NCBI RefSeq assembly: GCF_018408855.1
Contig: NZ_AP024326.1
Span: 558,001 to 622,000 of the forward strand
Origin: Caballeronia sp. NK8
Lineage (GTDB): Bacteria; Pseudomonadota; Gammaproteobacteria; Burkholderiales; Burkholderiaceae
Reading direction: 5' to 3'
Length of the DNA stretch: 64,000 nt
Below, in pieces: positions 1 to 64,000 of the stretch (its first letter is position 1; the number at the start of each line of letters is the position of its first letter). The position numbers were made by a program, and so were the translations under genes. The notes beneath the pieces are model-generated. The model was not told where the DNA came from, did no database searches, and worked only from the letters and a program-made list of their open reading frames with translations.

Positions 1-525
1 AGCCAACGAGCGCGTCTGCAAATCGGCCACATCCCGACGAACGTCATTGAGAAGCGCCGTGGACTTGTAGAAGGTGCGGTGCAACGCCTCGGTCCGCGCG
101 CGCCCGAGTAAGGGGAGAAGATCCGGAACCGGATCGGTTCGACGCAGCTCGTGCTTCAGCGCATAGATGCAGGCGATGAGCGTGCGGGCTATGTGCGTGC
201 TGTCCGAGCCCGGCGGGACGTAGCACAATATCTGCGACGTCAGCGACCGCGCGGAGATCAGAAGATTGCCCCAAAGAAGGCGCGCCTCTTTGAACCGTTC
301 ATAGCTCGCGTTATTGCGAAACGCGAGAATATGGCGAGAGCGAGACCGAACAATGTGAAGGGCGCCTTTGAGCGGAATCTTCTCGCCGAAAATGCGCCCC
401 TGCGTGAGCACGGCGGGACTGCTGACAATCCCCATGAAAACCAGCTGCGGGATAATCGATTGCAACACAGAACCGTTCCGGACGAACAGCAAACGGAACC
501 AGTTCTAGTTTGACCTCACGATCAT
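1..525 (-). pseudogene. Bestrophin-like (UPF0187) membrane protein, broken and cut by the window edge
   Basis: The minus strand reads MIVRSN, then an in-frame TAG (505-507), then NWFRLLFVRNGSVLQS and PQLVFMGIVSS. This aligns closely with the intact bestrophin-like protein at 12321-13232. Further on, around 366-372 and 327-333, the frame shifts and then returns, so FTLFGLALAIF is read in another frame before FRNNASYERFKEARLLWGN resumes. The gene leaves the window at position 1. Bestrophin homologues are pentameric anion or cation channels of the inner membrane. With one nonsense codon and two compensating shifts it is most likely dead. It is a diverged paralogue of the intact copy, not a recent duplicate. 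Confidence 0.85.
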
Positions 526-750
526 GATTTGCTCTCTCGATGTACCGATAGCGCCGTTGGCGTCAGTGATACCCTGCGCCCCCTTCCCCACCGCCCCGGA
601 ACACGCGGATCTGGCCGAACATCGTTCCGCCTTCACTGACCATCTGGGAAGCCGCTTCAAGTCACTCGAGCCAGCTATTCGCGCTTGTCGGGACGGTCCG
701 GCTTGGCAAAGTGCGCGTTGTAAGTGGCCATGAAGCTGGGCGCATAGGCG

Positions 751-1740
751 TTGGCTAGTTCGACGGTGATGATGCAGCGCAGGTGCAACTCCTTGAGTTA
801 TACGCGGAGCTCCAAAGCGCTTGCATTGAAGGTCCAACGGTTGGCGGAGGATATCGTACCGAACGCTCCGGACTCTCAACCCATGCGCCTGTTCGATCTT
901 CACAGCAAGGACCTCGTCGTGCGACCTTCGGTGCATTTTAGCCCGCTCCTCGCGCAGCCATCGGATGCAGAGGCAAGTCGCCTTCGACAAGCCATTTATC
1001 AAGCACCTCCCCAAGCGCAACTTCCGGACATCATCCTCGAGACAGATAGCGCCACGCGATTTAGCTGGTTCCTGCTTGGACGCGAGCCGCGCTCTCGGGG
1101 CGAATTGTTAATGGTTTACGCAGCGGTGCCCGCGCACGGCACCTCGCTCTCAGCGGCGGAACTGTGACGAACCCTCGAACGACGCCATCCGGCAGATAAT
1201 GAACCGTCTTTGCACAGCTTGCAGTCGATACGCATGGATTTACGGCTTTCGCGATGGGTCTGGTCCGCGCATTGGGATTCGATCTCTTCCCTCGCCTATC
1301 CCATCTTCGGGTCGTCGGCTTCCCGTTCCTCGCAATCAGGACGTTCCAGAAGAGGTTTCCGCAATCACGGATCGTGATGTCCGGACCGACCTCATCGTAG
1401 AGTTTTGGGACGAGTTTGTCAGGATTGCTGCCTCGATTCGCTCTGGAAAGTGCACTGCTGTGCGGGCCCTCACCCGTTTTGGGTCTGCGGCGCGCGGACA
1501 ACCCGTTTATGAAGGCGACGTGCACATCGGGCGACTATTCCGCACCGGTTAGCTGTCTCGCCCGCGCTGACATTGCTCACGAATATTTTGATGGCGTGGA
1601 ACACCACGCATATGCAACGTGCGCTCGAGAGGCCGCAAGCCTCCGGACATGAATTGCCGCAACCGATTTGAGGCGAGACGGATTGCGCCGACTTATCTTC
1701 ACACGCGTCTTCGCATGTTCGCGGTATCTAACGACGCATT
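751..1740 (+). pseudogene. Tn3-family transposase remnant
   Basis: Pieces of a Tn3-family DDE transposase are scattered over all three plus frames. Frame 1 from 751 gives PDIILETDSATRFSWFLLG and RGELLMVYAAVPAHGTSL. Another frame near 1210-1300 gives VDTHGFTAFAMGLVRALGF and FPRLSHLR, the block carrying the second catalytic Asp. The frame from about 1395 gives EFWDEFVRIAASIRSGK and RALTRFGSAARGQPVYE. A third frame near 1570-1650 gives LTNILMAWNTTHMQRALE, the typical C-terminal block. The order matches the family, but the N-terminal half is missing and there are at least three frame changes. No terminal inverted repeats or resolvase were found beside it. Confidence 0.85.
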
Positions 1741-1914
1741 ATAGGTGTTGACGCAGAGTTGGTAGCTTTGCCAAAGATTCCTTCGACGTAGGAGCCTGAG
1801 CACTGATCCGAAGGCATGTTCTCTCGCATCCTTGTATAGTAGTCGGCGATCGCAGCACTTTGGACCACCGCCGCGCCTCTACCCAAGTCGATGGATTGGA
1901 CGATAAGGGAAACG

Positions 1915-2853
1915 ATGAAATACAAGGACTATTACGCCGTCATGGGCGTGCCCCGAACAGCTACCGAAGCGGAGCTCAAGACCGCCCATCGCAAACTCGC
2001 GCGCAAGTTTCATCCGGACCTCAACAAGGACGCCGACGCCGAAGCGCGTTTTAAGGAGGTCGGCGAAGCCTATCAGGTGCTCAAGGACCCAGAGAAGCGT
2101 GCAGCATTCGATTCGCTCGGCACCGGCTTCAAGGACGGCGACGAGATCCGCCCGCATGCCGACGTTGGCGGCGGTTACGAGTACAGCACCGGCGGAGGCA
2201 CACAGGACGCTGACGACTTCTTCAGCGACCTGTTCGGGACGCGTGCGCGCCACTCAGCAAGCCCCCACGAGCCCGGGTGGCCCGGCGAGGATCTCCACGC
2301 CAAGGTAATTGTTAGCCTTGAAGACATCTACAACGGCGCACAACGGACCGTGACGCTGCAAACGCCCGTGATCGACGATCGGGGGCGCGTCACGTTTCAA
2401 ACGCGAACGCTCGACGTCGCAATACCGAAAGGCATCCTCGACGGCCAGCGACTGCGGCTCGCGGGTCAGGGCGGTGTGGGCATTGGCAACGCTCCGCGCG
2501 GCGATCTGTATCTGGAGATCGCACTCGGTACCCCCAAGCGGTACCGCGTCGACGGCCGGGATGTGACGACCGACCTTCCCTTGGCGCCTTGGGAAGCAGC
2601 CCTTGGCGCCGAAGTTGTCGTACCGACGCCCTCAGGGGACGTCACCGTGACCGTTCCCGCAGGATCGTGGGCCGGCCGGAGACTGAGACTCAAGGGGCGA
2701 GGAATTCCCGGCGATCCGCCCGGCGACTTCTACGTGATGCTGGGCATTGTGCTGCCTCCAGCGGATACCGAGGCTAAACGAGCCGCCTACGCCACCATGC
2801 ACGACGCGTTCGATTTCGATCCGCGCGCGCATTTTTACGGACAATCATCATGA
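1915..2853 (+). CDS. cbpA: Curved DNA-binding DnaJ-like co-chaperone CbpA
   Basis: This is a class II (type B) J-domain co-chaperone that stimulates the DnaK ATPase and also binds curved DNA. The J domain covers residues 1-70 with the HPD motif at residues 33-35. A Gly-rich linker containing DDFFSDLFG follows. Two DnaJ C-terminal beta domains fill the rest, and there is no Cys zinc finger, which separates it from DnaJ. The 312-residue length is normal. The ATG at 1915 is preferred because AAGGGA lies just upstream; an in-frame ATG at 1891 has no such site. The stop overlaps the start of cbpM (ATGA), so the two are translationally coupled. Confidence 0.95.
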   Translation: MKYKDYYAVMGVPRTATEAELKTAHRKLARKFHPDLNKDADAEARFKEVGEAYQVLKDPEKRAAFDSLGTGFKDGDEIRPHADVGGGYEYSTGGGTQDADDFFSDLFGTRARHSASPHEPGWPGEDLHAKVIVSLEDIYNGAQRTVTLQTPVIDDRGRVTFQTRTLDVAIPKGILDGQRLRLAGQGGVGIGNAPRGDLYLEIALGTPKRYRVDGRDVTTDLPLAPWEAALGAEVVVPTPSGDVTVTVPAGSWAGRRLRLKGRGIPGDPPGDFYVMLGIVLPPADTEAKRAAYATMHDAFDFDPRAHFYGQSS

Positions 2854-3185
2854 ACGGAAACGATCCTACATATCTGCAAGGCGAGATCGTCGAGGAACGC
2901 ATCGAGTTCACGCTGGTTGAGTTGTGCCGCATTACAGGCGCATCGAGCAATGACTTAGCACGATGGGTCGAAGAAGGCGCGTTCGAGCCACAGGGCGCGC
3001 GCATGGAGGAATGGCGCTTCAGTGGCACGTGCCTGCGCCGCGCCATGATCGCCCGACGGCTGACGACCGATCTGGACGTGAATGCGCCCGGTGTAGCACT
3101 CGTGCTGGATTTGCTCGATCAGATCGATACGTTGCGCAAACGGCTCGGTCGTTATCGCGATCATAGTGATACGGGAGCTGCGTGA
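2850..3185 (+). CDS. cbpM: Chaperone modulatory protein CbpM
   Basis: This 111-residue MerR-HTH-like protein is the usual partner of CbpA. In E. coli CbpM binds the J domain of CbpA and blocks its DNA-binding and co-chaperone activity. The N-terminal part (VELCRITGASSNDLARWVEEG) has the helix-turn-helix fold, and the C-terminal part (ALVLDLLDQIDTLRKRLGRY) is a leucine-rich helix. Its ATG overlaps the cbpA stop codon by 4 bases, the arrangement found in most cbpAM operons. Confidence 0.93.
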   Translation: MNGNDPTYLQGEIVEERIEFTLVELCRITGASSNDLARWVEEGAFEPQGARMEEWRFSGTCLRRAMIARRLTTDLDVNAPGVALVLDLLDQIDTLRKRLGRYRDHSDTGAA

Positions 3186-3400
3186 GTAGGCCAGCCGAAC
3201 GTTGATAGAAGCATCCGTTCTCGCTCTATTCGCAGCTATCGATAATCGTTGATCGATCGCTTGAACACGGCTGCGCGCCCAGTGACCTCAATCCGCCCTC
3301 TTGTCTTGGTGCTGACTTCGCGCTGTGGGTTCGGTTGCAGTGACTCGACGCGTGCCACGCGCGAACTTACTGGACTATCAATGTGCAACACTCGCCCTGT
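3186..3400. other. Intergenic stretch after cbpM
   Basis: No coding signal or hairpin followed by T residues was recognised here. The sequence leads directly into the marC-like remnant on the other strand. Confidence 0.5.
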
Positions 3401-3590
3401 TCACTTAAAGAAAGCCTGAAGGCTGCTGACCATCATTTCCATCGCGATTGCAGCCAAAATCATACCCATCAATCGTTGCGTGATGGCAATCGCCTTTGCA
3501 GATAAATATTTTGGGAGAAACGGAGCAGATACCAGAGTAATCCCGAGCACTAGCAAATGTTTTTCGATAGCATAGATCGCGCTGAGCGAG
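3401..3590 (-). pseudogene. C-terminal remnant of a MarC-family (UPF0056) membrane protein
   Basis: The minus strand reads SAIYAIEKHLLVLGITLVS, then FLPKYLSAKAIAITQRLMGM and ILAAIAMEMMVSSLQAFFK before a TGA at 3401-3403. The QRLMGMILAAIAMEM block is typical of the last transmembrane helix of MarC-family proteins. No sequence upstream of about 3590 continues the family, so only about a quarter of the gene is left. Function of intact family members is poorly known. Confidence 0.7.
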
Positions 3591-3735
3591 CCTAACGATC
3601 ATTTTCGTATGCATTCTTGACTCCCGATTCTCTTCAGCCATCTCGTCGAAGCCAGCGCTTGTGATTTCCATACTACGCCACGCGCGATGTCGACATCAAA
3701 GCCGAGCGGCCCTCGAAACTTGACGCCTCGTCGGC

Positions 3736-3750
3736 CGATACTAACTATCG
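3736..3750 (+). promoter_or_regulatory. Palindromic CGATA-N5-TATCG site 1
   Basis: The site reads CGATACTAACTATCG, a perfect inverted repeat with a 5-base spacer. It sits about 215 bases upstream of the TraR/DksA-like gene and belongs to a set of seven similar sites in the first 28 kb. Its role as an operator is inferred from recurrence and symmetry. Confidence 0.55.
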
Positions 3751-3964
3751 CGAGTTTGCCGCGTAGCTTGGACATCGAACGGTCTAAGTCGGCGTTATGA
3801 TGATTGTGTACCTGCGAAGTAACCGTTGAGACAATCGAGTGCAGTCGACTTTCAACCGTTCTGTTTGCGTGCAGTTCTTTGCCGAAACCTATGCGCGAGA
3901 CGGTAACCTACAGTCAAAGCCTCGGCCCTGAATGCGCCAGCCCAACCTTCAGGAGGACCTTGTG

Positions 3965-4342
3965 ATGAGTAAAGACGACGGCCTCAGCACGGACTTCATT
4001 GCGAAGCAACGAACAAGGCTCGAGCAGTTGCAGAAGGAAATCCTTGGCAACGAGGAGAACACCGTTGCAACCGAACGACGATATCAGGAAGAACATGGGT
4101 TCGAAGCTGAGGAGCTTGAAGACGAGGCACAGCGTCGAGAGCAATATGTCTCCAATCAAGCCTTGCGCGATGCCAACGATCAACGAATCGACGATATCCA
4201 GCGAGCGTTGCAGAAGATTGACGAAGGCACGTATGGGTTTTCGGACGCGAGCGGAGCGCCGATTCCAAAGGCGCGTCTCGAGGTAATGCCTGAGGCTATC
4301 TTCACGGTTGCGGAACAGGCGAAGCGCGAGGCCGAGCGATAA
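3965..4342 (+). CDS. TraR/DksA-family protein lacking the zinc-finger cysteines
   Basis: The 125-residue protein has the DksA/TraR layout: an acidic coiled coil (residues 10-85, ending in RIDDIQRALQKIDEGTYG) and a C-terminal globular block (IPKARLEVMPEA). In DksA that block is a four-Cys zinc finger. Here the sequence is YGFSDASG...AIFTVA, so all four cysteine positions are Ser, Ser, Phe and Ala. Family members bind the secondary channel of RNA polymerase and tune stress promoters. Cys-less homologues are known, so the protein may still do this without zinc. The ATG at 3965 follows AGGAGG (3951-3956). An upstream in-frame ATG at 3932 is less likely. Confidence 0.8.
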   Translation: MSKDDGLSTDFIAKQRTRLEQLQKEILGNEENTVATERRYQEEHGFEAEELEDEAQRREQYVSNQALRDANDQRIDDIQRALQKIDEGTYGFSDASGAPIPKARLEVMPEAIFTVAEQAKREAER

Positions 4343-4413
4343 GCGATGGACTCAACGGCCCGCGCCAGAATCCGACATTGCGCTCGAATGTCGATGTCCC
4401 TCGGATCGTGAAC

Positions 4414-5847
4414 CTATTGTGAGAGATAAGCGACGATCTTACCCACCGTAACTAGCGCCTCTTCTATTCTCGAAAACCACGGACTGCTGCAGTTGATGCG
4501 GATAAAGTTTCGATATGTATTCTCGAAATTAGAAAACATGTGACCCGGTCCTACGGTGATTCCGCGCTCGAGCGCCTGTCGATAGACCTCTCCATCGCAT
4601 CCACCTTGGAAGGCATCTCCACCCACAAGACGTAGCCCCCGCGCGGTTCGGAAATCCGAGTCCCTGAGGGCAAAAAATCGGTGAATCAACGCCCTGATCA
4701 ATTTGGTCTGGTATGCGTAGTTCTTCCTTAGACGCCGAAGATGACGCTCATATCCCCCAGTTTCTAGAAATTCGGCGATCGCCATTTGCGGAATGGGCGG
4801 AGAAGTCAGGGTGTTTATAAATTTCAGATTCTCGATTTTGTCCCGATATACACCCGCGATAACCCATCCGATTCGGTACGCCGCCGTCAAACTCTTTGAA
4901 AAGGACGCGCATGTGACGAATAACCCTTTTCTGTCGAACTTCTTTAGCGTAGTCGGCGCAGCCTTACCGAAATATAACTCGTTATACACCGCATTTTCCA
5001 CGACGGGTATCTCATGCTCGCCGAGCAATGTCATCAAGTCCTCTTTTTTCTCGTCCGGCATTTCAAACCTGAGCAGATTCTGGAAATTCGGCATGAGCAT
5101 GCACGCTTTCACATGGTCCCGCTTGATCAGGCCAGACAGCGCATCTGTATCGATTCCGAGCATCGGATGGGTTGGAACCTCGATGGCCCGCATCCCCAAT
5201 CGTTCGATCGCGTGCAACATCGCGTAGAACGTCGGCGACTCAACGGCGACCGTGTCGCCACGACTCGCGACTGCTTGCAAAGCCAGATTGATCGCTTCGG
5301 TTGCACCGACCGTGACGATGATCTGATTGGGATCCACTACCAGCCCGCCGTCTAGGTGACGCTTCGCAATTTGCCGGACCAGGTCGTAATTCTCTGGCGG
5401 CAGAGCGTCCCCCACGCCCCACATTTTTCGTGAACGGCCGATCTTCGCAGCTATCCGATTGAGTTTATCGAAAGGTAACGCCGCGGCATCCGGATACGGC
5501 GAACCCAATGGCACTGCATGGTCCACTTGAATCCTGCGCAGCGTCGACAGCACCAGTCTGCTGACCTCCACAGGACTGGACACTGAAACTGGCGTAGACG
5601 GAAGAATTGGCAAAACAGGCCCGTCGTCAGTGCTCGCTGAACTATCGCACACGTAGAAACCGCACTGAGGCCGCGAGGAAATGAAGCCTTTACTCTCCCG
5701 GCGCAGATATGCGCGAATGACCGTGGATATAGACCGGCCATATTGCTTACTCAGCTCCCGAACGGATGGCAAGCGCTCACCCGGCTTATACACCCCGCGA
5801 CGGATAAGCCCCTCAACGTCGTCCGCAAGCTCTTCATACAGCACCAT
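4414..5847 (-). CDS. MocR/GntR-type transcriptional regulator with aminotransferase domain
   Basis: An N-terminal GntR winged helix (residues 1-70: GERLPSVRELSKQYGRS) is joined to a fold-type I PLP-dependent aminotransferase-like domain. The lysine of SFSKSL is the expected PLP-binding residue. MocR regulators use this domain to sense PLP or an amino-compound, and most are not enzymes. The start MVLYEELADDVEGLIRRG (5847) fits the family better than the longer reading from 5910, which adds 21 unrelated residues. It is divergent from the LysR gene at 6140 with a 292-base gap. No obvious target enzyme is adjacent, so its regulon is unknown. Confidence 0.88.
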   Translation of the reverse strand: MVLYEELADDVEGLIRRGVYKPGERLPSVRELSKQYGRSISTVIRAYLRRESKGFISSRPQCGFYVCDSSASTDDGPVLPILPSTPVSVSSPVEVSRLVLSTLRRIQVDHAVPLGSPYPDAAALPFDKLNRIAAKIGRSRKMWGVGDALPPENYDLVRQIAKRHLDGGLVVDPNQIIVTVGATEAINLALQAVASRGDTVAVESPTFYAMLHAIERLGMRAIEVPTHPMLGIDTDALSGLIKRDHVKACMLMPNFQNLLRFEMPDEKKEDLMTLLGEHEIPVVENAVYNELYFGKAAPTTLKKFDRKGLFVTCASFSKSLTAAYRIGWVIAGVYRDKIENLKFINTLTSPPIPQMAIAEFLETGGYERHLRRLRKNYAYQTKLIRALIHRFFALRDSDFRTARGLRLVGGDAFQGGCDGEVYRQALERGITVGPGHMFSNFENTYRNFIRINCSSPWFSRIEEALVTVGKIVAYLSQ

Positions 5848-6139
5848 GCAAACCTCAGACAAAAAGATCAGAAGTTCAATTCGCTTGGACTGATAGAGAA
5901 CAGTGCACATTTAATGCCGTTTCTTGCAACTGTACTCTACTAAATCTACCTGATCTGTAACGCATTTGCCGACAGCAATGCATCTATCGTGAAGGCTATT
6001 TAAATAGATGATAGGTACCGAACATGGACTCGCGACACTCCATTGTCCGTCTGCAAAGTAGCGCCCCTTCCGCACTTCACGGCAATCTAGTGGGTTCTCG
6101 TAGAGCTCCGCCTCAAAGGAGTACGGGGGGGCGCTGTAG
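5848..6139. other. Divergent intergenic region between MocR- and LysR-type genes
   Basis: This 292-base gap presumably carries both promoters. A G-run (GGGGGGG at about 6126-6132) sits just before the LysR start and probably serves as its ribosome-binding region. No clear operator palindrome was recognised. Confidence 0.4.
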
Positions 6140-7039
6140 ATGAACCTCATTGAGAGCATGCGTATTTACGTAAGAGTGGTCGAGCGCGCCAGCATCTCTG
6201 ATGCAGCGCGAGATCTTGAGATCGGTCAATCGACCGTGAGCGAGCGAATCGAGAAGCTCGAGAAGTTCCTCGGATGCCGTTTGCTACTGCGCAGCGCAAG
6301 AGCCTTCAGTTGCACGCCCGAGGGCCAGGCGTTCTATGAACGGAGCAAGACAATCCTTCAGGCTACCTCTGATGCGATAAGCGAGATTTCCGGAGATCAA
6401 CAGCTTGCGAATGGCATTACGCGCATCGCAGCGCCACACTGCTTCGGAGAGACGATACTGCCCTACCTGGTTGAATACTTCCGAAGCAATTTTCCGCCGA
6501 CGTCGTTGAGCTTGACCCTGAATGACCGGATTGTTGATCTGGTCACGGAGGGAGTAGACCTATCATTTCGCACCGGTCCCCTTGGAGAGGGCGCATTCGT
6601 CGCTTACCCGCTTGGAAAGGTGAGCCGATTTCTCGTCACGTCGCGGGCATACGCTGAAAAAAACAGGCTCCTCACGTCGCCAGGCGATCTGCCGTTGCAT
6701 ACCTTGATTGGATTCAACAACTCAGCGGATCAGATTGCGATGATCAGCGAATCAGGCGTTGTGGAGAACATACCTTTCCCAAGCGACATCAAGACAAGCC
6801 ACTGGCGCCCGGCATTTGAAATGGTGCGCATGGGCATGGGCATCGGAATGTTCGAGGAGTATGCCTGCACAGAAGCATTTGACCGCGGCGATCTGGTGAA
6901 AGTACTTCCTGACCTCAAGATCGTCCCGTTGGATTTGAACCTGCTGATCCAGGCCCAACGTCCAGTGCCGCAACGAGTGCGAACGATTGTCTCCATTCTC
7001 AGGAATGTTGTTCCTAATTTCCTTCCGCGAACCGCGTGA
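6140..7039 (+). CDS. LysR-family transcriptional regulator
   Basis: The 299-residue protein has the LysR winged helix at residues 1-60 (ISDAARDLEIGQSTVSERIEKLE) and a two-lobe substrate-binding effector domain after residue 90. The recognition helix is canonical apart from Glu-rich wing residues. Family members are tetrameric activators responding to small molecules. The MocR-type gene upstream is divergent. Downstream there is a gap of about 350 bases before the molybdoenzyme gene, so it may or may not control that operon. Confidence 0.9.
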   Translation: MNLIESMRIYVRVVERASISDAARDLEIGQSTVSERIEKLEKFLGCRLLLRSARAFSCTPEGQAFYERSKTILQATSDAISEISGDQQLANGITRIAAPHCFGETILPYLVEYFRSNFPPTSLSLTLNDRIVDLVTEGVDLSFRTGPLGEGAFVAYPLGKVSRFLVTSRAYAEKNRLLTSPGDLPLHTLIGFNNSADQIAMISESGVVENIPFPSDIKTSHWRPAFEMVRMGMGIGMFEEYACTEAFDRGDLVKVLPDLKIVPLDLNLLIQAQRPVPQRVRTIVSILRNVVPNFLPRTA

Positions 7040-7393
7040 CAGCGTGACAACAGCGTTCAAGATAGCGAGTGCGATGCAGTAGCATGCAAGGCAACGAACG
7101 CAATCATAGGTCTTAGGCAAGACCTGCCAACGCCACTTCTACACGGATTTCCCACTCGTTATATTCGGTAAAACATTACGGATTAGTCGTTGACGATACT
7201 TAGCATCGGCCAACAAACAGTACTATGCTTTCTGACAGCACCTACAATGATTCATCCCATATCACACTAAGTTCGGTTCGAATAAGTCCGTCATAAACGC
7301 GCACAGAAAACATCCACGCGTTCTCGAATGCGCGACGCTGGGTCACATTGTCAGCACGACCTAATTCTTATCCGTGTTCATTCGGAGGCCGGT
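7040..7393. other. Intergenic region upstream of the molybdoenzyme-bd oxidase run
   Basis: This 354-base, A+T-richer gap carries palindromic site 2 (7194-7208). No small gene with a convincing ribosome-binding site was seen. Confidence 0.45.
7194..7208 (+). promoter_or_regulatory. Palindromic CGATACTTA-type site 2
   Basis: The site reads CGATACTTAGCATCG, with four of five arm positions paired. It lies about 185 bases upstream of the molybdoenzyme start and shares the 9-mer CGATACTTA with sites 3, 4 and 5. An operator or activator site is inferred. Confidence 0.55.
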
Positions 7394-9673
7394 ATGGCAA
7401 AAAGAGAGGTTCCTGGTGTTCGTCGGTACGATTCGCCGGCCGGTGGCTGGGGAGCGCTGAAAGCTACAGCGCAAGCCGTAAAGACTCAGATGGAGACAAT
7501 CGAGGCACCTATCACGCTGATGCGTACCAATCAGCCTGACGGCTTCGATTGCCCCGGATGCGCATGGCCTGATAAGGAGCACCGGTCTACATTCCAGTTC
7601 TGCGAAAACGGAGCGAAAGCAGTCACTTGGGAGGCCACCACCAAACGCGTGGGCCCTGATTTCTTTGCCGCGAATACGGTTACCTCTCTACGTGGTCTGA
7701 CCGATTTCGAGCTCGAAGGAATGGGGAGGCTCACGCACCCTCTCGTGTACGATCGGGCGAGCGACAAATTCCTTCCGGTGGACTGGGACGTTGCGTTCAG
7801 CCGCATCGGAGAAATTCTTCGCAACCTGACTCCCGATGAGGCCGAGTTCTACACGTCGGGTCGAGCGTCGAATGAAGCAGCCTACCTGTTTCAATTGTTT
7901 GCGCGCGAGCACGGTACGAACAATTTCCCCGATTGTTCGAACATGTGCCATGAGCCCACAAGCGTCGGGCTCCCGAGATCCATCGGCATTGGTAAAGGCA
8001 CGGTCTCGCTCGACGATTTCGACGTAACAGAGCTCATCATTTCGATCGGGCACAATCCCGGTACGAACCATCCTCGCATGATGGGAACCCTCCACGAGGC
8101 CTCCCGGCGCAACGTGCCGATCATCGTCTTCAATCCTTTGCGGGAACGCGCGCTCGAACGCTTCGCCGATCCTCAAGACGCTCTTGAAATGGCCACCTTC
8201 AGTTCCACAAGAATCGCTTCGACCTATTATCAGGTCGACGCTGGCGGCGACGCAGCCGCAATCAAGGGGGTCATCAAGGCTTTGCTAGCGATGGACGCGG
8301 AAGAAGGAAACGTGCTCGATCACGATTTCATCGCCCAACACACCAACAATTTCGACGCATTCAAGGAGGATATTGAAGCGACGGAATGGGCTGACATTGA
8401 GAAAGCGAGCGGGCTCAACCGTCCGGGGTTGGAGCAGGTTGCGCTCGCCTATGCAAAGTCGAAGGCGACGATTGTCACCTATGGCATGGGAATTACTCAG
8501 CATAACCGCGGAACGGCGAACGTCAGGCTGATAGCTGACCTGCTGTTGCTGAAGGGAAACTTCGGCAAGCCCGGCGCTGGCATTTGCCCGCTCAGAGGGC
8601 ATTCCAATGTGCAAGGAAATCGAACCGTCGGGATTACGGAGAAACCGTCGACTGAGTTTCTCAGCAGCATAGAATCGGTTTTTGGCTTTTCCCCACCGCA
8701 AGAGCACGGACACGATGCCGTGCAGGCGATGCAGGCCATGATCGAGCGGAAGTCTAAAGCGCTAGTCTGCCTTGGCGGTAACTTCGCCGTCGCCCTTCCC
8801 GACTCGGAGCTCGCATTTCCGGCCATGAGAGACCTCGATCTCAGCGTTCACATCGGCACCAAGCTCAATCGAACCCATCTGTTGGTCGGGAAAGAGACCT
8901 ATGTGTTGCCATGCTTGGGCCGCACAGAGCTCGATATGCAGGCAGGCGGCCGTCAGTCGATTACCGTCGAAGATTCAATGTCGATGGTCCATGCGTCCTC
9001 GGGCAAGCTGATGCCGGCGTCCGAGTTCCTGCGTTCCGAACCCGCAATCGTTGCCGGCATGGCGAAAGCGACTATGCCTGCGAGCAAGGTCAATTGGGAC
9101 GAACTCATCGCGGACTACGACAAAATCCGAGATGTCATCGAACGAACCGTTCCCGGATTCGAAGCGTTCAATGCACGGATCCGCGTGCCCGGTGGATTCA
9201 GATTGCCACTCCCGCCTACCGAACGTGTTTGGCATACTCCCTCCGGCAAAGCCGAATTTTCAATCTACCAAGGCGTCAAGGAGGATGCAGACGTTCTCGG
9301 CGCGGAAGGCGTGCTGCGCCTGATTACCATCCGTAGCCACGATCAATACAACACAACGATCTACGCTATGGATGACCGGTATCGGGGCGTCTTCGGAAGA
9401 CGCGACATACTCTTCATGAACGAAGCAGATTTGGCGGCGCTTGGCCTCGAACATGGTGATGTCGTGGATATCGAGACAATCTGCACCGATCGGACGCTGA
9501 CCCTGAGGGGAATAACAGCGATTGAGTACAAGATCGCTCCGGGCTCAGTGGCCGCATACTACCCGGAGGCGAATGTCCTTGTTCCGCTAGATTACATTGA
9601 TAAAGAAAGCGGGACGCCATCCTATAAATCCGTTCCTGTTCGCGTTCGACGGTCAGAGGCAAACGCCCCTTGA
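7394..9673 (+). CDS. FdhF/YdeP-family molybdopterin oxidoreductase
   Basis: This is a 759-residue molybdopterin enzyme of the formate dehydrogenase H-like group, closest in layout to E. coli YdeP. The N-terminal block FDCPGCAWPD and FCENGAK is the group signature. The molybdopterin-binding core runs through NFPDCSNMCHEPT, GHNPGTNHPR, LLLKGNFGKPGAG and GHSNVQGNRTVG, and a molydopterin dinucleotide-binding C-terminal domain contains SHDQYNTTIY. YdeP has been linked to acid resistance, but the reaction is unknown. The ATG at 7394 follows CGGAGG at about 7383-7388; the longer start at 7328 lacks support. It opens a run with cydAB and two further plus-strand genes, so electrons could pass to the quinol pool feeding the bd oxidase (inference). 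Confidence 0.88.
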   Translation: MAKREVPGVRRYDSPAGGWGALKATAQAVKTQMETIEAPITLMRTNQPDGFDCPGCAWPDKEHRSTFQFCENGAKAVTWEATTKRVGPDFFAANTVTSLRGLTDFELEGMGRLTHPLVYDRASDKFLPVDWDVAFSRIGEILRNLTPDEAEFYTSGRASNEAAYLFQLFAREHGTNNFPDCSNMCHEPTSVGLPRSIGIGKGTVSLDDFDVTELIISIGHNPGTNHPRMMGTLHEASRRNVPIIVFNPLRERALERFADPQDALEMATFSSTRIASTYYQVDAGGDAAAIKGVIKALLAMDAEEGNVLDHDFIAQHTNNFDAFKEDIEATEWADIEKASGLNRPGLEQVALAYAKSKATIVTYGMGITQHNRGTANVRLIADLLLLKGNFGKPGAGICPLRGHSNVQGNRTVGITEKPSTEFLSSIESVFGFSPPQEHGHDAVQAMQAMIERKSKALVCLGGNFAVALPDSELAFPAMRDLDLSVHIGTKLNRTHLLVGKETYVLPCLGRTELDMQAGGRQSITVEDSMSMVHASSGKLMPASEFLRSEPAIVAGMAKATMPASKVNWDELIADYDKIRDVIERTVPGFEAFNARIRVPGGFRLPLPPTERVWHTPSGKAEFSIYQGVKEDADVLGAEGVLRLITIRSHDQYNTTIYAMDDRYRGVFGRRDILFMNEADLAALGLEHGDVVDIETICTDRTLTLRGITAIEYKIAPGSVAAYYPEANVLVPLDYIDKESGTPSYKSVPVRVRRSEANAP

Positions 9674-9826
9674 ACTTGTTGGCGAGGCCGTCGGCTTGTG
9701 TTACCCCAAGCCGGCGGTACGAGCGCGCCTTGCAGTGTATGCCTGTCGTTCTTGGACTTTGGGCAACCTCCTTCAGATGCGTGTATGTAAGGTTTGAACG
9801 CGAAAAACGCCTTGGAGCCGCACTAA

Positions 9827-11215
9827 ATGGACATTTTCGACGCCTTTCATCTTGCGAGATTGCAGTTCGCCTTCACCGTCTCCTTTCATATCGTCTTTCC
9901 TGCGATAAGCATTGGCATGGCAAGCTTTCTGGCTGTGCTTGAATGGCGATGGTTGGCGACAGGAAATGCAGCTTATAGAGAGATGTTCCATTTTTGGTCT
10001 CGGATCTTCGCTGTCGGCTTTGGCTTAGGCGTGGTATCTGGCGTGGTGATGGCGTATGAATTTGGAACCAACTGGAGCGGATTCTCCGATGTTGCGGGCA
10101 ACATCACGGGGCCGCTTCTGACCTACGAGGTGTTAACGGCGTTCTTCTTGGAGGCCGGCTTCCTCGGCGTTATGTTGTTCGGATGGGACCGAGTAGGTCC
10201 AAGAGGTCACTTCTTCGCCACGTTAATGGTTGCGGTCGGCACGCTGATCTCCACGTTCTGGATACTCGCTTCGAATAGCTTCATGCATACCCCTCAGGGT
10301 TTTGCAATGGAGAACGGACGCATCGTGCCAACAGATTGGCTGAAAGTCATCTTCAATCCTTCCTTTCCGTACCGGCTTACTCATATGACTATCGCGGCCT
10401 TCATCGTTGCCGCATTCATCGTCGCAGCGTGTGGCGCATGGCATCTTCGCAGGGGTCGCACTGATGAGCCGATCAAACGAAGTTTCTCAATGGCTCTTTG
10501 GATCTTGCTTTTTCTCGCGCCGATCCAGATCCTCGTCGGAGACGCCCATGGCTTAAACACTCGTGAGTATCAACCTGCGAAGATCGCTGCAATCGAAGGG
10601 TTGTGGGAAACCGAAAAAGGCGGTACTGCATTGAACCTGATCGGCTTCCCTGACATGGACGCCGAGGTCACTCGATACGCGATCTCGATCCCACACCTTG
10701 GAAGTCTTATCCTCACGCACAGCTGGACAGCGGAGATACGCGGTTTAAAGGAATTCAAGAAGGAGGATCGACCGTACTCGCCTATCATTTTTTGGACGTT
10801 TCGCTTGATGGCCGGACTGGGAATGTTGATGCTCCTCACTGCAGTTGTGGCGCTTATCCTTCGCCTACGAGGACGGTTGTATGACACTCGTTGGTTTCAT
10901 GGGTTTGTCGTTTGTATGGGGCCGTCCGGCATCGTTGCACTATTAGCGGGATGGATTACGACAGAAGTCGGAAGGCAACCGTGGACGGTTTATGGCGTGC
11001 TGCGAACCATTGATTCGATGTCCCCAATCGGAGCACAGCAGGCGGGTGTGTCACTGTTGATATTTGTGATGGTGTATTTCCTAGTGTTTGGCGTGGGGAT
11101 CTACTACATGCTAAAGATGATGGGTCGCGGCCCTAACCCCGTTGTGGATCAATGGGCGCACCTTCGACATCCCGTCCTTCGGAATCGGCCGCTCGACGCA
11201 CTGGAAGGAGAATAG
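9827..11215 (+). CDS. cydA: Cytochrome bd-type quinol oxidase subunit I (CydA/CioA)
   Basis: Subunit I of the bd-type terminal oxidase carries haems b558, b595 and d. The 462-residue length and short periplasmic Q-loop fit the cyanide-insensitive (CIO) subgroup. The b595 ligand His is in VSFHIVFP near the N-terminus, and the signature GRQPW occurs in TEVGRQPWTVYG. About nine hydrophobic helices are visible. It oxidises ubiquinol and reduces oxygen to water without proton pumping, helping respiration at low oxygen or under cyanide and peroxide stress. cydB starts 2 bases downstream. Confidence 0.95.
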   Translation: MDIFDAFHLARLQFAFTVSFHIVFPAISIGMASFLAVLEWRWLATGNAAYREMFHFWSRIFAVGFGLGVVSGVVMAYEFGTNWSGFSDVAGNITGPLLTYEVLTAFFLEAGFLGVMLFGWDRVGPRGHFFATLMVAVGTLISTFWILASNSFMHTPQGFAMENGRIVPTDWLKVIFNPSFPYRLTHMTIAAFIVAAFIVAACGAWHLRRGRTDEPIKRSFSMALWILLFLAPIQILVGDAHGLNTREYQPAKIAAIEGLWETEKGGTALNLIGFPDMDAEVTRYAISIPHLGSLILTHSWTAEIRGLKEFKKEDRPYSPIIFWTFRLMAGLGMLMLLTAVVALILRLRGRLYDTRWFHGFVVCMGPSGIVALLAGWITTEVGRQPWTVYGVLRTIDSMSPIGAQQAGVSLLIFVMVYFLVFGVGIYYMLKMMGRGPNPVVDQWAHLRHPVLRNRPLDALEGE

Positions 11216-11217
11216 CC

Positions 11218-12225
11218 ATGCAAATCGATCTTCCAATTATTTGGGCACTTATCATTGGGCTCGCCGTCTTCATCTACGTAATCCTTGACGGCTTCGATCT
11301 TGGCATCGGCCTTCTCTTTCCTTTCTTCGAAAGTAAAGGCGAACGAGAAGTTATGCTGAATACAGTGGCGCCGGTATGGGATGGAAACGAGACGTTCTTA
11401 GTCCTAGGCGGAGCGGGCCTGTACGGCGCATTCCCCTTGGCCTATTCAACTCTCCTTCCCGCAAACTATATGCCGCTGATCCTAATGGTTGTTGGTTTGA
11501 TTTTCAGAGGTGCTGCTTTTGAACTACGCTCAAAGGCACGACGCACTCAGCATGCCTGGGATCTGGCATTCATCGGTGGCTCCGCACTTGCCTCCTTTTG
11601 CCAGGGCATCGTACTTGGCTCTTTGCTCCAGGGGACAAAGATCTTGAATGGCCGGTTCGTGGGCGAACCCTTTGATTGGCTGTCGCCCTTTAGTTTGTTC
11701 TGCGGGTTCGGTTTGATGACTACCTACGCAACATTGGGGTGTGGATGGCTCATCATGAAAACCGAAAAAGAGATCCAGGCAAAGATGCGGGCTGTGATGA
11801 AACCCCTCGTGGCCGTGCTCCTCGGCACAATAGTTATTGTCAGCATCTGGACGGTGCTCGGCCTACCTCGGGTCGAAGCGCGCTGGTTTGGAAGCGGCAA
11901 CACCAAATATTTCGCGCCCGTACCGATTTTGGTCATTGCATGTGTCTGGGGTATATATTTTTCGCTCAAACGTGGTCACGAAGCGACGCCGTTTCTCCTG
12001 ACGCTAGCCATTTGTTTCCTCGGATTTAGCGGGTTGATCATCAGCATCTGGCCATTTATTCTCCCTCCGTCGCTAACCATTTGGGAAGCATCAAGCGTGA
12101 GGTCAAGTCAGCTTTTCGCGCTTGTCGGGACTGCAATCGTCCTTCCAATTATCCTTGTTTACAACGCAATGCAATATCGGGTTTTCCGGGGTAAAGTACG
12201 CGAGGGAGATGCAGGCTATCACTAA
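11218..12225 (+). CDS. cydB: Cytochrome bd-type quinol oxidase subunit II (CydB/CioB)
   Basis: The 335-residue membrane subunit starts MQIDLPIIWALIIGLAVFIY, followed by VILDGFDLGIG, the family signature. The GAPVWDGNET-like block (APVWDGNETFLVLGG) is present. It stabilises subunit I and helps bind haem. The ATG at 11218 is preceded by GGAAGGAG. An in-frame ATG at 11152 inside cydA would add a hydrophilic tail and is rejected. Tight spacing to cydA indicates co-transcription. No obvious cydX-type small subunit follows directly. Confidence 0.95.
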   Translation: MQIDLPIIWALIIGLAVFIYVILDGFDLGIGLLFPFFESKGEREVMLNTVAPVWDGNETFLVLGGAGLYGAFPLAYSTLLPANYMPLILMVVGLIFRGAAFELRSKARRTQHAWDLAFIGGSALASFCQGIVLGSLLQGTKILNGRFVGEPFDWLSPFSLFCGFGLMTTYATLGCGWLIMKTEKEIQAKMRAVMKPLVAVLLGTIVIVSIWTVLGLPRVEARWFGSGNTKYFAPVPILVIACVWGIYFSLKRGHEATPFLLTLAICFLGFSGLIISIWPFILPPSLTIWEASSVRSSQLFALVGTAIVLPIILVYNAMQYRVFRGKVREGDAGYH

Positions 12226-12320
12226 TTTGATTGGATCGGTTCAGTATTTCATTGGCGTTGACAAATGAGTTCGGCGTGTGACCTGAATGCTGCCAGTCCT
12301 ATGCAAAAAAGAAGGCGATT

Positions 12321-13232
12321 ATGATCGTTCGGCCCAATCAAAATTGGCTGTCATTACTTTTCGTATGGAACGGATCGGTGCTTCAATCTGTCATTCCGCA
12401 ACTAATATTTATGGGAGTGGTTAGCAGTCTCGCCGTATTCACCCACGGTAAGATTTTTGGCGAAAAGATACCGCTTAACACGACACCCTTCACTCTACTC
12501 GGCATCGCTCTAGCGATATTTTTAGCGTTTCGAAACAATGAAAGCTACGCCCGATTCAATGAAGCTCGTCACCTGTGGGGTAACATTCTGATCGCCAGCC
12601 GAAATTTGGCCTCGCAGGCGTATTCATATTTTCCGACACAGATTGATCAAGTAGAATTCTGCAACCTGCTTGCCGCCTTCTCATATGCGCTTAAACATCA
12701 GCTACGCAAGACAAGTCCGAAGGAAGAGCTTACACACCTACTTCCCCCTCTTGTGGAAGAGCATCTGAGTAAAAAATTGTATGTTCCGGTTGCCATTCTG
12801 AATCTCATAAGAGATAGACTATCGCGCGTCGATTCAAATAGAAACACGGCGATCACAAGACTGCTTCTTTTGGATGCTCAGGTCTCTGAGTTAGAGAAGT
12901 CGGTGGGAGGATGTGAACGAATCGCCTCTACACCGATCCCGTTCGCTTATAACGTCCTGCTTCACCGCACTGTCTATGCGTATTGCGTGTTACTGCCATT
13001 TGGACTAGTTGATTCTACTGAGTTTTTCACGCCGCTTCTATGTGTATTCATTTCATATACGTTAATGGCGCTTGAGGCCATTGCAAGCGAAGTCGCAGAC
13101 CCTTTCAGCGATGCGCCCAACGCGCTCGCGCTTGACTGCATCTCTCGAAACATTGAACGGTCTCTCTGCGAGATTTACGGTCGTGAGTTGCCGGATGAAA
13201 TAAAGCCAAGACGCCCATACCTTTTTACATGA
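12321..13232 (+). CDS. Bestrophin-like (UPF0187/YneE) membrane channel protein
   Basis: The 303-residue protein begins MIVRPNQNWLSLLFVWNGSV and contains the family blocks FRNNESYARFNEARHLWGN and a late Pro/Asp motif ASEVADPFSDAPNALAL, which corresponds to the calcium-clasp region of bestrophins. Bacterial bestrophins form pentameric ion channels. It lies 95 bases after cydB and 19 bases before the DUF1269-like gene, so it may belong to the same transcript. A broken paralogue lies at the window's left edge. Confidence 0.88.
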   Translation: MIVRPNQNWLSLLFVWNGSVLQSVIPQLIFMGVVSSLAVFTHGKIFGEKIPLNTTPFTLLGIALAIFLAFRNNESYARFNEARHLWGNILIASRNLASQAYSYFPTQIDQVEFCNLLAAFSYALKHQLRKTSPKEELTHLLPPLVEEHLSKKLYVPVAILNLIRDRLSRVDSNRNTAITRLLLLDAQVSELEKSVGGCERIASTPIPFAYNVLLHRTVYAYCVLLPFGLVDSTEFFTPLLCVFISYTLMALEAIASEVADPFSDAPNALALDCISRNIERSLCEIYGRELPDEIKPRRPYLFT

Positions 13233-13251
13233 CTGTAGAGGGGATTTATAA

Positions 13252-13701
13252 ATGTCAAGCCATCTCATTATTGCAAGATTCACGAATATTGCGGACGCTG
13301 AACACGCAAGCCGAAATATTCAGATGTTCGCATCAAAAGACGAGGGATTGACGATCAATAGCGGCATCCTTTTGAAGAAGGGAAACGATGGAAAGCCTGA
13401 AGTCATCCAAACGCAGTCTCGTGCGATGTGGGGTCCGGTGATTGGTGCGGTTACTGGGACTCTCATCGGCATGCTCGGAGGGCCGGTCGGTGCAGCGTTA
13501 GGTTTTACGATCGGAACCTCTGCCGGTATCGCGGAACATGTTATGTCGGATGTATTAGACGACGAGTCGATCAAGCGTGAATTCGCCGTCCTCCCCGTTG
13601 GACAAGTCGCGCTGATATTGGAGGCCAATGAAGATACGCCTGCGCGCGTGAACACCTTCGTCTCTGAAGCCGGTGGCTCCGTCTTCCGAAGAGGACTTTG
13701 A
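13252..13701 (+). CDS. DUF1269-like membrane-anchored protein
   Basis: The 149-residue protein has an N-terminal alpha/beta domain (HLIIARFTNIADAEHAS), a central Gly-rich hydrophobic segment (IGAVTGTLIGMLGGPVGAAL) that looks like a membrane hairpin, and a C-terminal beta region (VALILEANEDTP). This matches DUF1269-type proteins, which often sit beside stress and transport genes. No biochemical function is established. It follows the bestrophin-like gene by 19 bases, suggesting a functional link. Confidence 0.75.
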   Translation: MSSHLIIARFTNIADAEHASRNIQMFASKDEGLTINSGILLKKGNDGKPEVIQTQSRAMWGPVIGAVTGTLIGMLGGPVGAALGFTIGTSAGIAEHVMSDVLDDESIKREFAVLPVGQVALILEANEDTPARVNTFVSEAGGSVFRRGL

Positions 13702-13730
13702 AAACTTTTTCGAGTGCAGACAGGCACCAA

Positions 13731-13774
13731 TGGTGGGGTAAATGTTTTAAAGCCTATGCCTTACGGCCCCACCA
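13731..13774. terminator. Possible bidirectional hairpin between convergent genes
   Basis: TGGTGGGG (13731-13738) and CCCCACCA (13767-13774) can form a perfect 8-bp stem with a 28-base loop. It lies where the DUF1269-like and DUF1345 genes converge. No strong T-tract follows, so termination is a tentative reading. Confidence 0.4.
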
Positions 13775-14417
13775 TGCTCGCCGCAATATTCACGCACAGT
13801 CCTAAGACCGTGACGTTGAAAAAGAAAGCCAGAATCGATTGAGCAAGGACAGTGCGTCGCGCACTTCGACAACGCAGACCGATATCTGCCGTCTGAGACG
13901 CAAGCCCAATCGTGAAGGAGAAATAGAGAAGGTCCAAGTAGTCCGGCTCCAGATCCTGGTCTGGAAAATCCAACGCAGGGGACTGAGGATTTGACGCATA
14001 GAATATCCTTGCATAGTGCTGAGCAAAAATTGTTGGTATTAGGAACCATGCGCCAAAAATGGTTAATCCTGTGATTGTCGCACGCATCAACTTCGACTCG
14101 AAAACCATTCCTTTGGATGTCCCCAATTCAAGCACAATTGCAAAAATACTCGCAATTGTGGCAATCGAAATCACCGTTAATACAGTAACGGCGCTTTGAT
14201 CTTCAATGGACGCGTTCGATCTGACCTCTTGCGGACTAGCCTTCAGCATGTGATACCAGATGGTTCCTAGAAACGTCCACACCCCAACATCCCAGCCAAT
14301 AAGAGTACGCGTAACTCCACCGAGCGAGGCCGGCGCAGATAGAGCCATCACGAATCCGAGACCAATAGCGGCACTCAAGTGAGGACGCCGTCGCATGGCC
14401 TGAAAGAAAACTTTCAT
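13761..14417 (-). CDS. DUF1345 membrane protein
   Basis: This 218-residue protein has about five hydrophobic helices and the DUF1345 pattern: AAIGLGFVMAL, GWDVGVWTFLGTIW, then LDLLYFSFTIGLASQTADIG near the C-terminus. That last block is reminiscent of the pore loop of small cation channels, and DUF1345 has been grouped with them on that basis. No function is proven. It converges on the DUF1269-like gene. Confidence 0.82.
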   Translation of the reverse strand: MKVFFQAMRRRPHLSAAIGLGFVMALSAPASLGGVTRTLIGWDVGVWTFLGTIWYHMLKASPQEVRSNASIEDQSAVTVLTVISIATIASIFAIVLELGTSKGMVFESKLMRATITGLTIFGAWFLIPTIFAQHYARIFYASNPQSPALDFPDQDLEPDYLDLLYFSFTIGLASQTADIGLRCRSARRTVLAQSILAFFFNVTVLGLCVNIAASMVGP

Positions 14418-14594
14418 AAGTAGGCTCAGGGTTGCACAGCAAGTCTATGACTCAATGAGCGCGATACTGCCCGTTGGGATTCGATTCAGTTTCATGTCGA
14501 GCGCTTGCTCCATCACTCCAACAATGCAAAGAGCGAGCGAGTCTCGTTGCATCCGTCGACCTCCTCGGGTTGAAGTTTCAGCGGCCACTAGAAT

Positions 14595-14936
14595 TCAGTC
14601 CCCGAAATTGAATGTTTTCCCGTCCGAGCTAGCATTTACTTCCGATCGCGCCCAGTTGGATGCCCGCTCGCGCGTCTCCACCCACGTATGAGATGGACAT
14701 TGCGATTGTTGAATCAACGTCCGACGGCTCCATTCAATTGCATCTCGTATCGCTTCCTCAGGCGTAAGCCACTCCGGTTGCGTAGTCCGTGGCCAAATAT
14801 CGAGAAGCGGAGTGTCTCCCTTGCTGAATTCGATCTCGGCAACCCAAGCATTCCGATCGTTAAGCCCAACACGCACTGAGATTGCGAAGCCCATAAACGT
14901 GTCGCTTACACACTTCATATGGCTCTCATGGTTCAT
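14595..14936 (-). CDS. Small conserved-looking hypothetical protein
   Basis: The 113-residue soluble protein contains RVGLNDRNAWVAEIEF and WLTPEEAIRDAIEWSRRTLI, a pattern of a small alpha/beta domain followed by a helix. I do not recognise a functional family; similar short proteins are common in Burkholderia genomes. Met7 (MKCVSD) could also be the start because GAGAG precedes it. Palindromic site 3 lies about 165 bases upstream. Confidence 0.6.
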   Translation of the reverse strand: MNHESHMKCVSDTFMGFAISVRVGLNDRNAWVAEIEFSKGDTPLLDIWPRTTQPEWLTPEEAIRDAIEWSRRTLIQQSQCPSHTWVETRERASNWARSEVNASSDGKTFNFGD

Positions 14937-15101
14937 AATTTCACCGTTTGCATTTTCTAAACCGTTCCTCTGGACAATGCGTCCAGCCAGATTAGTGCTT
15001 ATTGAATTTCGACCTAAATATTGGTCAATCGTTCGAAACGCGACTTGTGCCAGTTAGACCGTTAGAACTCATGCACGTCAGATGGGGCGTTTAACATTGT
15101 C

Positions 15102-15116
15102 CGATACTTATCATCG
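15102..15116 (+). promoter_or_regulatory. Palindromic CGATACTTA-type site 3
   Basis: The sequence CGATACTTATCATCG is flanked by C and G, extending the palindrome to CCGATA...ATCGG. It lies in the divergent gap between the hypothetical gene at 14936 (minus) and the small gene at 15253 (plus). Confidence 0.55.
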
Positions 15117-15252
15117 GAAGATTGTTGGGCACCCCTCGCACGCTTCTCCAATTCTTGTAAAAGAGGTACTCTCAACAACATGCATTAAAGAGCCGCTTCA
15201 ATCCGACGGTGGCATCTTTCCGTAGGCACCTCAACACCCCTAGGGTCCGCAA

Positions 15253-15405
15253 ATGTCCGCCCCTCAAAATGCTGATCGAGTACCTCCGCCCGAGCGCGAT
15301 CCACTCGACGAAGCGCTTGCGGAAACATTTCCTGCTAGCGATCCGATTGCCATAAGCAGCGAGCGCGAAGACCCGAAACCGGATTCGTCGAAACAACCGG
15401 ACTGA
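15253..15405 (+). CDS. Small acidic DPLDEA...TFPASDP protein
   Basis: A 50-residue protein reads MSAPQNADRV, then RDPLDEALAETFPASDPIAI and a charged Pro-rich tail. The core (D/E)PLDEALxETFPASDP is a recurrent motif of very small proteins in Burkholderiales and other proteobacteria, so this is very probably a real gene despite its size. It is predicted to be soluble and largely disordered with one short helix. Function is unknown. Palindromic site 3 lies 137 bases upstream, which would place it with the stress genes of this region. Confidence 0.75.
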   Translation: MSAPQNADRVPPPERDPLDEALAETFPASDPIAISSEREDPKPDSSKQPD

Positions 15406-15454
15406 CCACGCGGTGTACTTCGTGAGAAACGATGTCTCATTCATGTGCTGTCGG

Positions 15455-15748
15455 TTAAAGCGCGATCGCTTGTGTGCGGTCCACCGCCGATCCCAGAAGA
15501 TCGTCAACTATTCGATTGGCGGCGGCGACTCCTTCAGAAAGCGCTTCTAACTCACTATCGAAGCCGTCGCCCTGATCGTCGCTCAGTGTTAGACGTGGAA
15601 ACGTCGGTACGGCTACCGACGATAGTGAAATCGTGACGATCGCGACGAAACCGTTTTTGAAGAGTCGATCCGACTCTGCGGCAGAGTACTCACAGTTTTG
15701 CACATGCACATTCAAGGCGAATTTCTTGCGCGACCACGATGTTTGCAT
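15455..15748 (-). CDS. Hypothetical protein
   Basis: A 97-residue protein starts MQTSWSRKKFALNVHVQNCE. The start is chosen because GGAGG lies 5 bases upstream. It has an N-terminal beta-rich part and an acidic helix (DSELEALSEGVAAANRIVDD) near the end. No family was recognised. The strong ribosome-binding site is the main reason to keep it. Confidence 0.5.
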   Translation of the reverse strand: MQTSWSRKKFALNVHVQNCEYSAAESDRLFKNGFVAIVTISLSSVAVPTFPRLTLSDDQGDGFDSELEALSEGVAAANRIVDDLLGSAVDRTQAIAL

Positions 15749-15977
15749 GTTTGCCTCCACCCAACTGAAGAAGAAGTGCAGCCTTTCCGCCCCATAAGGT
15801 GAGGCTGGCAACAGCACTGTCTCCGATCCGTCCGCCTCACGGCTCCAACACCGGGTGCACGGTAGGATACCTGTCCAACGACCACGAGACGATTTTCACG
15901 TCGCGACGGCGTTGATTTCGTTACGTTGCAGTAAGCATGAGCGCTTAGTGAACGTTCGCCTTACTGTCCTGCGCTGC

Positions 15978-16163
15978 CTATCGGTTGTGGATGAACAACG
16001 ACACAAGAAGATGGAAAGGAAGTACGAGTAGCCCGGTGGAAACCACACCAACGAGCCATAGTGCAATGAACCACAGTAGCTGCTTACGGTGGGGTCGGCT
16101 GCGTTCACGGTCGGCCCTGAGAATAGCGCCGCCGTCACCGACCTTGCGTTGTTGAATGCTCAT
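15978..16163 (-). CDS. Small single-pass membrane protein, DUF2474-like
   Basis: A 61-residue protein has a basic N-terminus (QQRKVGDGGAILRADRERSR) and one hydrophobic segment, LLWFIALWLVGVVSTGLL followed by VLPFHLLVSLF. The pattern LxWFxxLWLxGV resembles DUF2474, small proteins often found with CIO-type bd oxidases. GGAG lies 7 bases before the ATG. It could be an auxiliary subunit for the bd oxidase at 9.8-12.2 kb, though it is about 4 kb away on the other strand. The assignment is tentative. Confidence 0.5.
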   Translation of the reverse strand: MSIQQRKVGDGGAILRADRERSRPHRKQLLWFIALWLVGVVSTGLLVLPFHLLVSLFIHNR

Positions 16164-16346
16164 GTTCGCGCTCCACGGGGGTGACGTCCGCGTAAAGATC
16201 CGAGTTCACGAAAGGGCTTCTCGTCGAACCCGAGGTCTCTGGAACTTCGCGTGCGTATGTGCTTCACTTGGGAAAATCGATCTGTGTGATCTTTGGTGCG
16301 GCCTATGTTGAGTACAATGCTCTTTCATGCTACCTGGAGGTGGTCC

Positions 16347-16562
16347 ATGCAACAGCAGCAGGAAGAATTCGACTTTTACATCAATCTCGAAAAACCTAGC
16401 CTCGGACTTTACGTTCTCAAGGGTGCAGGCCTACCGGATTTCGCCGCGTCAGAAGCAAAACATTGGCAGTTTTCAGGGCACATTTGGCAAAGCGAACTGT
16501 CGCCCGAGATCCTCAAAGAACTCCGGGCGAATGGTCACGCGTTTCAGGAGCTGGGCAGCTGA
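16347..16562 (+). CDS. Hypothetical small protein
   Basis: The 71-residue protein begins MQQQQEEFDFYINLEKPSLG and contains GLYVLKGAGLPDF and EAKHWQFSGHIWQSELSPEI. GGAGGTGG (about 16335-16342) precedes the ATG. It looks soluble and mixed alpha/beta. I do not recognise the family. It converges on the clpK-like gene with a hairpin at its 3' end. Confidence 0.6.
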   Translation: MQQQQEEFDFYINLEKPSLGLYVLKGAGLPDFAASEAKHWQFSGHIWQSELSPEILKELRANGHAFQELGS

Positions 16563-16578
16563 CTCGACTGCCCGGCTC
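16548..16578. terminator. Hairpin between convergent genes
   Basis: GAGCTGGGCAG (16548-16558) pairs with CTGCCCGGCTC (16568-16578) with one T:G pair and a 9-base loop. It overlaps the stop codon of the small gene at 16347 and lies before the 3' end of the clpK-like gene. The lack of a T-tract keeps confidence moderate. Confidence 0.5.
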
Positions 16579-16604
16579 CTTCCATATCGTTGACGCCCCG
16601 GCGT

Positions 16605-19376
<2,772 letters not shown>

Positions 19377-19509
19377 GATCAATCGTCTCCGGTTAGATGG
19401 CGATTCGACGACTACGACGCGCAGCGCTGGCTACTTCGAACCGCCGCATGGTGGTGGGTCTTCTCCTCATGAATCTTGATCGGGCATGTTCCTCGACCCA
19501 TCGCGTGGA

Positions 19510-20313
19510 CTATCCGCCTGCTGCAATGGAAACGGATGCCTCGCTGGTCAACATCAAAAAAGTCAGCGTTTCGCGAAGATATAGTTGCACGGCGGTTTCA
19601 GCGTGGCTCGAGTAGCCAATCGACAAATCCTGTCCGACGTGCAGTTCATAATCGCCGCCACGGGTCGAGAGCACACATCCGCCCTGCAGCGCGGGAGCCC
19701 ACACTAGATCTCCGCTCACAATACGTTTGATGTGTTGGATTACAGGATAGCCTTGGTCACTTGCTTCGGCGAGCGCGGTATAAGCGTCGGCGCCAAGCAG
19801 TACAGAGTATGGGCCGTCGACGCCCGCGAGTCGAAGCTTTTCGAGTGCCTGACTGACCGCATCGGGATAGTCGACAACATCTCCCGGCAGCATTGTTGGC
19901 GCGTTGGAACTGCCTTCGCGAATGCCCACGATGCCCGCGGCTTTGTAGCCATCGAAGATCGCACTGTCCTCGGCAATGGCAAGTTCGCTGGCGGCAGTTT
20001 TAGCGGGCTGCCAGTCGCCGTCGTTTGAGCCGCGCTCTACGCTGTCGATGGACTCGCGCTGCAGCGTGAACGGCACAGTCAGTTGAACGAGCTGCCGCAC
20101 TTCGTAGAGCTTCGCGCCGATGCCCTGTTTCGGGGCCGCAATATTGGACTGATGTCCGGTACCGATGCCCGACAGCGCGGCGCCGCTGGGTTCTTTGACG
20201 TCGACGACGCGCCGCCCGGCAACGGACCGTTTAAACGTGCGAGCGACTTCCGCTTCGATCTGGGACCATGCGGCACTGGAGATCGGCGCAAGCTCTCGAT
20301 GCAGGTTATTCAT
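19510..20313 (-). CDS. Family 1 encapsulin nanocompartment shell protein
   Basis: The 267-residue protein has the HK97-like encapsulin pattern: MNNLHRELAPISSAAW, AWSQIEAEVARTFKRSVAGR, RRVVDVKEPSG, then FTLQRESIDSVERG and DYELHVGQDLSIGYSSH near the C-terminus. Family 1 encapsulins self-assemble into shells of about 24 nm that enclose a cargo enzyme. The cargo here is evidently the DyP peroxidase encoded directly upstream, whose reading frame overlaps this one by 8 bases (20306-20313). The start is the ATG at 20313, preceded by AAGGA. A longer reading from 20340 would extend into the peroxidase targeting tail and is rejected. Confidence 0.95.
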   Translation of the reverse strand: MNNLHRELAPISSAAWSQIEAEVARTFKRSVAGRRVVDVKEPSGAALSGIGTGHQSNIAAPKQGIGAKLYEVRQLVQLTVPFTLQRESIDSVERGSNDGDWQPAKTAASELAIAEDSAIFDGYKAAGIVGIREGSSNAPTMLPGDVVDYPDAVSQALEKLRLAGVDGPYSVLLGADAYTALAEASDQGYPVIQHIKRIVSGDLVWAPALQGGCVLSTRGGDYELHVGQDLSIGYSSHAETAVQLYLRETLTFLMLTSEASVSIAAGG

Positions 20314-21361
20314 GTTGTGATGTTCCTTTGAGTGAGCCAATGTTCAATGTTCCGCTGCGGCTTGCTGGGAGAAAAGTCGCGCTGGAAGGCACCGATGACG
20401 TCGAAGCTGCCTGGGGGCTTCTGTCGGGAAGCTCATCGAGCAGATCCTCGGACGGCACAAAGAACAGGCCGCCTGTCACTGCGCGGCTGTAGTCGAGCAG
20501 GCGGTCGTAGTTGCCAGGAGGCCTTCCGACGAACATGTTTTCCATCATTTGCTCGATCGGCTTCGGCGTGCGCGCATAGCCGATGAAATACGTGCCGAAT
20601 TCTTTTGAGCCTTGACGGCCGAATGCCATGTTGTGCCGCAGAATCTTCACTTCCTGGCCATCCTCGTCGATTGTTGTAAGCGAACTGTGCGAGCATGAGG
20701 GCTTCACCGCTGCATCCAGTTCGACATCCGACAGTTTCTCCCGGCCGATGATCTTCTCTTGCTGCTCGACCGTCAGACCATTCCATGCATCCAAGTTGTG
20801 AAAATACTTCTGCACGATCACGTAGCTGCCACCGGCGAACGCCTCATCTTCCTCGCCGATAATCGTAAAGGCGCTGGCGCTGCGGCCACGCGGATTTTCG
20901 GTACCGTCCACAAAGCCGATCATGTCGCGTAGATCGAAGTAACGAAAACCATGCACCTCGTCGACGACTGTGACCGCGTCACCGAGCTTGTTCAGCATCT
21001 GCGACGCCAATTCGAAGCACAGATCCATGTGATCCGCGCGGATATGCAGCAGAATATCCCCGGGAGTGGCAATCGCGCGACGCTCGCCCGAGCCGAACTC
21101 GATGAACGGATGCAGCTCTGCTGGTCGCGGCGCGCCGAAGAGAGAGTCCCATGCTTCCGAGCCGAACCCGCACACGCACGAAAGGTTCGCGGTCGGCGCG
21201 CGCGTGCTCACAGCTCGGACCAACGCAGAAATTTCGCCGCACCACGACCGTACAACCTCGGCCTTGCCTTCGCCGCGCGCCAGCGTGGCAACGATAAATA
21301 TTGCACTTCGTGAAATCGGATCGCAGACAGCTTGCGGTTCTGACGTGTTGTTGTTAGGCAT
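20306..21361 (-). CDS. Dye-decolorizing peroxidase (class B) with encapsulin-loading peptide
   Basis: The 351-residue haem peroxidase has the DyP signature GFVDGTENPRG with the catalytic Asp, FAGGSYVIVQKY, ILRHNMAFG, KEFGTYFIGYARTP and NMFVGRPPGNYDRLLDYS. These blocks fit class B (P-type) DyP enzymes, which use hydrogen peroxide to oxidise bulky substrates. After the catalytic domain comes a flexible Ser/Ala/Pro linker and then SGTLNIGSLKG, an almost canonical encapsulin targeting peptide (family pattern xLxIGSLKG). The enzyme is therefore expected inside the shell encoded next. Palindromic site 5 lies about 270 bases upstream of the start. Confidence 0.95.
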   Translation of the reverse strand: MPNNNTSEPQAVCDPISRSAIFIVATLARGEGKAEVVRSWCGEISALVRAVSTRAPTANLSCVCGFGSEAWDSLFGAPRPAELHPFIEFGSGERRAIATPGDILLHIRADHMDLCFELASQMLNKLGDAVTVVDEVHGFRYFDLRDMIGFVDGTENPRGRSASAFTIIGEEDEAFAGGSYVIVQKYFHNLDAWNGLTVEQQEKIIGREKLSDVELDAAVKPSCSHSSLTTIDEDGQEVKILRHNMAFGRQGSKEFGTYFIGYARTPKPIEQMMENMFVGRPPGNYDRLLDYSRAVTGGLFFVPSEDLLDELPDRSPQAASTSSVPSSATFLPASRSGTLNIGSLKGTSQHE

Positions 21362-21903
21362 CTCAAATTTATTCTAGTGCGCGAGGCGACTCGTTCAAGA
21401 GAGACCTCACAATGACGTTCGCTCAGGAGCAAACCGCGACAAAGTTGGAATAGCGCTGGGAATTCGTCCCCAAACAGAGCTCAACGTCTCCTCATGCAAC
21501 CAACGAAAGTCAATAGCCCGCTTTCTCAATCAATGCCGACACGCCCAGACCTGTTATACCGGCTCAAGCGCGCTGAACAGATTCTCTTCCTACCGCAGCC
21601 CTTGGGGACTGGGAAAGGCGCTTTTGATTCAAAGATTCTAAGTATCGGAGACCGCCAGGGTGGAATGTCAGACTCGAATAGCAGCGATTTTCAGACTTGA
21701 GATTACTGTCCTATCGCATTGGATGAGACTGCCTTCCACATAACGAGAATGAAACTTTCGCGTAAGCTCGACCGAGGCGCTGCGTGACTCAAAAATGACA
21801 CCGTCATCCGAGGACGACAATCGGGTTGCCATGCCAAAAGAAGATCGCCCGCCGAGGGGTGAAAATCAGGAGATGTTGGCAGACGGTCGTTCAGTTCGTA
21901 TCG
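21362..21903. other. 542-base gap between convergent stress genes' promoters and host-attachment-like gene end
   Basis: Upstream of the DyP gene this stretch holds palindromic site 5 (21633-21647). A short open frame at 21494-21700 has no recognisable family or good ribosome-binding site. I see nothing else. Confidence 0.4.
21633..21647 (-). promoter_or_regulatory. Palindromic CGATACTTA-type site 5 (degenerate)
   Basis: Read on the minus strand this is CGATACTTAGAATCT. The left arm and centre are identical to site 2 but the right arm is weak. It lies upstream of the DyP-encapsulin run in the same orientation. Confidence 0.4.
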
Positions 21904-22299
21904 TCAGCTTTGCTGCAAACGCTCTTGAATCTCCCTTACGCTCAGCGCCGAATAGTCCTTACTAACTTTCTCGAAGACAAGTTCATGAGTTTGCGCACTC
22001 ATACAGGACAAGATCATGCCAAGGAATTTGGACTCCGCAATCAGTCTGAGGCGGCCAAACCGTTGATGGAGACGCGCCTGTTCGAGGTATTCGGCCACCT
22101 GCTTTGCGAATTTATCCCTCTCCTTCTCCTTTTGTTCACTTGCGGAAAATTCGACCTCCTGCTTTTCGGTGAGTGTCGTGGCGCTATGCGCGACATTGAC
22201 GAAGTCGTCGACTTCCTCCAAGTCGACTGTCAGTCCCGGAGATTGGAACACTCGCGCCCGACCTGCATCCGCTACCACAACCCACGTCATGTCATTCAT
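21904..22299 (-). CDS. Host-attachment (AtsE/required-for-attachment) family protein
   Basis: The 131-residue protein begins MNDMTWVVVADAGRARVFQS. The block TWVVVADAGRARVF is the hallmark of the Host_attach family, named for an Agrobacterium attachment gene. The rest is charged and helical (SASEQKEKERDKFAKQVAEYL) and ends ELVFEKVSKDYSALSVREIQ. The molecular role is unclear, and homologues often sit in stress-response clusters. GGAGG lies upstream of the tandem ATGs at 22302 and 22299. It is divergent from hsp20, with palindromic site 4 in between. Confidence 0.82.
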   Translation of the reverse strand: MNDMTWVVVADAGRARVFQSPGLTVDLEEVDDFVNVAHSATTLTEKQEVEFSASEQKEKERDKFAKQVAEYLEQARLHQRFGRLRLIAESKFLGMILSCMSAQTHELVFEKVSKDYSALSVREIQERLQQS

Positions 22300-22485
22300 C
22301 ATGTTCCTCCAAAGCCTCCACGACGAACACGCTTGCAAAGCCGGCGTGCTGACTTGAGCACAATCTTCACGCCCGTGTTGTCTTGATGTCAAGCCATATA
22401 GAAGTCTACGGCGTTCGAGTGAATCGCTCATAAACCCTGCTCAGCTCTAGGTTTCCGCACACTTGTGCGACAAATCGGAAAGAGC

Positions 22486-22500
22486 CGATACTTATTATCG
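22486..22500 (+). promoter_or_regulatory. Palindromic CGATACTTA-type site 4
   Basis: CGATACTTATTATCG is a perfect CGATA-N5-TATCG repeat. It sits in the divergent gap between the host-attachment-like gene (minus, 22299) and hsp20 (plus, 22706), about 190-205 bases from each. Confidence 0.6.
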
Positions 22501-22705
22501 ACTTGTTTAGCTAGATCAATTGCCCCGCCCTCTGCATGGGTTCCGAGCGCCCATCCGACTTGCCGAGTTGGTTGATCTCAGGGTGGTCTCGTGGCAGATT
22601 CGTGCCGGCGCGTAGAGAGAGAGTGTTTCTTGACACTCATGCGCTGCGCGCCCTTTAATGATTCAAGGGATTTCCTGTCGCAGCGTCACTTGTCGGGGTT
22701 TGCTC

Positions 22706-23110
22706 ATGAGCATCACACATCACGCCAGAATGTGGGAGGCAGCGGTTGACGTACTGGAGCGCGCCGCTCAACTGCATCGTCAGTTCTTTCGGCTCGCCGG
22801 GCAACGAGCGGAGGCGCCCGTCTGGGAGCCTCCGATAGAGCTCTTCGAAGACCATGGCCGATTGTCCGTCGTCATCGCGTTACCGGGCATCAGGCCAGAT
22901 CTCGTGCAAGTGACCCTCGAAAACAGTACCTTGACCGTGACGGCGGAACGAAAACTTGCCAGCGCCTTCTCCAAGGGCATTGTGCATTGCTTCGAAATAC
23001 CATACGGTCGATTCGAGCGAGAAATCCGTCTTCCATCGGGACGCTATCGCATGGTTCGACGTGACTCCGAACATGGGTGTCTGCTGCTAGATATCGAGAT
23101 GCTGGACTGA
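22706..23110 (+). CDS. Hsp20/alpha-crystallin small heat-shock protein
   Basis: A 134-residue sHSP carries an alpha-crystallin domain from about residue 40: PPIELFEDHGRLSVVIALPG, RPDLVQVTLENSTLTVTAER and REIRLPSG. A C-terminal I-x-I anchoring motif is not obvious, as the tail is LLLDIEMLD. It binds unfolding proteins as an ATP-independent holdase. The ATG at 22706 (MSITHHARMWEAA) is preferred over 22658. lon starts 31 bases downstream, so client proteins could be held here and then passed to ClpK or Lon. Confidence 0.92.
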   Translation: MSITHHARMWEAAVDVLERAAQLHRQFFRLAGQRAEAPVWEPPIELFEDHGRLSVVIALPGIRPDLVQVTLENSTLTVTAERKLASAFSKGIVHCFEIPYGRFEREIRLPSGRYRMVRRDSEHGCLLLDIEMLD

Positions 23111-23141
23111 GACCCGATGCCAACAGCGCTTTCGAGGAGCG

Positions 23142-25538
23142 ATGATGAATACGGACAGCAGCAAGAGCCCAGAGAAGGCGACCGAGAGTGGCGAGACTTC
23201 TCATCCGTCGGCATTGCCCAAAGATAGCCTGATCCTGCTGCCGGTGCGTCACACAGTGCTCTTTCCTGGCATGGTCCTGCCGCTGATGGCCGAGACCGCG
23301 CAGCTTAGACAGGACGTACAAGCTGCCGTTAGGCGCCAATCGCCGCTGGGCATTGTTCTACAACGCGATCCGCAAGTGATGGAGCCACCTTTCGATGGAT
23401 TGCACACGATTGGGACCGTGGCCCATCTGCTGCGCTACCTGACGAACTCGCAAGATGGCAACCACCACCTTGTTTGCCAAGGAGTGAGTCGATTCAAGCT
23501 CATCGCTCCGCTCGATGGCTTGGATTTTCGCGCAGCCCATGTGGAATTCATTGCCGATGCATCGCAAACCGATGCCGCAATCGACGCACGGGTGCTCGTC
23601 CTGCGGCAGCGCGCAGGAGAAATGATTGCGCTGTTGCCGAATGCGGGCGCGGACCTAGTGAAGGCGCTCGACGCGATTGAGGCTCCGGGTCTCTTGGCGG
23701 ACACGGTGGCAGGCCTGCTCGATATTCCGCCCGAGCGCAAGCAGGACATCTTGGAGACGATCGACATCCGCAAGCGCCTCGATAACGTTCTGGACGCCAT
23801 TGCGGCGAGAATCGAGGTCCTTCGCCTGTCGCTCGAGATTGGCGAGCAGACGCGTGGGAGGCTCGACGAGAAACAGCGCGAAGTGATGCTGCGCGAGCAA
23901 CTCAAGACGATCCAGACTCAACTTGGCGATAACGTTGGAAGGCAGGAGGAGCTCAAGCAACTGGCGCAAGCCGTTACTGTCGCCCACATGCCGACGGATG
24001 TCGACAAGCATGCCCGCAAGGAGCTCGATCGGCTCGAACGCGCACCGGAGGGTTCCTCTGAATACGCTATTGGCATGAGCTATCTGGAGCTATTGACGGA
24101 ACTGCCATGGGACCTTCCGCCGGCGTCCCCCATCGACATCGCACATGCTCGAGTTGTGCTGGAAGAAGCCCACTTCGGACTTGAAAAGGTGAAGAGGCGG
24201 ATTCTAGAGTATCTGGGTGTAAGGAAACTCAATCCGGAAGGAAATGCCCCAATTCTCTGCTTTTTGGGACCGCCCGGCGTCGGAAAAACATCGTTGGGGC
24301 AGAGCATCGCCCGCGCGTTGCAGCGGCCGTTTATCCGCGTAAGCCTGGGCGGCGTGCATGACGAGTCGGAGATTCGCGGCCATCGGCGTACCTATATCGG
24401 CGCGATGCCCGGAAACATCATCCAGGCGGTCCGAAAAGCTGGAGCGCGCAACTGCGTGATGCTGCTAGATGAGCTGGACAAGCTGGGGCGCGGCGTACAC
24501 GGCGATCCGTCGGCTGCGATGCTCGAAGTACTGGATCCGGAGCAAAATCGCTCCTTCCGCGACAACTACCTGGGCGTTCCCTTCGACCTTTCCGCAGTTG
24601 TGTTCATCGCTACCGCCAATCAGGCGGAAGGCATTGCCGGTCCGTTGCGAGACCGCATGGAGATGCTAGATCTTCCGGGGTACACGGAAGCCGAGAAGTT
24701 TCAGATCGCGCGCCGCTTTCTCGTTCCTCGACAACTGAAGGCATGTGGACTCACCGAGGCTCAGTGCCAGCTTGGTGACGATACCATTCGCTCGATCGTT
24801 CGCGAATACACGCGCGAGGCCGGCGTTCGCAGCCTGGAACGGCAGATTGGCGCCGTCTTTAGGTACGTAGCCTTGCGCGTCGCGGAGGACGAGGCAACAC
24901 GCGAACGAATCGAACCCGATGACCTTGCGACGATCCTCGGGCACCGGCGCTTCGAAAGTGAAGTGGCCATGCGCATCAACATGCCGGGCGTCGTCACCGG
25001 GCTGGCATGGACGCCAGTGGGTGGTGACCTGCTCTTCATTGAAGCGAGCAGAACACCCGGAAACGGCAGGTTGCTACTCACAGGCCAATTGGGCGAGGTG
25101 ATGAAGGAAAGTGCTCAAGCAGCGCTGACGCTCGTCAAATCGCGCTCCGACATGCTTCAGATTGACAACTCCAGCTTCGAAAAGCATGACGTTCACATCC
25201 ACGTGCCAGCCGGCGCGGTGCCCAAGGATGGACCCAGCGCTGGAGTCGCCATGTTCATTGCAATCGCATCGCTGTTCATGAGGATGCCCGTGCGCAGCGA
25301 TTGCGCAGTAACGGGCGAAATCAGTCTTCGTGGCATTGTCCTGCCCGTGGGTGGCATCAAGGAGAAGGTGCTAGCCGCCTTGCGTGGAGGCATCCACACT
25401 GTACTACTTCCCTCGCGTAACATGATCGACCTCGAAGACATTCCCACCGACGCTCGCAATCAGATTCGATTCGTCCCGTTAAACACAGTCGATGATGCTC
25501 TACGTGAGATTGTCGACACTAATTCATTGGCCGCGTGA
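23142..25538 (+). CDS. lon: ATP-dependent protease Lon (LonA type)
   Basis: The 798-residue protease has the LonA order: N-terminal LAN domain (LILLPVRHTVLFPGMVLPLM), coiled coil, AAA+ module with Walker A GPPGVGKTS near residue 377, and a C-terminal Ser-Lys protease domain. The catalytic Ser is in KDGPSAGVA (about residue 698) and the Lys in GIKEKV (about 740). Length and motifs are complete. It degrades misfolded and selected regulatory proteins. As it lies in an hsp20-lon pair within the stress island, it is likely an extra Lon, with the housekeeping clpX-lon copy elsewhere (inference). Confidence 0.96.
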   Translation: MMNTDSSKSPEKATESGETSHPSALPKDSLILLPVRHTVLFPGMVLPLMAETAQLRQDVQAAVRRQSPLGIVLQRDPQVMEPPFDGLHTIGTVAHLLRYLTNSQDGNHHLVCQGVSRFKLIAPLDGLDFRAAHVEFIADASQTDAAIDARVLVLRQRAGEMIALLPNAGADLVKALDAIEAPGLLADTVAGLLDIPPERKQDILETIDIRKRLDNVLDAIAARIEVLRLSLEIGEQTRGRLDEKQREVMLREQLKTIQTQLGDNVGRQEELKQLAQAVTVAHMPTDVDKHARKELDRLERAPEGSSEYAIGMSYLELLTELPWDLPPASPIDIAHARVVLEEAHFGLEKVKRRILEYLGVRKLNPEGNAPILCFLGPPGVGKTSLGQSIARALQRPFIRVSLGGVHDESEIRGHRRTYIGAMPGNIIQAVRKAGARNCVMLLDELDKLGRGVHGDPSAAMLEVLDPEQNRSFRDNYLGVPFDLSAVVFIATANQAEGIAGPLRDRMEMLDLPGYTEAEKFQIARRFLVPRQLKACGLTEAQCQLGDDTIRSIVREYTREAGVRSLERQIGAVFRYVALRVAEDEATRERIEPDDLATILGHRRFESEVAMRINMPGVVTGLAWTPVGGDLLFIEASRTPGNGRLLLTGQLGEVMKESAQAALTLVKSRSDMLQIDNSSFEKHDVHIHVPAGAVPKDGPSAGVAMFIAIASLFMRMPVRSDCAVTGEISLRGIVLPVGGIKEKVLAALRGGIHTVLLPSRNMIDLEDIPTDARNQIRFVPLNTVDDALREIVDTNSLAA

Positions 25539-25544
25539 ATGAAC

Positions 25545-25577
25545 CTGCCCCGCCCACGCCGCCGGGGCAGACCTTTT
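25545..25577 (+). terminator. Rho-independent terminator after lon
   Basis: CTGCCCC (25545-25551) pairs with GGGGCAG (25564-25570), followed by ACCTTTT. It begins 6 bases after the lon stop codon. Confidence 0.75.
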
Positions 25578-25656
25578 GACGAATACCTCCGCCCCCCTTC
25601 AGAAGGGAACCAAGTGCATACACTTCGATTTCCCTGACGCGTCTATTTTGAGCCTC

Positions 25657-25671
25657 CGATACTCAACATTA
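25657..25671 (+). promoter_or_regulatory. Palindromic CGATAC-type site 6 (half site)
   Basis: CGATACTCAACATTA keeps the left arm and T/A-rich centre but has a poor right arm. It is 73 bases upstream of the PRC-barrel gene. Confidence 0.35.
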
Positions 25672-25743
25672 GTAGATGACGTGTGTTCAAGAACAGCCGT
25701 TGTGCCTAGGATGAGGTTGCTTTAGACCGAGATTAAGAATCAA

Positions 25744-26074
25744 ATGGCTCACGGAGCCAACTCAGTTTATCTGAATGGTTGGAGCGTGAGAGAGGCCATC
25801 CTGAACGAGCCAGTGGTCAATGATCGCGGTGCACGTGTGGGCGTGGTGCACGACGTTATTTTAGCTCCCGACAACGCTGTCTCCTTTGCCATCATCGCAG
25901 CGAATCAGTTCCTTGGCGTATCACATCATGATGCGGCGGTTCCGATGGAACAGCTCGACTTCAAGAACGGTACCCGTGCTTCCCAGAGCCACCAAAGATG
26001 CAATTAAGGCACTCCCTGAGTTCCAATACGCGAAAGTGAAAGCAACCCCGAAATCGCAATACCAGGGCCACTGA
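25744..26074 (+). pseudogene. PRC-barrel domain protein with a frameshift
   Basis: The first frame gives a PRC-barrel-like beta domain (VREAILNEPVVNDRGARVGV, VVHDVILAPDNAVSFAIIA, AAVPMEQLDFKNGT). At the CCC run near 25973-25975 one extra base moves the frame. The expected end VLPRATKDAIKALPEFQYAK then appears in the next frame and stops at 26074. Removing one C restores a protein of about 110 residues. PRC-barrel proteins of this kind bind RNA or membrane components and are often stress induced. It is either a very recent pseudogene or a sequencing error. Confidence 0.75.
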
Positions 26075-26566
26075 GGACTCTGATGACGTGCTGAGACCCC
26101 TGCGCGTATGCCGCTCCCACGCGGCGCTTGGGTCCCTTGTCCGCCGGTATCCAACTAAGCTCGACTCGGGGTGTGTTAGGGCCGATCACAGAACAAAACG
26201 CTTTCGTTTGGTCTGGAACCACCAGAGGTTCTTCAGACAGGATAGTGCGCAGAAATGCCGAGGCTCATCGGGCATCTCGCCATTTAAAATGCGCAAGCTG
26301 CGCGCGACTGGTCGCATCGGTTGGCCACGTCAAGTCGCACAAAGACATGCGTTCTACGTTACTGCTCGCCACGTCGGACGAGTTGTAGTACCAAAATGCG
26401 CCAGCGGTTGAATTGACTCGGAACGAAGAGAGCGGCGGCTTTTGCGTCGCCGCCCCGCAACGTTATTAATTGCTTGAGCGAAGCTGCGGTTTTGGGCCGA
26501 ACAGGCCCGCCCCGCCACTTGAAGGCCTTGTCGTATACTCAACGCACGATTCGGATCGTGACTCGG
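26075..26566. other. Long gap with GC-rich inverted repeats
   Basis: Open frames on both strands here look random. Two short inverted repeats are visible near 26430-26455 (GGCGGC...GCCGCC) and near 26495-26510 (GGGCC-GAACA-GGCCC). Either could help terminate transcription from the left or from the small minus-strand gene at 26567. Nothing else was recognised. Confidence 0.35.
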
Positions 26567-26746
26567 TTAGAGAATCGCGGACGGTAATGATTTTTTGAAG
26601 ACGCCGTACGCTTCCTGCTGATTTCGAGCCGCCGATTTCAAATCGTCCGGACTTTTTGCTGAGTCGTACGCCTTCCTCGCCAATGCATAGGCTTGGGCCA
26701 ATTTTATTTGTAATTCAACTATGTTTTCTACGGTTGTTTCGTTCAT
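26567..26746 (-). CDS. Small helical hypothetical protein
   Basis: A 59-residue protein starts MNETTVENIVELQIKLAQAY and continues LARKAYDSAKSPDDLKSAAR. It is predicted to be almost entirely alpha-helical and amphipathic. AGAGGT precedes the ATG at a normal distance. The longer reading from 26857 adds an unrelated basic segment. No family is recognised. Confidence 0.55.
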   Translation of the reverse strand: MNETTVENIVELQIKLAQAYALARKAYDSAKSPDDLKSAARNQQEAYGVFKKSLPSAIL

Positions 26747-26865
26747 TTTGTACCTCTGGGTTGTCGGGCCGACAAGATTCAGCCGCTGGCCCACGATCGT
26801 TTTGTTGCACCGGCGGTATATCCAGTCAACTGTGCAAAAGTCAAATTCGACGCGCAAAGTCTTTG

Positions 26866-27288
26866 CTAATCCACGCCGATTATCACGCTGGTAGCCTTGA
26901 AGATTGCGGTCGCCATGCGTCCGACCGTAAGACCTAATCGACCGACACTGTCATTGGTGACGAAAGCGACGACCCTCCCTCCATGGGCAGCAACTGCAAC
27001 TTCAGCATTAACCAGTCCCTTCTCAATGAAACCAATTCTTCCCGTAAAGCAGTTACGCGCAGATACTTTGCTATTGTCGAAACCGACCAGAAGGATGACT
27101 GAAGTTGCTCTAACCAGAGCGAAGGCCTCCGAATTCAACGAAAGCCCGAGCGAAACAGCAGTGCCGCTTGTCAGCAGCGCATGAACGTCCATTCCATCTG
27201 CGGTCCGCAGCGTAACGTTGTCGCCTACGGGAGCGCTGTCAAGCCGAACGATGCGACCGGTGAAATGGTTGCGTGCGCTGGTTTTCAT
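26866..27288 (-). CDS. Molybdate-binding Mop/TOBE tandem protein (ModG-like)
   Basis: The 140-residue protein is two tandem Mop (TOBE) domains: MKTSARNHFTGRIVRLDSAP opens the first and VSARNCFTGRIGFIEKGLVN the second. Each repeat has the S-A-R-N-x-F-x-G-x-I signature and ends with a hydrophobic SVIL/SVII strand. ModG-like and molbindin proteins bind molybdate or tungstate in the cytoplasm as small oligomers, acting as a store or buffer. The nearest molybdoenzyme is the YdeP-like protein at 7.4-9.7 kb, so it may support that enzyme. Upstream (27453-27467) lies palindromic site 7. Confidence 0.88.
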   Translation of the reverse strand: MKTSARNHFTGRIVRLDSAPVGDNVTLRTADGMDVHALLTSGTAVSLGLSLNSEAFALVRATSVILLVGFDNSKVSARNCFTGRIGFIEKGLVNAEVAVAAHGGRVVAFVTNDSVGRLGLTVGRMATAIFKATSVIIGVD

Positions 27289-27452
27289 GGAAACCTCTTG
27301 ACGAAGGAAACGAAGGAAGGCGCTGCACGTATAGGAAAGCAGATCATGGTCAACTTAAGGTACAGCGAAATCTAAGGAAAATCTTCCTTTTTTAGGAGTA
27401 TTGGTCTGAACCCAAGACGCAGCCGCACGTCGCGGAGAAGGACCTAAAAAGC

Positions 27453-27467
27453 CGATAGTTTCTATCG
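27453..27467 (+). promoter_or_regulatory. Palindromic CGATA-N5-TATCG site 7
   Basis: CGATAGTTTCTATCG is a perfect arm repeat, extended by C and G (CCGATA...TATCGG). It lies in the 337-base divergent gap (27289-27625) between the ModG-like gene and the plus-strand gene at 27626, about 160 bases from each start. Apart from this site the gap is A+T rich with no other recognised feature. Confidence 0.5.
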
Positions 27468-27625
27468 GAATATTTGTCGGCTCTATCGACTTTGAGTGTG
27501 CTTTTGGCGCAAAATTTGGAGAGAATATGGCCTCGTCATCGATATGACTGTGCATACTAAGCGTGAATTCCCGACGAGCAACCAATTGCAATTTTCCGAC
27601 TTTCCTTTCTTAAGAAAGCAATGCA

Positions 27626-28009
27626 ATGACCACGAGTTCGTGTGCTGACGGAGTTTTAGAGGGAATGTTCACACTCTTCGAATCCGTTGATATCATGCTT
27701 GTTCCAATTGTGAATCCGGATGTCTCACTTGTCGAAGGGCTAGTAGAGATGGTGGTCTCTCACGGCGGGACTCTTACTCTAAGAAGAGCTCCAGGAGAAG
27801 CTGGGGGGCACAACGATCGCATTGCCGGGCTTCACGCCGTCAGAGGCGAGCAAGCCTTGCTTCTGTGCTGGAACGGCCCCCTATCTCCGCACGTTAATCG
27901 GAGGTGTAACAACCTATGGCAATTTTCGTCGCATGCCGATGCACACGGACTTGTGACGACCGATCGGACACTGGTAGTCGAATTGTTCTCGAGTCTGGCT
28001 CAATACTGA
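27626..28009 (+). CDS. Hypothetical protein
   Basis: A 127-residue predicted soluble protein contains IMLVPIVNPDVSLVEGLVEM, GGTLTLRRAPGEAGGHNDR and EQALLLCWNGPL. The start is uncertain; MLVPIVNPD (Met24) would also fit because the first 20 residues are poorly structured. I do not recognise a family. It follows palindromic site 7 and precedes the IS3 remnant. Confidence 0.45.
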   Translation: MTTSSCADGVLEGMFTLFESVDIMLVPIVNPDVSLVEGLVEMVVSHGGTLTLRRAPGEAGGHNDRIAGLHAVRGEQALLLCWNGPLSPHVNRRCNNLWQFSSHADAHGLVTTDRTLVVELFSSLAQY

Positions 28010-28146
28010 TAGCGATTGAAGTTGCATAACGCAAGGAGGATCCCCGCGGCGTAGCTGCCCCGTGACTCAAGACACGCAGACACCGTTAGGTTGATGACGC
28101 GGGAGCGCGCCTGAATGGATCTGCCCCCGTACTTCCGAGCACCGTC

Positions 28147-29345
28147 TCACACCTGAGTTGATGAATCCGTCCTGCGCCTGAATCCGCGAGGTGAACGGTA
28201 TTCAAGGCGCTGTGCGGGTGCTTTTCGGTTGTAAGGCTCAAATGCCACCGCCAGGTTGCGCACTGCCGTCGAGGCGCCAGGCTTGGGCATGAAGGCAACG
28301 TAGTCGCGCTTCATGGTCTTCACGAAGCACTCGGCCATGCCATTGCTTTTCGGACTGCAAACCAGCGTCTTGAGCGGCGTAAGTCCGAGACCGCTCGCAA
28401 CCGCGCGTGTCTCGTGCGCAATATATCCCGAGCCGTTATCGCTTAGCCATTCGATCGAAAACGGTACGGCGTCGACGTTGCCAAACCGATGCTCGACGGC
28501 TGCAAGCATCACGTCACGAACATCGTTGCCGGTGTAGCCACCTGTGGTTGCGACCCAGCGCATGGCCTCACGTTCACAACAATCCAGTGCAAACGTAACG
28601 CGCAATGGCTCGCCGTTCTCACACCGGAACTGGAAGCCATCGGAGCACCCAGCGTTGATTGCTTCTGGTCACTGCAACACGTCCGTCGTGTCGCCGGGTG
28701 ATGGAGGGACGCTTTGGCCGCCGCTGCAGCAACAGGCCGTGAACGCGCATGGCTCGGTAATTGCGCTTGATGTTCACCGTGCATCTCCTGGTTGTTGCGA
28801 ATGACGCCCCAGACCCGGCGAAAGCCATAACTCGGCAAATCGACGACGGCCTCGCGGAGTTCTGCCACCAGCTCCGCATCGTCTGTCCGCCCGACGCAGC
28901 GACCGTCTTGCCAGCCGACAGGGCACGAACGCCTGACCGACACGTTCGAGCGCGCAACGCCGAGAACATCACAGACCTGCTTCACTGGTCGTCCGCCGGC
29001 AATGATCGCGAGCGGGCACTCCATTTTTTTGCTCGACCGTACTCAACTGCTTCTTTCAATATTTCAACTTCTACGGTCTTCTTGCCGAGCAGCCGTTGCA
29101 ACTCCCTAATCTGCTTGAGCGCGTCTGCTAATTCCGAAGCAGGGACGATCTCCTAACCGGCGGGCACCTCCGACAGGCTCCCGTCCTGATACAGCTTCTC
29201 TAATGGACCTGCCGATTTGGATTGACGCCGTGCTGGCGAGCTACCATAGACACGGCTTTGCCAGGCTCCAGACTCCCCCGATCATCGCCGCCTTTTCTTC
29301 CGCAGACCACCGCCGCCGGCGCTCCGGTCCAGTCAACACTTCCAT
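28147..29345 (-). mobile_element. Decayed IS3-family element (IS2-like orfA/orfB)
   Basis: OrfA begins at 29345 (MEVLTGPERRRRWSAEEKAA), loses its middle through frame changes, meets an in-frame TAG at 29153-29155, and ends in a leucine-rich helix ([19 protein letters not shown]). OrfB continues with LPSYGFRRVWGVIRNN, then in other frames LLLQRRPKRPSITRRHDGRV, and from 28605 in one frame the DDE core: [27 protein letters not shown] and [16 protein letters not shown]. All three catalytic residues can be seen but several frameshifts separate them. I could not locate clear terminal inverted repeats or target duplications, so true ends may lie 50-100 bases further out. Confidence 0.85.
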
Positions 29346-29715
29346 CACTTCCTGCTTGCTGTTAGGAACGTTAGAAAACGCGGCTATGAAGATAACTACC
29401 ACTCTCTTAACGGATCGGTTGTCGCGCACAACTTGCTTTGCCCGAACCGCGGGGAGTCTACCCTTCGGGTGCCTACCTCAAATCACTTGACGGACCGACC
29501 CAAGGCATGTTTCCGACGGTCAGCAACTAGCTCTCATCAGGCTGCTGCACTACGTTGTTCGCCATTCGTCCGAGTTTGAACGATGGTGCAGAGCCTCCAG
29601 CCGCGAACAGTTGCTTTCGCAGACCATCTTTTAGCTCCCCGACTTCACGTAGCCCCTTACCCTGGATATGGTCCGAATTGCAATTTTACCTATGTCAAAT
29701 ATGTAGTAACGCTAA
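29346..29715. other. Degenerate stretch between IS3 remnant and integrase remnant
   Basis: No coherent protein or hairpin was recognised on either strand. It may contain unrecognisable N-terminal parts of the recombinase. The character of the sequence changes here from A+T-richer to GC-rich. Confidence 0.35.
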
Positions 29716-30128
29716 GTGCTGTTGGGACACTATCGCCAGCACCTCGGCTTGAGCGCCCTGCCGTCGCCCAACGAAGACACACCACTCGTTTTGGCGATTG
29801 GCGCCACGGCGTCGAAAGAACGCACTAAGACCGCCGCGCCGCTCACGCGCGCGGGGCTGCACGCCATCGTAAAGGATGTGTTTGCGGGCGCTGCGGCGCG
29901 CTTACGCGAGCTCGACGATCCGGCGAGCACGCGAGCCGATCTGCTCGAGAAGGATCCCGCGCATTGGCTCAGTCATAGCGCCGGCTCGCACATGGCCGAC
30001 CACAAAGCGGATCTGCACACGCGCGCGACAACCTCGGACATGCCTCGCTGACGACGACCAGCATCTACCTGCATGTCGACGGCGATCGACGGCATAAGGA
30101 AACCGAAGAAAAGCACCGGGTAGACTGA
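29716..30128 (+). pseudogene. C-terminal remnant of a site-specific tyrosine recombinase
   Basis: The frame gives LLGHYRQHLGLSALPSPNED, LTRAGLHAIVKDVFAGAAAR and HWLSHSAGSHMADHKADLH. In active XerC/integrase-type enzymes the last block is HxLRHTxxxxM; here the catalytic Arg is replaced by Ser. After a frame change come DNLGHASLTTTSIYLHVD and a final RRHKETEEKHRVD, with the nucleophile Tyr (IYLHVD) still visible. The N-terminal half is absent. It probably marks an old integration or the decayed edge of the island. Confidence 0.8.
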
Positions 30129-30385
30129 TGATGCTCAGCGAGGTCCGCTTAACGCGTCCCGCCTGCTGCCGATTCTGTCCGCCAACCGCAACTTTGCTCA
30201 TAAAAGTCCCTGTGCCCGAACCTCAGACCTCTACCGACAAACAGACGCTCAGCTTCGTGATCGATTGGCGCGGAGAGAGCGTAACGTGCGTCGTGCCACG
30301 CAGGTGCCTGAAACTTTTCTTTTTCCTCCCGCCTGACTGAGGGCGTTTTTTCAGTTCGAAGGCGGAAGCAAACATAGACGGTTAG

Positions 30386-31073
30386 TTGCATCGTGTGACA
30401 GGCGAGACTTCGCTTGTCTCTCACCTCAACGACGAAGCGACGATCGTCCCGCCTGTGCGTGAAGTGGCCGCGAGGCTGGGCTTGCCGCTCGCCGGCGTGA
30501 ATTTCGACGATACCGACCGCATCGACGCTGCGCTCGCGAACGGCACGATCGATGCCGCCAAGTTCGAGGACGAAGCGAGCCTCGTCGCCCGCGGCGCGCG
30601 CAACGGCTACGCGATCGAAAGCGTCGCCGCGGCCGTGACATTGCCGATGGCGTTCTACTCGCGCAAGCTCGCATCGATCGCCTACTTGCCGCGCGCGCGT
30701 TGATCCTCCTGCAGAAGTATGCGCTCACCACCCTGCAGGACGGTGCGGGCCTTCATCCGACGCTTGCGGTTATCACCGGCAATCGCTTCGGTCTGGAGAC
30801 CCTCCGGGTGGACCACGCGAAGCTCTACGAAGCGCTCGACACGGCGAGCTTCGTCGCGATGAACGCCGACGATGGTGCGCGCAACAAGCTGAAGCCGGGC
30901 CGCGACAGCATCGGCATCGAGGATGCGCGCTCACCTTACCAGCATGTCCTCACCGTGCGCACGCGCGACGCAGCGGCCGCCTGGGCGGGCCACTTATTCG
31001 CGTCTATCATTCCGACGACGTCGCGCACTTAATCCTCACGCACTACCAGGATTCCGTACGCCGGCCTTGGTGA
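30386..31073 (+). pseudogene. MetQ/NlpA-family ABC substrate-binding protein, broken
   Basis: The first frame reads VNFDDTDRIDAALANGTIDA and VTLPMAFYSRKLASIAYLP, typical of the MetQ/NlpA lipoprotein fold. A deletion then removes the expected GATVAIPNDP-type loop, and a new frame gives LILLQKYALTTLQDGAGLHP, SFVAMNADDGARNKLKP and YQHVLTVRTRDAAAAW. A last shift yields VYHSDDVAHLILTHYQDSVR and a stop at 31071-31073. The signal peptide is missing. Intact family members bind methionine or related compounds for MetNI-type importers. Confidence 0.78.
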
Positions 31074-31112
31074 ATGGCTAGTCAGGACTCGCATGTGGCG
31101 GATGGGATCGCC

Positions 31113-34100
31113 TCAAGCCGGCGAAGCATCGAGCGCCTCGTCTTGCCGCGCCCTGTTCCACAGCACTAGTTCTTCGGCTGGGATCGCCGGTGCGAACAGG
31201 AAGCCCTGCAACTCATCGCAGCCGATCTTGCGCAATACCTGCGCTTGATGGCCGGTTTCCACACCTTCGGCCACCACGCGCAAACCAAGCTCATGCCCAA
31301 GATCGACGATCGCCTTGACGATGGCAAGATCAGCGGACGCGTCGAGCATGTCTCGCACGAACGCGCGGTCGATCTTCAGACGGTCGAGCGGGAACCGGTT
31401 CAGATAGCTGAGACTCGAGTAGCCGGTGCCAAAGTCGTCGAGCGAGAGCTTGACGCCTAGCCCGCGAATGGCGTGAATGGCTTGCGCGTAGTGTTCAGCG
31501 CCATCCATGAGAACCGTCTCGGTGATTTCGAGTTCCAAGCAATGCGGCGGCACGCCATGCGCGAGCAGACTCTTGCCGAGCGCCGCAACGAGCTCGTGCT
31601 CGCGTAGTTGGATCGCTGAAATGTTGACGGACGCGCGTATTTCGAGGCCCTCTTCGTCGCGCCAGGCGGCAAGCTGTCGGCACGCTTCCTCGATCACCCA
31701 CGCGCCAATGGAAACGATGAGGCGCGTGTCCTCCGCCACCGGGATAAACACCGCCGGACCGATTTCACCCAGTACCGCGCTCTTCCAGCGCAGCAGTCCT
31801 TCGACGCTCACGAGCGCACCGGATCGCGCTTCGAGGCACGGCTGCCACTCGAGCCGCAACTCGCTGAGTTCAATAGCCGTGCGCAAACCCGTTTCCAGCG
31901 TGAGCCGATGACGCGCCTGTTCGGCCATGTCGGCCGCGAAAAACTTGACCTGATTTCGTCCGGCAGACTTGGCCTGATACATCGCGGCGTCGGCGTTCTG
32001 CATCAACGTATCGATGTCTTCGCCATCATCCGGGTAGAGTGCGACGCCGATGCTGCTCGCAACCTGCAGTGTCAACCCGCTCACTTCATGCGCTTCGCGA
32101 AGCAGCGGGAGCAGCCGCTGCGCGATGCTGCGCGCCACTTCGCTCGCGTGACCGACTCCGTTGAGCAGTACCGTGAACTCGTCCCCGCCCAGGCGGCTCA
32201 CGGTGTCGTGGGTGTCGACCGCATTGAGCAGGCGTCGCGACACGGACCGCAACAAGCCGTCACCGATGTGATGTCCGAGCGAATCGTTGATGTTCTTGAA
32301 ACGGTCGAGATCGATGAACAGCACCGCGACGCGCTGCCGCGTTCGCTGCGCTGCTGCAATGGCGACCCCGAGTTTCGCGGCAAAGAGTGCACGGTTGGGC
32401 AGTTCGGTGAGCACGTCGTGCTGCGCGAGAAACTGAATGCGCGCTTCGCTCTTCTTGCGGTCCGTGATGTCGATAAGCGTGCAGATGTAATGCGATACGG
32501 TGCCCCGCTTGTCGTGTACTGCGCTGATCATGAGCCACGCCGGATAGTCACCGCCCTCGCGGCGGCTTATTTGCGCCTCCCCGTGCCACGTACTGCTGCG
32601 CCCGACGCGTTGCAGAAGGTTACCCAGCGGGCCGTTTTCGTCGTCCTGCGTTGCCGTGTCGATGAAGGCCGGCGGCTTGCCCGCCACGTCGTCCATCCTG
32701 TAGCCAGTTGCGCGAAAGAACGAGGGGTTCGCGGTGAGCAGACGCGCCTCGGCGTTCAGGATGACGATCGCCTCGGACGATGCCTCGAACACCTTGCCCC
32801 ACAGTTCCAGCCGCTGCTCCATGAGCTTGATCTGATTGATCGGCGTAAAGGCGGTGAGAATGGCGTCACGTCCCTGGAAGTCGAGACGGCGCGCAGACAG
32901 CATCGCCCAGCTCGGCTGAGAGGTGGCTTTCCAGTGAACTTCGAATTCGTCGATGGCTTCGCGGTCGGAAAGTTGCTGAAAGAAGCGCGCGCGAGTGGCA
33001 GAGTCGAGGCCCTGAGCCCACGGGTCGGTGCTGCTTCCATTGAGCCAGAAGAGTCCTGGAGCATTGGCGTGCAATACCTCGTGACCGGGAATAGCGGTGA
33101 CGACCATCGGCACGGGCGTAGCTTCCACGAGCGCTGATTGCGCGGCTGACGCGCGGGCGGTCGCCGCCAATTCCTTCTGCACGACGCGTTCGCGGTCCAG
33201 CTGCGCAAGCATTTCGTTGAAGCCACGCACGAGCTGGCCGATCTCGTCCTGACTGTCCCAGTCGGCGCGCTTCGTGTGATCGCCGGTACGGCGCACCACA
33301 TCCATTACGCGCGCGAGTTTGCGTAGCGGCGACGAAATCTGCTGCGCGACGCAATAAACTAGTGTCAGGATGGCGCACAGCAGGAAAAGCGCCGTGCCCA
33401 AATGCAGCCACATGCGCGAGAACAGGGCTTGCACGCGCGCGTGCAGCAGGCCGTCGAGCTGCTCGCCGGTATCGCGCCAGAGGTCGTCTACGCTTTGAAC
33501 GAGCGCTTGCTGCGCGCTGTCGACGATCATCAGCACCGCTGAATCCGGCGCCACGTTGTCGTCCACCACTACCCGCGCCGCATGCCTGAATGCCTCGACG
33601 GCAGTGCGCATACGATCGAACGACGGGGTGAGCGTGCGCTCGAATTGACGATTGGCCGCCCCCGCCTCGGCGTAGTCCGACCGCAAACCCTGCATGACGC
33701 CGTCGAGTTGCCCTTCGAGGACCAGATAGCGCGAACGCACTTCCTCTCGCGAGCGCGCGTGAACACCGTCGTGCAGATGGCGGCCGATGCTGTTCACCGC
33801 GGTCAGCAGTGCGGGATAGCGCAAGATCGAGAGCGACATCGCGTAGTAGCTGTCGAGATCCGGGTCGAGAATCAGGTTCGACTGATTACCGATGCGCGTT
33901 ATCAGATCGCGGGAGGCGGTCAGCGCCTGGTCCGTCGACGCGATCCTGAGTTCACGCTCGTGCGCCATCGTCTGGAGAGCGGTCCGCAGCGCGTTGCTGG
34001 GCTCTGCGCTTCCCATCTGCGCGCCGTATTGCTGCTCGGCACGAACGAGCCTGTCGACCTCTGCATCGAGTTGCGCCACCGTCGGCAATTTGCCCGCGCC

Positions 34101-34313
34101 CGCCATTGCGATGGACGTGATGCTATGTTCCACCTCGTGAACATACGCGCTGCCGACAATCTCCTTGTTTGAAAAGTCAATCGCCAGATACTTTTCGTGA
34201 ATCAGAATCCCGCTGATGTAGATCACCGCGCTGAGATCAAGCAGGTAGATGAGCAGCAACTTGTGCCCCACGCGTAAATGCGCGAGCAGCTTGAAGAAAG
34301 GATTCCGTTTCAT
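31113..34313 (-). CDS. Membrane-bound GGDEF/EAL cyclic-di-GMP protein with HAMP and PAS
   Basis: The protein of about 1066 residues has one N-terminal membrane helix (LLLIYLLDLSAVIYISGILI), a periplasmic helical sensor of about 270 residues, a second helix (LGTALFLLCAILTLVYCVAQ), a HAMP linker, one or two PAS domains (GKVFEASSEAIVILNAEARL), a GGDEF domain with intact RLGGDEF near residue 704, and an EAL-type domain near 835 onward. The EAL motif reads EGLLRW, keeping the catalytic Glu; DDFGTGYSSLSYL is complete. It should make and/or degrade cyclic-di-GMP in response to a periplasmic or redox cue. The start MKRNPFFKLLAHLRVGHK (34313) fits better than 34364. Confidence 0.9.
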   Translation of the reverse strand: MKRNPFFKLLAHLRVGHKLLLIYLLDLSAVIYISGILIHEKYLAIDFSNKEIVGSAYVHEVEHSITSIAMAGAGKLPTVAQLDAEVDRLVRAEQQYGAQMGSAEPSNALRTALQTMAHERELRIASTDQALTASRDLITRIGNQSNLILDPDLDSYYAMSLSILRYPALLTAVNSIGRHLHDGVHARSREEVRSRYLVLEGQLDGVMQGLRSDYAEAGAANRQFERTLTPSFDRMRTAVEAFRHAARVVVDDNVAPDSAVLMIVDSAQQALVQSVDDLWRDTGEQLDGLLHARVQALFSRMWLHLGTALFLLCAILTLVYCVAQQISSPLRKLARVMDVVRRTGDHTKRADWDSQDEIGQLVRGFNEMLAQLDRERVVQKELAATARASAAQSALVEATPVPMVVTAIPGHEVLHANAPGLFWLNGSSTDPWAQGLDSATRARFFQQLSDREAIDEFEVHWKATSQPSWAMLSARRLDFQGRDAILTAFTPINQIKLMEQRLELWGKVFEASSEAIVILNAEARLLTANPSFFRATGYRMDDVAGKPPAFIDTATQDDENGPLGNLLQRVGRSSTWHGEAQISRREGGDYPAWLMISAVHDKRGTVSHYICTLIDITDRKKSEARIQFLAQHDVLTELPNRALFAAKLGVAIAAAQRTRQRVAVLFIDLDRFKNINDSLGHHIGDGLLRSVSRRLLNAVDTHDTVSRLGGDEFTVLLNGVGHASEVARSIAQRLLPLLREAHEVSGLTLQVASSIGVALYPDDGEDIDTLMQNADAAMYQAKSAGRNQVKFFAADMAEQARHRLTLETGLRTAIELSELRLEWQPCLEARSGALVSVEGLLRWKSAVLGEIGPAVFIPVAEDTRLIVSIGAWVIEEACRQLAAWRDEEGLEIRASVNISAIQLREHELVAALGKSLLAHGVPPHCLELEITETVLMDGAEHYAQAIHAIRGLGVKLSLDDFGTGYSSLSYLNRFPLDRLKIDRAFVRDMLDASADLAIVKAIVDLGHELGLRVVAEGVETGHQAQVLRKIGCDELQGFLFAPAIPAEELVLWNRARQDEALDASPA

Positions 34314-34551
34314 GGGCGAGACGTTTGGAAACGTGCGAGAAAAGTCATGCAGGCGGGCGCTCACAAGGCAGCGAATGGCAGCCAGCGATCGTGTTCGCCC
34401 ACCTATCTATTACGCCTCTTACGGCTCGCCAAAATTAACCTTTAATTAAAGTTTTAGTGCGCCGATTAGCCCCGAAGAAGTGCATTGCCATGCACGCGTT
34501 TAGTGCCAGAAAAGTCAATCTCAGCGCGCCATCTCGGCATGGCGAGATACA

Positions 34552-35504
34552 TCAAACCGCACCAAGCGACTCGTGCTTTTTCATCGATCTGAACCGGTTG
34601 CGATAATCGACCGGATTAATCTGCAGAAGCCGCATCGGTGTGCGACGACTCTCAGCGGCAAGTCCGTGGCTTCTAGGTAGCGCCGCGCGGCATCGATGCG
34701 CGCATTGGCGACATAAGTCATCGGCGTGATGCCGCAATCCTTTGCGAAGATACGAGAGAGATTGCGCGCACTCATATGCACGCGTTCCGCGAGCGACGCT
34801 ACCGTATGATCCACATGCAGATTATCCAGCATGAATTGCTGGACCTCGATAGTCTGCGAACCAGGCGAAGCCTGCGTTTCCAGCAGCGGACTGAACTGGG
34901 ACTGCCCGCCCGAGCGCCGCAGATAGACGATCAGATACTTGGCGACATCGAGCGCCATTTGCCGACCGAAGTCGTCTTCGATCATCGCGAGCGACATGTC
35001 GATGCCCGCCGTGACACCGGCCGTCGTGTAAATGCTGCCGTCGCGAACGAAGATATGATCCGGCTCGATGCGCGCCTTCGGAAAAATGCTGGCGAGCCGG
35101 GGCACGTCCATCCAGTGAGTCGTCACCAGTTTGTTGTCGAGCAGCCCCGCCGAGCCGAGAGCGAACAACCCGTTGCAGATAGCGGACACGCGGCGGCACT
35201 GCCGATGCTGCGCGCGCAGCCAGTTGCTCAGCGCTGGATCGTCGAAGGCGTCGAAGATGCCGAGCCCGCCCGGCACGATGATGGTGTCGAACTCCGGGCA
35301 GGGATCGAAGATCGTACGATCCGGCACGGTAGTCAGGCCGCTCGACGATTGGACCGTGCCGCGCGTCGTGCCGACCATCATCATTTCGTATTCGCACTCG
35401 CCTGCGCTCAGCACCTTGACTTCGGCGAACGCATCCTTCGGCCCGGCGATGTCGAGCAGTTGAAATCCAGGAAAGACGAGCATTCCGACCTTGATTCGTC
35501 TCAT
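34552..35504 (-). pseudogene. GlxA-like DJ-1/PfpI-AraC regulator, HTH damaged
   Basis: From MRRIKVGMLVFPGFQLLDIA the product has a DJ-1/PfpI amidotransferase-like domain (residues 1-180; VSAICNGLFALGSAGLL with the nucleophile-elbow Cys) and an AraC C-terminus (HTVASLAERVHMSARNLSRI). The second helix-turn-helix is cut: after LPLRVVAHRCGF the frame runs into CRLIRS and stops at 34581. The expected C-terminal INPVDYRNRFRS is found in the next frame, ending at 34552. About a dozen residues are deleted between them. DNA binding is probably lost. No stop codon separates it from the upstream CbtA reading frame. Confidence 0.75.
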
Positions 35505-36284
35505 CGCGGATATCCGGATCCTCTCAGAACAGGCTTGCTCATGGGCATGCCCCGACGCGCGCGCTGCACCGGGCAGCGCCATGCGTTCTGCCGCCGCACC
35601 GAATGCCGCGCCGATGACCGTCCAGATAATCGCCTGCATGCCGATCGACGCCACCCGGAACTGCCACATCAACGTGGCGGGAAACTCGGCGGGCACTTCG
35701 TCGATAGCCGGCGACAGCGCGAGCATCGCAGCAGTCATGATCGCGAAAGCCAGCAGACCGGCGAGCGTCGCGTTGGCATCGCCCCATTTGCGCGGCAGAG
35801 CTTGGCGCAAAGCTATCGACAGCAGTGTAATGGCGACGGAAATCCCCATGCAGTAAGAATAAAGCGCGGTGCGAACGCCGATGGTTTCCGCGGCGCCCAC
35901 CGAAGGCGGATTCGCCGGATATTTCAGCGCCGGCAGCACCACCAAGGCCGCGAAAGCCGCGAGCGCAAGCCATGCCGCAAGTGGCCGCGCGCCCATGCTT
36001 CCCGCGCGTCCCCACGCATAGGCAAAGCACAACGCAAAGAGGCCACCGAATGCAGCGCCGTACGCGAGTATTCCGGTCAACAAGCCCACGCCCGCTTGCG
36101 TTTCACGACTGACGATTTCAGGCTCGGGCGCGTCGGCGGCGTGAGCGTCCTCGTGCGCTTCATGGGCCTCGAAAGCGATCGCGCGATCGACCTGCGGCTC
36201 GCCGGCCACCCGCGCGAAGCAGAACGCCAGCAGTCCCGCGATGAGGCCCACGAGCATGCCGCGCATCAACAGTTTGCTGACCAT
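34581..36284 (-). CDS. cbtA: CbtA-family cobalt transporter in frame with GlxA-like regulator
   Basis: The first 260 residues are a CbtA-type membrane protein: MVSKLLMRGMLVGLIAGLLA, GVGLLTGILAYGAAFGGLFA, and three more helices (AWLALAAFAALVVLPALKYP and others). CbtA with CbtB is a predicted, B12-regulated cobalt importer. The frame then continues without a stop through ASGHAHEQACSERIRIS into the GlxA-like domain, giving a single open frame of about 567 residues. Either this is a real fusion, or the CbtA stop has been lost and the regulator starts at its own ATG (35504), which has AGAGGA upstream at a long spacing. The start at 36284 follows GAGGAG. Cobalt supply fits the neighbouring cobalt-type nitrile hydratase. 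Confidence 0.7.
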   Translation of the reverse strand: MVSKLLMRGMLVGLIAGLLAFCFARVAGEPQVDRAIAFEAHEAHEDAHAADAPEPEIVSRETQAGVGLLTGILAYGAAFGGLFALCFAYAWGRAGSMGARPLAAWLALAAFAALVVLPALKYPANPPSVGAAETIGVRTALYSYCMGISVAITLLSIALRQALPRKWGDANATLAGLLAFAIMTAAMLALSPAIDEVPAEFPATLMWQFRVASIGMQAIIWTVIGAAFGAAAERMALPGAARASGHAHEQACSERIRISAMRRIKVGMLVFPGFQLLDIAGPKDAFAEVKVLSAGECEYEMMMVGTTRGTVQSSSGLTTVPDRTIFDPCPEFDTIIVPGGLGIFDAFDDPALSNWLRAQHRQCRRVSAICNGLFALGSAGLLDNKLVTTHWMDVPRLASIFPKARIEPDHIFVRDGSIYTTAGVTAGIDMSLAMIEDDFGRQMALDVAKYLIVYLRRSGGQSQFSPLLETQASPGSQTIEVQQFMLDNLHVDHTVASLAERVHMSARNLSRIFAKDCGITPMTYVANARIDAARRYLEATDLPLRVVAHRCGFCRLIRSIIATGSDR

Positions 36285-36331
36285 CGTCGTCTCCTCGTCA
36301 ATGGCAGGGGAAGCCCAACAGATGGCGTCCG

Positions 36332-36508
36332 TCATGCACGGACCTCGTGTATGGCGGTGCCTTGAAAGATTGCGGTAGCACCCCGCTCCGCTCCAACAAA
36401 ATACAGCGCCAGCAGCATCAGCAATCCGCCAAAGATCATCCACGGCAGCAGCTCGCGCAGCGGAATCGGTTCGAACGTGTCAGTGGAATGCAGGCCAGCT
36501 TGAGTCAT
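36332..36508 (-). CDS. cbtB: CbtB small cobalt-transporter subunit
   Basis: A 58-residue protein reads MTQAGLHSTDTFEPIPLREL, then a single hydrophobic helix LPWMIFGGLLMLLALYFVGA, then ERGATAIFQGTAIHEVRA. CbtB proteins are short one-helix proteins with a terminal His-containing tail, and their genes precede cbtA as here. GGAGGT lies 6 bases upstream of the ATG. The last His (AIHE) is at the position expected for metal binding. cbtA starts 47 bases downstream. Confidence 0.82.
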   Translation of the reverse strand: MTQAGLHSTDTFEPIPLRELLPWMIFGGLLMLLALYFVGAERGATAIFQGTAIHEVRA

Positions 36509-36537
36509 GAAGTACCTCCGGAAGAGTCAGAAAAATG

Positions 36538-36873
36538 TTAGCGGCTGCGCGCCGCGACGATAGCTTCGATCTCTCGGCGCGACAGCACACCGCTCGTCTC
36601 GACCACTTTCAGCAGCGCTTCGAGAAAACGTTCGTAGTAGTCCCAGCGCGGCTGATTCGCGCATTCGATTGCTTCCCACTTCGCGATGGACGCGATCAGG
36701 CTCTGGCGAAAGTCCTCCCACTCGAAACATACCGCCTTCGATAGCGAGAGCGCGAGGCCGAACACATCGCGCTCCCAGCGATTGGCGAACAGCAGCTTGC
36801 CGTCGAGACGCGGCGGCGAATCCGGTGCGCCGAGCATCGACGCGGCAGCGTATTCTTCGAAACGCGTGAACAT
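36538..36873 (-). CDS. Nitrile hydratase accessory (activator-like) protein
   Basis: A 111-residue protein contains PPRLDGKLLFANRWERDVFG, LALSLSKAVCFEWEDFRQSL and WDYYERFLEALLKVVETSGV. FANRWERDVFGLALSL is the signature shared by nitrile hydratase accessory proteins and the N-terminal half of the beta subunit. It helps deliver metal to, or mature, the alpha subunit. GAGGAG precedes the ATG at 36873. It appears intact although both catalytic subunits are broken. Confidence 0.9.
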   Translation of the reverse strand: MFTRFEEYAAASMLGAPDSPPRLDGKLLFANRWERDVFGLALSLSKAVCFEWEDFRQSLIASIAKWEAIECANQPRWDYYERFLEALLKVVETSGVLSRREIEAIVAARSR

Positions 36874-36883
36874 GACACGCTCC

Positions 36884-37520
36884 TCAGGCTGCGGGTGCTT
36901 CGACGAGTGCAACGCCCATCATCGACTCGGGCGTAACGAGCGCGGCGAGTTCTTCCTCACTCAAATGCTCTGTGTTTGCGGGGCGCTCGGGCACGACGAA
37001 CCAGCGAATCTGCGCGCTGCTGTCCCACAACATCACCTCCTTCGTCGCGTGCACCCGTACCGAATTCCTGCTAGACGGCGCGCGGTTCGCGCACGCCGCG
37101 CGCGCGAAATACAGCGTCCTTGTACCAATACGGCGGCAAGCCGAGTACCGGCCACGGATAACACGAACACAGCGAGCAGATGATCAAGTTATGCACGTTC
37201 AGGTTATGCACGTTCGCATCGTTCGCGACCGCGGCCATATGCTCGCCTTCCGCGCCCGTCATGCCGAGCGGAAGCGAGAGTTCGGCAATCGCCTTCGGCG
37301 TGTCCTCGACGAGACGCCTCGCGTATTCCGGATCGACCCATGCGCGCGCGACGATCTTCGCGCCGTTGAACGGGCCGGCCATCGTCTCGAAGTGTTTGAG
37401 CACGACATCGACGGAGTCGGTGACAATCACGCATTTTTCGATCAGCAAGGCTTCCAGCGCACGCACTTTGGCGGCACTCGATGCTTCGCGGTCGTCGGAA
37501 AATTCGAAAAGTTGGCTCAT
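36884..37520 (-). pseudogene. nthA: Nitrile hydratase alpha subunit, interrupted
   Basis: The frame from MSQLFEFSDDREASSAAKVR carries RALEALLIEKCVIVTDSVD, then the metal-binding motif ICSLCSCYPWPVLGLPP with all three Cys ligands. After VREPRAV comes an in-frame TAG (37071-37073), and within the next 20 bases the frame shifts. VMLWDSSAQIRWFVVPERP and LSEEELAALVTPESMMGVAL follow in another frame to the stop at 36884. A protein ending at the TAG would lack about a quarter of the fold. The enzyme hydrates nitriles to amides. CxLCSC with Tyr after the last Cys leans to the cobalt type, while Ser in the second place is more common in iron types. Confidence 0.9.
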
Positions 37521-37551
37521 GGGTTCGCTCGTGGTTGGCTTGTATTCGAAT

Positions 37552-38295
37552 TCAGTCGGCTGCGTGCACGTAAGCTTCGTACAGGTCGGCGTAAATGGTC
37601 GTGTTCGGCTCGCTTTTGCAGGGGCCCCAGATCGACGCGGCGTCGAAGGCAACGCGATACACAGGCATCGGCGCGCCAATACCGTCCATGCCCGTCGAGA
37701 CGAAATAGGAGAACGCACCGGGATAGACGAGATCCACCACGCCGGTCTTGTTGCGCAGATAGCCCGGCAAGCGCGTGTGGTCCACCGCTTCGGGATCGGT
37801 GATACGCACGGCATCGCCAGCTCGAAAGCGCGCCGAGCCGTCGAGCGCGTGATAGCCCGAGTCACCGTTCTGCAGATAGGCGTCGAGCTGCGCGGCGAGT
37901 TCGGCATTGGGGCGATTGGGTAAAGGCGCGTCCGGGTGCGCGCTGTAGTGGGCGGTTTTCTCTGCGAGTTCCTCCGCCGACACATACCCCTGATCGACGA
38001 AAAACTGAGTGATGCCGCCGAGCCATTTCTCCTAGTAGCGATATTTAAAGTACTCGAACGGCTGCATGTCTTCGGCGCCGGTGCGCAGCGAGGCCCAGGT
38101 CCAATTGCTTTTGAAGGCGGTGGGCAGCATATCGACCGGATAGCGATGCGGCGCATCCGACAGATGCGCACTCTCCGCCATCATGACCGTATGAATGCCG
38201 AAGATGCGCTTTTCCCATGGCTGGACGAATACGCGCTTTTCAGTGCTGACCGGCCCCAGATTTTCGATGCCGCCAAGATGATGTTGTAGCTTCAC
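37552..38295 (-). pseudogene. nthB: Nitrile hydratase beta subunit, interrupted by TAG
   Basis: From the GTG at 38295 the frame reads VKLQHHLGGIENLGPV, WEKRIFGIHTVMMAES and WASLRTGAEDMQPFEYFKYR. At 38032-38034 a TAG replaces what should be Tyr (family YRYYEKWL). The frame then continues open: EKWLGGITQFFVDQGYVSAE, RFRAGDAVRITDPEAVDHTR, LPGYLRNKTGVVD and GPCKSEPNTTIYADLYEAYV, ending at 37552. Only this one lesion is visible, so a single back mutation or amber suppression would restore the protein. The order beta before alpha is the one usual for cobalt-type operons. Confidence 0.9.
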
Positions 38296-38323
38296 GTTTT
38301 GCTCCGCTTGAATAGGAACGGTC

Positions 38324-38828
38324 TCATCCGAGCCGATGCTCGCGTCTGAATTGCAGTGCTTCACCGACGACTTCCGAGACGAAGCCGAAGACTGCGCCGG
38401 TAACGAGCGCGGCGGCCGCGACCAGCGCCGGATTGCCGATGCCCGCCGTAATGATCGCCTTACCTGTGGCCACCATCGTGCCGACCGTCGAGGCGAAGCC
38501 CCAGACGATCGCAGGCAAGACGTCGAGCAATTTGATCTTGGATGCCTGAACCATCGCCGCGCTGCCCGATGCCAACCAGCACCGCCACCGCGACCGCGCC
38601 GCCGCTCGTGGTCGCAATGCAGAGCAAGGTAAGCGAAGCGATGACGAGTCCCGTGAGATTCAACGCCACGCTCTTGACGAAGCCCGCGCGCCCGCCGCCG
38701 AGCACGAAGAACGACGCCCAGGCGATGAACGTCACCTAGACGGGAACCGGAAAGATCGTGCCGGTGAGCCATGTATCGACGACCGCCAATACGCCGATGC
38801 TCACCGTGTATGCCTCTGGCTTTTTCAT
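38324..38828 (-). pseudogene. DUF1097 membrane protein, TAG plus frameshift
   Basis: Starting MKKPEAYTVSIGVLAVVDTW the frame meets TAG at 38736-38738, where the family has Trp (PVxVWVTFIAWASFF). The open part continues VTFIAWASFFVLGGGRAGFV, then LNLTGLVIASLTLLC. Near 38570 the frame shifts, and AAMVQASKIKLLDVLPAIVW, GFASTVGTMVATGKAI and GAVFGFVSEVVGEAL follow to 38324. It is a six-helix membrane protein of unknown transport role. Its place between cobW and nitrile hydratase suggests a link with nitrile or amide uptake. Confidence 0.8.
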
Positions 38829-38862
38829 GCGTAGCTCCTTGAAGAACAAATCAATGAAGGCT

Positions 38863-39814
38863 TCAGTTCATGCAACTCAGAAGTCCATCGCGCATTCGCG
38901 CGGCTTCGATGTTGCGGCCAATCATCACGAAACGGCTCTCTCGTGTTTCGTCGCGCATCCACGCACGGCCGAACGTGGTGTCGAGCAACATATGCACGCT
39001 ATGAAAATGCAGGCGTCGCGGTTCGTCGTGCATGTTGAGCACGCCTTTCATGCGAAGAAGTTGTGCGCCTTGCGTTTGCACGAGCTGATTGATCCAGCGG
39101 TTTAAACGCGTCGCATCGATACCACCGGACACCACGAGCGCGCACGATGCGATGCTGTTGTCGTGTTCGTGGTCGTGGCTGTCTTCGTCGAGCAGATTCG
39201 GCTCGATGGCGAGCAGGTTGTTGACCGAAAAGCGCACGCGCGTCGATCCTGGAACGCTGCGCGTACTCGATGCGCGCAGTCGGATTGAGCCGGCGAATCC
39301 CGGCGACGAGCGCATCGACGGCATCGGACGAAACGAGATCGGTCTTGTTGATGACGATGCGGTCCGCGAATACCACTTGCTCCCGCGCGATATCGTCATG
39401 AAGCTGAGCCCGCGCGTGCATCGCATCGACCACGGCGACGACCGATTCCAGCTCCACGCGCTCGCGCACGTCGGGATCGGCGAGAAAGGTCTGTAGCACC
39501 GGCGCGGGATCGGCGAGGCCCGACGTTTCGATGATGAGGCGCTCTAGGCGATCGCCGAAGCGCATCAACATGTCGCGCACGCTGGCGACGAGATCGGTGC
39601 GGACCGTGCAGCAGACGCAGCCGTTGTTGATCTCGATCACGGCGCGTTCATCGGCGACGATCAACTGGCCGTCGATCCCGACTTCGCCGAATTCGTTCAC
39701 GACGATTCCGATCTGCATTGGCCGCGTGGATTCGAGCAGATGATTCACGAGTGTCGTCTTGCCGGCTCCAAGGAAACCGGTAATGACGATGGCAGGCAGT
39801 TTGGCGGGTCGCAT
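38863..39814 (-). pseudogene. CobW/P47K GTPase metallochaperone, frameshifted
   Basis: The N-terminal G3E GTPase has Walker A GFLGAGKTTLVNHLL, the metal motif GCVCCTVRTDL (CxCC) and GTP-specificity INKTDLV. After RLNPTARIEYAQRS (about 39250) the frame shifts by one base, and the C-terminal CobW domain continues in another frame: VRFSVNNLLAIEPNLLDEDS, HDHEHD, LRMKGVLNMHDEPRRLHFHS and the stop at 38863. Such proteins deliver metal to nitrile hydratase when encoded beside it. A truncated GTPase half might still be made. Confidence 0.85.
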
Positions 39815-40305
39815 GAGGGCATCCTTCGCGTGCGTCGATTAGGAACGCCTACCCTTTAGCGGCTTCCGTTCCGATTTCCCGCGCTTGGCCGCAATCGGGC
39901 GATACTTGGCGCGGCGTGCCTGACCGCATGTCCGTTGTCTTCCAAAATGACACAAACGGACAAAAGCGCAGGGAAGGCGACGAAACAGATTGGTGCGCGA
40001 CGCGCATCGCCGAAGTGCAGGCGATGCCCTCTTCCTCGTCCGCCGATACGAACGGACGCGACCGGCCAGTCTCTTCGTGAGAGTATCGTGAATGTTATGG
40101 ATAGATGGACCGGCCGCTCGTCTCAGGTATGCAAGCGATGCGCGCGAACGACGTGACGCCGCGCAGATGGCTGCGCGTTCAACTGCCAAGGCAGCCAATG
40201 CGTATTTGACCGGACCAATCAAGTCGTCGGATTAACAGGGGAGGTATCGAGGTCCTGAATCGCGCCGGTGAACGCTTTATCCGTTCGATCTCAACCTAAC
40301 GAAGA
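39815..40305. other. Gap between cobW remnant and formamidase gene
   Basis: This 491-base stretch should contain the promoter of the nitrile hydratase block. Open frames on both strands are basic and Arg-rich without recognisable family motifs. No hairpin with a T-tract and no clear operator was seen. Confidence 0.35.
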
Positions 40306-41556
40306 TCAACTCTTCTTGTAGTTCGCAAACATATCCTTGCGGATCGAACCATGTACGCCCCAGTTCGCGTCGACCACCTGCGTCACGCCGAAGTCCGCAG
40401 CTACCGACATCAGCGCAATGGCTTCGTCTTCGCTCAAACCGTGCACCGTCATCAGGAAGCGGCGTAGCTTGCGAAAGGCATCGCGCATGGCTTTGTCGAG
40501 GCTCGCATGCTGTGCCACTTCTACCTGAGCGTTAGTCCCGAGTTCGGCCAGATAGTTGGGGAACGTGAAGCCATACACCGACCATTGCTGATCCGTCTCG
40601 AGCAGCGGATGCGTGAGCCCTTCGAGCAGCGTGCCCTCGAGGTCCGCTTTCTTATGCAGGATGAATTCGAAGTCCCCCGTCAAGGATGTTTCGATCGCCG
40701 TGCCGCCTAGCTCGCTGTCGCCCTGCGCGGCGTGCGGGTCGCCCACGGAGAAGAGCGCGCCCTCGACCGCCACCGGGTAATACATGGTCGCGCCCCGGCC
40801 GATGCGCCAGTCATCGATGTTGCCGCCCGTGTAGCTCGGCGGAATGGAACTGACATAGTCCGCTTCGGCGGGCGCGACGCCCATGGTACCGAAATGCAGT
40901 CGCGCCGGCACGCGGATATCCGGCAAGATGTTTTCGCGCTTCGTCACGAGCCGGTGATCCACCTGCACACCGGGGTAATCGATAGTCGCATGCACGATGC
41001 CATCCGGGTCGGTCTGCGGCGTCCACACATAGTTGTAGACCGCGCGCGCATACGGTTCGCCGGAAGTATCGAGTTCGAAGATTGTCACCACTTCGCGCGG
41101 CCTCGGTTCCTCGATCAGATCGTGATATTGAAAGCCCCACGACGCGGCCACGTTCGAGCCAAAGCACTTGCCTGCATGACACGCGCTGCAACTGGGCCGC
41201 GGCCTGACATCAAGGATGCGCACTTCGAGCACGTCGCCAGGTTCGGCACCTTCGATTGCCACCGGACCGGTCAGCAGATGCACGCCCACGCCTTCGCCAG
41301 CGCCCAAGCGGAACGGTCTTTCGGTCGAACCCGCGCCGCGCCGCGAAACGGCCTTGTGCTCGCGCGTCCATTCGAACACGCTTTGCGCGCCCTGATCGCC
41401 CGCGATCATGCGCTCGTGGTCGTCGTTGGCGTGATGCGTCAGCGTTTCGATGGTGGCGCGGTCGCCCGACTTGAGCGTGAGGCGTGGTTCTACCCGTTTG
41501 CTGAAGTATCCCCAATGCACCGTGGATGATGAAACGGGCAGCGTGTAATGCTTCAT
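40306..41556 (-). CDS. fmdA: Acetamidase/formamidase
   Basis: The 416-residue enzyme of the FmdA/AmdA family hydrolyses formamide or short amides to the acid and ammonia. Family blocks include VHWGYFSKRVEPRLTLKSGD, EVRILDVRPRPSC, FGSNVAASWGFQYHDLIEEP, YNYVWTPQTDPDG and the hallmark GDPHAAQGDSELGGTAIETS. Length is normal. It is the last gene of an operon with a binding protein and fused ABC transporter (gaps of 18 and 39 bases). It is about half identical by eye to the enzyme half of the AraC fusion at 44358. Extra Cys residues (RPSCSACHAGKC) are unusual for the family. Confidence 0.93.
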   Translation of the reverse strand: MKHYTLPVSSSTVHWGYFSKRVEPRLTLKSGDRATIETLTHHANDDHERMIAGDQGAQSVFEWTREHKAVSRRGAGSTERPFRLGAGEGVGVHLLTGPVAIEGAEPGDVLEVRILDVRPRPSCSACHAGKCFGSNVAASWGFQYHDLIEEPRPREVVTIFELDTSGEPYARAVYNYVWTPQTDPDGIVHATIDYPGVQVDHRLVTKRENILPDIRVPARLHFGTMGVAPAEADYVSSIPPSYTGGNIDDWRIGRGATMYYPVAVEGALFSVGDPHAAQGDSELGGTAIETSLTGDFEFILHKKADLEGTLLEGLTHPLLETDQQWSVYGFTFPNYLAELGTNAQVEVAQHASLDKAMRDAFRKLRRFLMTVHGLSEDEAIALMSVAADFGVTQVVDANWGVHGSIRKDMFANYKKS

Positions 41557-41595
41557 TGAATCGTCCTTGGCAAGAGGGTGTTTTATCGATGTGAT

Positions 41596-43179
41596 TCAGT
41601 GCACGGTTTCGAGCGTGCTGCCCGCGCCCATCACGTTCAGAAAGCGCGCTGTCAACGGATGATTCGGTCGCGTCAAAACCTGATGCGCGGCTCCGTCCTC
41701 CACGACGGTCCCGCCGCTCAGGAACACGACGCGGTCGGCCACTTCATCGGCGAAGCGCAACTGATGCGTCGAAATGATCATCGTCAGGCCATCGTCGAGC
41801 GCGAGGCGGCGGATCACTTCGAGCACTTCGCCCACGAGTTCAGGATCGAGCGCGGAAGTCGGCTCGTCGAGCAGTAGCACGCGTGGATTCGGCGCCAGCG
41901 CACGCGCAATCGCCACGCGTTGTTGCTGGCCGCCGGACAGATGACGCGGCAGCGCATCAGCGCGATGCGCGAGGCCCACGCGTTCGAGCAGGGCATCCGC
42001 GCGTCTGTTGGCATCGGCGAGCGTCGCGCCATGCACCCAGACAAGCGGCAATGCAATGTTCTCGCGCGCCGTCAGATGGCCGAAAAGATTGAACTGCTGG
42101 AACACCATGGCGACGCCAAGACTCGCGCGCTCCTTCGCAAGCTCGCGCGGATTCATGCGCCGCCCGTCATCGCGAAAGCCGAGGCGACGTCCGCCCACGC
42201 GTATCTCGCCATGTTCCCACTGTTCCAGATGATTGATGCAGCGAAGCAGCGTGCTCTTACCCGATCCGCTCGGTCCGAGCAGCGCGACGACTTCGCCCGA
42301 TCGGATGTTGAGATCGAAGCCATTGAGCACCGGCTGCTCGCCGTAATGCTTGTGTACGCCGTTTATCTGCACGGCGGTACTGTTACGAGACAGCGCGTCG
42401 TAACGGCGTGCGCGGTCGCTGGGTGTGACGGGCGCCGGAACGAAGACAGGTGGCAGATCGGTCGGGCCTGCGGGCTTGGTCGGTACAGGCGCGCTCCGGC
42501 GTCGTCCCCAGAAGCCGCCACGCGCGCTGGCGCGGTCCAGATCGAGCGCGCGTTCGATCATCAGCTGAATAGCGGCGATCGCGCCCGTCAGACACAAATA
42601 CAAGAGACCCGACGCAAAGAAGATCGAAAAGAAGTCGAACGTCGACGATGCAAGCTGCGTGCTGCGCAAGGTCAGCTCACCCACCGAGATAACCGAAGCC
42701 AGCGAAGAGTTCTTCAACGCGCTGACGGTTTCGTTGCCGAGCGCGGGAACCATCGAGCGAAAGGCCTGCGGCGCGATGATTCGGCGCATCAGGACGGAAG
42801 GCGTCATGCCGAGTGCCTGCCCCGCGAGCGTCTGTCCGCGATCCACGCCGAGCACGCCCGAGCGGAATATCTCCGCGATGAACGGCGCTTCGTTCGCAGC
42901 GAGCGCGAGGCCCGCCGCGCTGATGGCGCTCAGCTTGATGCCGATATGCGGCAACGCGTCGTAGGCGAACACGAGTTGCAGAATTAGCGGCGTGCCTCGA
43001 AAAATGACCGTGTAGCCGCGCGCGATGGCCGCGAGCGGTCCGATTCGGCTCAGCTGCATGGCGGCAAGGACGAGTCCCAGCACGAGCCCGCCCGCGAGTC
43101 CGAGCAAGGTGACGGCGATCGTGAAGCGGATGCCGTCGAGCAGATAAGGCAGGCCGAGATAGTGAAGGAATAGGTCCAT
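41596..43179 (-). CDS. Fused ABC permease-ATPase, polar amino acid/amide type
   Basis: A single 527-residue polypeptide joins a HisM/GlnP-type permease (residues 1-225, five helices, EAA loop ALGMTPSVLMRRIIAPQAFR) to a GlnQ-type ATPase (about 265-527). The ATPase has Walker A GPSGSGKST, Q-loop VFQQFNLF, signature LSGGQQQ and Walker B LLLDEPTSALD. A Pro-rich linker (PVPTKPAGPTDLPPVFVPAP) connects them. Normally these are separate proteins. With the binding protein encoded upstream and formamidase downstream it probably imports short amides or a related compound, not necessarily an amino acid. Confidence 0.92.
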   Translation of the reverse strand: MDLFLHYLGLPYLLDGIRFTIAVTLLGLAGGLVLGLVLAAMQLSRIGPLAAIARGYTVIFRGTPLILQLVFAYDALPHIGIKLSAISAAGLALAANEAPFIAEIFRSGVLGVDRGQTLAGQALGMTPSVLMRRIIAPQAFRSMVPALGNETVSALKNSSLASVISVGELTLRSTQLASSTFDFFSIFFASGLLYLCLTGAIAAIQLMIERALDLDRASARGGFWGRRRSAPVPTKPAGPTDLPPVFVPAPVTPSDRARRYDALSRNSTAVQINGVHKHYGEQPVLNGFDLNIRSGEVVALLGPSGSGKSTLLRCINHLEQWEHGEIRVGGRRLGFRDDGRRMNPRELAKERASLGVAMVFQQFNLFGHLTARENIALPLVWVHGATLADANRRADALLERVGLAHRADALPRHLSGGQQQRVAIARALAPNPRVLLLDEPTSALDPELVGEVLEVIRRLALDDGLTMIISTHQLRFADEVADRVVFLSGGTVVEDGAAHQVLTRPNHPLTARFLNVMGAGSTLETVH

Positions 43180-43197
43180 ATGCCGATGCTTCCGCGC

Positions 43198-44079
43198 TTA
43201 CTTGGCAACGACGAGTTGCGGCGTAGCGAGATTCTCGACGCCGAGGCTCCACTTCGTGAGCAGCTGGGACTGCGCGCCGCTCTTCTGAATGGCGACGAGC
43301 GCGGCCATCACGGCATCGCGGAAATCGGGCTTGTCCTTCGGCACGCCGATGCCTACGAAGTACGGCAAGGTCACGGCGGTCGCTTTCTCCAGCTTGTCCG
43401 GATACGCCTTCACCGCCTGGTCGACCGTGTTCACGTCGTTGATGTACGTATCCGCGCGGCCCGCGAGAATGGCCTGGATGCAGTTAGCGTTGTTGTCGTA
43501 AAGCTGCACGGTGGCTTCGGGCTTGCTGGCCGCCTTGCATTGCGGCGCCAGCGCCTGAATCAGCGGCACCTCCACATAGCCCGTGTTTTCGGCGGCGGTC
43601 GTGCCGCACATCGACGTGTTGATGCCGGTGATCTTCTTCGGATTGCCCTTGGCGACGAGTACGCCGTCGAACACCTTCGAGTACGTGATGAAGTCCGCGG
43701 CCTTGGCGCGCTCCTCGGTCGCGTAGATATCGGAGATAACGATATCGGCCTGACCGCTCTGCAAGGTCGTGAGCAGCGCGGCGAAGGTCACTGGCTTGTA
43801 GGCCAGCGTGAAACCGAGGCATTGCGCGATCAACTCGCCCAGATCGATATCGAAGCCGATGTACTTGCTCGGATCGTTCGGGTCGAGCGCTTCATAGCCC
43901 GGCGTATGTGGGTTGATCGCATTGGTGAGTGTCTTGCCCTTGAACTGCGGATACTTCGCCTGCAACGCGCTGCATTCTGCGGGCGCGGCGGCGTACGCCT
44001 GTCCCGCGAAGGAGAACAACACCGCGCACAGCGCGCCAAATCCTGCACGAGATAAACGGCCCACGAGATTCCTTTGCAT
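43198..44079 (-). CDS. Periplasmic substrate-binding protein (family 3)
   Basis: The 293-residue protein has a signal peptide (LVGRLSRAGFGALCAVLFSF, cleavage after AYAA) and a family 3 solute-binding fold: YIGFDIDLGELIAQCLGF, ALLTTLQSGQADIVISDIYA and ERAKAADFITYSKVFDGVLV. It contains two Cys pairs that may form disulfides. It supplies ligand to the fused permease-ATPase 18 bases downstream. The operon promoter should lie in the 278-base gap shared with the divergent AraC-formamidase gene. Confidence 0.92.
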   Translation of the reverse strand: MQRNLVGRLSRAGFGALCAVLFSFAGQAYAAAPAECSALQAKYPQFKGKTLTNAINPHTPGYEALDPNDPSKYIGFDIDLGELIAQCLGFTLAYKPVTFAALLTTLQSGQADIVISDIYATEERAKAADFITYSKVFDGVLVAKGNPKKITGINTSMCGTTAAENTGYVEVPLIQALAPQCKAASKPEATVQLYDNNANCIQAILAGRADTYINDVNTVDQAVKAYPDKLEKATAVTLPYFVGIGVPKDKPDFRDAVMAALVAIQKSGAQSQLLTKWSLGVENLATPQLVVAK

Positions 44080-44357
44080 CGATACGCTCCTGACGGCTTA
44101 TGACGATTGACTTGCGATGCCCAGAGCGTAGGCGACCGAAATCTCGCGAACTTGACTGGCTGCGCACAACTGCTGGTATTGGCGTGCACGTTCATCCAGG
44201 AACGCATGACGCAGCGCGTCGCGTGATGCGCGCAAGTGCAGGCGTGCGCCGCGATGGCGCATGTATGCACTGTCTTCGATACGCGATGCACCCGGCGCCG
44301 TGAGCATCGCGATGGCGTGAAGGTTGCTTTTGGAATGCTCTTCCTGCTTCGCCTATC
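44080..44357. other. Divergent control region of the amide operon
   Basis: This 278-base gap lies between the binding-protein gene and the AraC-formamidase gene and must carry both promoters and probably the AraC-type operator. I see no strong direct repeat by eye. The 5' end at 44340-44357 has no good ribosome-binding site for the GTG at 44358. Confidence 0.4.
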
Positions 44358-46727
44358 GTGGAGTGTCCGTTGAACCTGTCGCGCTTCACCACCGAGTCGT
44401 ATCCCGAGTTCGAACGCCGGCATGAATGGAGCGCGGCGCTCGCACGTCTCGGATGGCGCGGAAAGATCGAAGGCGGCGAACGCGGTCTGCACGGCACGCT
44501 GACCTCACGCGTATCAGCGGGCGGGATCGAATTCACGACCATCGCCTCGGCCGCGCAGACGCTGCAGATGAGCGCGGATCATGCGGACAGTCTCATGCTC
44601 GTGCTGCTGATCGATGGCGACACCACGCTCATCGCCGATGGTCTACGCGAGCGCGTGAGCCCGCATGACATCGTGTATGCAGCGCCGGGACAGAGCGCGT
44701 CACTGGTTTTCGCGGGACGCTTTCGCGCGTTCATCGTCCGGGCGCCTAAGAGCGCCATCAACGCGCGTGTCATCTCGCCGCTCTCGTTGCGCGTGGCATT
44801 GCTGCCCGGCGCGGCGGGCATCGGCCACATCTTCTCGGGCTTTCTGCGTTCAGTCGTGGAAAGCCTCGAAACGCTGAGCGCGGAGGAGTTGCGTCCCACC
44901 GAACTCGCGCTCGCCGAAATGCTCGTGGCCTGTCTTGCCGGACAGGAACGCAAAGGTTCGTTCAACGGGCTGACGCCGCCGCAGTCGGCCTTGTTCGCGC
45001 GACTGTGCCGCTTTATCGAAACGCATCTCGCCGATTCAACCCTGAGCGTGACCTCGCTCGCCAAAGACGAACGCGTGTCGCCGCGTTACGTGCAGAAGCT
45101 GTTCGAACTCGCCGGACAGAGTTTCTCGACTTATGTGCGCTCGCGCCGCCTCGAACGCTGCCGCGCGGAACTGGCCGATCCGCTCTCGGAGAAAGTCTCC
45201 ATATCCGAGATCTGCTTTCGCTGGGGATTCAACGATCCGGCGCACTTCAGCCGCGTGTTCCGCGAGCGTTATGGCGCATCGCCCCGCACGTTCCGGCACG
45301 AAGCGAACCTGGAACTCGCGCGCCATCTCGTGCATTCGCTATCGCGCGGGCTGCCGGTGAACGCCGCGAGTCTGATCGCGCAAGCGCGCAGTGAAGAGAC
45401 GGGCGACACGCTCGTCGCCCTGCGCGAAGAAAGCGATGCCGTGCAAGCGCGGCCCGCGCGGACGGGCGGCAGGCCGCGGCATCATTTGCTGCGCGCAACG
45501 GCGAACACGGTGCACTGGGGCTATTTCAGCCACGATCTCAAGCCCGTGCTCGAAGTCGCGAGCGGCGATACGGTGACGGTCGAAGCGCTCACGCAGCATG
45601 CGTCGGATGACTGGGACCGCATGATCGCGGGCGATCCTGGCGCGGAGAGTGTGTTCCACTGGACACCCGAACGCAAGAACGTCGACCGTCGCGGCGCGGG
45701 GCCGATGAACGCCTCCATCTATGGACGCGGCGCGGGCGAAGGCTTCGGCGTGCATATCTGCACCGGGCCGATTGCGGTGACGGGCGCGCAACCGGGCGAT
45801 GTGCTCGAAGTGCGCATCGTCGATATACATCCTCGCCGCTGCAAGAATCCGAAGTTCCACGGCCGCGCGTTCGGCAGCAACGTAGCGGCGTGGTGGGGCT
45901 TTCATTATCGCGAGCTGCTCACCGAACCGAAGCCGCGTGAAGTCGTAACCATCTACGAGATCCTCACGGACAACGCGCGCGACGACAGCGCCTATGCGCG
46001 CGCCGTCTACAACTATCGCTGGACGCCGCAGCGCGATCCTTTCGGCGTACTGCATCCGATCATCGATTATCCGGGCGTGCCGGTGGACCACGCGAGCGTG
46101 GTCGAGAATCACGACGTGCTGAAGAACGTGACCATTCCCGTGCGACCGCATTTCGGCGTGATCGGCGTGGCGCCGCAGCAGAACGGTCTGATCGATTCGA
46201 TTCCGCCTTCGGCCTTCGGCGGCAATCTCGACAACTGGCGCGTCGGCCCGGGCGCAAGCGTGTTTCTGCCGGTCGGCGTGGCCGGGGCGCTCTTGTCAAT
46301 CGGTGATCCGCACGCGTCGCAAGGAGATTCCGAGTTGTGCGGCACGGCCATCGAATGCTCGCTCACCGGCGACTTCGAACTGATCCTGCACAAGAAGTCC
46401 ACGCTTGCCTCGCAGTCGTTCGCAGACCTCACGTATCCGCTCGTCGAAACCGCCGATGAATGGGTGCTGCACGGCTTCAGCCATCCCGACTATCTGGCCG
46501 AATTCGGCACCAGCGCGCAAAGCGAGGTCTATCAGAAGTCAACGCTGGATCAGGCCATGCGCGATGCCTTCATCAAGACGCGGCGTTTTCTGATGTCCAC
46601 CAAGGAACTCACTGAAGACGAAGCCATCTCGCTGATGTCGGTGGCGGTGGACTTCGGCGTCACGCAAGTCGTCGATGGCAACTGGGGCGTGCACGCGATC
46701 ATCCGCAAGGCGTTGTTCACGGATTAA
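44358..46727 (+). CDS. AraC-family regulator fused to a complete formamidase domain
   Basis: One 789-residue frame contains an N-terminal AraC-type sensory half (residues 1-200), an AraC double helix-turn-helix at about 215-314 (SVTSLAKDERVSPRYVQKLF; ISEICFRWGFNDPAHFSRVF), a linker, and a full FmdA/AmdA domain from about 382 (TVHWGYFSHDLKPVLEVASG). The enzyme hallmark GDPHASQGDSELCGTAIECS and GSNVAAWWGFHYRELL are intact, so the domain could be active. The frame is open with no internal stop, and reading continues smoothly from the HTH through the linker. It is divergent from the transport-formamidase operon, so it probably senses amide by binding or hydrolysing it and controls that operon. 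The start GTG (44358) has no good Shine-Dalgarno sequence. Confidence 0.9.
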   Translation: MECPLNLSRFTTESYPEFERRHEWSAALARLGWRGKIEGGERGLHGTLTSRVSAGGIEFTTIASAAQTLQMSADHADSLMLVLLIDGDTTLIADGLRERVSPHDIVYAAPGQSASLVFAGRFRAFIVRAPKSAINARVISPLSLRVALLPGAAGIGHIFSGFLRSVVESLETLSAEELRPTELALAEMLVACLAGQERKGSFNGLTPPQSALFARLCRFIETHLADSTLSVTSLAKDERVSPRYVQKLFELAGQSFSTYVRSRRLERCRAELADPLSEKVSISEICFRWGFNDPAHFSRVFRERYGASPRTFRHEANLELARHLVHSLSRGLPVNAASLIAQARSEETGDTLVALREESDAVQARPARTGGRPRHHLLRATANTVHWGYFSHDLKPVLEVASGDTVTVEALTQHASDDWDRMIAGDPGAESVFHWTPERKNVDRRGAGPMNASIYGRGAGEGFGVHICTGPIAVTGAQPGDVLEVRIVDIHPRRCKNPKFHGRAFGSNVAAWWGFHYRELLTEPKPREVVTIYEILTDNARDDSAYARAVYNYRWTPQRDPFGVLHPIIDYPGVPVDHASVVENHDVLKNVTIPVRPHFGVIGVAPQQNGLIDSIPPSAFGGNLDNWRVGPGASVFLPVGVAGALLSIGDPHASQGDSELCGTAIECSLTGDFELILHKKSTLASQSFADLTYPLVETADEWVLHGFSHPDYLAEFGTSAQSEVYQKSTLDQAMRDAFIKTRRFLMSTKELTEDEAISLMSVAVDFGVTQVVDGNWGVHAIIRKALFTD

Positions 46728-46805
46728 GTGCGGACTCGCGCTTCTTGCAGACCGCTTCTACCCGACGCCGCCACGGTTTCCAGCAGGAGAGTACGTCACC
46801 GCGTT

Positions 46806-46965
46806 CATCTAACCTTGACACGATTACGCCCCGCCGCCTTCGCATGATACAACGCCCGGTCCGCGCCGCATGAGCGCATCCACGTCGCGCTCGCCGGCAT
46901 CGCGTCTCACCTCGCCGATGCTCACCATGAAAGGAATCGCCTTCACGCGCCACACATGCTCGACA
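46806..46965 (-). pseudogene. C-terminal scrap of a GGDEF domain
   Basis: The minus strand reads MVSIGEVRRDAGERDVDALM, then in the next frame ADRALYHAKAAGRNRVKVR and a TGA at 46806-46808. This is the last 50 residues of a diguanylate cyclase domain with one frameshift. Nothing upstream continues the protein. The rest of the gap up to 47506 shows no recognised gene. Confidence 0.7.
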
Positions 46966-47506
46966 TCCGTAGATAAAAATAAATTCGTCACCGTTTGCGA
47001 AATAAAGTCGTCAACTGGCAGGTCATAATTGACGACCGGGCCCTTCTTACCTCACTGCAATGAGGAAGTTCGACGTCCGCGGTTAGAGGATAAGAGCTTG
47101 CTCTGCGTGCTCGAAGCATTCGACGTCTTTCCAGCACAAGGGCCACTCGAGGGTGAGACCGGCCGAACGCTGGCACGGTGATCAGGGCATCCAGCCTGCA
47201 CCCGGCCATTGGCATGTTGAAAGGGTGACAAACGATTCCACCGCCCGGGCATTGCACACTTCTTAGATGCCACTCGCGAGCCACACGCTCTCGATCGCTT
47301 CGTTCTTTCAACGTCCCGAATCGCGTATTCTCGATGGAAATCGCCTTCCATCCTGAGATACCCACACACGCCGGCGGCTTGGCATGTTCGCCGGGATACG
47401 GCGCGCTAGTGAATCGCCTCGCCGAGAAAAGCGAAGTCGCACTTGGACGCCACATCAAAGAAGGGCATCATGGTCCGATGGCCTGTTGAGCAGGCGTTGA
47501 CCCAGG
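46966..47506. other. Unassigned stretch before the phosphoribosyltransferase
   Basis: Open frames here (for example 46988-47458 on the minus strand) lack family motifs. The only structure seen is the inverted repeat at 47007-47036. Confidence 0.35.
47007..47036. repeat. Perfect 8-bp inverted repeat
   Basis: GTCGTCAA (47007-47014) and TTGACGAC (47029-47036) flank a 14-base A+T-containing spacer. It could be an operator or an end of a lost mobile element. No gene start fits it clearly. Confidence 0.4.
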
Positions 47507-47510
47507 TCAC
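47497..47510. promoter_or_regulatory. FNR/ANR-like box
   Basis: TTGACCCAGGTCAC resembles the TTGAT-N4-ATCAA box. It overlaps the 3' end of the phosphoribosyltransferase remnant, so it may be a chance match or serve something on the left. Confidence 0.3.
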
Positions 47511-48231
47511 GAATCGAATGGAAAGGAGTCTTGGATGGCTGCACGGCACACTGCTGAACACACCATCTCAAGTTCTCTGGTCAGCAATTTGCGCGAGCCG
47601 CTCGCGAGAATGCGCGTGACTTCGTCATCGCGGACCTGATCGAAATACTGATAGAAGGTGCCGACACCCATCATATTCGTGGCTGAATGCGGCAGACGAA
47701 CTGGGCGCCCGCCTTCTCGATTTCATGCCTGAAATTCTCGGGGGCCACTGGAACCGCAATCACGACATGTCCCGCATGCCTCGATCGAAGCGTCGACAGT
47801 GCGACGCGTATCGACGAGCCGGTCGCAATGCCGTCGTCAACCAGGATGACGGTCTTGCCCTCGATCGACACCGGTTCGCGCAATCCGCAGTACAACCGCT
47901 CCCGCCGCTGCAACTCGACCCGTTGTTGCGCAATGACATCGGATAATTGCTCGGGCGATATACGGTACGCGCGCACAAAGGGTTCGTTGATGAAGGTCAC
48001 GCCCCCGCTTGCGATCGCGCCCATCGCCAGCTCCGGATCGTGAGGCACACCAAGCTTCCTCACGACCAGCACGTCCAGTGGCGCATTCAGCATTCGTGCA
48101 ATCTCGACCGCCACTGGCACGCCGCCGCGCGGCAGCGCGAGGACGACAACATCGCTTCGATCGGCAAACGCGTGAAGTGCATGCGCGAGCTTGATTCCCG
48201 CGTCGGATCTGTCGACGAATGAAAAACTCAT
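47507..48231 (-). pseudogene. COG1926-type phosphoribosyltransferase with late frameshift
   Basis: From MSFSFVDRSDAGIKLAHALH the protein has VVVLALPRGGVPVAVEIARM, LDVLVVRKLGVPHDPELAMG and the PRPP-binding loop VILVDDGIATGSS. At GAQFVC (about 47697) one base appears to be missing. The normal end HSATNMMGVGTFYQYFDQVR, DDEVTRIL follows in another frame to 47507. The unshifted frame stops at 47671 after IQPRI and would lose about 60 residues. The PRTase core is complete, so a truncated product may be partly active. Such genes are common in low-oxygen stress clusters. Confidence 0.8.
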
Positions 48232-48277
48232 GCTTGCCTCGGGCTTGCAAGAAACACTCGATATCGATTCGGCACAG

Positions 48278-49018
48278 TCAGTCGTGCCTGATGCGGGTCT
48301 CGTCGCGGACGGTGCGAACTCCGTCGAGCGAACTAACTGCGTCGTATGTGACCTTCTTTGCGACAGGCGACGATACTGTTCCTCGCAGCGCCACCGCGCC
48401 GTCGGCAACCAGGACCTCGATATCGTCTGCTTCGATGTCGGCCGCGCGACGCAAGGCTGCGTGGATACGTGAAATTACCTGCATTCGCATCTGCCGGTCA
48501 CTCACACGCAACAGGTTGACTACTTCGGTGACGCCGGTCAGACGCGCGACGACCTGCTCCGCGAGTTTTCGTTGAAACGACCACGGCACCTCACCCGACA
48601 AGGTGGCGCAGCCATGCAAGACGCCGACCTCAATGGCTTCGTCAGGAAGCCCTGCCTCCCATTTCAGCGCTGCGCGAAGATTGATAGCCAGCGCGGCATC
48701 CGTGCGTTGCGCATCATGCGGCAGGGTCACCACCAAGCAGTCTTTGACCGAGGCAACGCCCGGCAGCGCACCGACGACCTCGCATAGGGCCAGCTTGTTC
48801 GCGTAGCGTCTGACCTCTCCCCGAAGCGTCACGCGCCCATCATGAACATCCGCAAACACCGGTTCTCGCGCAAGGCGAGCGTCCTGCCGCAGTGCTTCGC
48901 CGATTGCGACGAACAGCGCGTTGTCTATCTGCGATGAGCCCTCGGCGGCGCGCTGCTCTGCGGCCACGTTTGGACAAGGTGCGGCAACATTTGTCGGCGA
49001 CATCGTCAGCGTATTCAT
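48278..49018 (-). CDS. Triple BON-domain protein
   Basis: The 246-residue protein begins MNTLTMSPTNVAAPCPNVAA and has three BON domains: FADVHDGRVTLRGEVRRYAN, then IEVGVLHGCATLSGEVPWSF, then IEVLVADGAVALRGTVSSPV. Each ends in a V-x-x-V-x-N/D strand. BON domains bind phospholipid or help stabilise membranes under osmotic stress; OsmY is the model. No signal peptide is clear, suggesting a cytoplasmic location. The start at 49018 follows AGGA. Genes of this type recur in Burkholderia low-oxygen clusters. Confidence 0.88.
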   Translation of the reverse strand: MNTLTMSPTNVAAPCPNVAAEQRAAEGSSQIDNALFVAIGEALRQDARLAREPVFADVHDGRVTLRGEVRRYANKLALCEVVGALPGVASVKDCLVVTLPHDAQRTDAALAINLRAALKWEAGLPDEAIEVGVLHGCATLSGEVPWSFQRKLAEQVVARLTGVTEVVNLLRVSDRQMRMQVISRIHAALRRAADIEADDIEVLVADGAVALRGTVSSPVAKKVTYDAVSSLDGVRTVRDETRIRHD

Positions 49019-49119
49019 GTCAATCGTCCTAAACAGAGAGACGGCCCGCAACTCGAGCCACATCGTATGGTCCGCGAGCGACGAACAAACCCCGGCCCTT
49101 GTCACGGTGCATGCCTCCG

Positions 49120-49585
49120 CTACATATGCAACGTCGACTGCACGCTGCACGAACGCTCGCGACTGCGAGCGTTTGCGAGTAGCGTAGACAGCATCGCGAA
49201 GTCGCGCCCAAACTCTTCCATAAGGGTCATCGAGCTACACAACGCCGACAACCTGATCCTCTCCGCACGTGACCGCGAGACGCCGCACTCCGTGCCTGAG
49301 CACCGTCTGCATGGCATCGACACTATCGGCTTGCGCATCCACCATCAGCATGCCCGGTGTCATGACTTCGCCGACGAGAATATCGGCCGTTTCAATGCCA
49401 TGCGTCACGGCGTTCAGGACGATGTCGCGGTCGGTGATGACGCCGATGACGCGACTCGACTTTCCGTCTTCCGTGACCGCAAGCGCACCGACGTGCTGAC
49501 CGCGCATTTGCCTGGTCGTCTCTTGCAGGGTGCATGACATGGGAATGTGCACCGTACCGTTGCTACAGGTATCTGCGACCTTCAT
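49120..49585 (-). pseudogene. CBS-domain pair protein, TAG plus frameshift near the end
   Basis: From MKVADTCSNGTVHIPMSCTL two CBS motifs are seen: MRGQHVGALAVTEDGK with VIGVITDRDIV, and AMQTVLRHGVRRLAVTCGED. After QVVGVV comes TAG (49235-49237) where Ser is expected before LDDL. A base insertion then moves the end MEEFGRDFAMLSTLLANARS into another frame, stopping at 49120. The two CBS cores are almost complete, so a protein ending at the TAG may still fold. CBS pairs bind adenine nucleotides. GAGGAG precedes the ATG at 49585. Confidence 0.8.
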
Positions 49586-49640
49586 ATGAATCTCCTCTAA
49601 GATTCGCGCGCTGCCAACATGACCGCGCGCCCCACAGTCG

Positions 49641-50567
49641 TCAAGACGCCGTGCGCTCCCGCTGGACCATTTCCGCGATCCGTTGCAGCGACGCGACCGT
49701 ATGGCGAACGGGGGGCAGTAACTCGTTTTCCAAGCGTGCCGAAATCCGTTGGATTTCCAGCGTTCGTTCGATCTCGATCGGGGTTTTCAGGTTGTCCTCC
49801 GCTACCCCGTCGCCCGCCCAGCAGCGGGAATAGCGCCGCATTCCGTCGATCTCATAGCTGTAGCGGCGCCACCACCAGCACTCGCGCTGATCGCCCGTGT
49901 CCCGGCATCCACCTGCCTCACGCTCTGAGGCGACAGGACCGACGTGAGCCGCCTTGAGCATCACGAGCGTATCGATCGCGGCATGCCCTGTACGGGCGGC
50001 CATGGCTGCACATGCGCTTACATCCCTGGCATCTGCCACCTCGCCGCTTCGAAGCGCCTGTTCCTGCAGAGAACATAGACGCAGCAAAACGCCAAGCAAG
50101 TAGGCCTCGATGGCGACGGCAAAACCGTGGTCCAACGTTTGCAGGCTGCCCACGGGAAATGTCTCGTTGTCGAGAATAATCCTGAGCATCCTTTCCTTGC
50201 CCTCGGGTGACTGTTCATATCGGACCGCAAATGCGAGGAACGTTCGAAGATCATTGACGAGCGCGTCGATCGCCTCACCCTCCGGCACACATCTGACGTG
50301 CACGCCGATTTCAAACACGAGTTCGTGCACCAGTGCAGCGGCGCTGTCCGCATTCAGTCTGTCTGCTCGCTTTAGGCTGCGCATACCCTCTTCACGATGC
50401 AAGCCTTCCCCGATGAGCCACGCTTCCGCGCAAGCCGACGCCCACGTCGAGGGCACCAGCACCGTGACAGACGTGCCGGGAGAAGCGCCATGCACATTGA
50501 GATAGGTGACGTGATTTCCGTCTTGCGCGCGGAAGTGTTTCAGGGTCGAGGGGTTGCCTTCACTCAT
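49641..50567 (-). CDS. Hypothetical protein of the low-oxygen cluster
   Basis: The 308-residue protein starts MSEGNPSTLKHFRAQDGNHV after GGAGG with 8-base spacing. It has an N-terminal beta part (YLNVHGASPGTSVTVLVPST), a central helical part (ALVNDLRTFLAFAVRYEQSP) and a C-terminal helix (ISARLENELLPPVRHTVASL). It looks soluble. No known family is recognised. The FNR/ANR-like box at 50719-50732 lies 152 bases upstream. Confidence 0.65.
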   Translation of the reverse strand: MSEGNPSTLKHFRAQDGNHVTYLNVHGASPGTSVTVLVPSTWASACAEAWLIGEGLHREEGMRSLKRADRLNADSAAALVHELVFEIGVHVRCVPEGEAIDALVNDLRTFLAFAVRYEQSPEGKERMLRIILDNETFPVGSLQTLDHGFAVAIEAYLLGVLLRLCSLQEQALRSGEVADARDVSACAAMAARTGHAAIDTLVMLKAAHVGPVASEREAGGCRDTGDQRECWWWRRYSYEIDGMRRYSRCWAGDGVAEDNLKTPIEIERTLEIQRISARLENELLPPVRHTVASLQRIAEMVQRERTAS

Positions 50568-50718
50568 CTTTCGCTTCCTCCAAGAAGAACCGATATTCGT
50601 TTTCGCCTTGGACAGTCGTGCAACCAGATTACCGCCGTCGAGCCGGACACATTTGATACGGATCAATTGCAAGGCGCGTCGAGGCACAGGACTCAGGCGT
50701 CTCGCATCGGACGTCCGC

Positions 50719-50732
50719 TTGATGCAAGTCAA
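50719..50732. promoter_or_regulatory. FNR/ANR-like box
   Basis: TTGATGCAAGTCAA matches TTGAT-N4-ATCAA except one base. It lies in the divergent gap between the hypothetical gene at 50567 (minus) and the groEL remnant (plus). Confidence 0.55.
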
Positions 50733-50819
50733 ACCTTCCGATGCGCCTCGGCCTGCCGTCGCAAATTCAGGCGTAGTCGTAGCAAACGCCATCTAGCTGG
50801 TCGATCGACATTAGCTCTA

Positions 50820-51540
50820 TTGCGCATTGCGGCCGGTGCTCGGGGCCGTCAATGGAAGGGGCTAGCCGCCCTGACCGTTGCCAACAAAGTCGAAGGCGAA
50901 GCGCTTGCGTCCCTGGTCATCAATAATGTGCGCGGCACACTAGGTCATGTGCGATCTGCTCGCCCGCCTTCGGCGACGCGCGCGGCGAACAGCTCGCCGC
51001 TCTCGGCAACGCGCGGCGCGTCGAGTGGGTCGTGAAAAAGCGATTCTCATCGCGGCAAACGGATGGACATGCTGTGGCGGACCGCGGCGTTGGCCTCAGA
51101 ACGCGTCTTGAAGATGCGAAAACGAAATACGAACGCGAGGCGCTCGATCAGCGCCAAGCCAAACTCTCGGGTGGCGCAGCCGTTATCCGGGTCGGCGCCG
51201 CCACCGAAACGGGATTGCGCGAGCGAAAGAGCGGCTTCGAGGACGCGTTTCATGCAACACGCGCAACGGTGGAGGAAGGCATCGAGGTAAGCGGCGGTGT
51301 GGCGCTATTACGAACGCGTTCCGCTCTCATGCCGCGTGACGACGAATCGGCTACGTGGCGAACTGGTGCGGACATCGTCCGCGAGTCGCTGGCCGCGCCG
51401 CTATGCAGATCGCCCAGAACACCGGAGCCGATGCACTACCATTGAATGTGACACGGTCGGCACTTTAAAACGCGATACCGGTCGCCTCACTGCGGATGAC
51501 GATCGATCGCATGGTCGCGCAGCAACCGGCGCTCGCGACA
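50820..51540 (+). pseudogene. groEL: groEL (60-kDa chaperonin) remnant
   Basis: Fragments of the GroEL apical and equatorial region occur in order on the plus strand: VANKVEGEALASLVINNVRG, then (frame from 51032) REALDQRQAKLSGGAAVIRV, VGAATETGLRERKSGFEDAF, HATRATVEEGIEVSGGVALL and DIVRESLAAPL. Frame changes give QIAQNTGAD and VTRSAL, a TAA, then NAIPVASLRMTIDRMVAQQP. The N-terminal third and the first part of the apical domain are missing and no groES is upstream. It is a dead copy, probably once part of the low-oxygen stress cluster. Confidence 0.85.
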
Positions 51541-51768
51541 TCGAAGCTTGCGACCAGCGTGCCAAGTTATCTCAGCGTGGAGTTTTGAGCACGCCGCTCG
51601 GAGCCGCGGCCAGCAACAATCGAATCGAGAACGTGACGGCACGATTCATCGCACTGTCAAGGTCGCTTTCGCCGGTTCATTCTTTCCGCCCGAGGCCGCG
51701 CGGAACTTCAACGCGCCAAGCGTGCGCGAACTCGATGAAGATGCGTCACTGTGGTTATGCACCGTGCG

Positions 51769-52245
51769 CTAAGGCTCGGCCGAGGCGCTGCAGCGCGGGC
51801 AACGACGAGCGGCCGTCGATACAGGCGTGTCCGGCATCAGCACGTTCAATTGCACGCCCCCACGAGGCGGCACCGTCACCAGGCGGTTGACGTCCGCCCC
51901 ACCTCGGTTCACGACAATGCGGTAGCGGCCTGCGGGCAGCATGATGAAAAGGAACGGGCCATCGGTACGGGCATGCAGCATCGGGCGACCAGCATCGGTC
52001 GCAACCGTCACATCGACGTCGGAAAGATAGCTGCCTGAAGGCGTTGCAAAAGTCAGGCGCAGGCTGTATCGAGGCGCAGCTGCCTGGAATGCTTTCGCTT
52101 CGTCGATGCCAACCCCGCCTGTAACGAACAGCATGCCGTCGCGGCTGACGGGCTCCGGCAAGGGTTGAGATAAGGCCGTGTGCGCGCCGAAGAGAAGCGC
52201 GATACCGAGCGATGTGCGAAGAATCGGACGATCGACGATACGCAT
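51769..52245 (-). CDS. Exported beta-sandwich (carboxypeptidase-regulatory-like) protein
   Basis: The 158-residue protein has a signal peptide (RPILRTSLGIALLFGAHTAL, cleavage after LSQ) and a small beta-sandwich: YSLRLTFATPSGSYLSDVDV, MLHARTDGPFLFIMLPAGRY, IVVNRGGADVNRLVTVPPRG. The AGRYRIVV pattern resembles carboxypeptidase-regulatory-like domains of periplasmic proteins. The C-terminus ends with CPRCSASAEP. An FNR/ANR-like box lies 79 bases upstream. Function is unknown. Confidence 0.75.
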   Translation of the reverse strand: MRIVDRPILRTSLGIALLFGAHTALSQPLPEPVSRDGMLFVTGGVGIDEAKAFQAAAPRYSLRLTFATPSGSYLSDVDVTVATDAGRPMLHARTDGPFLFIMLPAGRYRIVVNRGGADVNRLVTVPPRGGVQLNVLMPDTPVSTAARRCPRCSASAEP

Positions 52246-52323
52246 GTTTGAGCCTCCAGATTCGCATGAAGAGATGGCGAAGGGTCGGTGAATCTAAACA
52301 TCCGTCGCACTCACGCGATTCGG

Positions 52324-52337
52324 TTGACCCAGGTCAA
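52324..52337. promoter_or_regulatory. FNR/ANR-like box
   Basis: TTGACCCAGGTCAA is a perfect TTGAC-N4-GTCAA palindrome, two symmetric changes from the classical FNR site. It lies upstream of the exported protein gene at 52245 (minus strand). Confidence 0.55.
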
Positions 52338-52363
52338 GCGGACAGCACTTCCAATGCGCGGCA

Positions 52364-53548
52364 TCACATCGCACGATGCGTCGGGGCCGGCCGCTCCCGC
52401 ACCGGGTCGCGACATCGTCGCGCTCCTAGGCGCATCATCGCGCGCGCAGCACTCGTCGGACGATGTTGGTCAAGGTGTAACGAGCGGCGCGACATGGACT
52501 TCGTGAGGTCAACTTCGCTGCGCGTCCCATCGTTCTGCGCAGCGTGTATCCGTTCATCCCATAGGATGCGCAGCATTTCCGCCACGAGCGGGCCCGCGAA
52601 CAACCCGATCAGTCCGAACGCGGCAACACCTCCGATGATACTGAGCAACGCGATGGCGAACAGCATGCGCACCGCATTGACGATGACCACCATCCGGATG
52701 ACATTGTCGATCGAGCTGACGGCCAGCGCGCCCCACAGCAGCAGGCCGATGCCGCCCCATGGATTTGCATCCATGAGCAGGGCGACTCCGGTGGGCAGCC
52801 AGACGAGGAGCGCGCCGAATGGCACGAGCGCCGCAAGTGCTGTCAGCAACGTCAGCAAGAGCGGTTCATCGACGCCTGCCGCCCAGTAGCCCACGCCAGC
52901 GCACGCCGCTTGCCCGACCGCAGTAACCGGGACGCCGATGAGCACCGCACGCGTAACGCTGCGAAATGCCACGACGTAAGCATCGAGTCTCGGACCGATG
53001 AGCGGTTCCAATACTCCACGTACCTTCACAATCAGCGATTCGCCGTGCCGATAGGTGAAGTAAAGCGCAATGAAAGTGAAGCCGAACAGCAGCGCATTGC
53101 GGCCCGCCTTCGACATGACGCTTAGCCATTCGTCGCCTGGAAATGCGAGATCTTTCCGCAAGGCTGGCGCTTCGCGTATCAGCTCGGATAGTTTCGCGCC
53201 GACGACCGGAAGGTCCGCGACGACTGATGCAAGCCGCTTCGGCTCTCCGCCACTCCATGCGACGAGTCGATTGGCTAACTCGGCGACCTCGCGCGCCAAC
53301 GGCACCGCAATGGCAATCGTCAACCCGGCGATGACCAGTGCGACCGAGACGGTCATCATCAGCGCGCTCAACGACGCACCTCCACGCAGGCCCTTGCGGA
53401 TGACCATGTACAGGGGCCACGTTGCATAGGCAAGAATGAACGCCCACAGTACACGGGCGATGAAGGGGCGAACGAGCAGTGCCCCCAGCGCGAGAATAAC
53501 GATGGGAGCAAGCCACGATGCATTCGACGCAGATGTTCGCTCTTTCAA
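52364..53548 (-). CDS. AI-2E-family transporter (YdiK/PerM-like)
   Basis: The 394-residue protein has about eight hydrophobic helices, including FIARVLWAFILAYATWPLYM and LLLTLLTALAALVPFGALLV, and the family block SSIDNVIRMVVIVNAVRMLF. Family members export small signals or ions; few are characterised. The last 45 residues (after RILWDERIHAAQ) are hydrophilic and unlike the family. The start codon appears to be TTG (53548). It follows the broken P-type ATPase by 12 bases on the same strand. Confidence 0.87.
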   Translation of the reverse strand: MKERTSASNASWLAPIVILALGALLVRPFIARVLWAFILAYATWPLYMVIRKGLRGGASLSALMMTVSVALVIAGLTIAIAVPLAREVAELANRLVAWSGGEPKRLASVVADLPVVGAKLSELIREAPALRKDLAFPGDEWLSVMSKAGRNALLFGFTFIALYFTYRHGESLIVKVRGVLEPLIGPRLDAYVVAFRSVTRAVLIGVPVTAVGQAACAGVGYWAAGVDEPLLLTLLTALAALVPFGALLVWLPTGVALLMDANPWGGIGLLLWGALAVSSIDNVIRMVVIVNAVRMLFAIALLSIIGGVAAFGLIGLFAGPLVAEMLRILWDERIHAAQNDGTRSEVDLTKSMSRRSLHLDQHRPTSAARAMMRLGARRCRDPVRERPAPTHRAM

Positions 53549-53560
53549 TTTGCTATCGCC

Positions 53561-56253
53561 CTATAGAATCGGCTGGTCGTGCTGAGACACGTCTTGGCTG
53601 TTCCATCGAAACAGCCCGTGACGCACCGCGTATTTTTCTCCCTCCACCAGCACGAATATGCCGCAGGACAGTGCAAGCGCACCGGCCAAATGCCATGCAT
53701 CGAGCGGAGCGGTCCCTGGGACATCATTCATGAACGGCACATAGATGGTCGCTATCTGCAACGTGATCGTCAATGCAACGGCTCCGGCAAGCGGCCGATT
53801 GGAGAACAGGCCGAGTTCGAAAGTCGACCTGCGCGCCGACCGGATGGCCATGACATGTCCCATTTGCGAGAGCGACAGCACCACGAAGGTCATGGTTTGC
53901 CACTGCGACTGATCCGCCCTTCAAAGCATAGGCTTGCGTGGCCAGCGTCACGCCCGACATGGCGATCGATACCCATACGATCTGCTGCCCACATCCGCGC
54001 CGCAAAAAGAGTCTCGCCCGTTGCGCGGGGCGAGCGACGCATGACGTCGGGCTCCGCGGGTTCTGCGGCAAGCGCCAGTCCAGGCAAACCGTCGGTAACA
54101 AGATTGATCCAGAGAATCTGGATCGGAAGCAACGGCAGCGGCAAGCCCAGGAACGGTGCTACTGCGACGACGCAGAGTTCCGCAGTGTTGCATGTCAATG
54201 CATAGCGGACAAATTTCCTGATGTTGTCATAGATGCGCCGCCCTTCCTTGATGCCGGCGACGATCGTGCTGAAATCATCGTCGAGCAGCACAATGCTCGC
54301 TGCCTCCCGGGCCACGTCCGTGCCGCGCATACCCATCGCCACCCCGATGCCGGCGCGGGTCAGCGCAGGCGCGTCGTTGATGCCGTCGCCCGTGACCGCC
54401 ACGCAATGCCCTCGCGCCTGCAACGCCTGCACAATCCGAATCTTCTGCGACGGATCGAGCCGCGCAAATACACCGATGCTCCCGATCTTTTGAGCCAGTG
54501 CTTCATCCGACAACGTTTCGAGTTCGGGGCCGGTCAGAACCGACCGGTCGTCGGCGACGATACCGAGCGACCGTGCGATCGCTCGTGCGGTGACAGGGTG
54601 ATCGCCGGTGATCATTACAGGTACGATGCCGGCGGCCTTGCACACATCGACGGCGTGCCGGGCATTCGGGCGCGGAGGGTCCTGCATACCGACAAACCCG
54701 AGGAGTGTATGACCGGTCTCGACCAATTCTGCGTCACGATCGATCAGCGGTGACGAGCGCCACTCGCGCTTCGAAACTGCCAGCACGCGCTCACCATCGG
54801 CAGCCATCAACGCCGCGATAGCCAGTCGCGCCGCCCGATCGAATGCAATCGCAGGTTCGCCGGAAGCCGAGGTGCAGCGTGCAACGATCGCCTCGGGCGC
54901 GCCCTTCATATAGGCCGTGAAGCCCTCGCTCGTCTGGTAGACGACCGTCATTCGCATGCGCTTCGAGTCGAATGGCAGTTCGATGATGCGTCTCCAGCCT
55001 TCATTGAACGTGCCAGGATCGATCGCGGCGTCGACTGCGGCGCGCCATATCGCGACTTCGGTCGGGTCACCGAGCCATCGTCCCGTGAGACGCTCACGTG
55101 CGCCAGCGTCAGAATTGCAACTCGAAACCGCGGCCGATAACAGCGGCAGCGCCTCCTGATCGAGAACTCCTCCTTCAAGCACGTGTGCCATTCGCCCGCG
55201 CCCCGACGGCGCGAAGTCGACAGCGTGCATTTCGTTGAGCGTCAGGGTTCCGGTCTTGTCGGTACAGATGTGGCTCACCGAGCCGATCGTTTCGATGGCT
55301 GACGGCTTGCGCACAAGCGCGCAACGCCGCGCCAGATTGCGTGCGCCGAGCGCAAGCATGATAGTGAGTACGGTCGGCAACGCCTCGGGGATTGCAGCCA
55401 CTGCAAGACTGATCGACGTCAGTAGCATCAGCGGAACCGATTCACCGCGCGCGATGCCCGCAGCGAAGAACCCGAGGCACATGATCGCGATGGCGATGCC
55501 CAACTGGCGTCCGAACGGCGCCAGACGCTTCTGTAGCGGTGTGCGCGGCGCCTCGACGTTCTTGAGGAGTGCAGCAATCTTGCCGAGGTCTGTTTCCATG
55601 CCCGTCGCGACGACGATTCCGGATCCGCGGCCGTAGTCGACGCTCGTGCCGATGTAGGCCATGTTGGTACGTTCGGCAAGCGAAGCATGAACGTCCGCAA
55701 GCGTCGCCACTGCCTTATCGACTGGTAACGATTCTCCTGTCAATGCGGCCTCGCTGATTTTCAGCTGCACGCACGCGGTGAGCCGCATGTCTGCGGGCAC
55801 TCTCGCACCCGCTTCGAGGAGCGCGAGATCGCCCGGCACGACCTCGCTCACGGGAACTGTCATGCGATCGCCGCCTCGAATGACCGTCGCGCGGAAAGCG
55901 CCAAGATTTCTCAGTTCTGCTAGCGCTTGTTCCGCACGCACGCTCTGGAGCGCACCGACTGCGCCGTTGAGCAACACGAGTGCAACGATCGCAAGTGCGT
56001 CCTCGACTTCTCCTGTTATGGCGCCGATTCCCGCTGCGGCAAGCAGCACGACATTGATGGTATCCGTGAACTGCGAGGCAATATGCGAGATGATCGAGCG
56101 CGATCGCTCGCGCGCGGTTTCATTCGGCCCGTGGTGGACGAGGCGCTGCGCGGCGTCACTGGAATCGAGCCCCTGGTCGAGGTCAGCCTTGAGCTCGAGC
56201 GCAACGCGTTGTGCGCTGTTCGTGTGCCAATTCTTGTTGCCGGTGACGGTCAT
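53561..56253 (-). pseudogene. PacL-like cation-transporting P-type ATPase, C-terminus frameshifted
   Basis: From [20 protein letters not shown] the P2-type ATPase is complete through the actuator TGES ([12 protein letters not shown]), [13 protein letters not shown], the phosphorylation site [17 protein letters not shown] and [10 protein letters not shown]. After [11 protein letters not shown] (about 53990) the frame changes to [20 protein letters not shown]. It changes again at about 53900 to TFVVLSLSQMGHVMAIRS and TLQIATIYVPFMNDVPGTAP, ending at 53561. The last four membrane helices are thus in other frames. PacL-like pumps move calcium or other cations. They are frequent in low-oxygen clusters. 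Confidence 0.85.
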
Positions 56254-56367
56254 GCAGTTTCATCCGATCACGTTTCCCAAAAACTCCGGCAGCATGCGCG
56301 CGGCATGGCACAGCGGCGTTTGCGTGTACTTTCATCCATCATCCTGCGTTCGAAAGCAGCACCGGGT

Positions 56368-56381
56368 CTGATTTAGATCAA
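56368..56381. promoter_or_regulatory. FNR/ANR-like box
   Basis: CTGATTTAGATCAA matches the FNR/ANR site in nine of ten arm positions and is identical to the box at 61479-61492. It sits in the divergent gap between the P-type ATPase (minus) and the universal stress gene (plus), about 70 bases before the latter. Confidence 0.65.
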
Positions 56382-56443
56382 CCTCGCCGACGTGAGCGGA
56401 AGCAACATGGGCCTATTGCAAACATGAAGGGAGCGGCAAAGCG

Positions 56444-57409
56444 ATGGCCCGCTATGCGCAAATGGAAACGATCGGAAATTCGGCCGAAGCCTATCGGCCG
56501 CGACGGGTACTTATCGCCCTTGACGCTTCTCCTGCTTCGGAAAACGCGCTTCGCTACGCATGCAGGTTCGTCTCTCCTGGAATGCTCGTGCGTCTTGTCA
56601 GCGTGGTCGAGAACCCGCAAGTCCCGCTGCCCCTTCCGGACAGAATCCCGCTTTCGCTCGACGCTGTGCGCAGCGATCTGGCCAAGAGAGGGCGCGAAAT
56701 GCTTTGTCGCGCCCAGGAAGTATTTGCCGAGTTCGGACTTCAAGCAGAAACCGAGCTCATAGAATTATCGAAGCACGCTGGGGACGTCTTGCATGCAATC
56801 GCTGAGGTAGCGGAGAAATGGAATGCGGATCTGTTGGTCATCGGTGCGCGTCAGCATCACGGATTGTTGCGCTGGATCGAAGGCAACGTAGCCGAGCCCT
56901 TGACCGCCCACGTCAAGCTGCCTTTATTGATCGTTCCAGAGTGTTTCCCAACGACAGATGAGCGAGGTCCACGACGCATCCTCTTCGCTGTCGACGGCAG
57001 TACTGAGGTCGTCCCGGCCCTTCAGGTCGGTGCGACGTTCGCGACGTCGGAAACTAGCATAAAGACGATCTATGTTATCGACAAGGCTACGCGTTTCAGC
57101 AATCCCCTGCCTTTTGCCTTGTTCGAAGAAGCGTTCATGGAAGAAGGCAAGTCGGCCATCGCGATCGCGCGCCGCGTGCTCGGTCACGTTCCCGGAGAGA
57201 AAGTCGCCGAGATCCTGAGCACCCGCGAGTGCAGGGACGATATCGCCCATACGATCGTGCGGGAAGCAAATGCATGGCGTGCCGACCTGCTCGTCATGGG
57301 CACGCATGGCCGGCGCGGCGCCGCGCGCTGGTTACTTGGGAGTGTTGCGCGCCGCGTGGTAGGCATCACGTCCACACCGCTTCTGCTAGTCAACTCCGCG
57401 TTCGGCTGA
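56444..57409 (+). CDS. Tandem-domain universal stress protein
   Basis: The 321-residue protein has two UspA domains. Domain 1 starts RRVLIALDASPASENALRYA and ends ADLLVIGARQHHGLLRWIEG. Domain 2 starts RRILFAVDGSTEVVPALQVG and ends LLVMGTHGRRGAARWLLGSV. The second carries the ATP-binding G-2x-G-9x-G(S/T) pattern (GTHGRRGAARWLLGSV); the first is less complete. Such proteins protect cells during starvation and oxygen limitation. GGGAG lies before the ATG. The upstream FNR/ANR-like box suggests low-oxygen induction. Confidence 0.92.
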   Translation: MARYAQMETIGNSAEAYRPRRVLIALDASPASENALRYACRFVSPGMLVRLVSVVENPQVPLPLPDRIPLSLDAVRSDLAKRGREMLCRAQEVFAEFGLQAETELIELSKHAGDVLHAIAEVAEKWNADLLVIGARQHHGLLRWIEGNVAEPLTAHVKLPLLIVPECFPTTDERGPRRILFAVDGSTEVVPALQVGATFATSETSIKTIYVIDKATRFSNPLPFALFEEAFMEEGKSAIAIARRVLGHVPGEKVAEILSTRECRDDIAHTIVREANAWRADLLVMGTHGRRGAARWLLGSVARRVVGITSTPLLLVNSAFG

Positions 57410-57442
57410 GAGAACGCTCGCATCGCAATGCTGCATGAATAT

Positions 57443-59734
57443 TCAGGCGCTGTCATCGAGTGTATGAAAAAGTTCGTCTTCCTGTGCGCAGTGCAGTCGA
57501 ACAACGGCATCGAGGACGTACAGCAGTCGCTGCAACTCTTGCACGCCCTGTTCGTCCGGTCCGTCTGCCGGAAGATCCGCCGCTATTCGTTGTAACACGT
57601 GAATCGTGCGAAAGATCACCGCGTGAGTACCGCTCATCGCCGCCATGGGATCTTCTCCGCCGAGCCGCCTGGCGAGATCGGGATACAGACGGATATCGTC
57701 CTCCTTCTCATGCGCCAGCAGAACACGCACCACGAGTTCGTTGATTCTTTCCAGCTCCGTCGCGACTGATTGCCTCGGAAGCGCCGGCAACCCTTCAGCG
57801 AGACGCCTGATTTCGCTCAATACTGGTTCGAGTCCGAGGTGGGCTGCATGCAAGCGATCCACCTCGCCATGCGGCAGCACGTGCTGGCGCGACCTGGGTT
57901 TGATGTGCAGGACGCGAAGTGCGTTTCCGATCACGGCAACGTCTATCACTTCTTGTAATACAGCGCCGAAGGGGGGGCTCAGGTAACCGATCGCGGCCAC
58001 GATCATGGCCGCAATCGACAATCCCATGCCCGCCGCCGCACTTTGTATGGCGATGTGCTGGCATCGTCTTGCGATTTCCAGGCCCTCCACGAGTCGGTCG
58101 AGCCGATCGGTCAGCAGCACAATGTCGGCAGCCTGCGCGGAGGCTGCGGCACCGCGTGCGCCCATTGCGATGCCGATATCGGCGGCAGCGAGCGCGGGGG
58201 CATCGTTGACGCCGTCGCCAACCATGGCGACCACGCCCTCCGCGCGTGCAGACCGGATCAGAGAGAGTTTGTCGGCGGGCGTCTGTTCGGAGTGAACTTC
58301 ATCCACGCCCAGACTCGCGCCGACGCATTCCGCAACATCTTTCCGGTCGCCCGTCAACATGACAATTCGTCGGATGCCTGCGCGTCTGAGCAAGCGCAAC
58401 GCGCGGGGCGTATCCAGCCGTATGGGATCTGCGAGCCTAAGGGCGCCGATCATGACGCCGTCCACGTCGACAAAGACGGCCGAACCATCTTCATGATTGA
58501 GATGGCGCAGGAAGGCGGCGCTCCATGGCGCCGCGTGCGCGCGGGCAACTGCATGCGAAAATGAACCGATCGCCACGGCCTTTCCTTCAACAGTTCCGGT
58601 GAGTCCCGCTCCTGGACATTCGGTGACCTGCGACGGCGCACAGAGCGAGAAACCGCGCTCACGTGCCGCCACTGTGAGCGCTTCCGCCACGACATGTGAC
58701 GACGCCTGCGCCAGGGACGCTGCCTGCTGCAACACACGTTCAGGTTCGATGCCCGGACTGCTCTCGATTGCGACGAGCCGGGCTCGCCCGCTCGTCAACG
58801 TGCCAGTCTTGTCGAAGAAGAGAATCTGTGCTCGCGCCAGACGCTCGATCGCGCCGCCGCTCTTGACCAGCATACCGCGCCTGGCGCAAGCAGACATGCC
58901 CGAAACGATCGCGACGGGCACAGCGAGTATCAGCGGGCAAGGCGTTGCGACGACCAGCACGGCAAGAGCGCGGATCATGTCGCCGGTAAAGATCCAGCAT
59001 GCGCCCGCGACAAGGAGAGTGAGCGGAACGAAAAATATCGCGTATCGGTCCGCCAGTCGTGCGGTTGGACTACGCGCCTGTTGCGCCGCTTCGACCATAC
59101 GGATGACGCCGGAGAACGTGCTATCACGGGCCGCCGCTGTTGCGATCATCTCGAACGGCGCGCCCGCGTTCAACACGCCGCTCTGAACGCGTTCGCCGGC
59201 AACTCGCGGCCGCAAGGCCGCCTCGCCAGTCAGTGCGGACTCGTCGAGTTCCGCTTCCTGCTCCAGCGTGCCGTCGACCGGGACTTGTTCTCCGGCCCGG
59301 ACAAGCAAGCGGTCTCCTGTGCGAATCGTTTCCGGATCGACCTGACGCCATTCTCCTGCTTCGTACCGGTTCCCATAGTTCGGTGCAAGCTTGAGCAACG
59401 CCGTCATCTCGGCGCCCGCGCGTGCCTGCGCGAACGCTTCGAGTGCCCTCCCCCCTGCCACCATCAGCGAGATGACTGCGGCGGTAAGGAATTCGCCGGT
59501 CGCTGCAGCGACGCCCATCGAGAGCAGCGCGAGGATATCGACGCCGGCCTCGCGCCGACGTAATGCGTGTGCAGTCGATTTGCATAAAATTGCGAACGAA
59601 GGCGCCACGCAGGCAAGCCAGAGCGCGTGCGCGATGGCGAGCCGCTCCGTTAAGAACAGACCCATTCCCACTGCAAGCCCAAACGCGGTGACGCCGACGA
59701 CGTAAAAATGAAATGAGGGCAATCTGCTCACCAT
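57443..59734 (-). CDS. P1B-5-type metal ATPase with C-terminal hemerythrin domain
   Basis: A protein of about 763 residues starts MVSRLPSFHFYVVGVTAFGL; alternative starts are an upstream GTG or TTG (to 59791). It has the P1B ATPase order: actuator TGEA (ALTGEAALRP), membrane motif VVATPCPLILAVPVA near residue 265, phosphorylation site FFDKTGTLTSG near 306 and GDGVNDAPAL. The TPC membrane motif and the C-terminal extension with hemerythrin-type ligands (HAAH, LLAHEKEDD, SGTHAVIF, LHCAQEDELF) are the marks of P1B-5 (Nia-type) ATPases, which move nickel or iron(II) out. The hemerythrin part may sense oxygen or iron. It converges on the universal stress gene. Confidence 0.9.
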   Translation of the reverse strand: MVSRLPSFHFYVVGVTAFGLAVGMGLFLTERLAIAHALWLACVAPSFAILCKSTAHALRRREAGVDILALLSMGVAAATGEFLTAAVISLMVAGGRALEAFAQARAGAEMTALLKLAPNYGNRYEAGEWRQVDPETIRTGDRLLVRAGEQVPVDGTLEQEAELDESALTGEAALRPRVAGERVQSGVLNAGAPFEMIATAAARDSTFSGVIRMVEAAQQARSPTARLADRYAIFFVPLTLLVAGACWIFTGDMIRALAVLVVATPCPLILAVPVAIVSGMSACARRGMLVKSGGAIERLARAQILFFDKTGTLTSGRARLVAIESSPGIEPERVLQQAASLAQASSHVVAEALTVAARERGFSLCAPSQVTECPGAGLTGTVEGKAVAIGSFSHAVARAHAAPWSAAFLRHLNHEDGSAVFVDVDGVMIGALRLADPIRLDTPRALRLLRRAGIRRIVMLTGDRKDVAECVGASLGVDEVHSEQTPADKLSLIRSARAEGVVAMVGDGVNDAPALAAADIGIAMGARGAAASAQAADIVLLTDRLDRLVEGLEIARRCQHIAIQSAAAGMGLSIAAMIVAAIGYLSPPFGAVLQEVIDVAVIGNALRVLHIKPRSRQHVLPHGEVDRLHAAHLGLEPVLSEIRRLAEGLPALPRQSVATELERINELVVRVLLAHEKEDDIRLYPDLARRLGGEDPMAAMSGTHAVIFRTIHVLQRIAADLPADGPDEQGVQELQRLLYVLDAVVRLHCAQEDELFHTLDDSA

Positions 59735-59934
59735 GACAATCGACACTTGCTCTCGTCGACGGGAGGGCTCAGGCGCGGTGCTTTTCTTCAAGAATGGTCA
59801 GCCGCGTGCTCAAGTGAGACGTTGGACCGTCGTATTGCGATCGTATGTCACCACGGTGAGCGTGCAAATCTGTCCAGCGTGCATGGTCACCTCGAGCCAG
59901 GCGTGAGTGGCGGGCGTGTCAGCGCGACGTTTCT

Positions 59935-60627
59935 CTAAGCCGCCGGCATCACCACGGGGAACTCGAGGTGCGAGACAACTTCTCTCACCCCTTCGACGTT
60001 CTCTGCCGCCACGCGAGCGGCCTGACGTTCTTTCTCACTCATCACAACACCCCAGAGATGGACGACGCCCTCCTTCACAATGACATTCTCAGGTGCAACC
60101 GCCCAGCGCTCCCCCTTCATGGCACGCACAATCTCATTGCGTATCCAGGCATCGTTGTGATCGACGGGCGCAGGTTGCTCGGGTGTCAAGGTAACGATAG
60201 CGCGCAGGAGGTTGGCGCGGCTGATGATGCCGACGACTTTCCCGTCACGGACGACGAGTACCCGCTTGATGCGCCGCCCCTCGAGCAACTCGGCTAGCGC
60301 TGAGACCGTGCAGTCCTCGTTGACGGTCACGACCTCGGTCGACATGACATCCTTGACCTTGCCTGCGTGTTCCTTGACATACTTGCCCGCTAGCTCGCGT
60401 GTCGAAGAAAGCATTTCGAGCCACCACGCACGATGTTTAGAGCCGGTGCCTATTTCCTGCCGGTGCAGCAAATCCCCTTCTGTCACCATGCCCACGAGCC
60501 TGCCAGTCGCGTTGATCACCGGCATTCCGCTGATGTTCCCGAGCACCATCGTCTTTGCGGCGTCACGCACGGCCGTTTCCGGACTGACTGATATGACGGA
60601 CGTCGTCATGATGTCGGCTGCTCGCAT
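59935..60627 (-). CDS. CBS-pair plus BON-domain protein
   Basis: The 230-residue protein begins MRAADIMTTSVISVSPETAV. Two CBS motifs (GNISGMPVINATGRLVGMVT; GRRIKRVLVVRDGKVVGIIS) are followed by a C-terminal BON domain (VIVKEGVVHLWGVVMSEKER, ending VREVVSHLEF). The layout is common in Burkholderia and other proteobacteria as a stress or nucleotide-sensing protein. AAGGAG lies 6 bases upstream of the ATG at 60627, which decides the start. An FNR/ANR-like box (60732-60745) is about 110 bases upstream. Confidence 0.92.
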   Translation of the reverse strand: MRAADIMTTSVISVSPETAVRDAAKTMVLGNISGMPVINATGRLVGMVTEGDLLHRQEIGTGSKHRAWWLEMLSSTRELAGKYVKEHAGKVKDVMSTEVVTVNEDCTVSALAELLEGRRIKRVLVVRDGKVVGIISRANLLRAIVTLTPEQPAPVDHNDAWIRNEIVRAMKGERWAVAPENVIVKEGVVHLWGVVMSEKERQAARVAAENVEGVREVVSHLEFPVVMPAA

Positions 60628-60731
60628 ATTCATCTCCTTCGAGAAGGGTAGCGCCGTCGCGCTCGACGGCTTTGGACCGCGGATCTCCGCATGGTTCTGC
60701 GCCATTGTTCGTCTTGCAGGGTTCTGCGCGC

Positions 60732-60745
60732 TTGACTGAGATCAA
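60732..60745. promoter_or_regulatory. FNR/ANR-like box
   Basis: TTGACTGAGATCAA has nine of ten arm positions of the FNR/ANR consensus. It lies upstream of the CBS-BON gene on the minus strand. Confidence 0.6.
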
Positions 60746-60850
60746 TCCAATTGCAGACTCGATGAGACGAGCGTGCGGCACCTATCAGAACGTCCGATCA
60801 GCGCGAGGTCATCGAGCCAATTTTTATTTGGAAGCGCCTTCTGCACCGGC

Positions 60851-60864
60851 TTGATCTGGATCAG
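60851..60864. promoter_or_regulatory. FNR/ANR-like box
   Basis: TTGATCTGGATCAG has nine of ten arm positions of the FNR/ANR consensus. No recognised gene begins beside it; it may add to control of the CBS-BON gene or of a lost neighbour. Confidence 0.5.
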
Positions 60865-61478
60865 TCGACATCGAATTGAATTGCGCTATCCAGCGCGCGG
60901 ACTGACCAGCAGTATGGATCGCAAGTCAAGATTCGCCTGCTCGTACCGCGGGTCATGACGCAAGTGGAACGCAATTCCCATGAACCCCTGCATGTCCGGA
61001 ACATCGCCGCAAATGATTGTGATCGACTCGACGCGCCACAGCAAACCCGCACCACGGCACTCTAAAGCCGCGTCCAATGCGGGCACTTGACCTGAGTCAT
61101 GCGCGTTGAAGTGACCCTCACCGCACTCCGGCTAACCTGAATCAACCATAGAAGAGCCGGCCTGCGTGAAGCTGTGGTCAGCACCCCACCCCACCAGTAG
61201 ACGACATCCTGTCGGCGACCATAATCGCGGAATGCCTCGGACGTGGACCGGGACACGCGCCGGTTCGAGGCAAGCGCGCACTAAGCCGTATCCAGGCGGC
61301 AATTGGCTCGATTGCCGCCGCAGCGCGTCCGGCCTGTCAAAGGCACGGCTCAACGGTAATTTCGGATTGCACCCGGGTCGCGAGGATACGCCTATCGGAG
61401 AAGCGACCGTGGGTCGTGGTGCTCTTCGCCGGCGCATGGCGGCTTGGATGTGAGCGGTGGACTCAGGCGCACTTGACT

Positions 61479-61492
61479 GATTTAGATCAATC
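61479..61492. promoter_or_regulatory. FNR/ANR-like box
   Basis: CTGATTTAGATCAA is the same 14-mer as at 56368-56381. It lies about 80 bases before the nitroreductase start and probably controls the four-gene set downstream. Confidence 0.65.
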
Positions 61493-61564
61493 GACATGCC
61501 GCGTCAGGTGGAAGAATCAGTCAACTCCTTCGCATCGGGTGCTTGCATTGGCGAGCATGCAACC

Positions 61565-62251
61565 ATGACCAGACCTCTCTTTCGCATCGGCGCCGTGCTA
61601 AACGCTGCGTCACCGCGTCCGCTCGATACGGCACCACAAGGTGCCATCGTTCTTCCTCGGCCAATGCGCTTCGGCGGCATGCCCTTGATGGACGCCCTCG
61701 CCGCGCGCCGGACCTCACGGGAGTTCTCGGATGAATCCATCAATCTGGATGAGCTTAGCGAGTTGCTGTGGGCCGCCAATGGCATCAACCGCGACGCGGA
61801 AGGCGGCCGCACTGCGCCGTCCGCGCTCGGTGGCTACGAGATCGACATCTACGTGCTGCTTGCCGCGGGCTCGTACCGGTATGACCCGGACGCTCACCGG
61901 CTCGTGCTCGCCGCGCCGTTCGATCTGCGTGCAACGACCGGGTATCAGGACTTCCTCTCGTATGCGCCCGTCGATCTCGTCTACGTCGCCGACCTGAACC
62001 GCATGCAGGACGTGCCCGCCCGCCAGCGCGAAAGCTTCGCGTATGCGAGCGCCGGCGCGATCGTTCAGAACGTCTATCTGTATTGCGCTTCGGCGGAACT
62101 GGCCGTGGGCGCCCGCGGCTGGATGAACCGCACCGCGCTCGCGGCCAATCTGAAGCTGCCAGTCGGATCGACCCCCCTGCTGGCGCAGACGGTAGGATAC
62201 TTCGCGCACGCACATGGAAACCGTCGAACCGTCGGATTGGAGGCACTATGA
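61565..62251 (+). CDS. SagB/ThcOx-type nitroreductase-family protein
   Basis: The 228-residue FMN oxidoreductase-like protein begins MTRPLFRIGAVLNAASPRPL. It has the family entry block MDALAARRTSREFSDESINL, then LSELLWAANGINRD, RTAPSALGGYEIDIYVLLAA and a late AVGARGWMNRTALAANLKLP. R-T-S-R-x-F is the flavin phosphate-binding element of the SagB branch. Its substrate is unknown. The stop overlaps the hemerythrin gene start (ATGA), so the two are coupled. Confidence 0.88.
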   Translation: MTRPLFRIGAVLNAASPRPLDTAPQGAIVLPRPMRFGGMPLMDALAARRTSREFSDESINLDELSELLWAANGINRDAEGGRTAPSALGGYEIDIYVLLAAGSYRYDPDAHRLVLAAPFDLRATTGYQDFLSYAPVDLVYVADLNRMQDVPARQRESFAYASAGAIVQNVYLYCASAELAVGARGWMNRTALAANLKLPVGSTPLLAQTVGYFAHAHGNRRTVGLEAL

Positions 62252-62847
62252 ACCACATAACCGAACGCGCCACGCTACGCGTGATCCGACTCGATCATAA
62301 GCGGCTTGCCTCCGTCACGGCGGCGATGCTCGACTTCGTCCGCATGCTCGGCGAAGGCGGCCCGGCACCCGATCCCATTGTGCTGCGCGCAATGCTTTAC
62401 TACATCCGCGAGTATCCGGAACAGTTCCATCATCCGATGGAAGATCGCTTCCTCTTCGCTGCGCTACGAAATCGCACGGACGACTTCGACGACGTGCTGG
62501 ATGAATTGCAATGCGAGCATATAGAAGGCGACGCGCGCCTGCGCAATCTCGAGCATGCGCTCACTCGTTTCGAGTTGAAGGGCGAGGCCGTGCTACTTGG
62601 TCTGAGCACGCTGATGGAGCAATACGCCCACTTTTGCGCGAACCACAGGCGCGTCGAGGAAACGGTGATCATTCCTGCGGCCGAGCGTTTTCTTACTGAA
62701 GCCGACTGGGCATGCATCGATACGGCCGTCGAGAGCCGTCTAGACCCGTTTGGCGAGGCGACGTTCGAAGGCGAGAGTCTGGAGAGTCTCTATCGCCTGA
62801 TCGCCGATGCGGTGCCGGCAGTCAATGAAGCACGTCAGGACGCGTGA
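62248..62847 (+). CDS. Hemerythrin-domain protein
   Basis: The 199-residue protein starts MNHITERATLRVIRLDHKRL and has the hemerythrin ligand pattern: IRLDHKRLAS, QFHHPMEDRFLF, CEHIEGD and YAHFCANHRRVEETVIIPAA. These give a four-helix bundle with a di-iron site. It resembles the YtfE/DUF438-like group used in oxygen, nitric oxide or iron handling. TTGGAGG precedes the ATG. It overlaps both neighbours by 4 bases. Confidence 0.92.
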   Translation: MNHITERATLRVIRLDHKRLASVTAAMLDFVRMLGEGGPAPDPIVLRAMLYYIREYPEQFHHPMEDRFLFAALRNRTDDFDDVLDELQCEHIEGDARLRNLEHALTRFELKGEAVLLGLSTLMEQYAHFCANHRRVEETVIIPAAERFLTEADWACIDTAVESRLDPFGEATFEGESLESLYRLIADAVPAVNEARQDA

Positions 62848-63260
62848 GCACGATGTCCGATCGAGCCGTTGCGACATTGCGCGAGTCAGAGGCGGGCCGG
62901 CGGCGCCCGCTTCGGCACGCCCGCGCGCGCATGGCCCGAATGCTCGGCCTGTGCGTATACGTGAGTGTTTGCGGCCGCTGCCTCGCGTTCAACACACCCG
63001 AGCCTTCCAGACTCGTCGACGAGCAGCGCTGCATGTTTTGCCATACGGTCGACACGCCTTTCCGTGCGCCCTCGTTTCAACAGATCGCGGACCGCTACCG
63101 CGATGTACCCGGCGCGGGCGACATGCTGGAAAGAAAACTGCGCCAGGGCGGCGAGGCGCATTGGGGAAAGAAGCCGATGCCTTCGGCTGCCGGGCGAGGC
63201 GGCGGTCCCCTCTCGAGGGAAGACGCGCACGAGCTCGTTCAGTGGGTGCTGAGCCACTGA
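62844..63260 (+). CDS. Small c-type cytochrome
   Basis: From the GTG at 62844 (or ATG at 62853) the protein has an N-terminal hydrophobic segment (MARMLGLCVYVSVCGRCLAF) that can act as a signal, then one haem-binding CMFCH motif and an axial Met in KKPMPSA. The form RCMFCHTVDT, PSFQQIADRYRD and LVQWVLSH is that of class I cytochromes c551/c552. It should be periplasmic. The start overlaps the hemerythrin stop codon by 4 bases, placing it in the same transcript. Confidence 0.88.
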   Translation: MSTMSDRAVATLRESEAGRRRPLRHARARMARMLGLCVYVSVCGRCLAFNTPEPSRLVDEQRCMFCHTVDTPFRAPSFQQIADRYRDVPGAGDMLERKLRQGGEAHWGKKPMPSAAGRGGGPLSREDAHELVQWVLSH

Positions 63261-63302
63261 AGCGGACGATGCGCAACCAGCACAGCAGTTTGCGAGGCTT
63301 TC

Positions 63303-64000
63303 ATGACCTTCAAGACGATTGTCGTGCAACTCGATACGGGCGCGCACGCGACGCACCGGCTCGACGCCGCGGTCGCGCTCGCCGAGCGCTTTGACTCTCA
63401 TCTGTGCGGCGTGTACTCGGAATTCACGCTCGATCCCCGCTTCTACTACCAGGCGGATCGCCAGCACCGCTACGAGGTGTCGCTTGCGGATCTATGCCGC
63501 GAGCGTCGCGAGCGCGCCGAACACTTGTTCCGCGCGCGCCTCGCGTTGACCAAGGTGGCACACGACTGGCGGGCGAACGAGATGACGGGAGGCCGTTCAA
63601 TGATCGATCATGCGCGATGCGCCGATCTGACCATCGTCGGACAACATGATCCGGGCGAGCCCGACGCCTATCTTGCCGACCGCTTTCCCGAAGGCATGAT
63701 CATGGGTGCGGGCGGCCCGGTAATGGTTTGGCCCCGCAAAAGTTCACCGATCCCGTTTGATGCGACGGCGGTCATCGCATGGGACGGCAGCCGGGAAGCA
63801 GCGCGCGCCGCTTACGATGCACTGCCGCTGCTCCGCTGCGCGACTCGCGTGGACGTCGTATCGATCCGCGCCGACCGAAATTCACCGCTCGGTGCAGGAG
63901 CAGCCGCGTCTGACCTTGCTCGAAGCCTAATCCGGCACTCCGTTCGCGCGAATGTCATCGAGCTTTCTGCCCCGCGAGGCGCAAATGTCGAGGAGGCGTT
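63303..64000 (+). CDS. Universal stress protein, cut by the window edge
   Basis: The first 232 residues are visible: MTFKTIVVQLDTGAHATHRL opens a first Usp domain with CADLTIVGQHDPGEPD, and a second begins ATAVIAWDGSREAARAAYDA. This is the tandem UspA layout of the large group near low-oxygen genes (about 280 residues when complete). The classical ATP-binding glycine pattern is not evident in the first domain. GAGG precedes the ATG. It follows the cytochrome gene by 42 bases. Confidence 0.9.
   Translation, partial: MTFKTIVVQLDTGAHATHRLDAAVALAERFDSHLCGVYSEFTLDPRFYYQADRQHRYEVSLADLCRERRERAEHLFRARLALTKVAHDWRANEMTGGRSMIDHARCADLTIVGQHDPGEPDAYLADRFPEGMIMGAGGPVMVWPRKSSPIPFDATAVIAWDGSREAARAAYDALPLLRCATRVDVVSIRADRNSPLGAGAAASDLARSLIRHSVRANVIELSAPRGANVEEA

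Follow-up and report, generated by a model that had tools for sequence, protein, structure and literature searches.

The palindrome that recurs upstream of stress and low-oxygen genes in the window (the whole 64,000 nt stretch analysed here, from Caballeronia sp. NK8) is, judged by sequence comparison, a conserved gene switch, which is also found in related genera. The full motif is 17 bp long (CCGATA-N5-TATCGG, with CGATA-N5-TATCG as inner dyad), and it probably serves as operator for a LysR-type regulator whose gene lies in the same island (6140–7039), with activation of stress promoters as its most likely effect. Computation showed the motif itself, its conservation, its linkage to one LysR clade and a fixed spacing in about half of the promoter groups. 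A stress and low-oxygen gene set, which includes an encapsulated peroxidase and chaperone and protease genes and whose members are handled singly by annotation, thereby gains an operator sequence, a candidate regulator and a predicted geometry of its promoters.

Seven palindromic sites in the window

The initial annotation had listed seven related sites, and all seven were located in the sequence at their coordinates and on their strands, with the inner dyad being perfect at the three sites for which this had been claimed (3736, 22486 and 27453). The first, CGATACTAACTATCG (3736–3750, plus strand), is located at the promoter of a TraR/DksA-like gene and shows one difference in the related Caballeronia island of genome G203, and the second, CGATACTTAGCATCG (7194–7208, plus strand), is unchanged in G203 and lies upstream of the putative target genes for a molybdopterin oxidoreductase (7328–9673), cydA and cydB (7328–12225, plus strand). 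The dyad CGATACTTATCATCG (15102–15116, plus strand) is 5′ of a small ORF named DPLDEA (15253–15405), while the half-degenerate dyad CGATACTTAGAATCT (21633–21647, minus strand) is at the promoter of the putative target genes for encapsulin (Linocin_M18) and DyP peroxidase (19510–21361, minus strand, Pfam). A perfect dyad, CGATACTTATTATCG (22486–22500, plus strand), is flanked by a possible target encoding a Host_attach/baeRF protein (21904–22431, minus strand, Pfam; site retained in G203) and by the putative targets hsp20 and lon (22658–25538, plus strand, Pfam), and is followed by the weak site CGATACTCAACATTA (25657–25671, plus strand) at a PRC-barrel gene. The last site, CGATAGTTTCTATCG (27453–27467, minus strand), is perfect over all 17 bp and is located 5′ of a minus-strand gene for a TOBE-domain (ModG-like) protein (26866–27288, Pfam), which is probably the gene it serves. 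A doubtful weak extra site, CGATAGCATAGATCG (3565–3579, plus strand, matrix score 9.6), was detected in non-coding DNA 171 bp from the 3736 site. Transposase-like fragments were noticed by eye at the edge of the region.

All seven sites are outside the 25 listed genes of bases 1–28009, as the initial annotation had proposed, and are not evenly spread over coding and non-coding DNA of the window; since non-coding DNA makes up 24% of bases 1–27500, the chance of seven out of seven being non-coding is approximately 4.5e-5. Matches to CGATACTTANNATCG with up to 3 mismatches numbered 27, versus 12.7 expected (100 shuffles, maximum 26), and the dyad with up to 1 mismatch was found 11 times, versus 1.67 expected (maximum 6). 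A weight matrix trained on Paraburkholderia and Burkholderia sites only, leaving out those of Caballeronia, placed the seven sites at ranks 1–5, 7 and 8 of the whole window (27453, 22486, 3736, 15102, 7194, 21633 and 25657, respectively), with five positions scoring ≥14 versus 0.225 expected (40 simulations, maximum 1).

Exact CGATACTTANNATCG has three copies in the 9.2 Mb genome, every one within the window, and three of the nine perfect dyads of the genome are within the 24-kb stretch that carries the seven sites, with the other six each located in a mechanically called ORF (two of these ORFs, at L004 and L009, being short and doubtful). The 17-bp motif with up to one mismatch occurs at 21 places in this genome, 17 of them outside the island; 14 of these 17 were inspected, and 10 were within called ORFs and 4 were not (L262, L264, L265 and L266), so non-coding matches do occur elsewhere. 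The earlier statement that there are no sites between 28 and 64 kb needs correction, as weak matches are present (such as 50591 and 57066), but these are coding. Searching 200 genomes of the family for the exact consensus gave 11 positives including the source genome, and the 12 places inspected in other genomes were mostly within called ORFs, with one (L046) at the beginning of an ORF resembling NDH-2.

Conservation and promoter geometry of the palindrome

In related islands the 15-mer is retained at the same, orthologous promoters, while the flanks have diverged. The two outcomes named in the initial annotation as refuting its reading, equal density inside genes and absence from orthologous promoters, were not observed. 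The 22486 dyad is present at the other 3/3 close baeRF orthologs, in one of them with a mismatch and here too with diverged flanks, and G203 keeps this baeRF-side site although it has no close hsp20 ortholog. Among 26 distant baeRF homologs, a dyad with up to one mismatch was found anywhere in the locus in two (L103 and L108, the latter at the 5′ edge of the matched gene) and a perfect dyad in none. Dyads also precede the molybdopterin oxidoreductase gene in Paraburkholderia, B. guangdongensis and a genus labelled g10, the dyp gene in G203 and Paraburkholderia, and the TOBE/ModG-like gene in C. ptereochthonis and C. catudaia; in C. ptereochthonis an exact site (L039) precedes a DPLDEA-like ORF. 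The gene for a ClpC/ClpK-like AAA+ ATPase (16605–19382, minus strand, Pfam) has no dyad of its own in the window, and its counterparts in Paraburkholderia and g10 are preceded by dyads.

The constant distance originally proposed does not apply to start codons, which are 80–279 bp from the dyad centre. Roughly half of the promoter groups do keep a fixed distance to the −10 box: in 10 of 19 groups, a −10-like box begins 42–43 bp from the palindrome centre (p ~1e-12 from the base rate, an optimistic value), with the other nine lacking this spacing, and with transcription starts predicted from the −10 boxes. A palindrome 42–43 bp before a predicted −10 box is in an activator position, and the upstream activator suggested earlier is among the best-supported readings. 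Examples are the −10-like TACAAT (7243–7248, plus strand) 42 bp from the centre of the 7194 dyad, which is retained in G203, and TAGGAT (25707) beginning 43 bp from the centre of the 25657 site. At the 3736 site, TATGAT begins 53 bp from the centre, and spacings of +43, +53 and +63 differ by steps of one helical turn; no −10 box was found at these three spacings for hsp20, modG, dpldea and dyp in the window. In all 13 Burkholderia lysR promoters examined, a −10-like box is located at +41 to +45 toward lysR, with its score (TACCAT) barely above the threshold.

The island LysR-type protein and alternative readings

The probable binding protein was not named in the initial annotation. The LysR-type protein of the island (6140–7039, plus strand; PF00126 57.4 bits and PF03466 96.5 bits, above cut-offs) is, by its sequence associations, the probable binder of the dyads. 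Proteins of its clade (E≤1e-60) were detected in 4 of 41 sampled Caballeronia genomes (G000, G100, G139 and G203), although some may be missed because seven candidates per genome were scored, and these four are the genomes with close baeRF orthologs and island dyads. Wide regions were examined for 47 of the 58 LysR matches, the remaining 11 being those of G307, G130, G244, G122 (two), G113, G154, G273, G155, G189 and G278 (contig C1). The perfect 17-bp site was present in 29/47 genomes with the LysR and 38/252 without (p=1.4e-10, optimistic like the other p-values since genomes and promoter groups share descent), and in 3/4 versus 7/37 within Caballeronia; it was absent from the island carrier G203 and from 18/47 LysR genomes overall. 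Clade LysR loci contained 12 perfect and 19 one-mismatch dyads in 101 kb; by comparison, the 95 kb around 30 of the 150 PF00126 places in the island's genome, the island LysR not being among them, contained six one-mismatch dyads and no perfect one.

In 19 of 21 loci, the genes of Burkholderia homologs of the LysR (44–48% identity) are preceded, at a distance of approximately 90–225 bp, by a dyad with up to one mismatch; adding B. guangdongensis makes this 19 of 22 (44–56% identity). De novo searches upstream of 26 non-Caballeronia LysR loci returned CCGAT-N7-ATCGG (13 loci) and CGATA-N5-TATCG (9 loci) as top palindromes. No dyad precedes lysR in 13 of these 26 loci (Paraburkholderia, g10 and B. 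guangdongensis), in the window itself, or upstream at L226 and L227; second-copy LysR loci had none near L177, and likewise none near L172 except for one distant one-mismatch match.

A neighbouring MocR-type regulator (GntR plus aminotransferase, PF00392 and PF00155; 4414–5910, minus strand) could bind the dyad with the LysR as bystander, as it is adjacent to the LysR in the window, in G203 and in several Paraburkholderia clusters, and GntR domains suit palindromic sites. We consider this very unlikely, as MocR homologs are present in 156/299 genomes and a strong site was within 600 bp upstream in 3 of the 30 loci examined (L306, L308 and L317), all three beside fdhF with the LysR in the same cluster, whereas in Burkholderia the dyad occurs at lysR promoters without a nearby MocR (the retrieved regions of the 21 loci lack MocR and fdhF homologs). 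The fdhF cluster is itself disfavoured as partner of the site, because fdhF loci without LysR in the cluster lack it: a site scoring ≥12 within 600 bp was found in 7/12 clusters with LysR versus 1/18 without, in a sample of 30 of 85 listed matches with cluster membership set by hand (for G136 via the cydA contig). A regulator encoded elsewhere, such as a response regulator, an FNR/CRP-type protein or another global factor, might count lysR among its targets, with the dyads preceding Burkholderia lysR genes serving that protein, and the target set does resemble a hypoxia or redox response; we rate this as unlikely, given that perfect 17-bp sites track the LysR across genomes and that the motif is unlike the FNR box. 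The FNR and CRP boxes are TTGAT-N4-ATCAA and TGTGA-N6-TCACA, respectively, from which the consensus differs by eye, and the CIRCE/HrcA, OxyR, Fur, ModE and GacA boxes do not match it either.

It is somewhat improbable, if conceivable, that the LysR binds the dyad mainly as a repressor or switch. LysR proteins often autorepress, and sites at the Burkholderia lysR genes' own promoters are compatible with autoregulation, but a dyad near −55, upstream of a weak −35 and displaced in one-turn steps, fits activation better than steric block. A functionless dispersed repeat or chance palindrome, for which the transposase-like pieces bordering the region might speak, is hardly credible in view of the cross-genus conservation, the footprint-like pattern, the non-coding bias and the recovery of all seven sites by an outside-trained matrix; the dispersed repeat, raised as an option in the initial annotation, was rejected because the flanks of the sites are unrelated to each other.

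Proposed mechanism and relation to known systems

Under the preferred LysR reading, the inferred steps are that the protein binds, that it activates and that it answers to low oxygen or redox state. A LysR dimer, half of the usual tetramer, would sit on one dyad on one face of the DNA, some 43 bp before the −10 box. This would put the dyad centre at about −55 relative to the predicted transcription start, and at about −65 for traR and −75 for a DUF1269 gene. The dimer would most likely switch on promoters with a weak −35, and so activate chaperone and protease genes (hsp20-lon and clpK), the DyP-encapsulin peroxidase nanocompartment, alternative respiration (molybdopterin oxidoreductase-cydAB) and small stress genes. 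More tentatively, and with the case close to evenly balanced, the LysR and dispersed copies of its own operator, which lacks T-N11-A, may form a self-contained, horizontally moving stress regulon in accessory islands of four genera (Caballeronia, Paraburkholderia, Burkholderia and a fourth genus), capturing unrelated modules (hsp20-lon, clpK, DyP-encapsulin, molybdoenzyme-cydAB, baeRF and TraR-like) that would share one operator placed at helical steps of 43, 53 or 63 bp from the −10 box. If true, this shows how a control circuit can cross genera as part of the accessory island that it governs, and the operator and candidate regulator make a direct test possible.

The undescribed stress regulon suggested initially is among the best-supported readings, and the literature searched contained no description of the dyad by title or abstract. 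Among the matches listed, papers with the exact motif string were unrelated by title, and in the passages of two LysR papers with CGATA/TATCG (PMC9029033 and PMC5527654) these strings belong to primers. The available part of a paper related to the low-oxygen-activated (lxa) locus (PMC4603805) mentions no CCGATA-N5-TATCGG-like motif.

Among solved structures, the island LysR is closest to other LysR proteins, for example 3mz1, 3szp and 3hhg, the last being CrgA. LysR operators are partially symmetric dyads of approximately 15 bp that precede the target promoter at about −65 to −55, and classical LysR boxes carry a T-N11-A core. Compared with the BenM/CatM, CbbR and CrgA systems, the island system has in common the Pfam LysR domains, a 15–17 bp dyad upstream of the −35 and a lysR gene adjoining its putative targets, but the operator lacks T-N11-A (six positions out from the centre on either side stand G and C, which the searched pattern fixes), no second activation site was identified, and many stress genes are involved rather than one divergent catabolic operon. 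The lxa locus of Burkholderia cenocepacia is presumably similar in being from Burkholderiaceae and containing low-oxygen and stress genes. A probable parallel is the transmissible locus of stress tolerance (tLST/LHR) with its clustered hsp20, Clp ATPase and proteases, from which the island differs in having DyP-encapsulin, cydAB, the molybdoenzyme, the TraR-like gene and a shared operator.

Dyad sites in a putative stress island

The window was placed on contig C5 (558001–622000) of the 9.2 Mb genome, and its bases 1–28000 look like an accessory stress island. This region encodes a TraR/DksA-like protein (3932–4342), a MocR (4414–5910, minus strand) and a LysR regulator (6140–7039, plus strand), the DnaJ-family CbpA and CbpM (the latter judged by eye), and a molybdopterin oxidoreductase (7328–9673, fdhF as a label only) with cydAB. 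Bestrophin, DUF1269 and DUF1345 proteins, a ClpC/ClpK-like ATPase, encapsulin, DyP peroxidase, a Host_attach/baeRF protein, hsp20, lon, a PRC-barrel and a TOBE protein are also present. The zinc-finger of the TraR/DksA-like protein scored 24.2 bits, slightly below the Pfam cut-off of 24.9. Broken insertion-sequence transposase pieces, recognised by eye (28147–29024), lie at the right-hand margin of the region that bears the dyads.

The initial annotation had listed seven related sites, three of them perfect CGATA-N5-TATCG palindromes (3736, 7194, 15102, 21633, 22486, 25657 and 27453); their presence and description were borne out, and all seven are non-coding, non-coding DNA representing 24% of the first 27.5 kb. 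Dyads with at most one mismatch numbered 11 in the window, versus 1.67 expected and a largest shuffle value of 6. The genome contains nine perfect dyads, three of them in the window, and the other six all lie within mechanically called ORFs, two of which are short and doubtful; the exact sequence CGATACTTANNATCG has three genomic copies, every one in the window. In the regions fetched from Paraburkholderia and Burkholderia, 26 perfect sites, representing 22 distinct 15-mers, were flanked mostly by C and G; these flanking bases formed no part of the search pattern and give a full motif of CCGATA-N5-TATCGG. With at most one mismatch this 17-bp motif occurs at 21 places in the genome (reversed control 9), four of them in the island; of the 17 others 14 were viewed, with 10 within called ORFs and 4 outside. 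A matrix trained on the Paraburkholderia and Burkholderia sites ranked the seven sites 1–5, 7 and 8 in the window, rank 6 being a coding site at 50591.

Conservation of the dyad

Conservation at orthologous promoters, expected of the possible regulon in the initial annotation, held for the baeRF/hsp20 dyad: besides the window, all three other close baeRF orthologs have it, one of them mismatched, and among 26 distant baeRF homologs 2 had a dyad with one mismatch at some point in the locus. In the alignment of this intergenic region most of the palindrome is kept while the flanks diverge, a footprint-like pattern. A close hsp20 ortholog was found in 3/58 Caballeronia genomes, own included. The G203 island matches the gene order of the window over much of its length; its TraR, oxidoreductase, DyP and baeRF promoters each carry a site, and another is near the DPLDEA position (15253–15405 in the window). 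Since the baeRF-side dyad is retained in G203 (L118, 10554), a genome without a close hsp20 ortholog, it is suggested to serve the baeRF gene too. Islands of C. ptereochthonis and C. catudaia have perfect or one-mismatch dyads at modG (26866–27288 in the window) and DUF1269, and that of C. catudaia also at TraR. In C. catudaia, a transposase-looking ORF (by eye; L282, 4158–5198) separates the oxidoreductase gene from the dyad.

In Paraburkholderia, dyads were located upstream of oxidoreductase-cydAB in four fetched loci, dyp-encapsulin in two and clpK in five. Four of the clpK loci had paired dyads 39–45 bp apart (L121 6481/6526, L167 9696/9737, L168 6638/6678 and L163 15487/15526), perhaps binding two dimers of a single tetramer. 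A fourth genus had dyads before the oxidoreductase (two loci) and clpK (one locus), and Burkholderia guangdongensis had one upstream of the oxidoreductase. Two 17-bp dyads (L278 5616, P. sacchari; L281 5538, G246) lie close to the 5′ end of what by eye is a type II NADH dehydrogenase-like gene, perhaps upstream of its true start, making this Paraburkholderia gene a candidate target beyond the island.

LysR and MocR as candidate binders

Pfam classes the island LysR as an ordinary LysR-type protein. Homologs at E≤1e-60, with seven candidates scored per genome, were found in 47/299 family genomes, including 4 of 41 sampled Caballeronia genomes (own, C. ptereochthonis, C. catudaia and G203); named relatives are known in other Caballeronia outside this set. 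The Burkholderia homologs (44–48% identical), whose fetched regions contained neither an fdhF nor a MocR homolog, had a dyad upstream of their own gene in 19/21 loci. When palindromes were counted de novo ahead of 26 lysR genes from outside Caballeronia, the dyad motif came top (13/26). Thirty other LysR loci of the own genome had no perfect and six one-mismatch dyads, and in a tree the clade LysRs, with or without dyads nearby, separated from 12 paralogs (support values not given). A perfect 17-bp site was present in 29/47 genomes with the LysR versus 38/252 without (Fisher p=1.4e-10; counts made by hand, and p ignores relatedness and genome size), although G203, a LysR carrier, has none. The other candidate, MocR, has homologs in 156/299 genomes, and in 30 loci viewed no MocR-dyad linkage of the LysR kind was seen.

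Counting against LysR as binder, no dyad precedes the window's own lysR, and the second-copy LysR-MocR loci L177 and L172 have none close by. The LysR of B. guangdongensis, within an fdhF cluster, likewise lacks a dyad before its own gene. Classical LysR-type operators feature T-N11-A, whereas the dyad, the predicted operator, is without it. In the literature searched, with subscription papers mostly outside its reach, no account of the motif or regulon turned up; the putative regulon would be a new one of an already known type.

L177 (G000:C5:545001-558000), immediately left of the window, carries a second LysR-MocR pair and a bestrophin-like gene, with no dyad in the fetched 13 kb. Most dyad-linked LysRs carry the HTH sequence GQxxVSERI; T or A replaces the V in second-copy LysRs that lack dyads nearby, and also in some LysRs whose region does contain dyads (L171, L134 and L135).

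Promoter geometry

A −10-like hexamer starts 41–45 bp downstream of the dyad centre at 19/35 dyads, with 0–4 in other 5-bp bins. In four genera the oxidoreductase promoters have the box at +42 or +43, as do clpK promoters in two genera and the PRC promoter; this spacing is a predicted activator position. After collapsing to 19 promoter groups, which share descent, 10 have the +42/43 box (expected 0.021 per group, p about 1e-12). As the favoured spacing is absent at the window's hsp20, modG, dpldea and dyp promoters, these may have other transcription starts or work in another way. The TraR box is one helical turn further, at +53 (window and C. catudaia), and that of DUF1269 two turns further, at +63 (two species). 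All 13 Burkholderia lysR promoters examined have TACCAT or TACTAT at +41 to +45 toward lysR, with a modest score and a better hexamer elsewhere in 6/13. A GTTC-type −35 was seen by eye between dyad and −10 at the fdhF and clpK promoters of Paraburkholderia, Burkholderia and the fourth genus.
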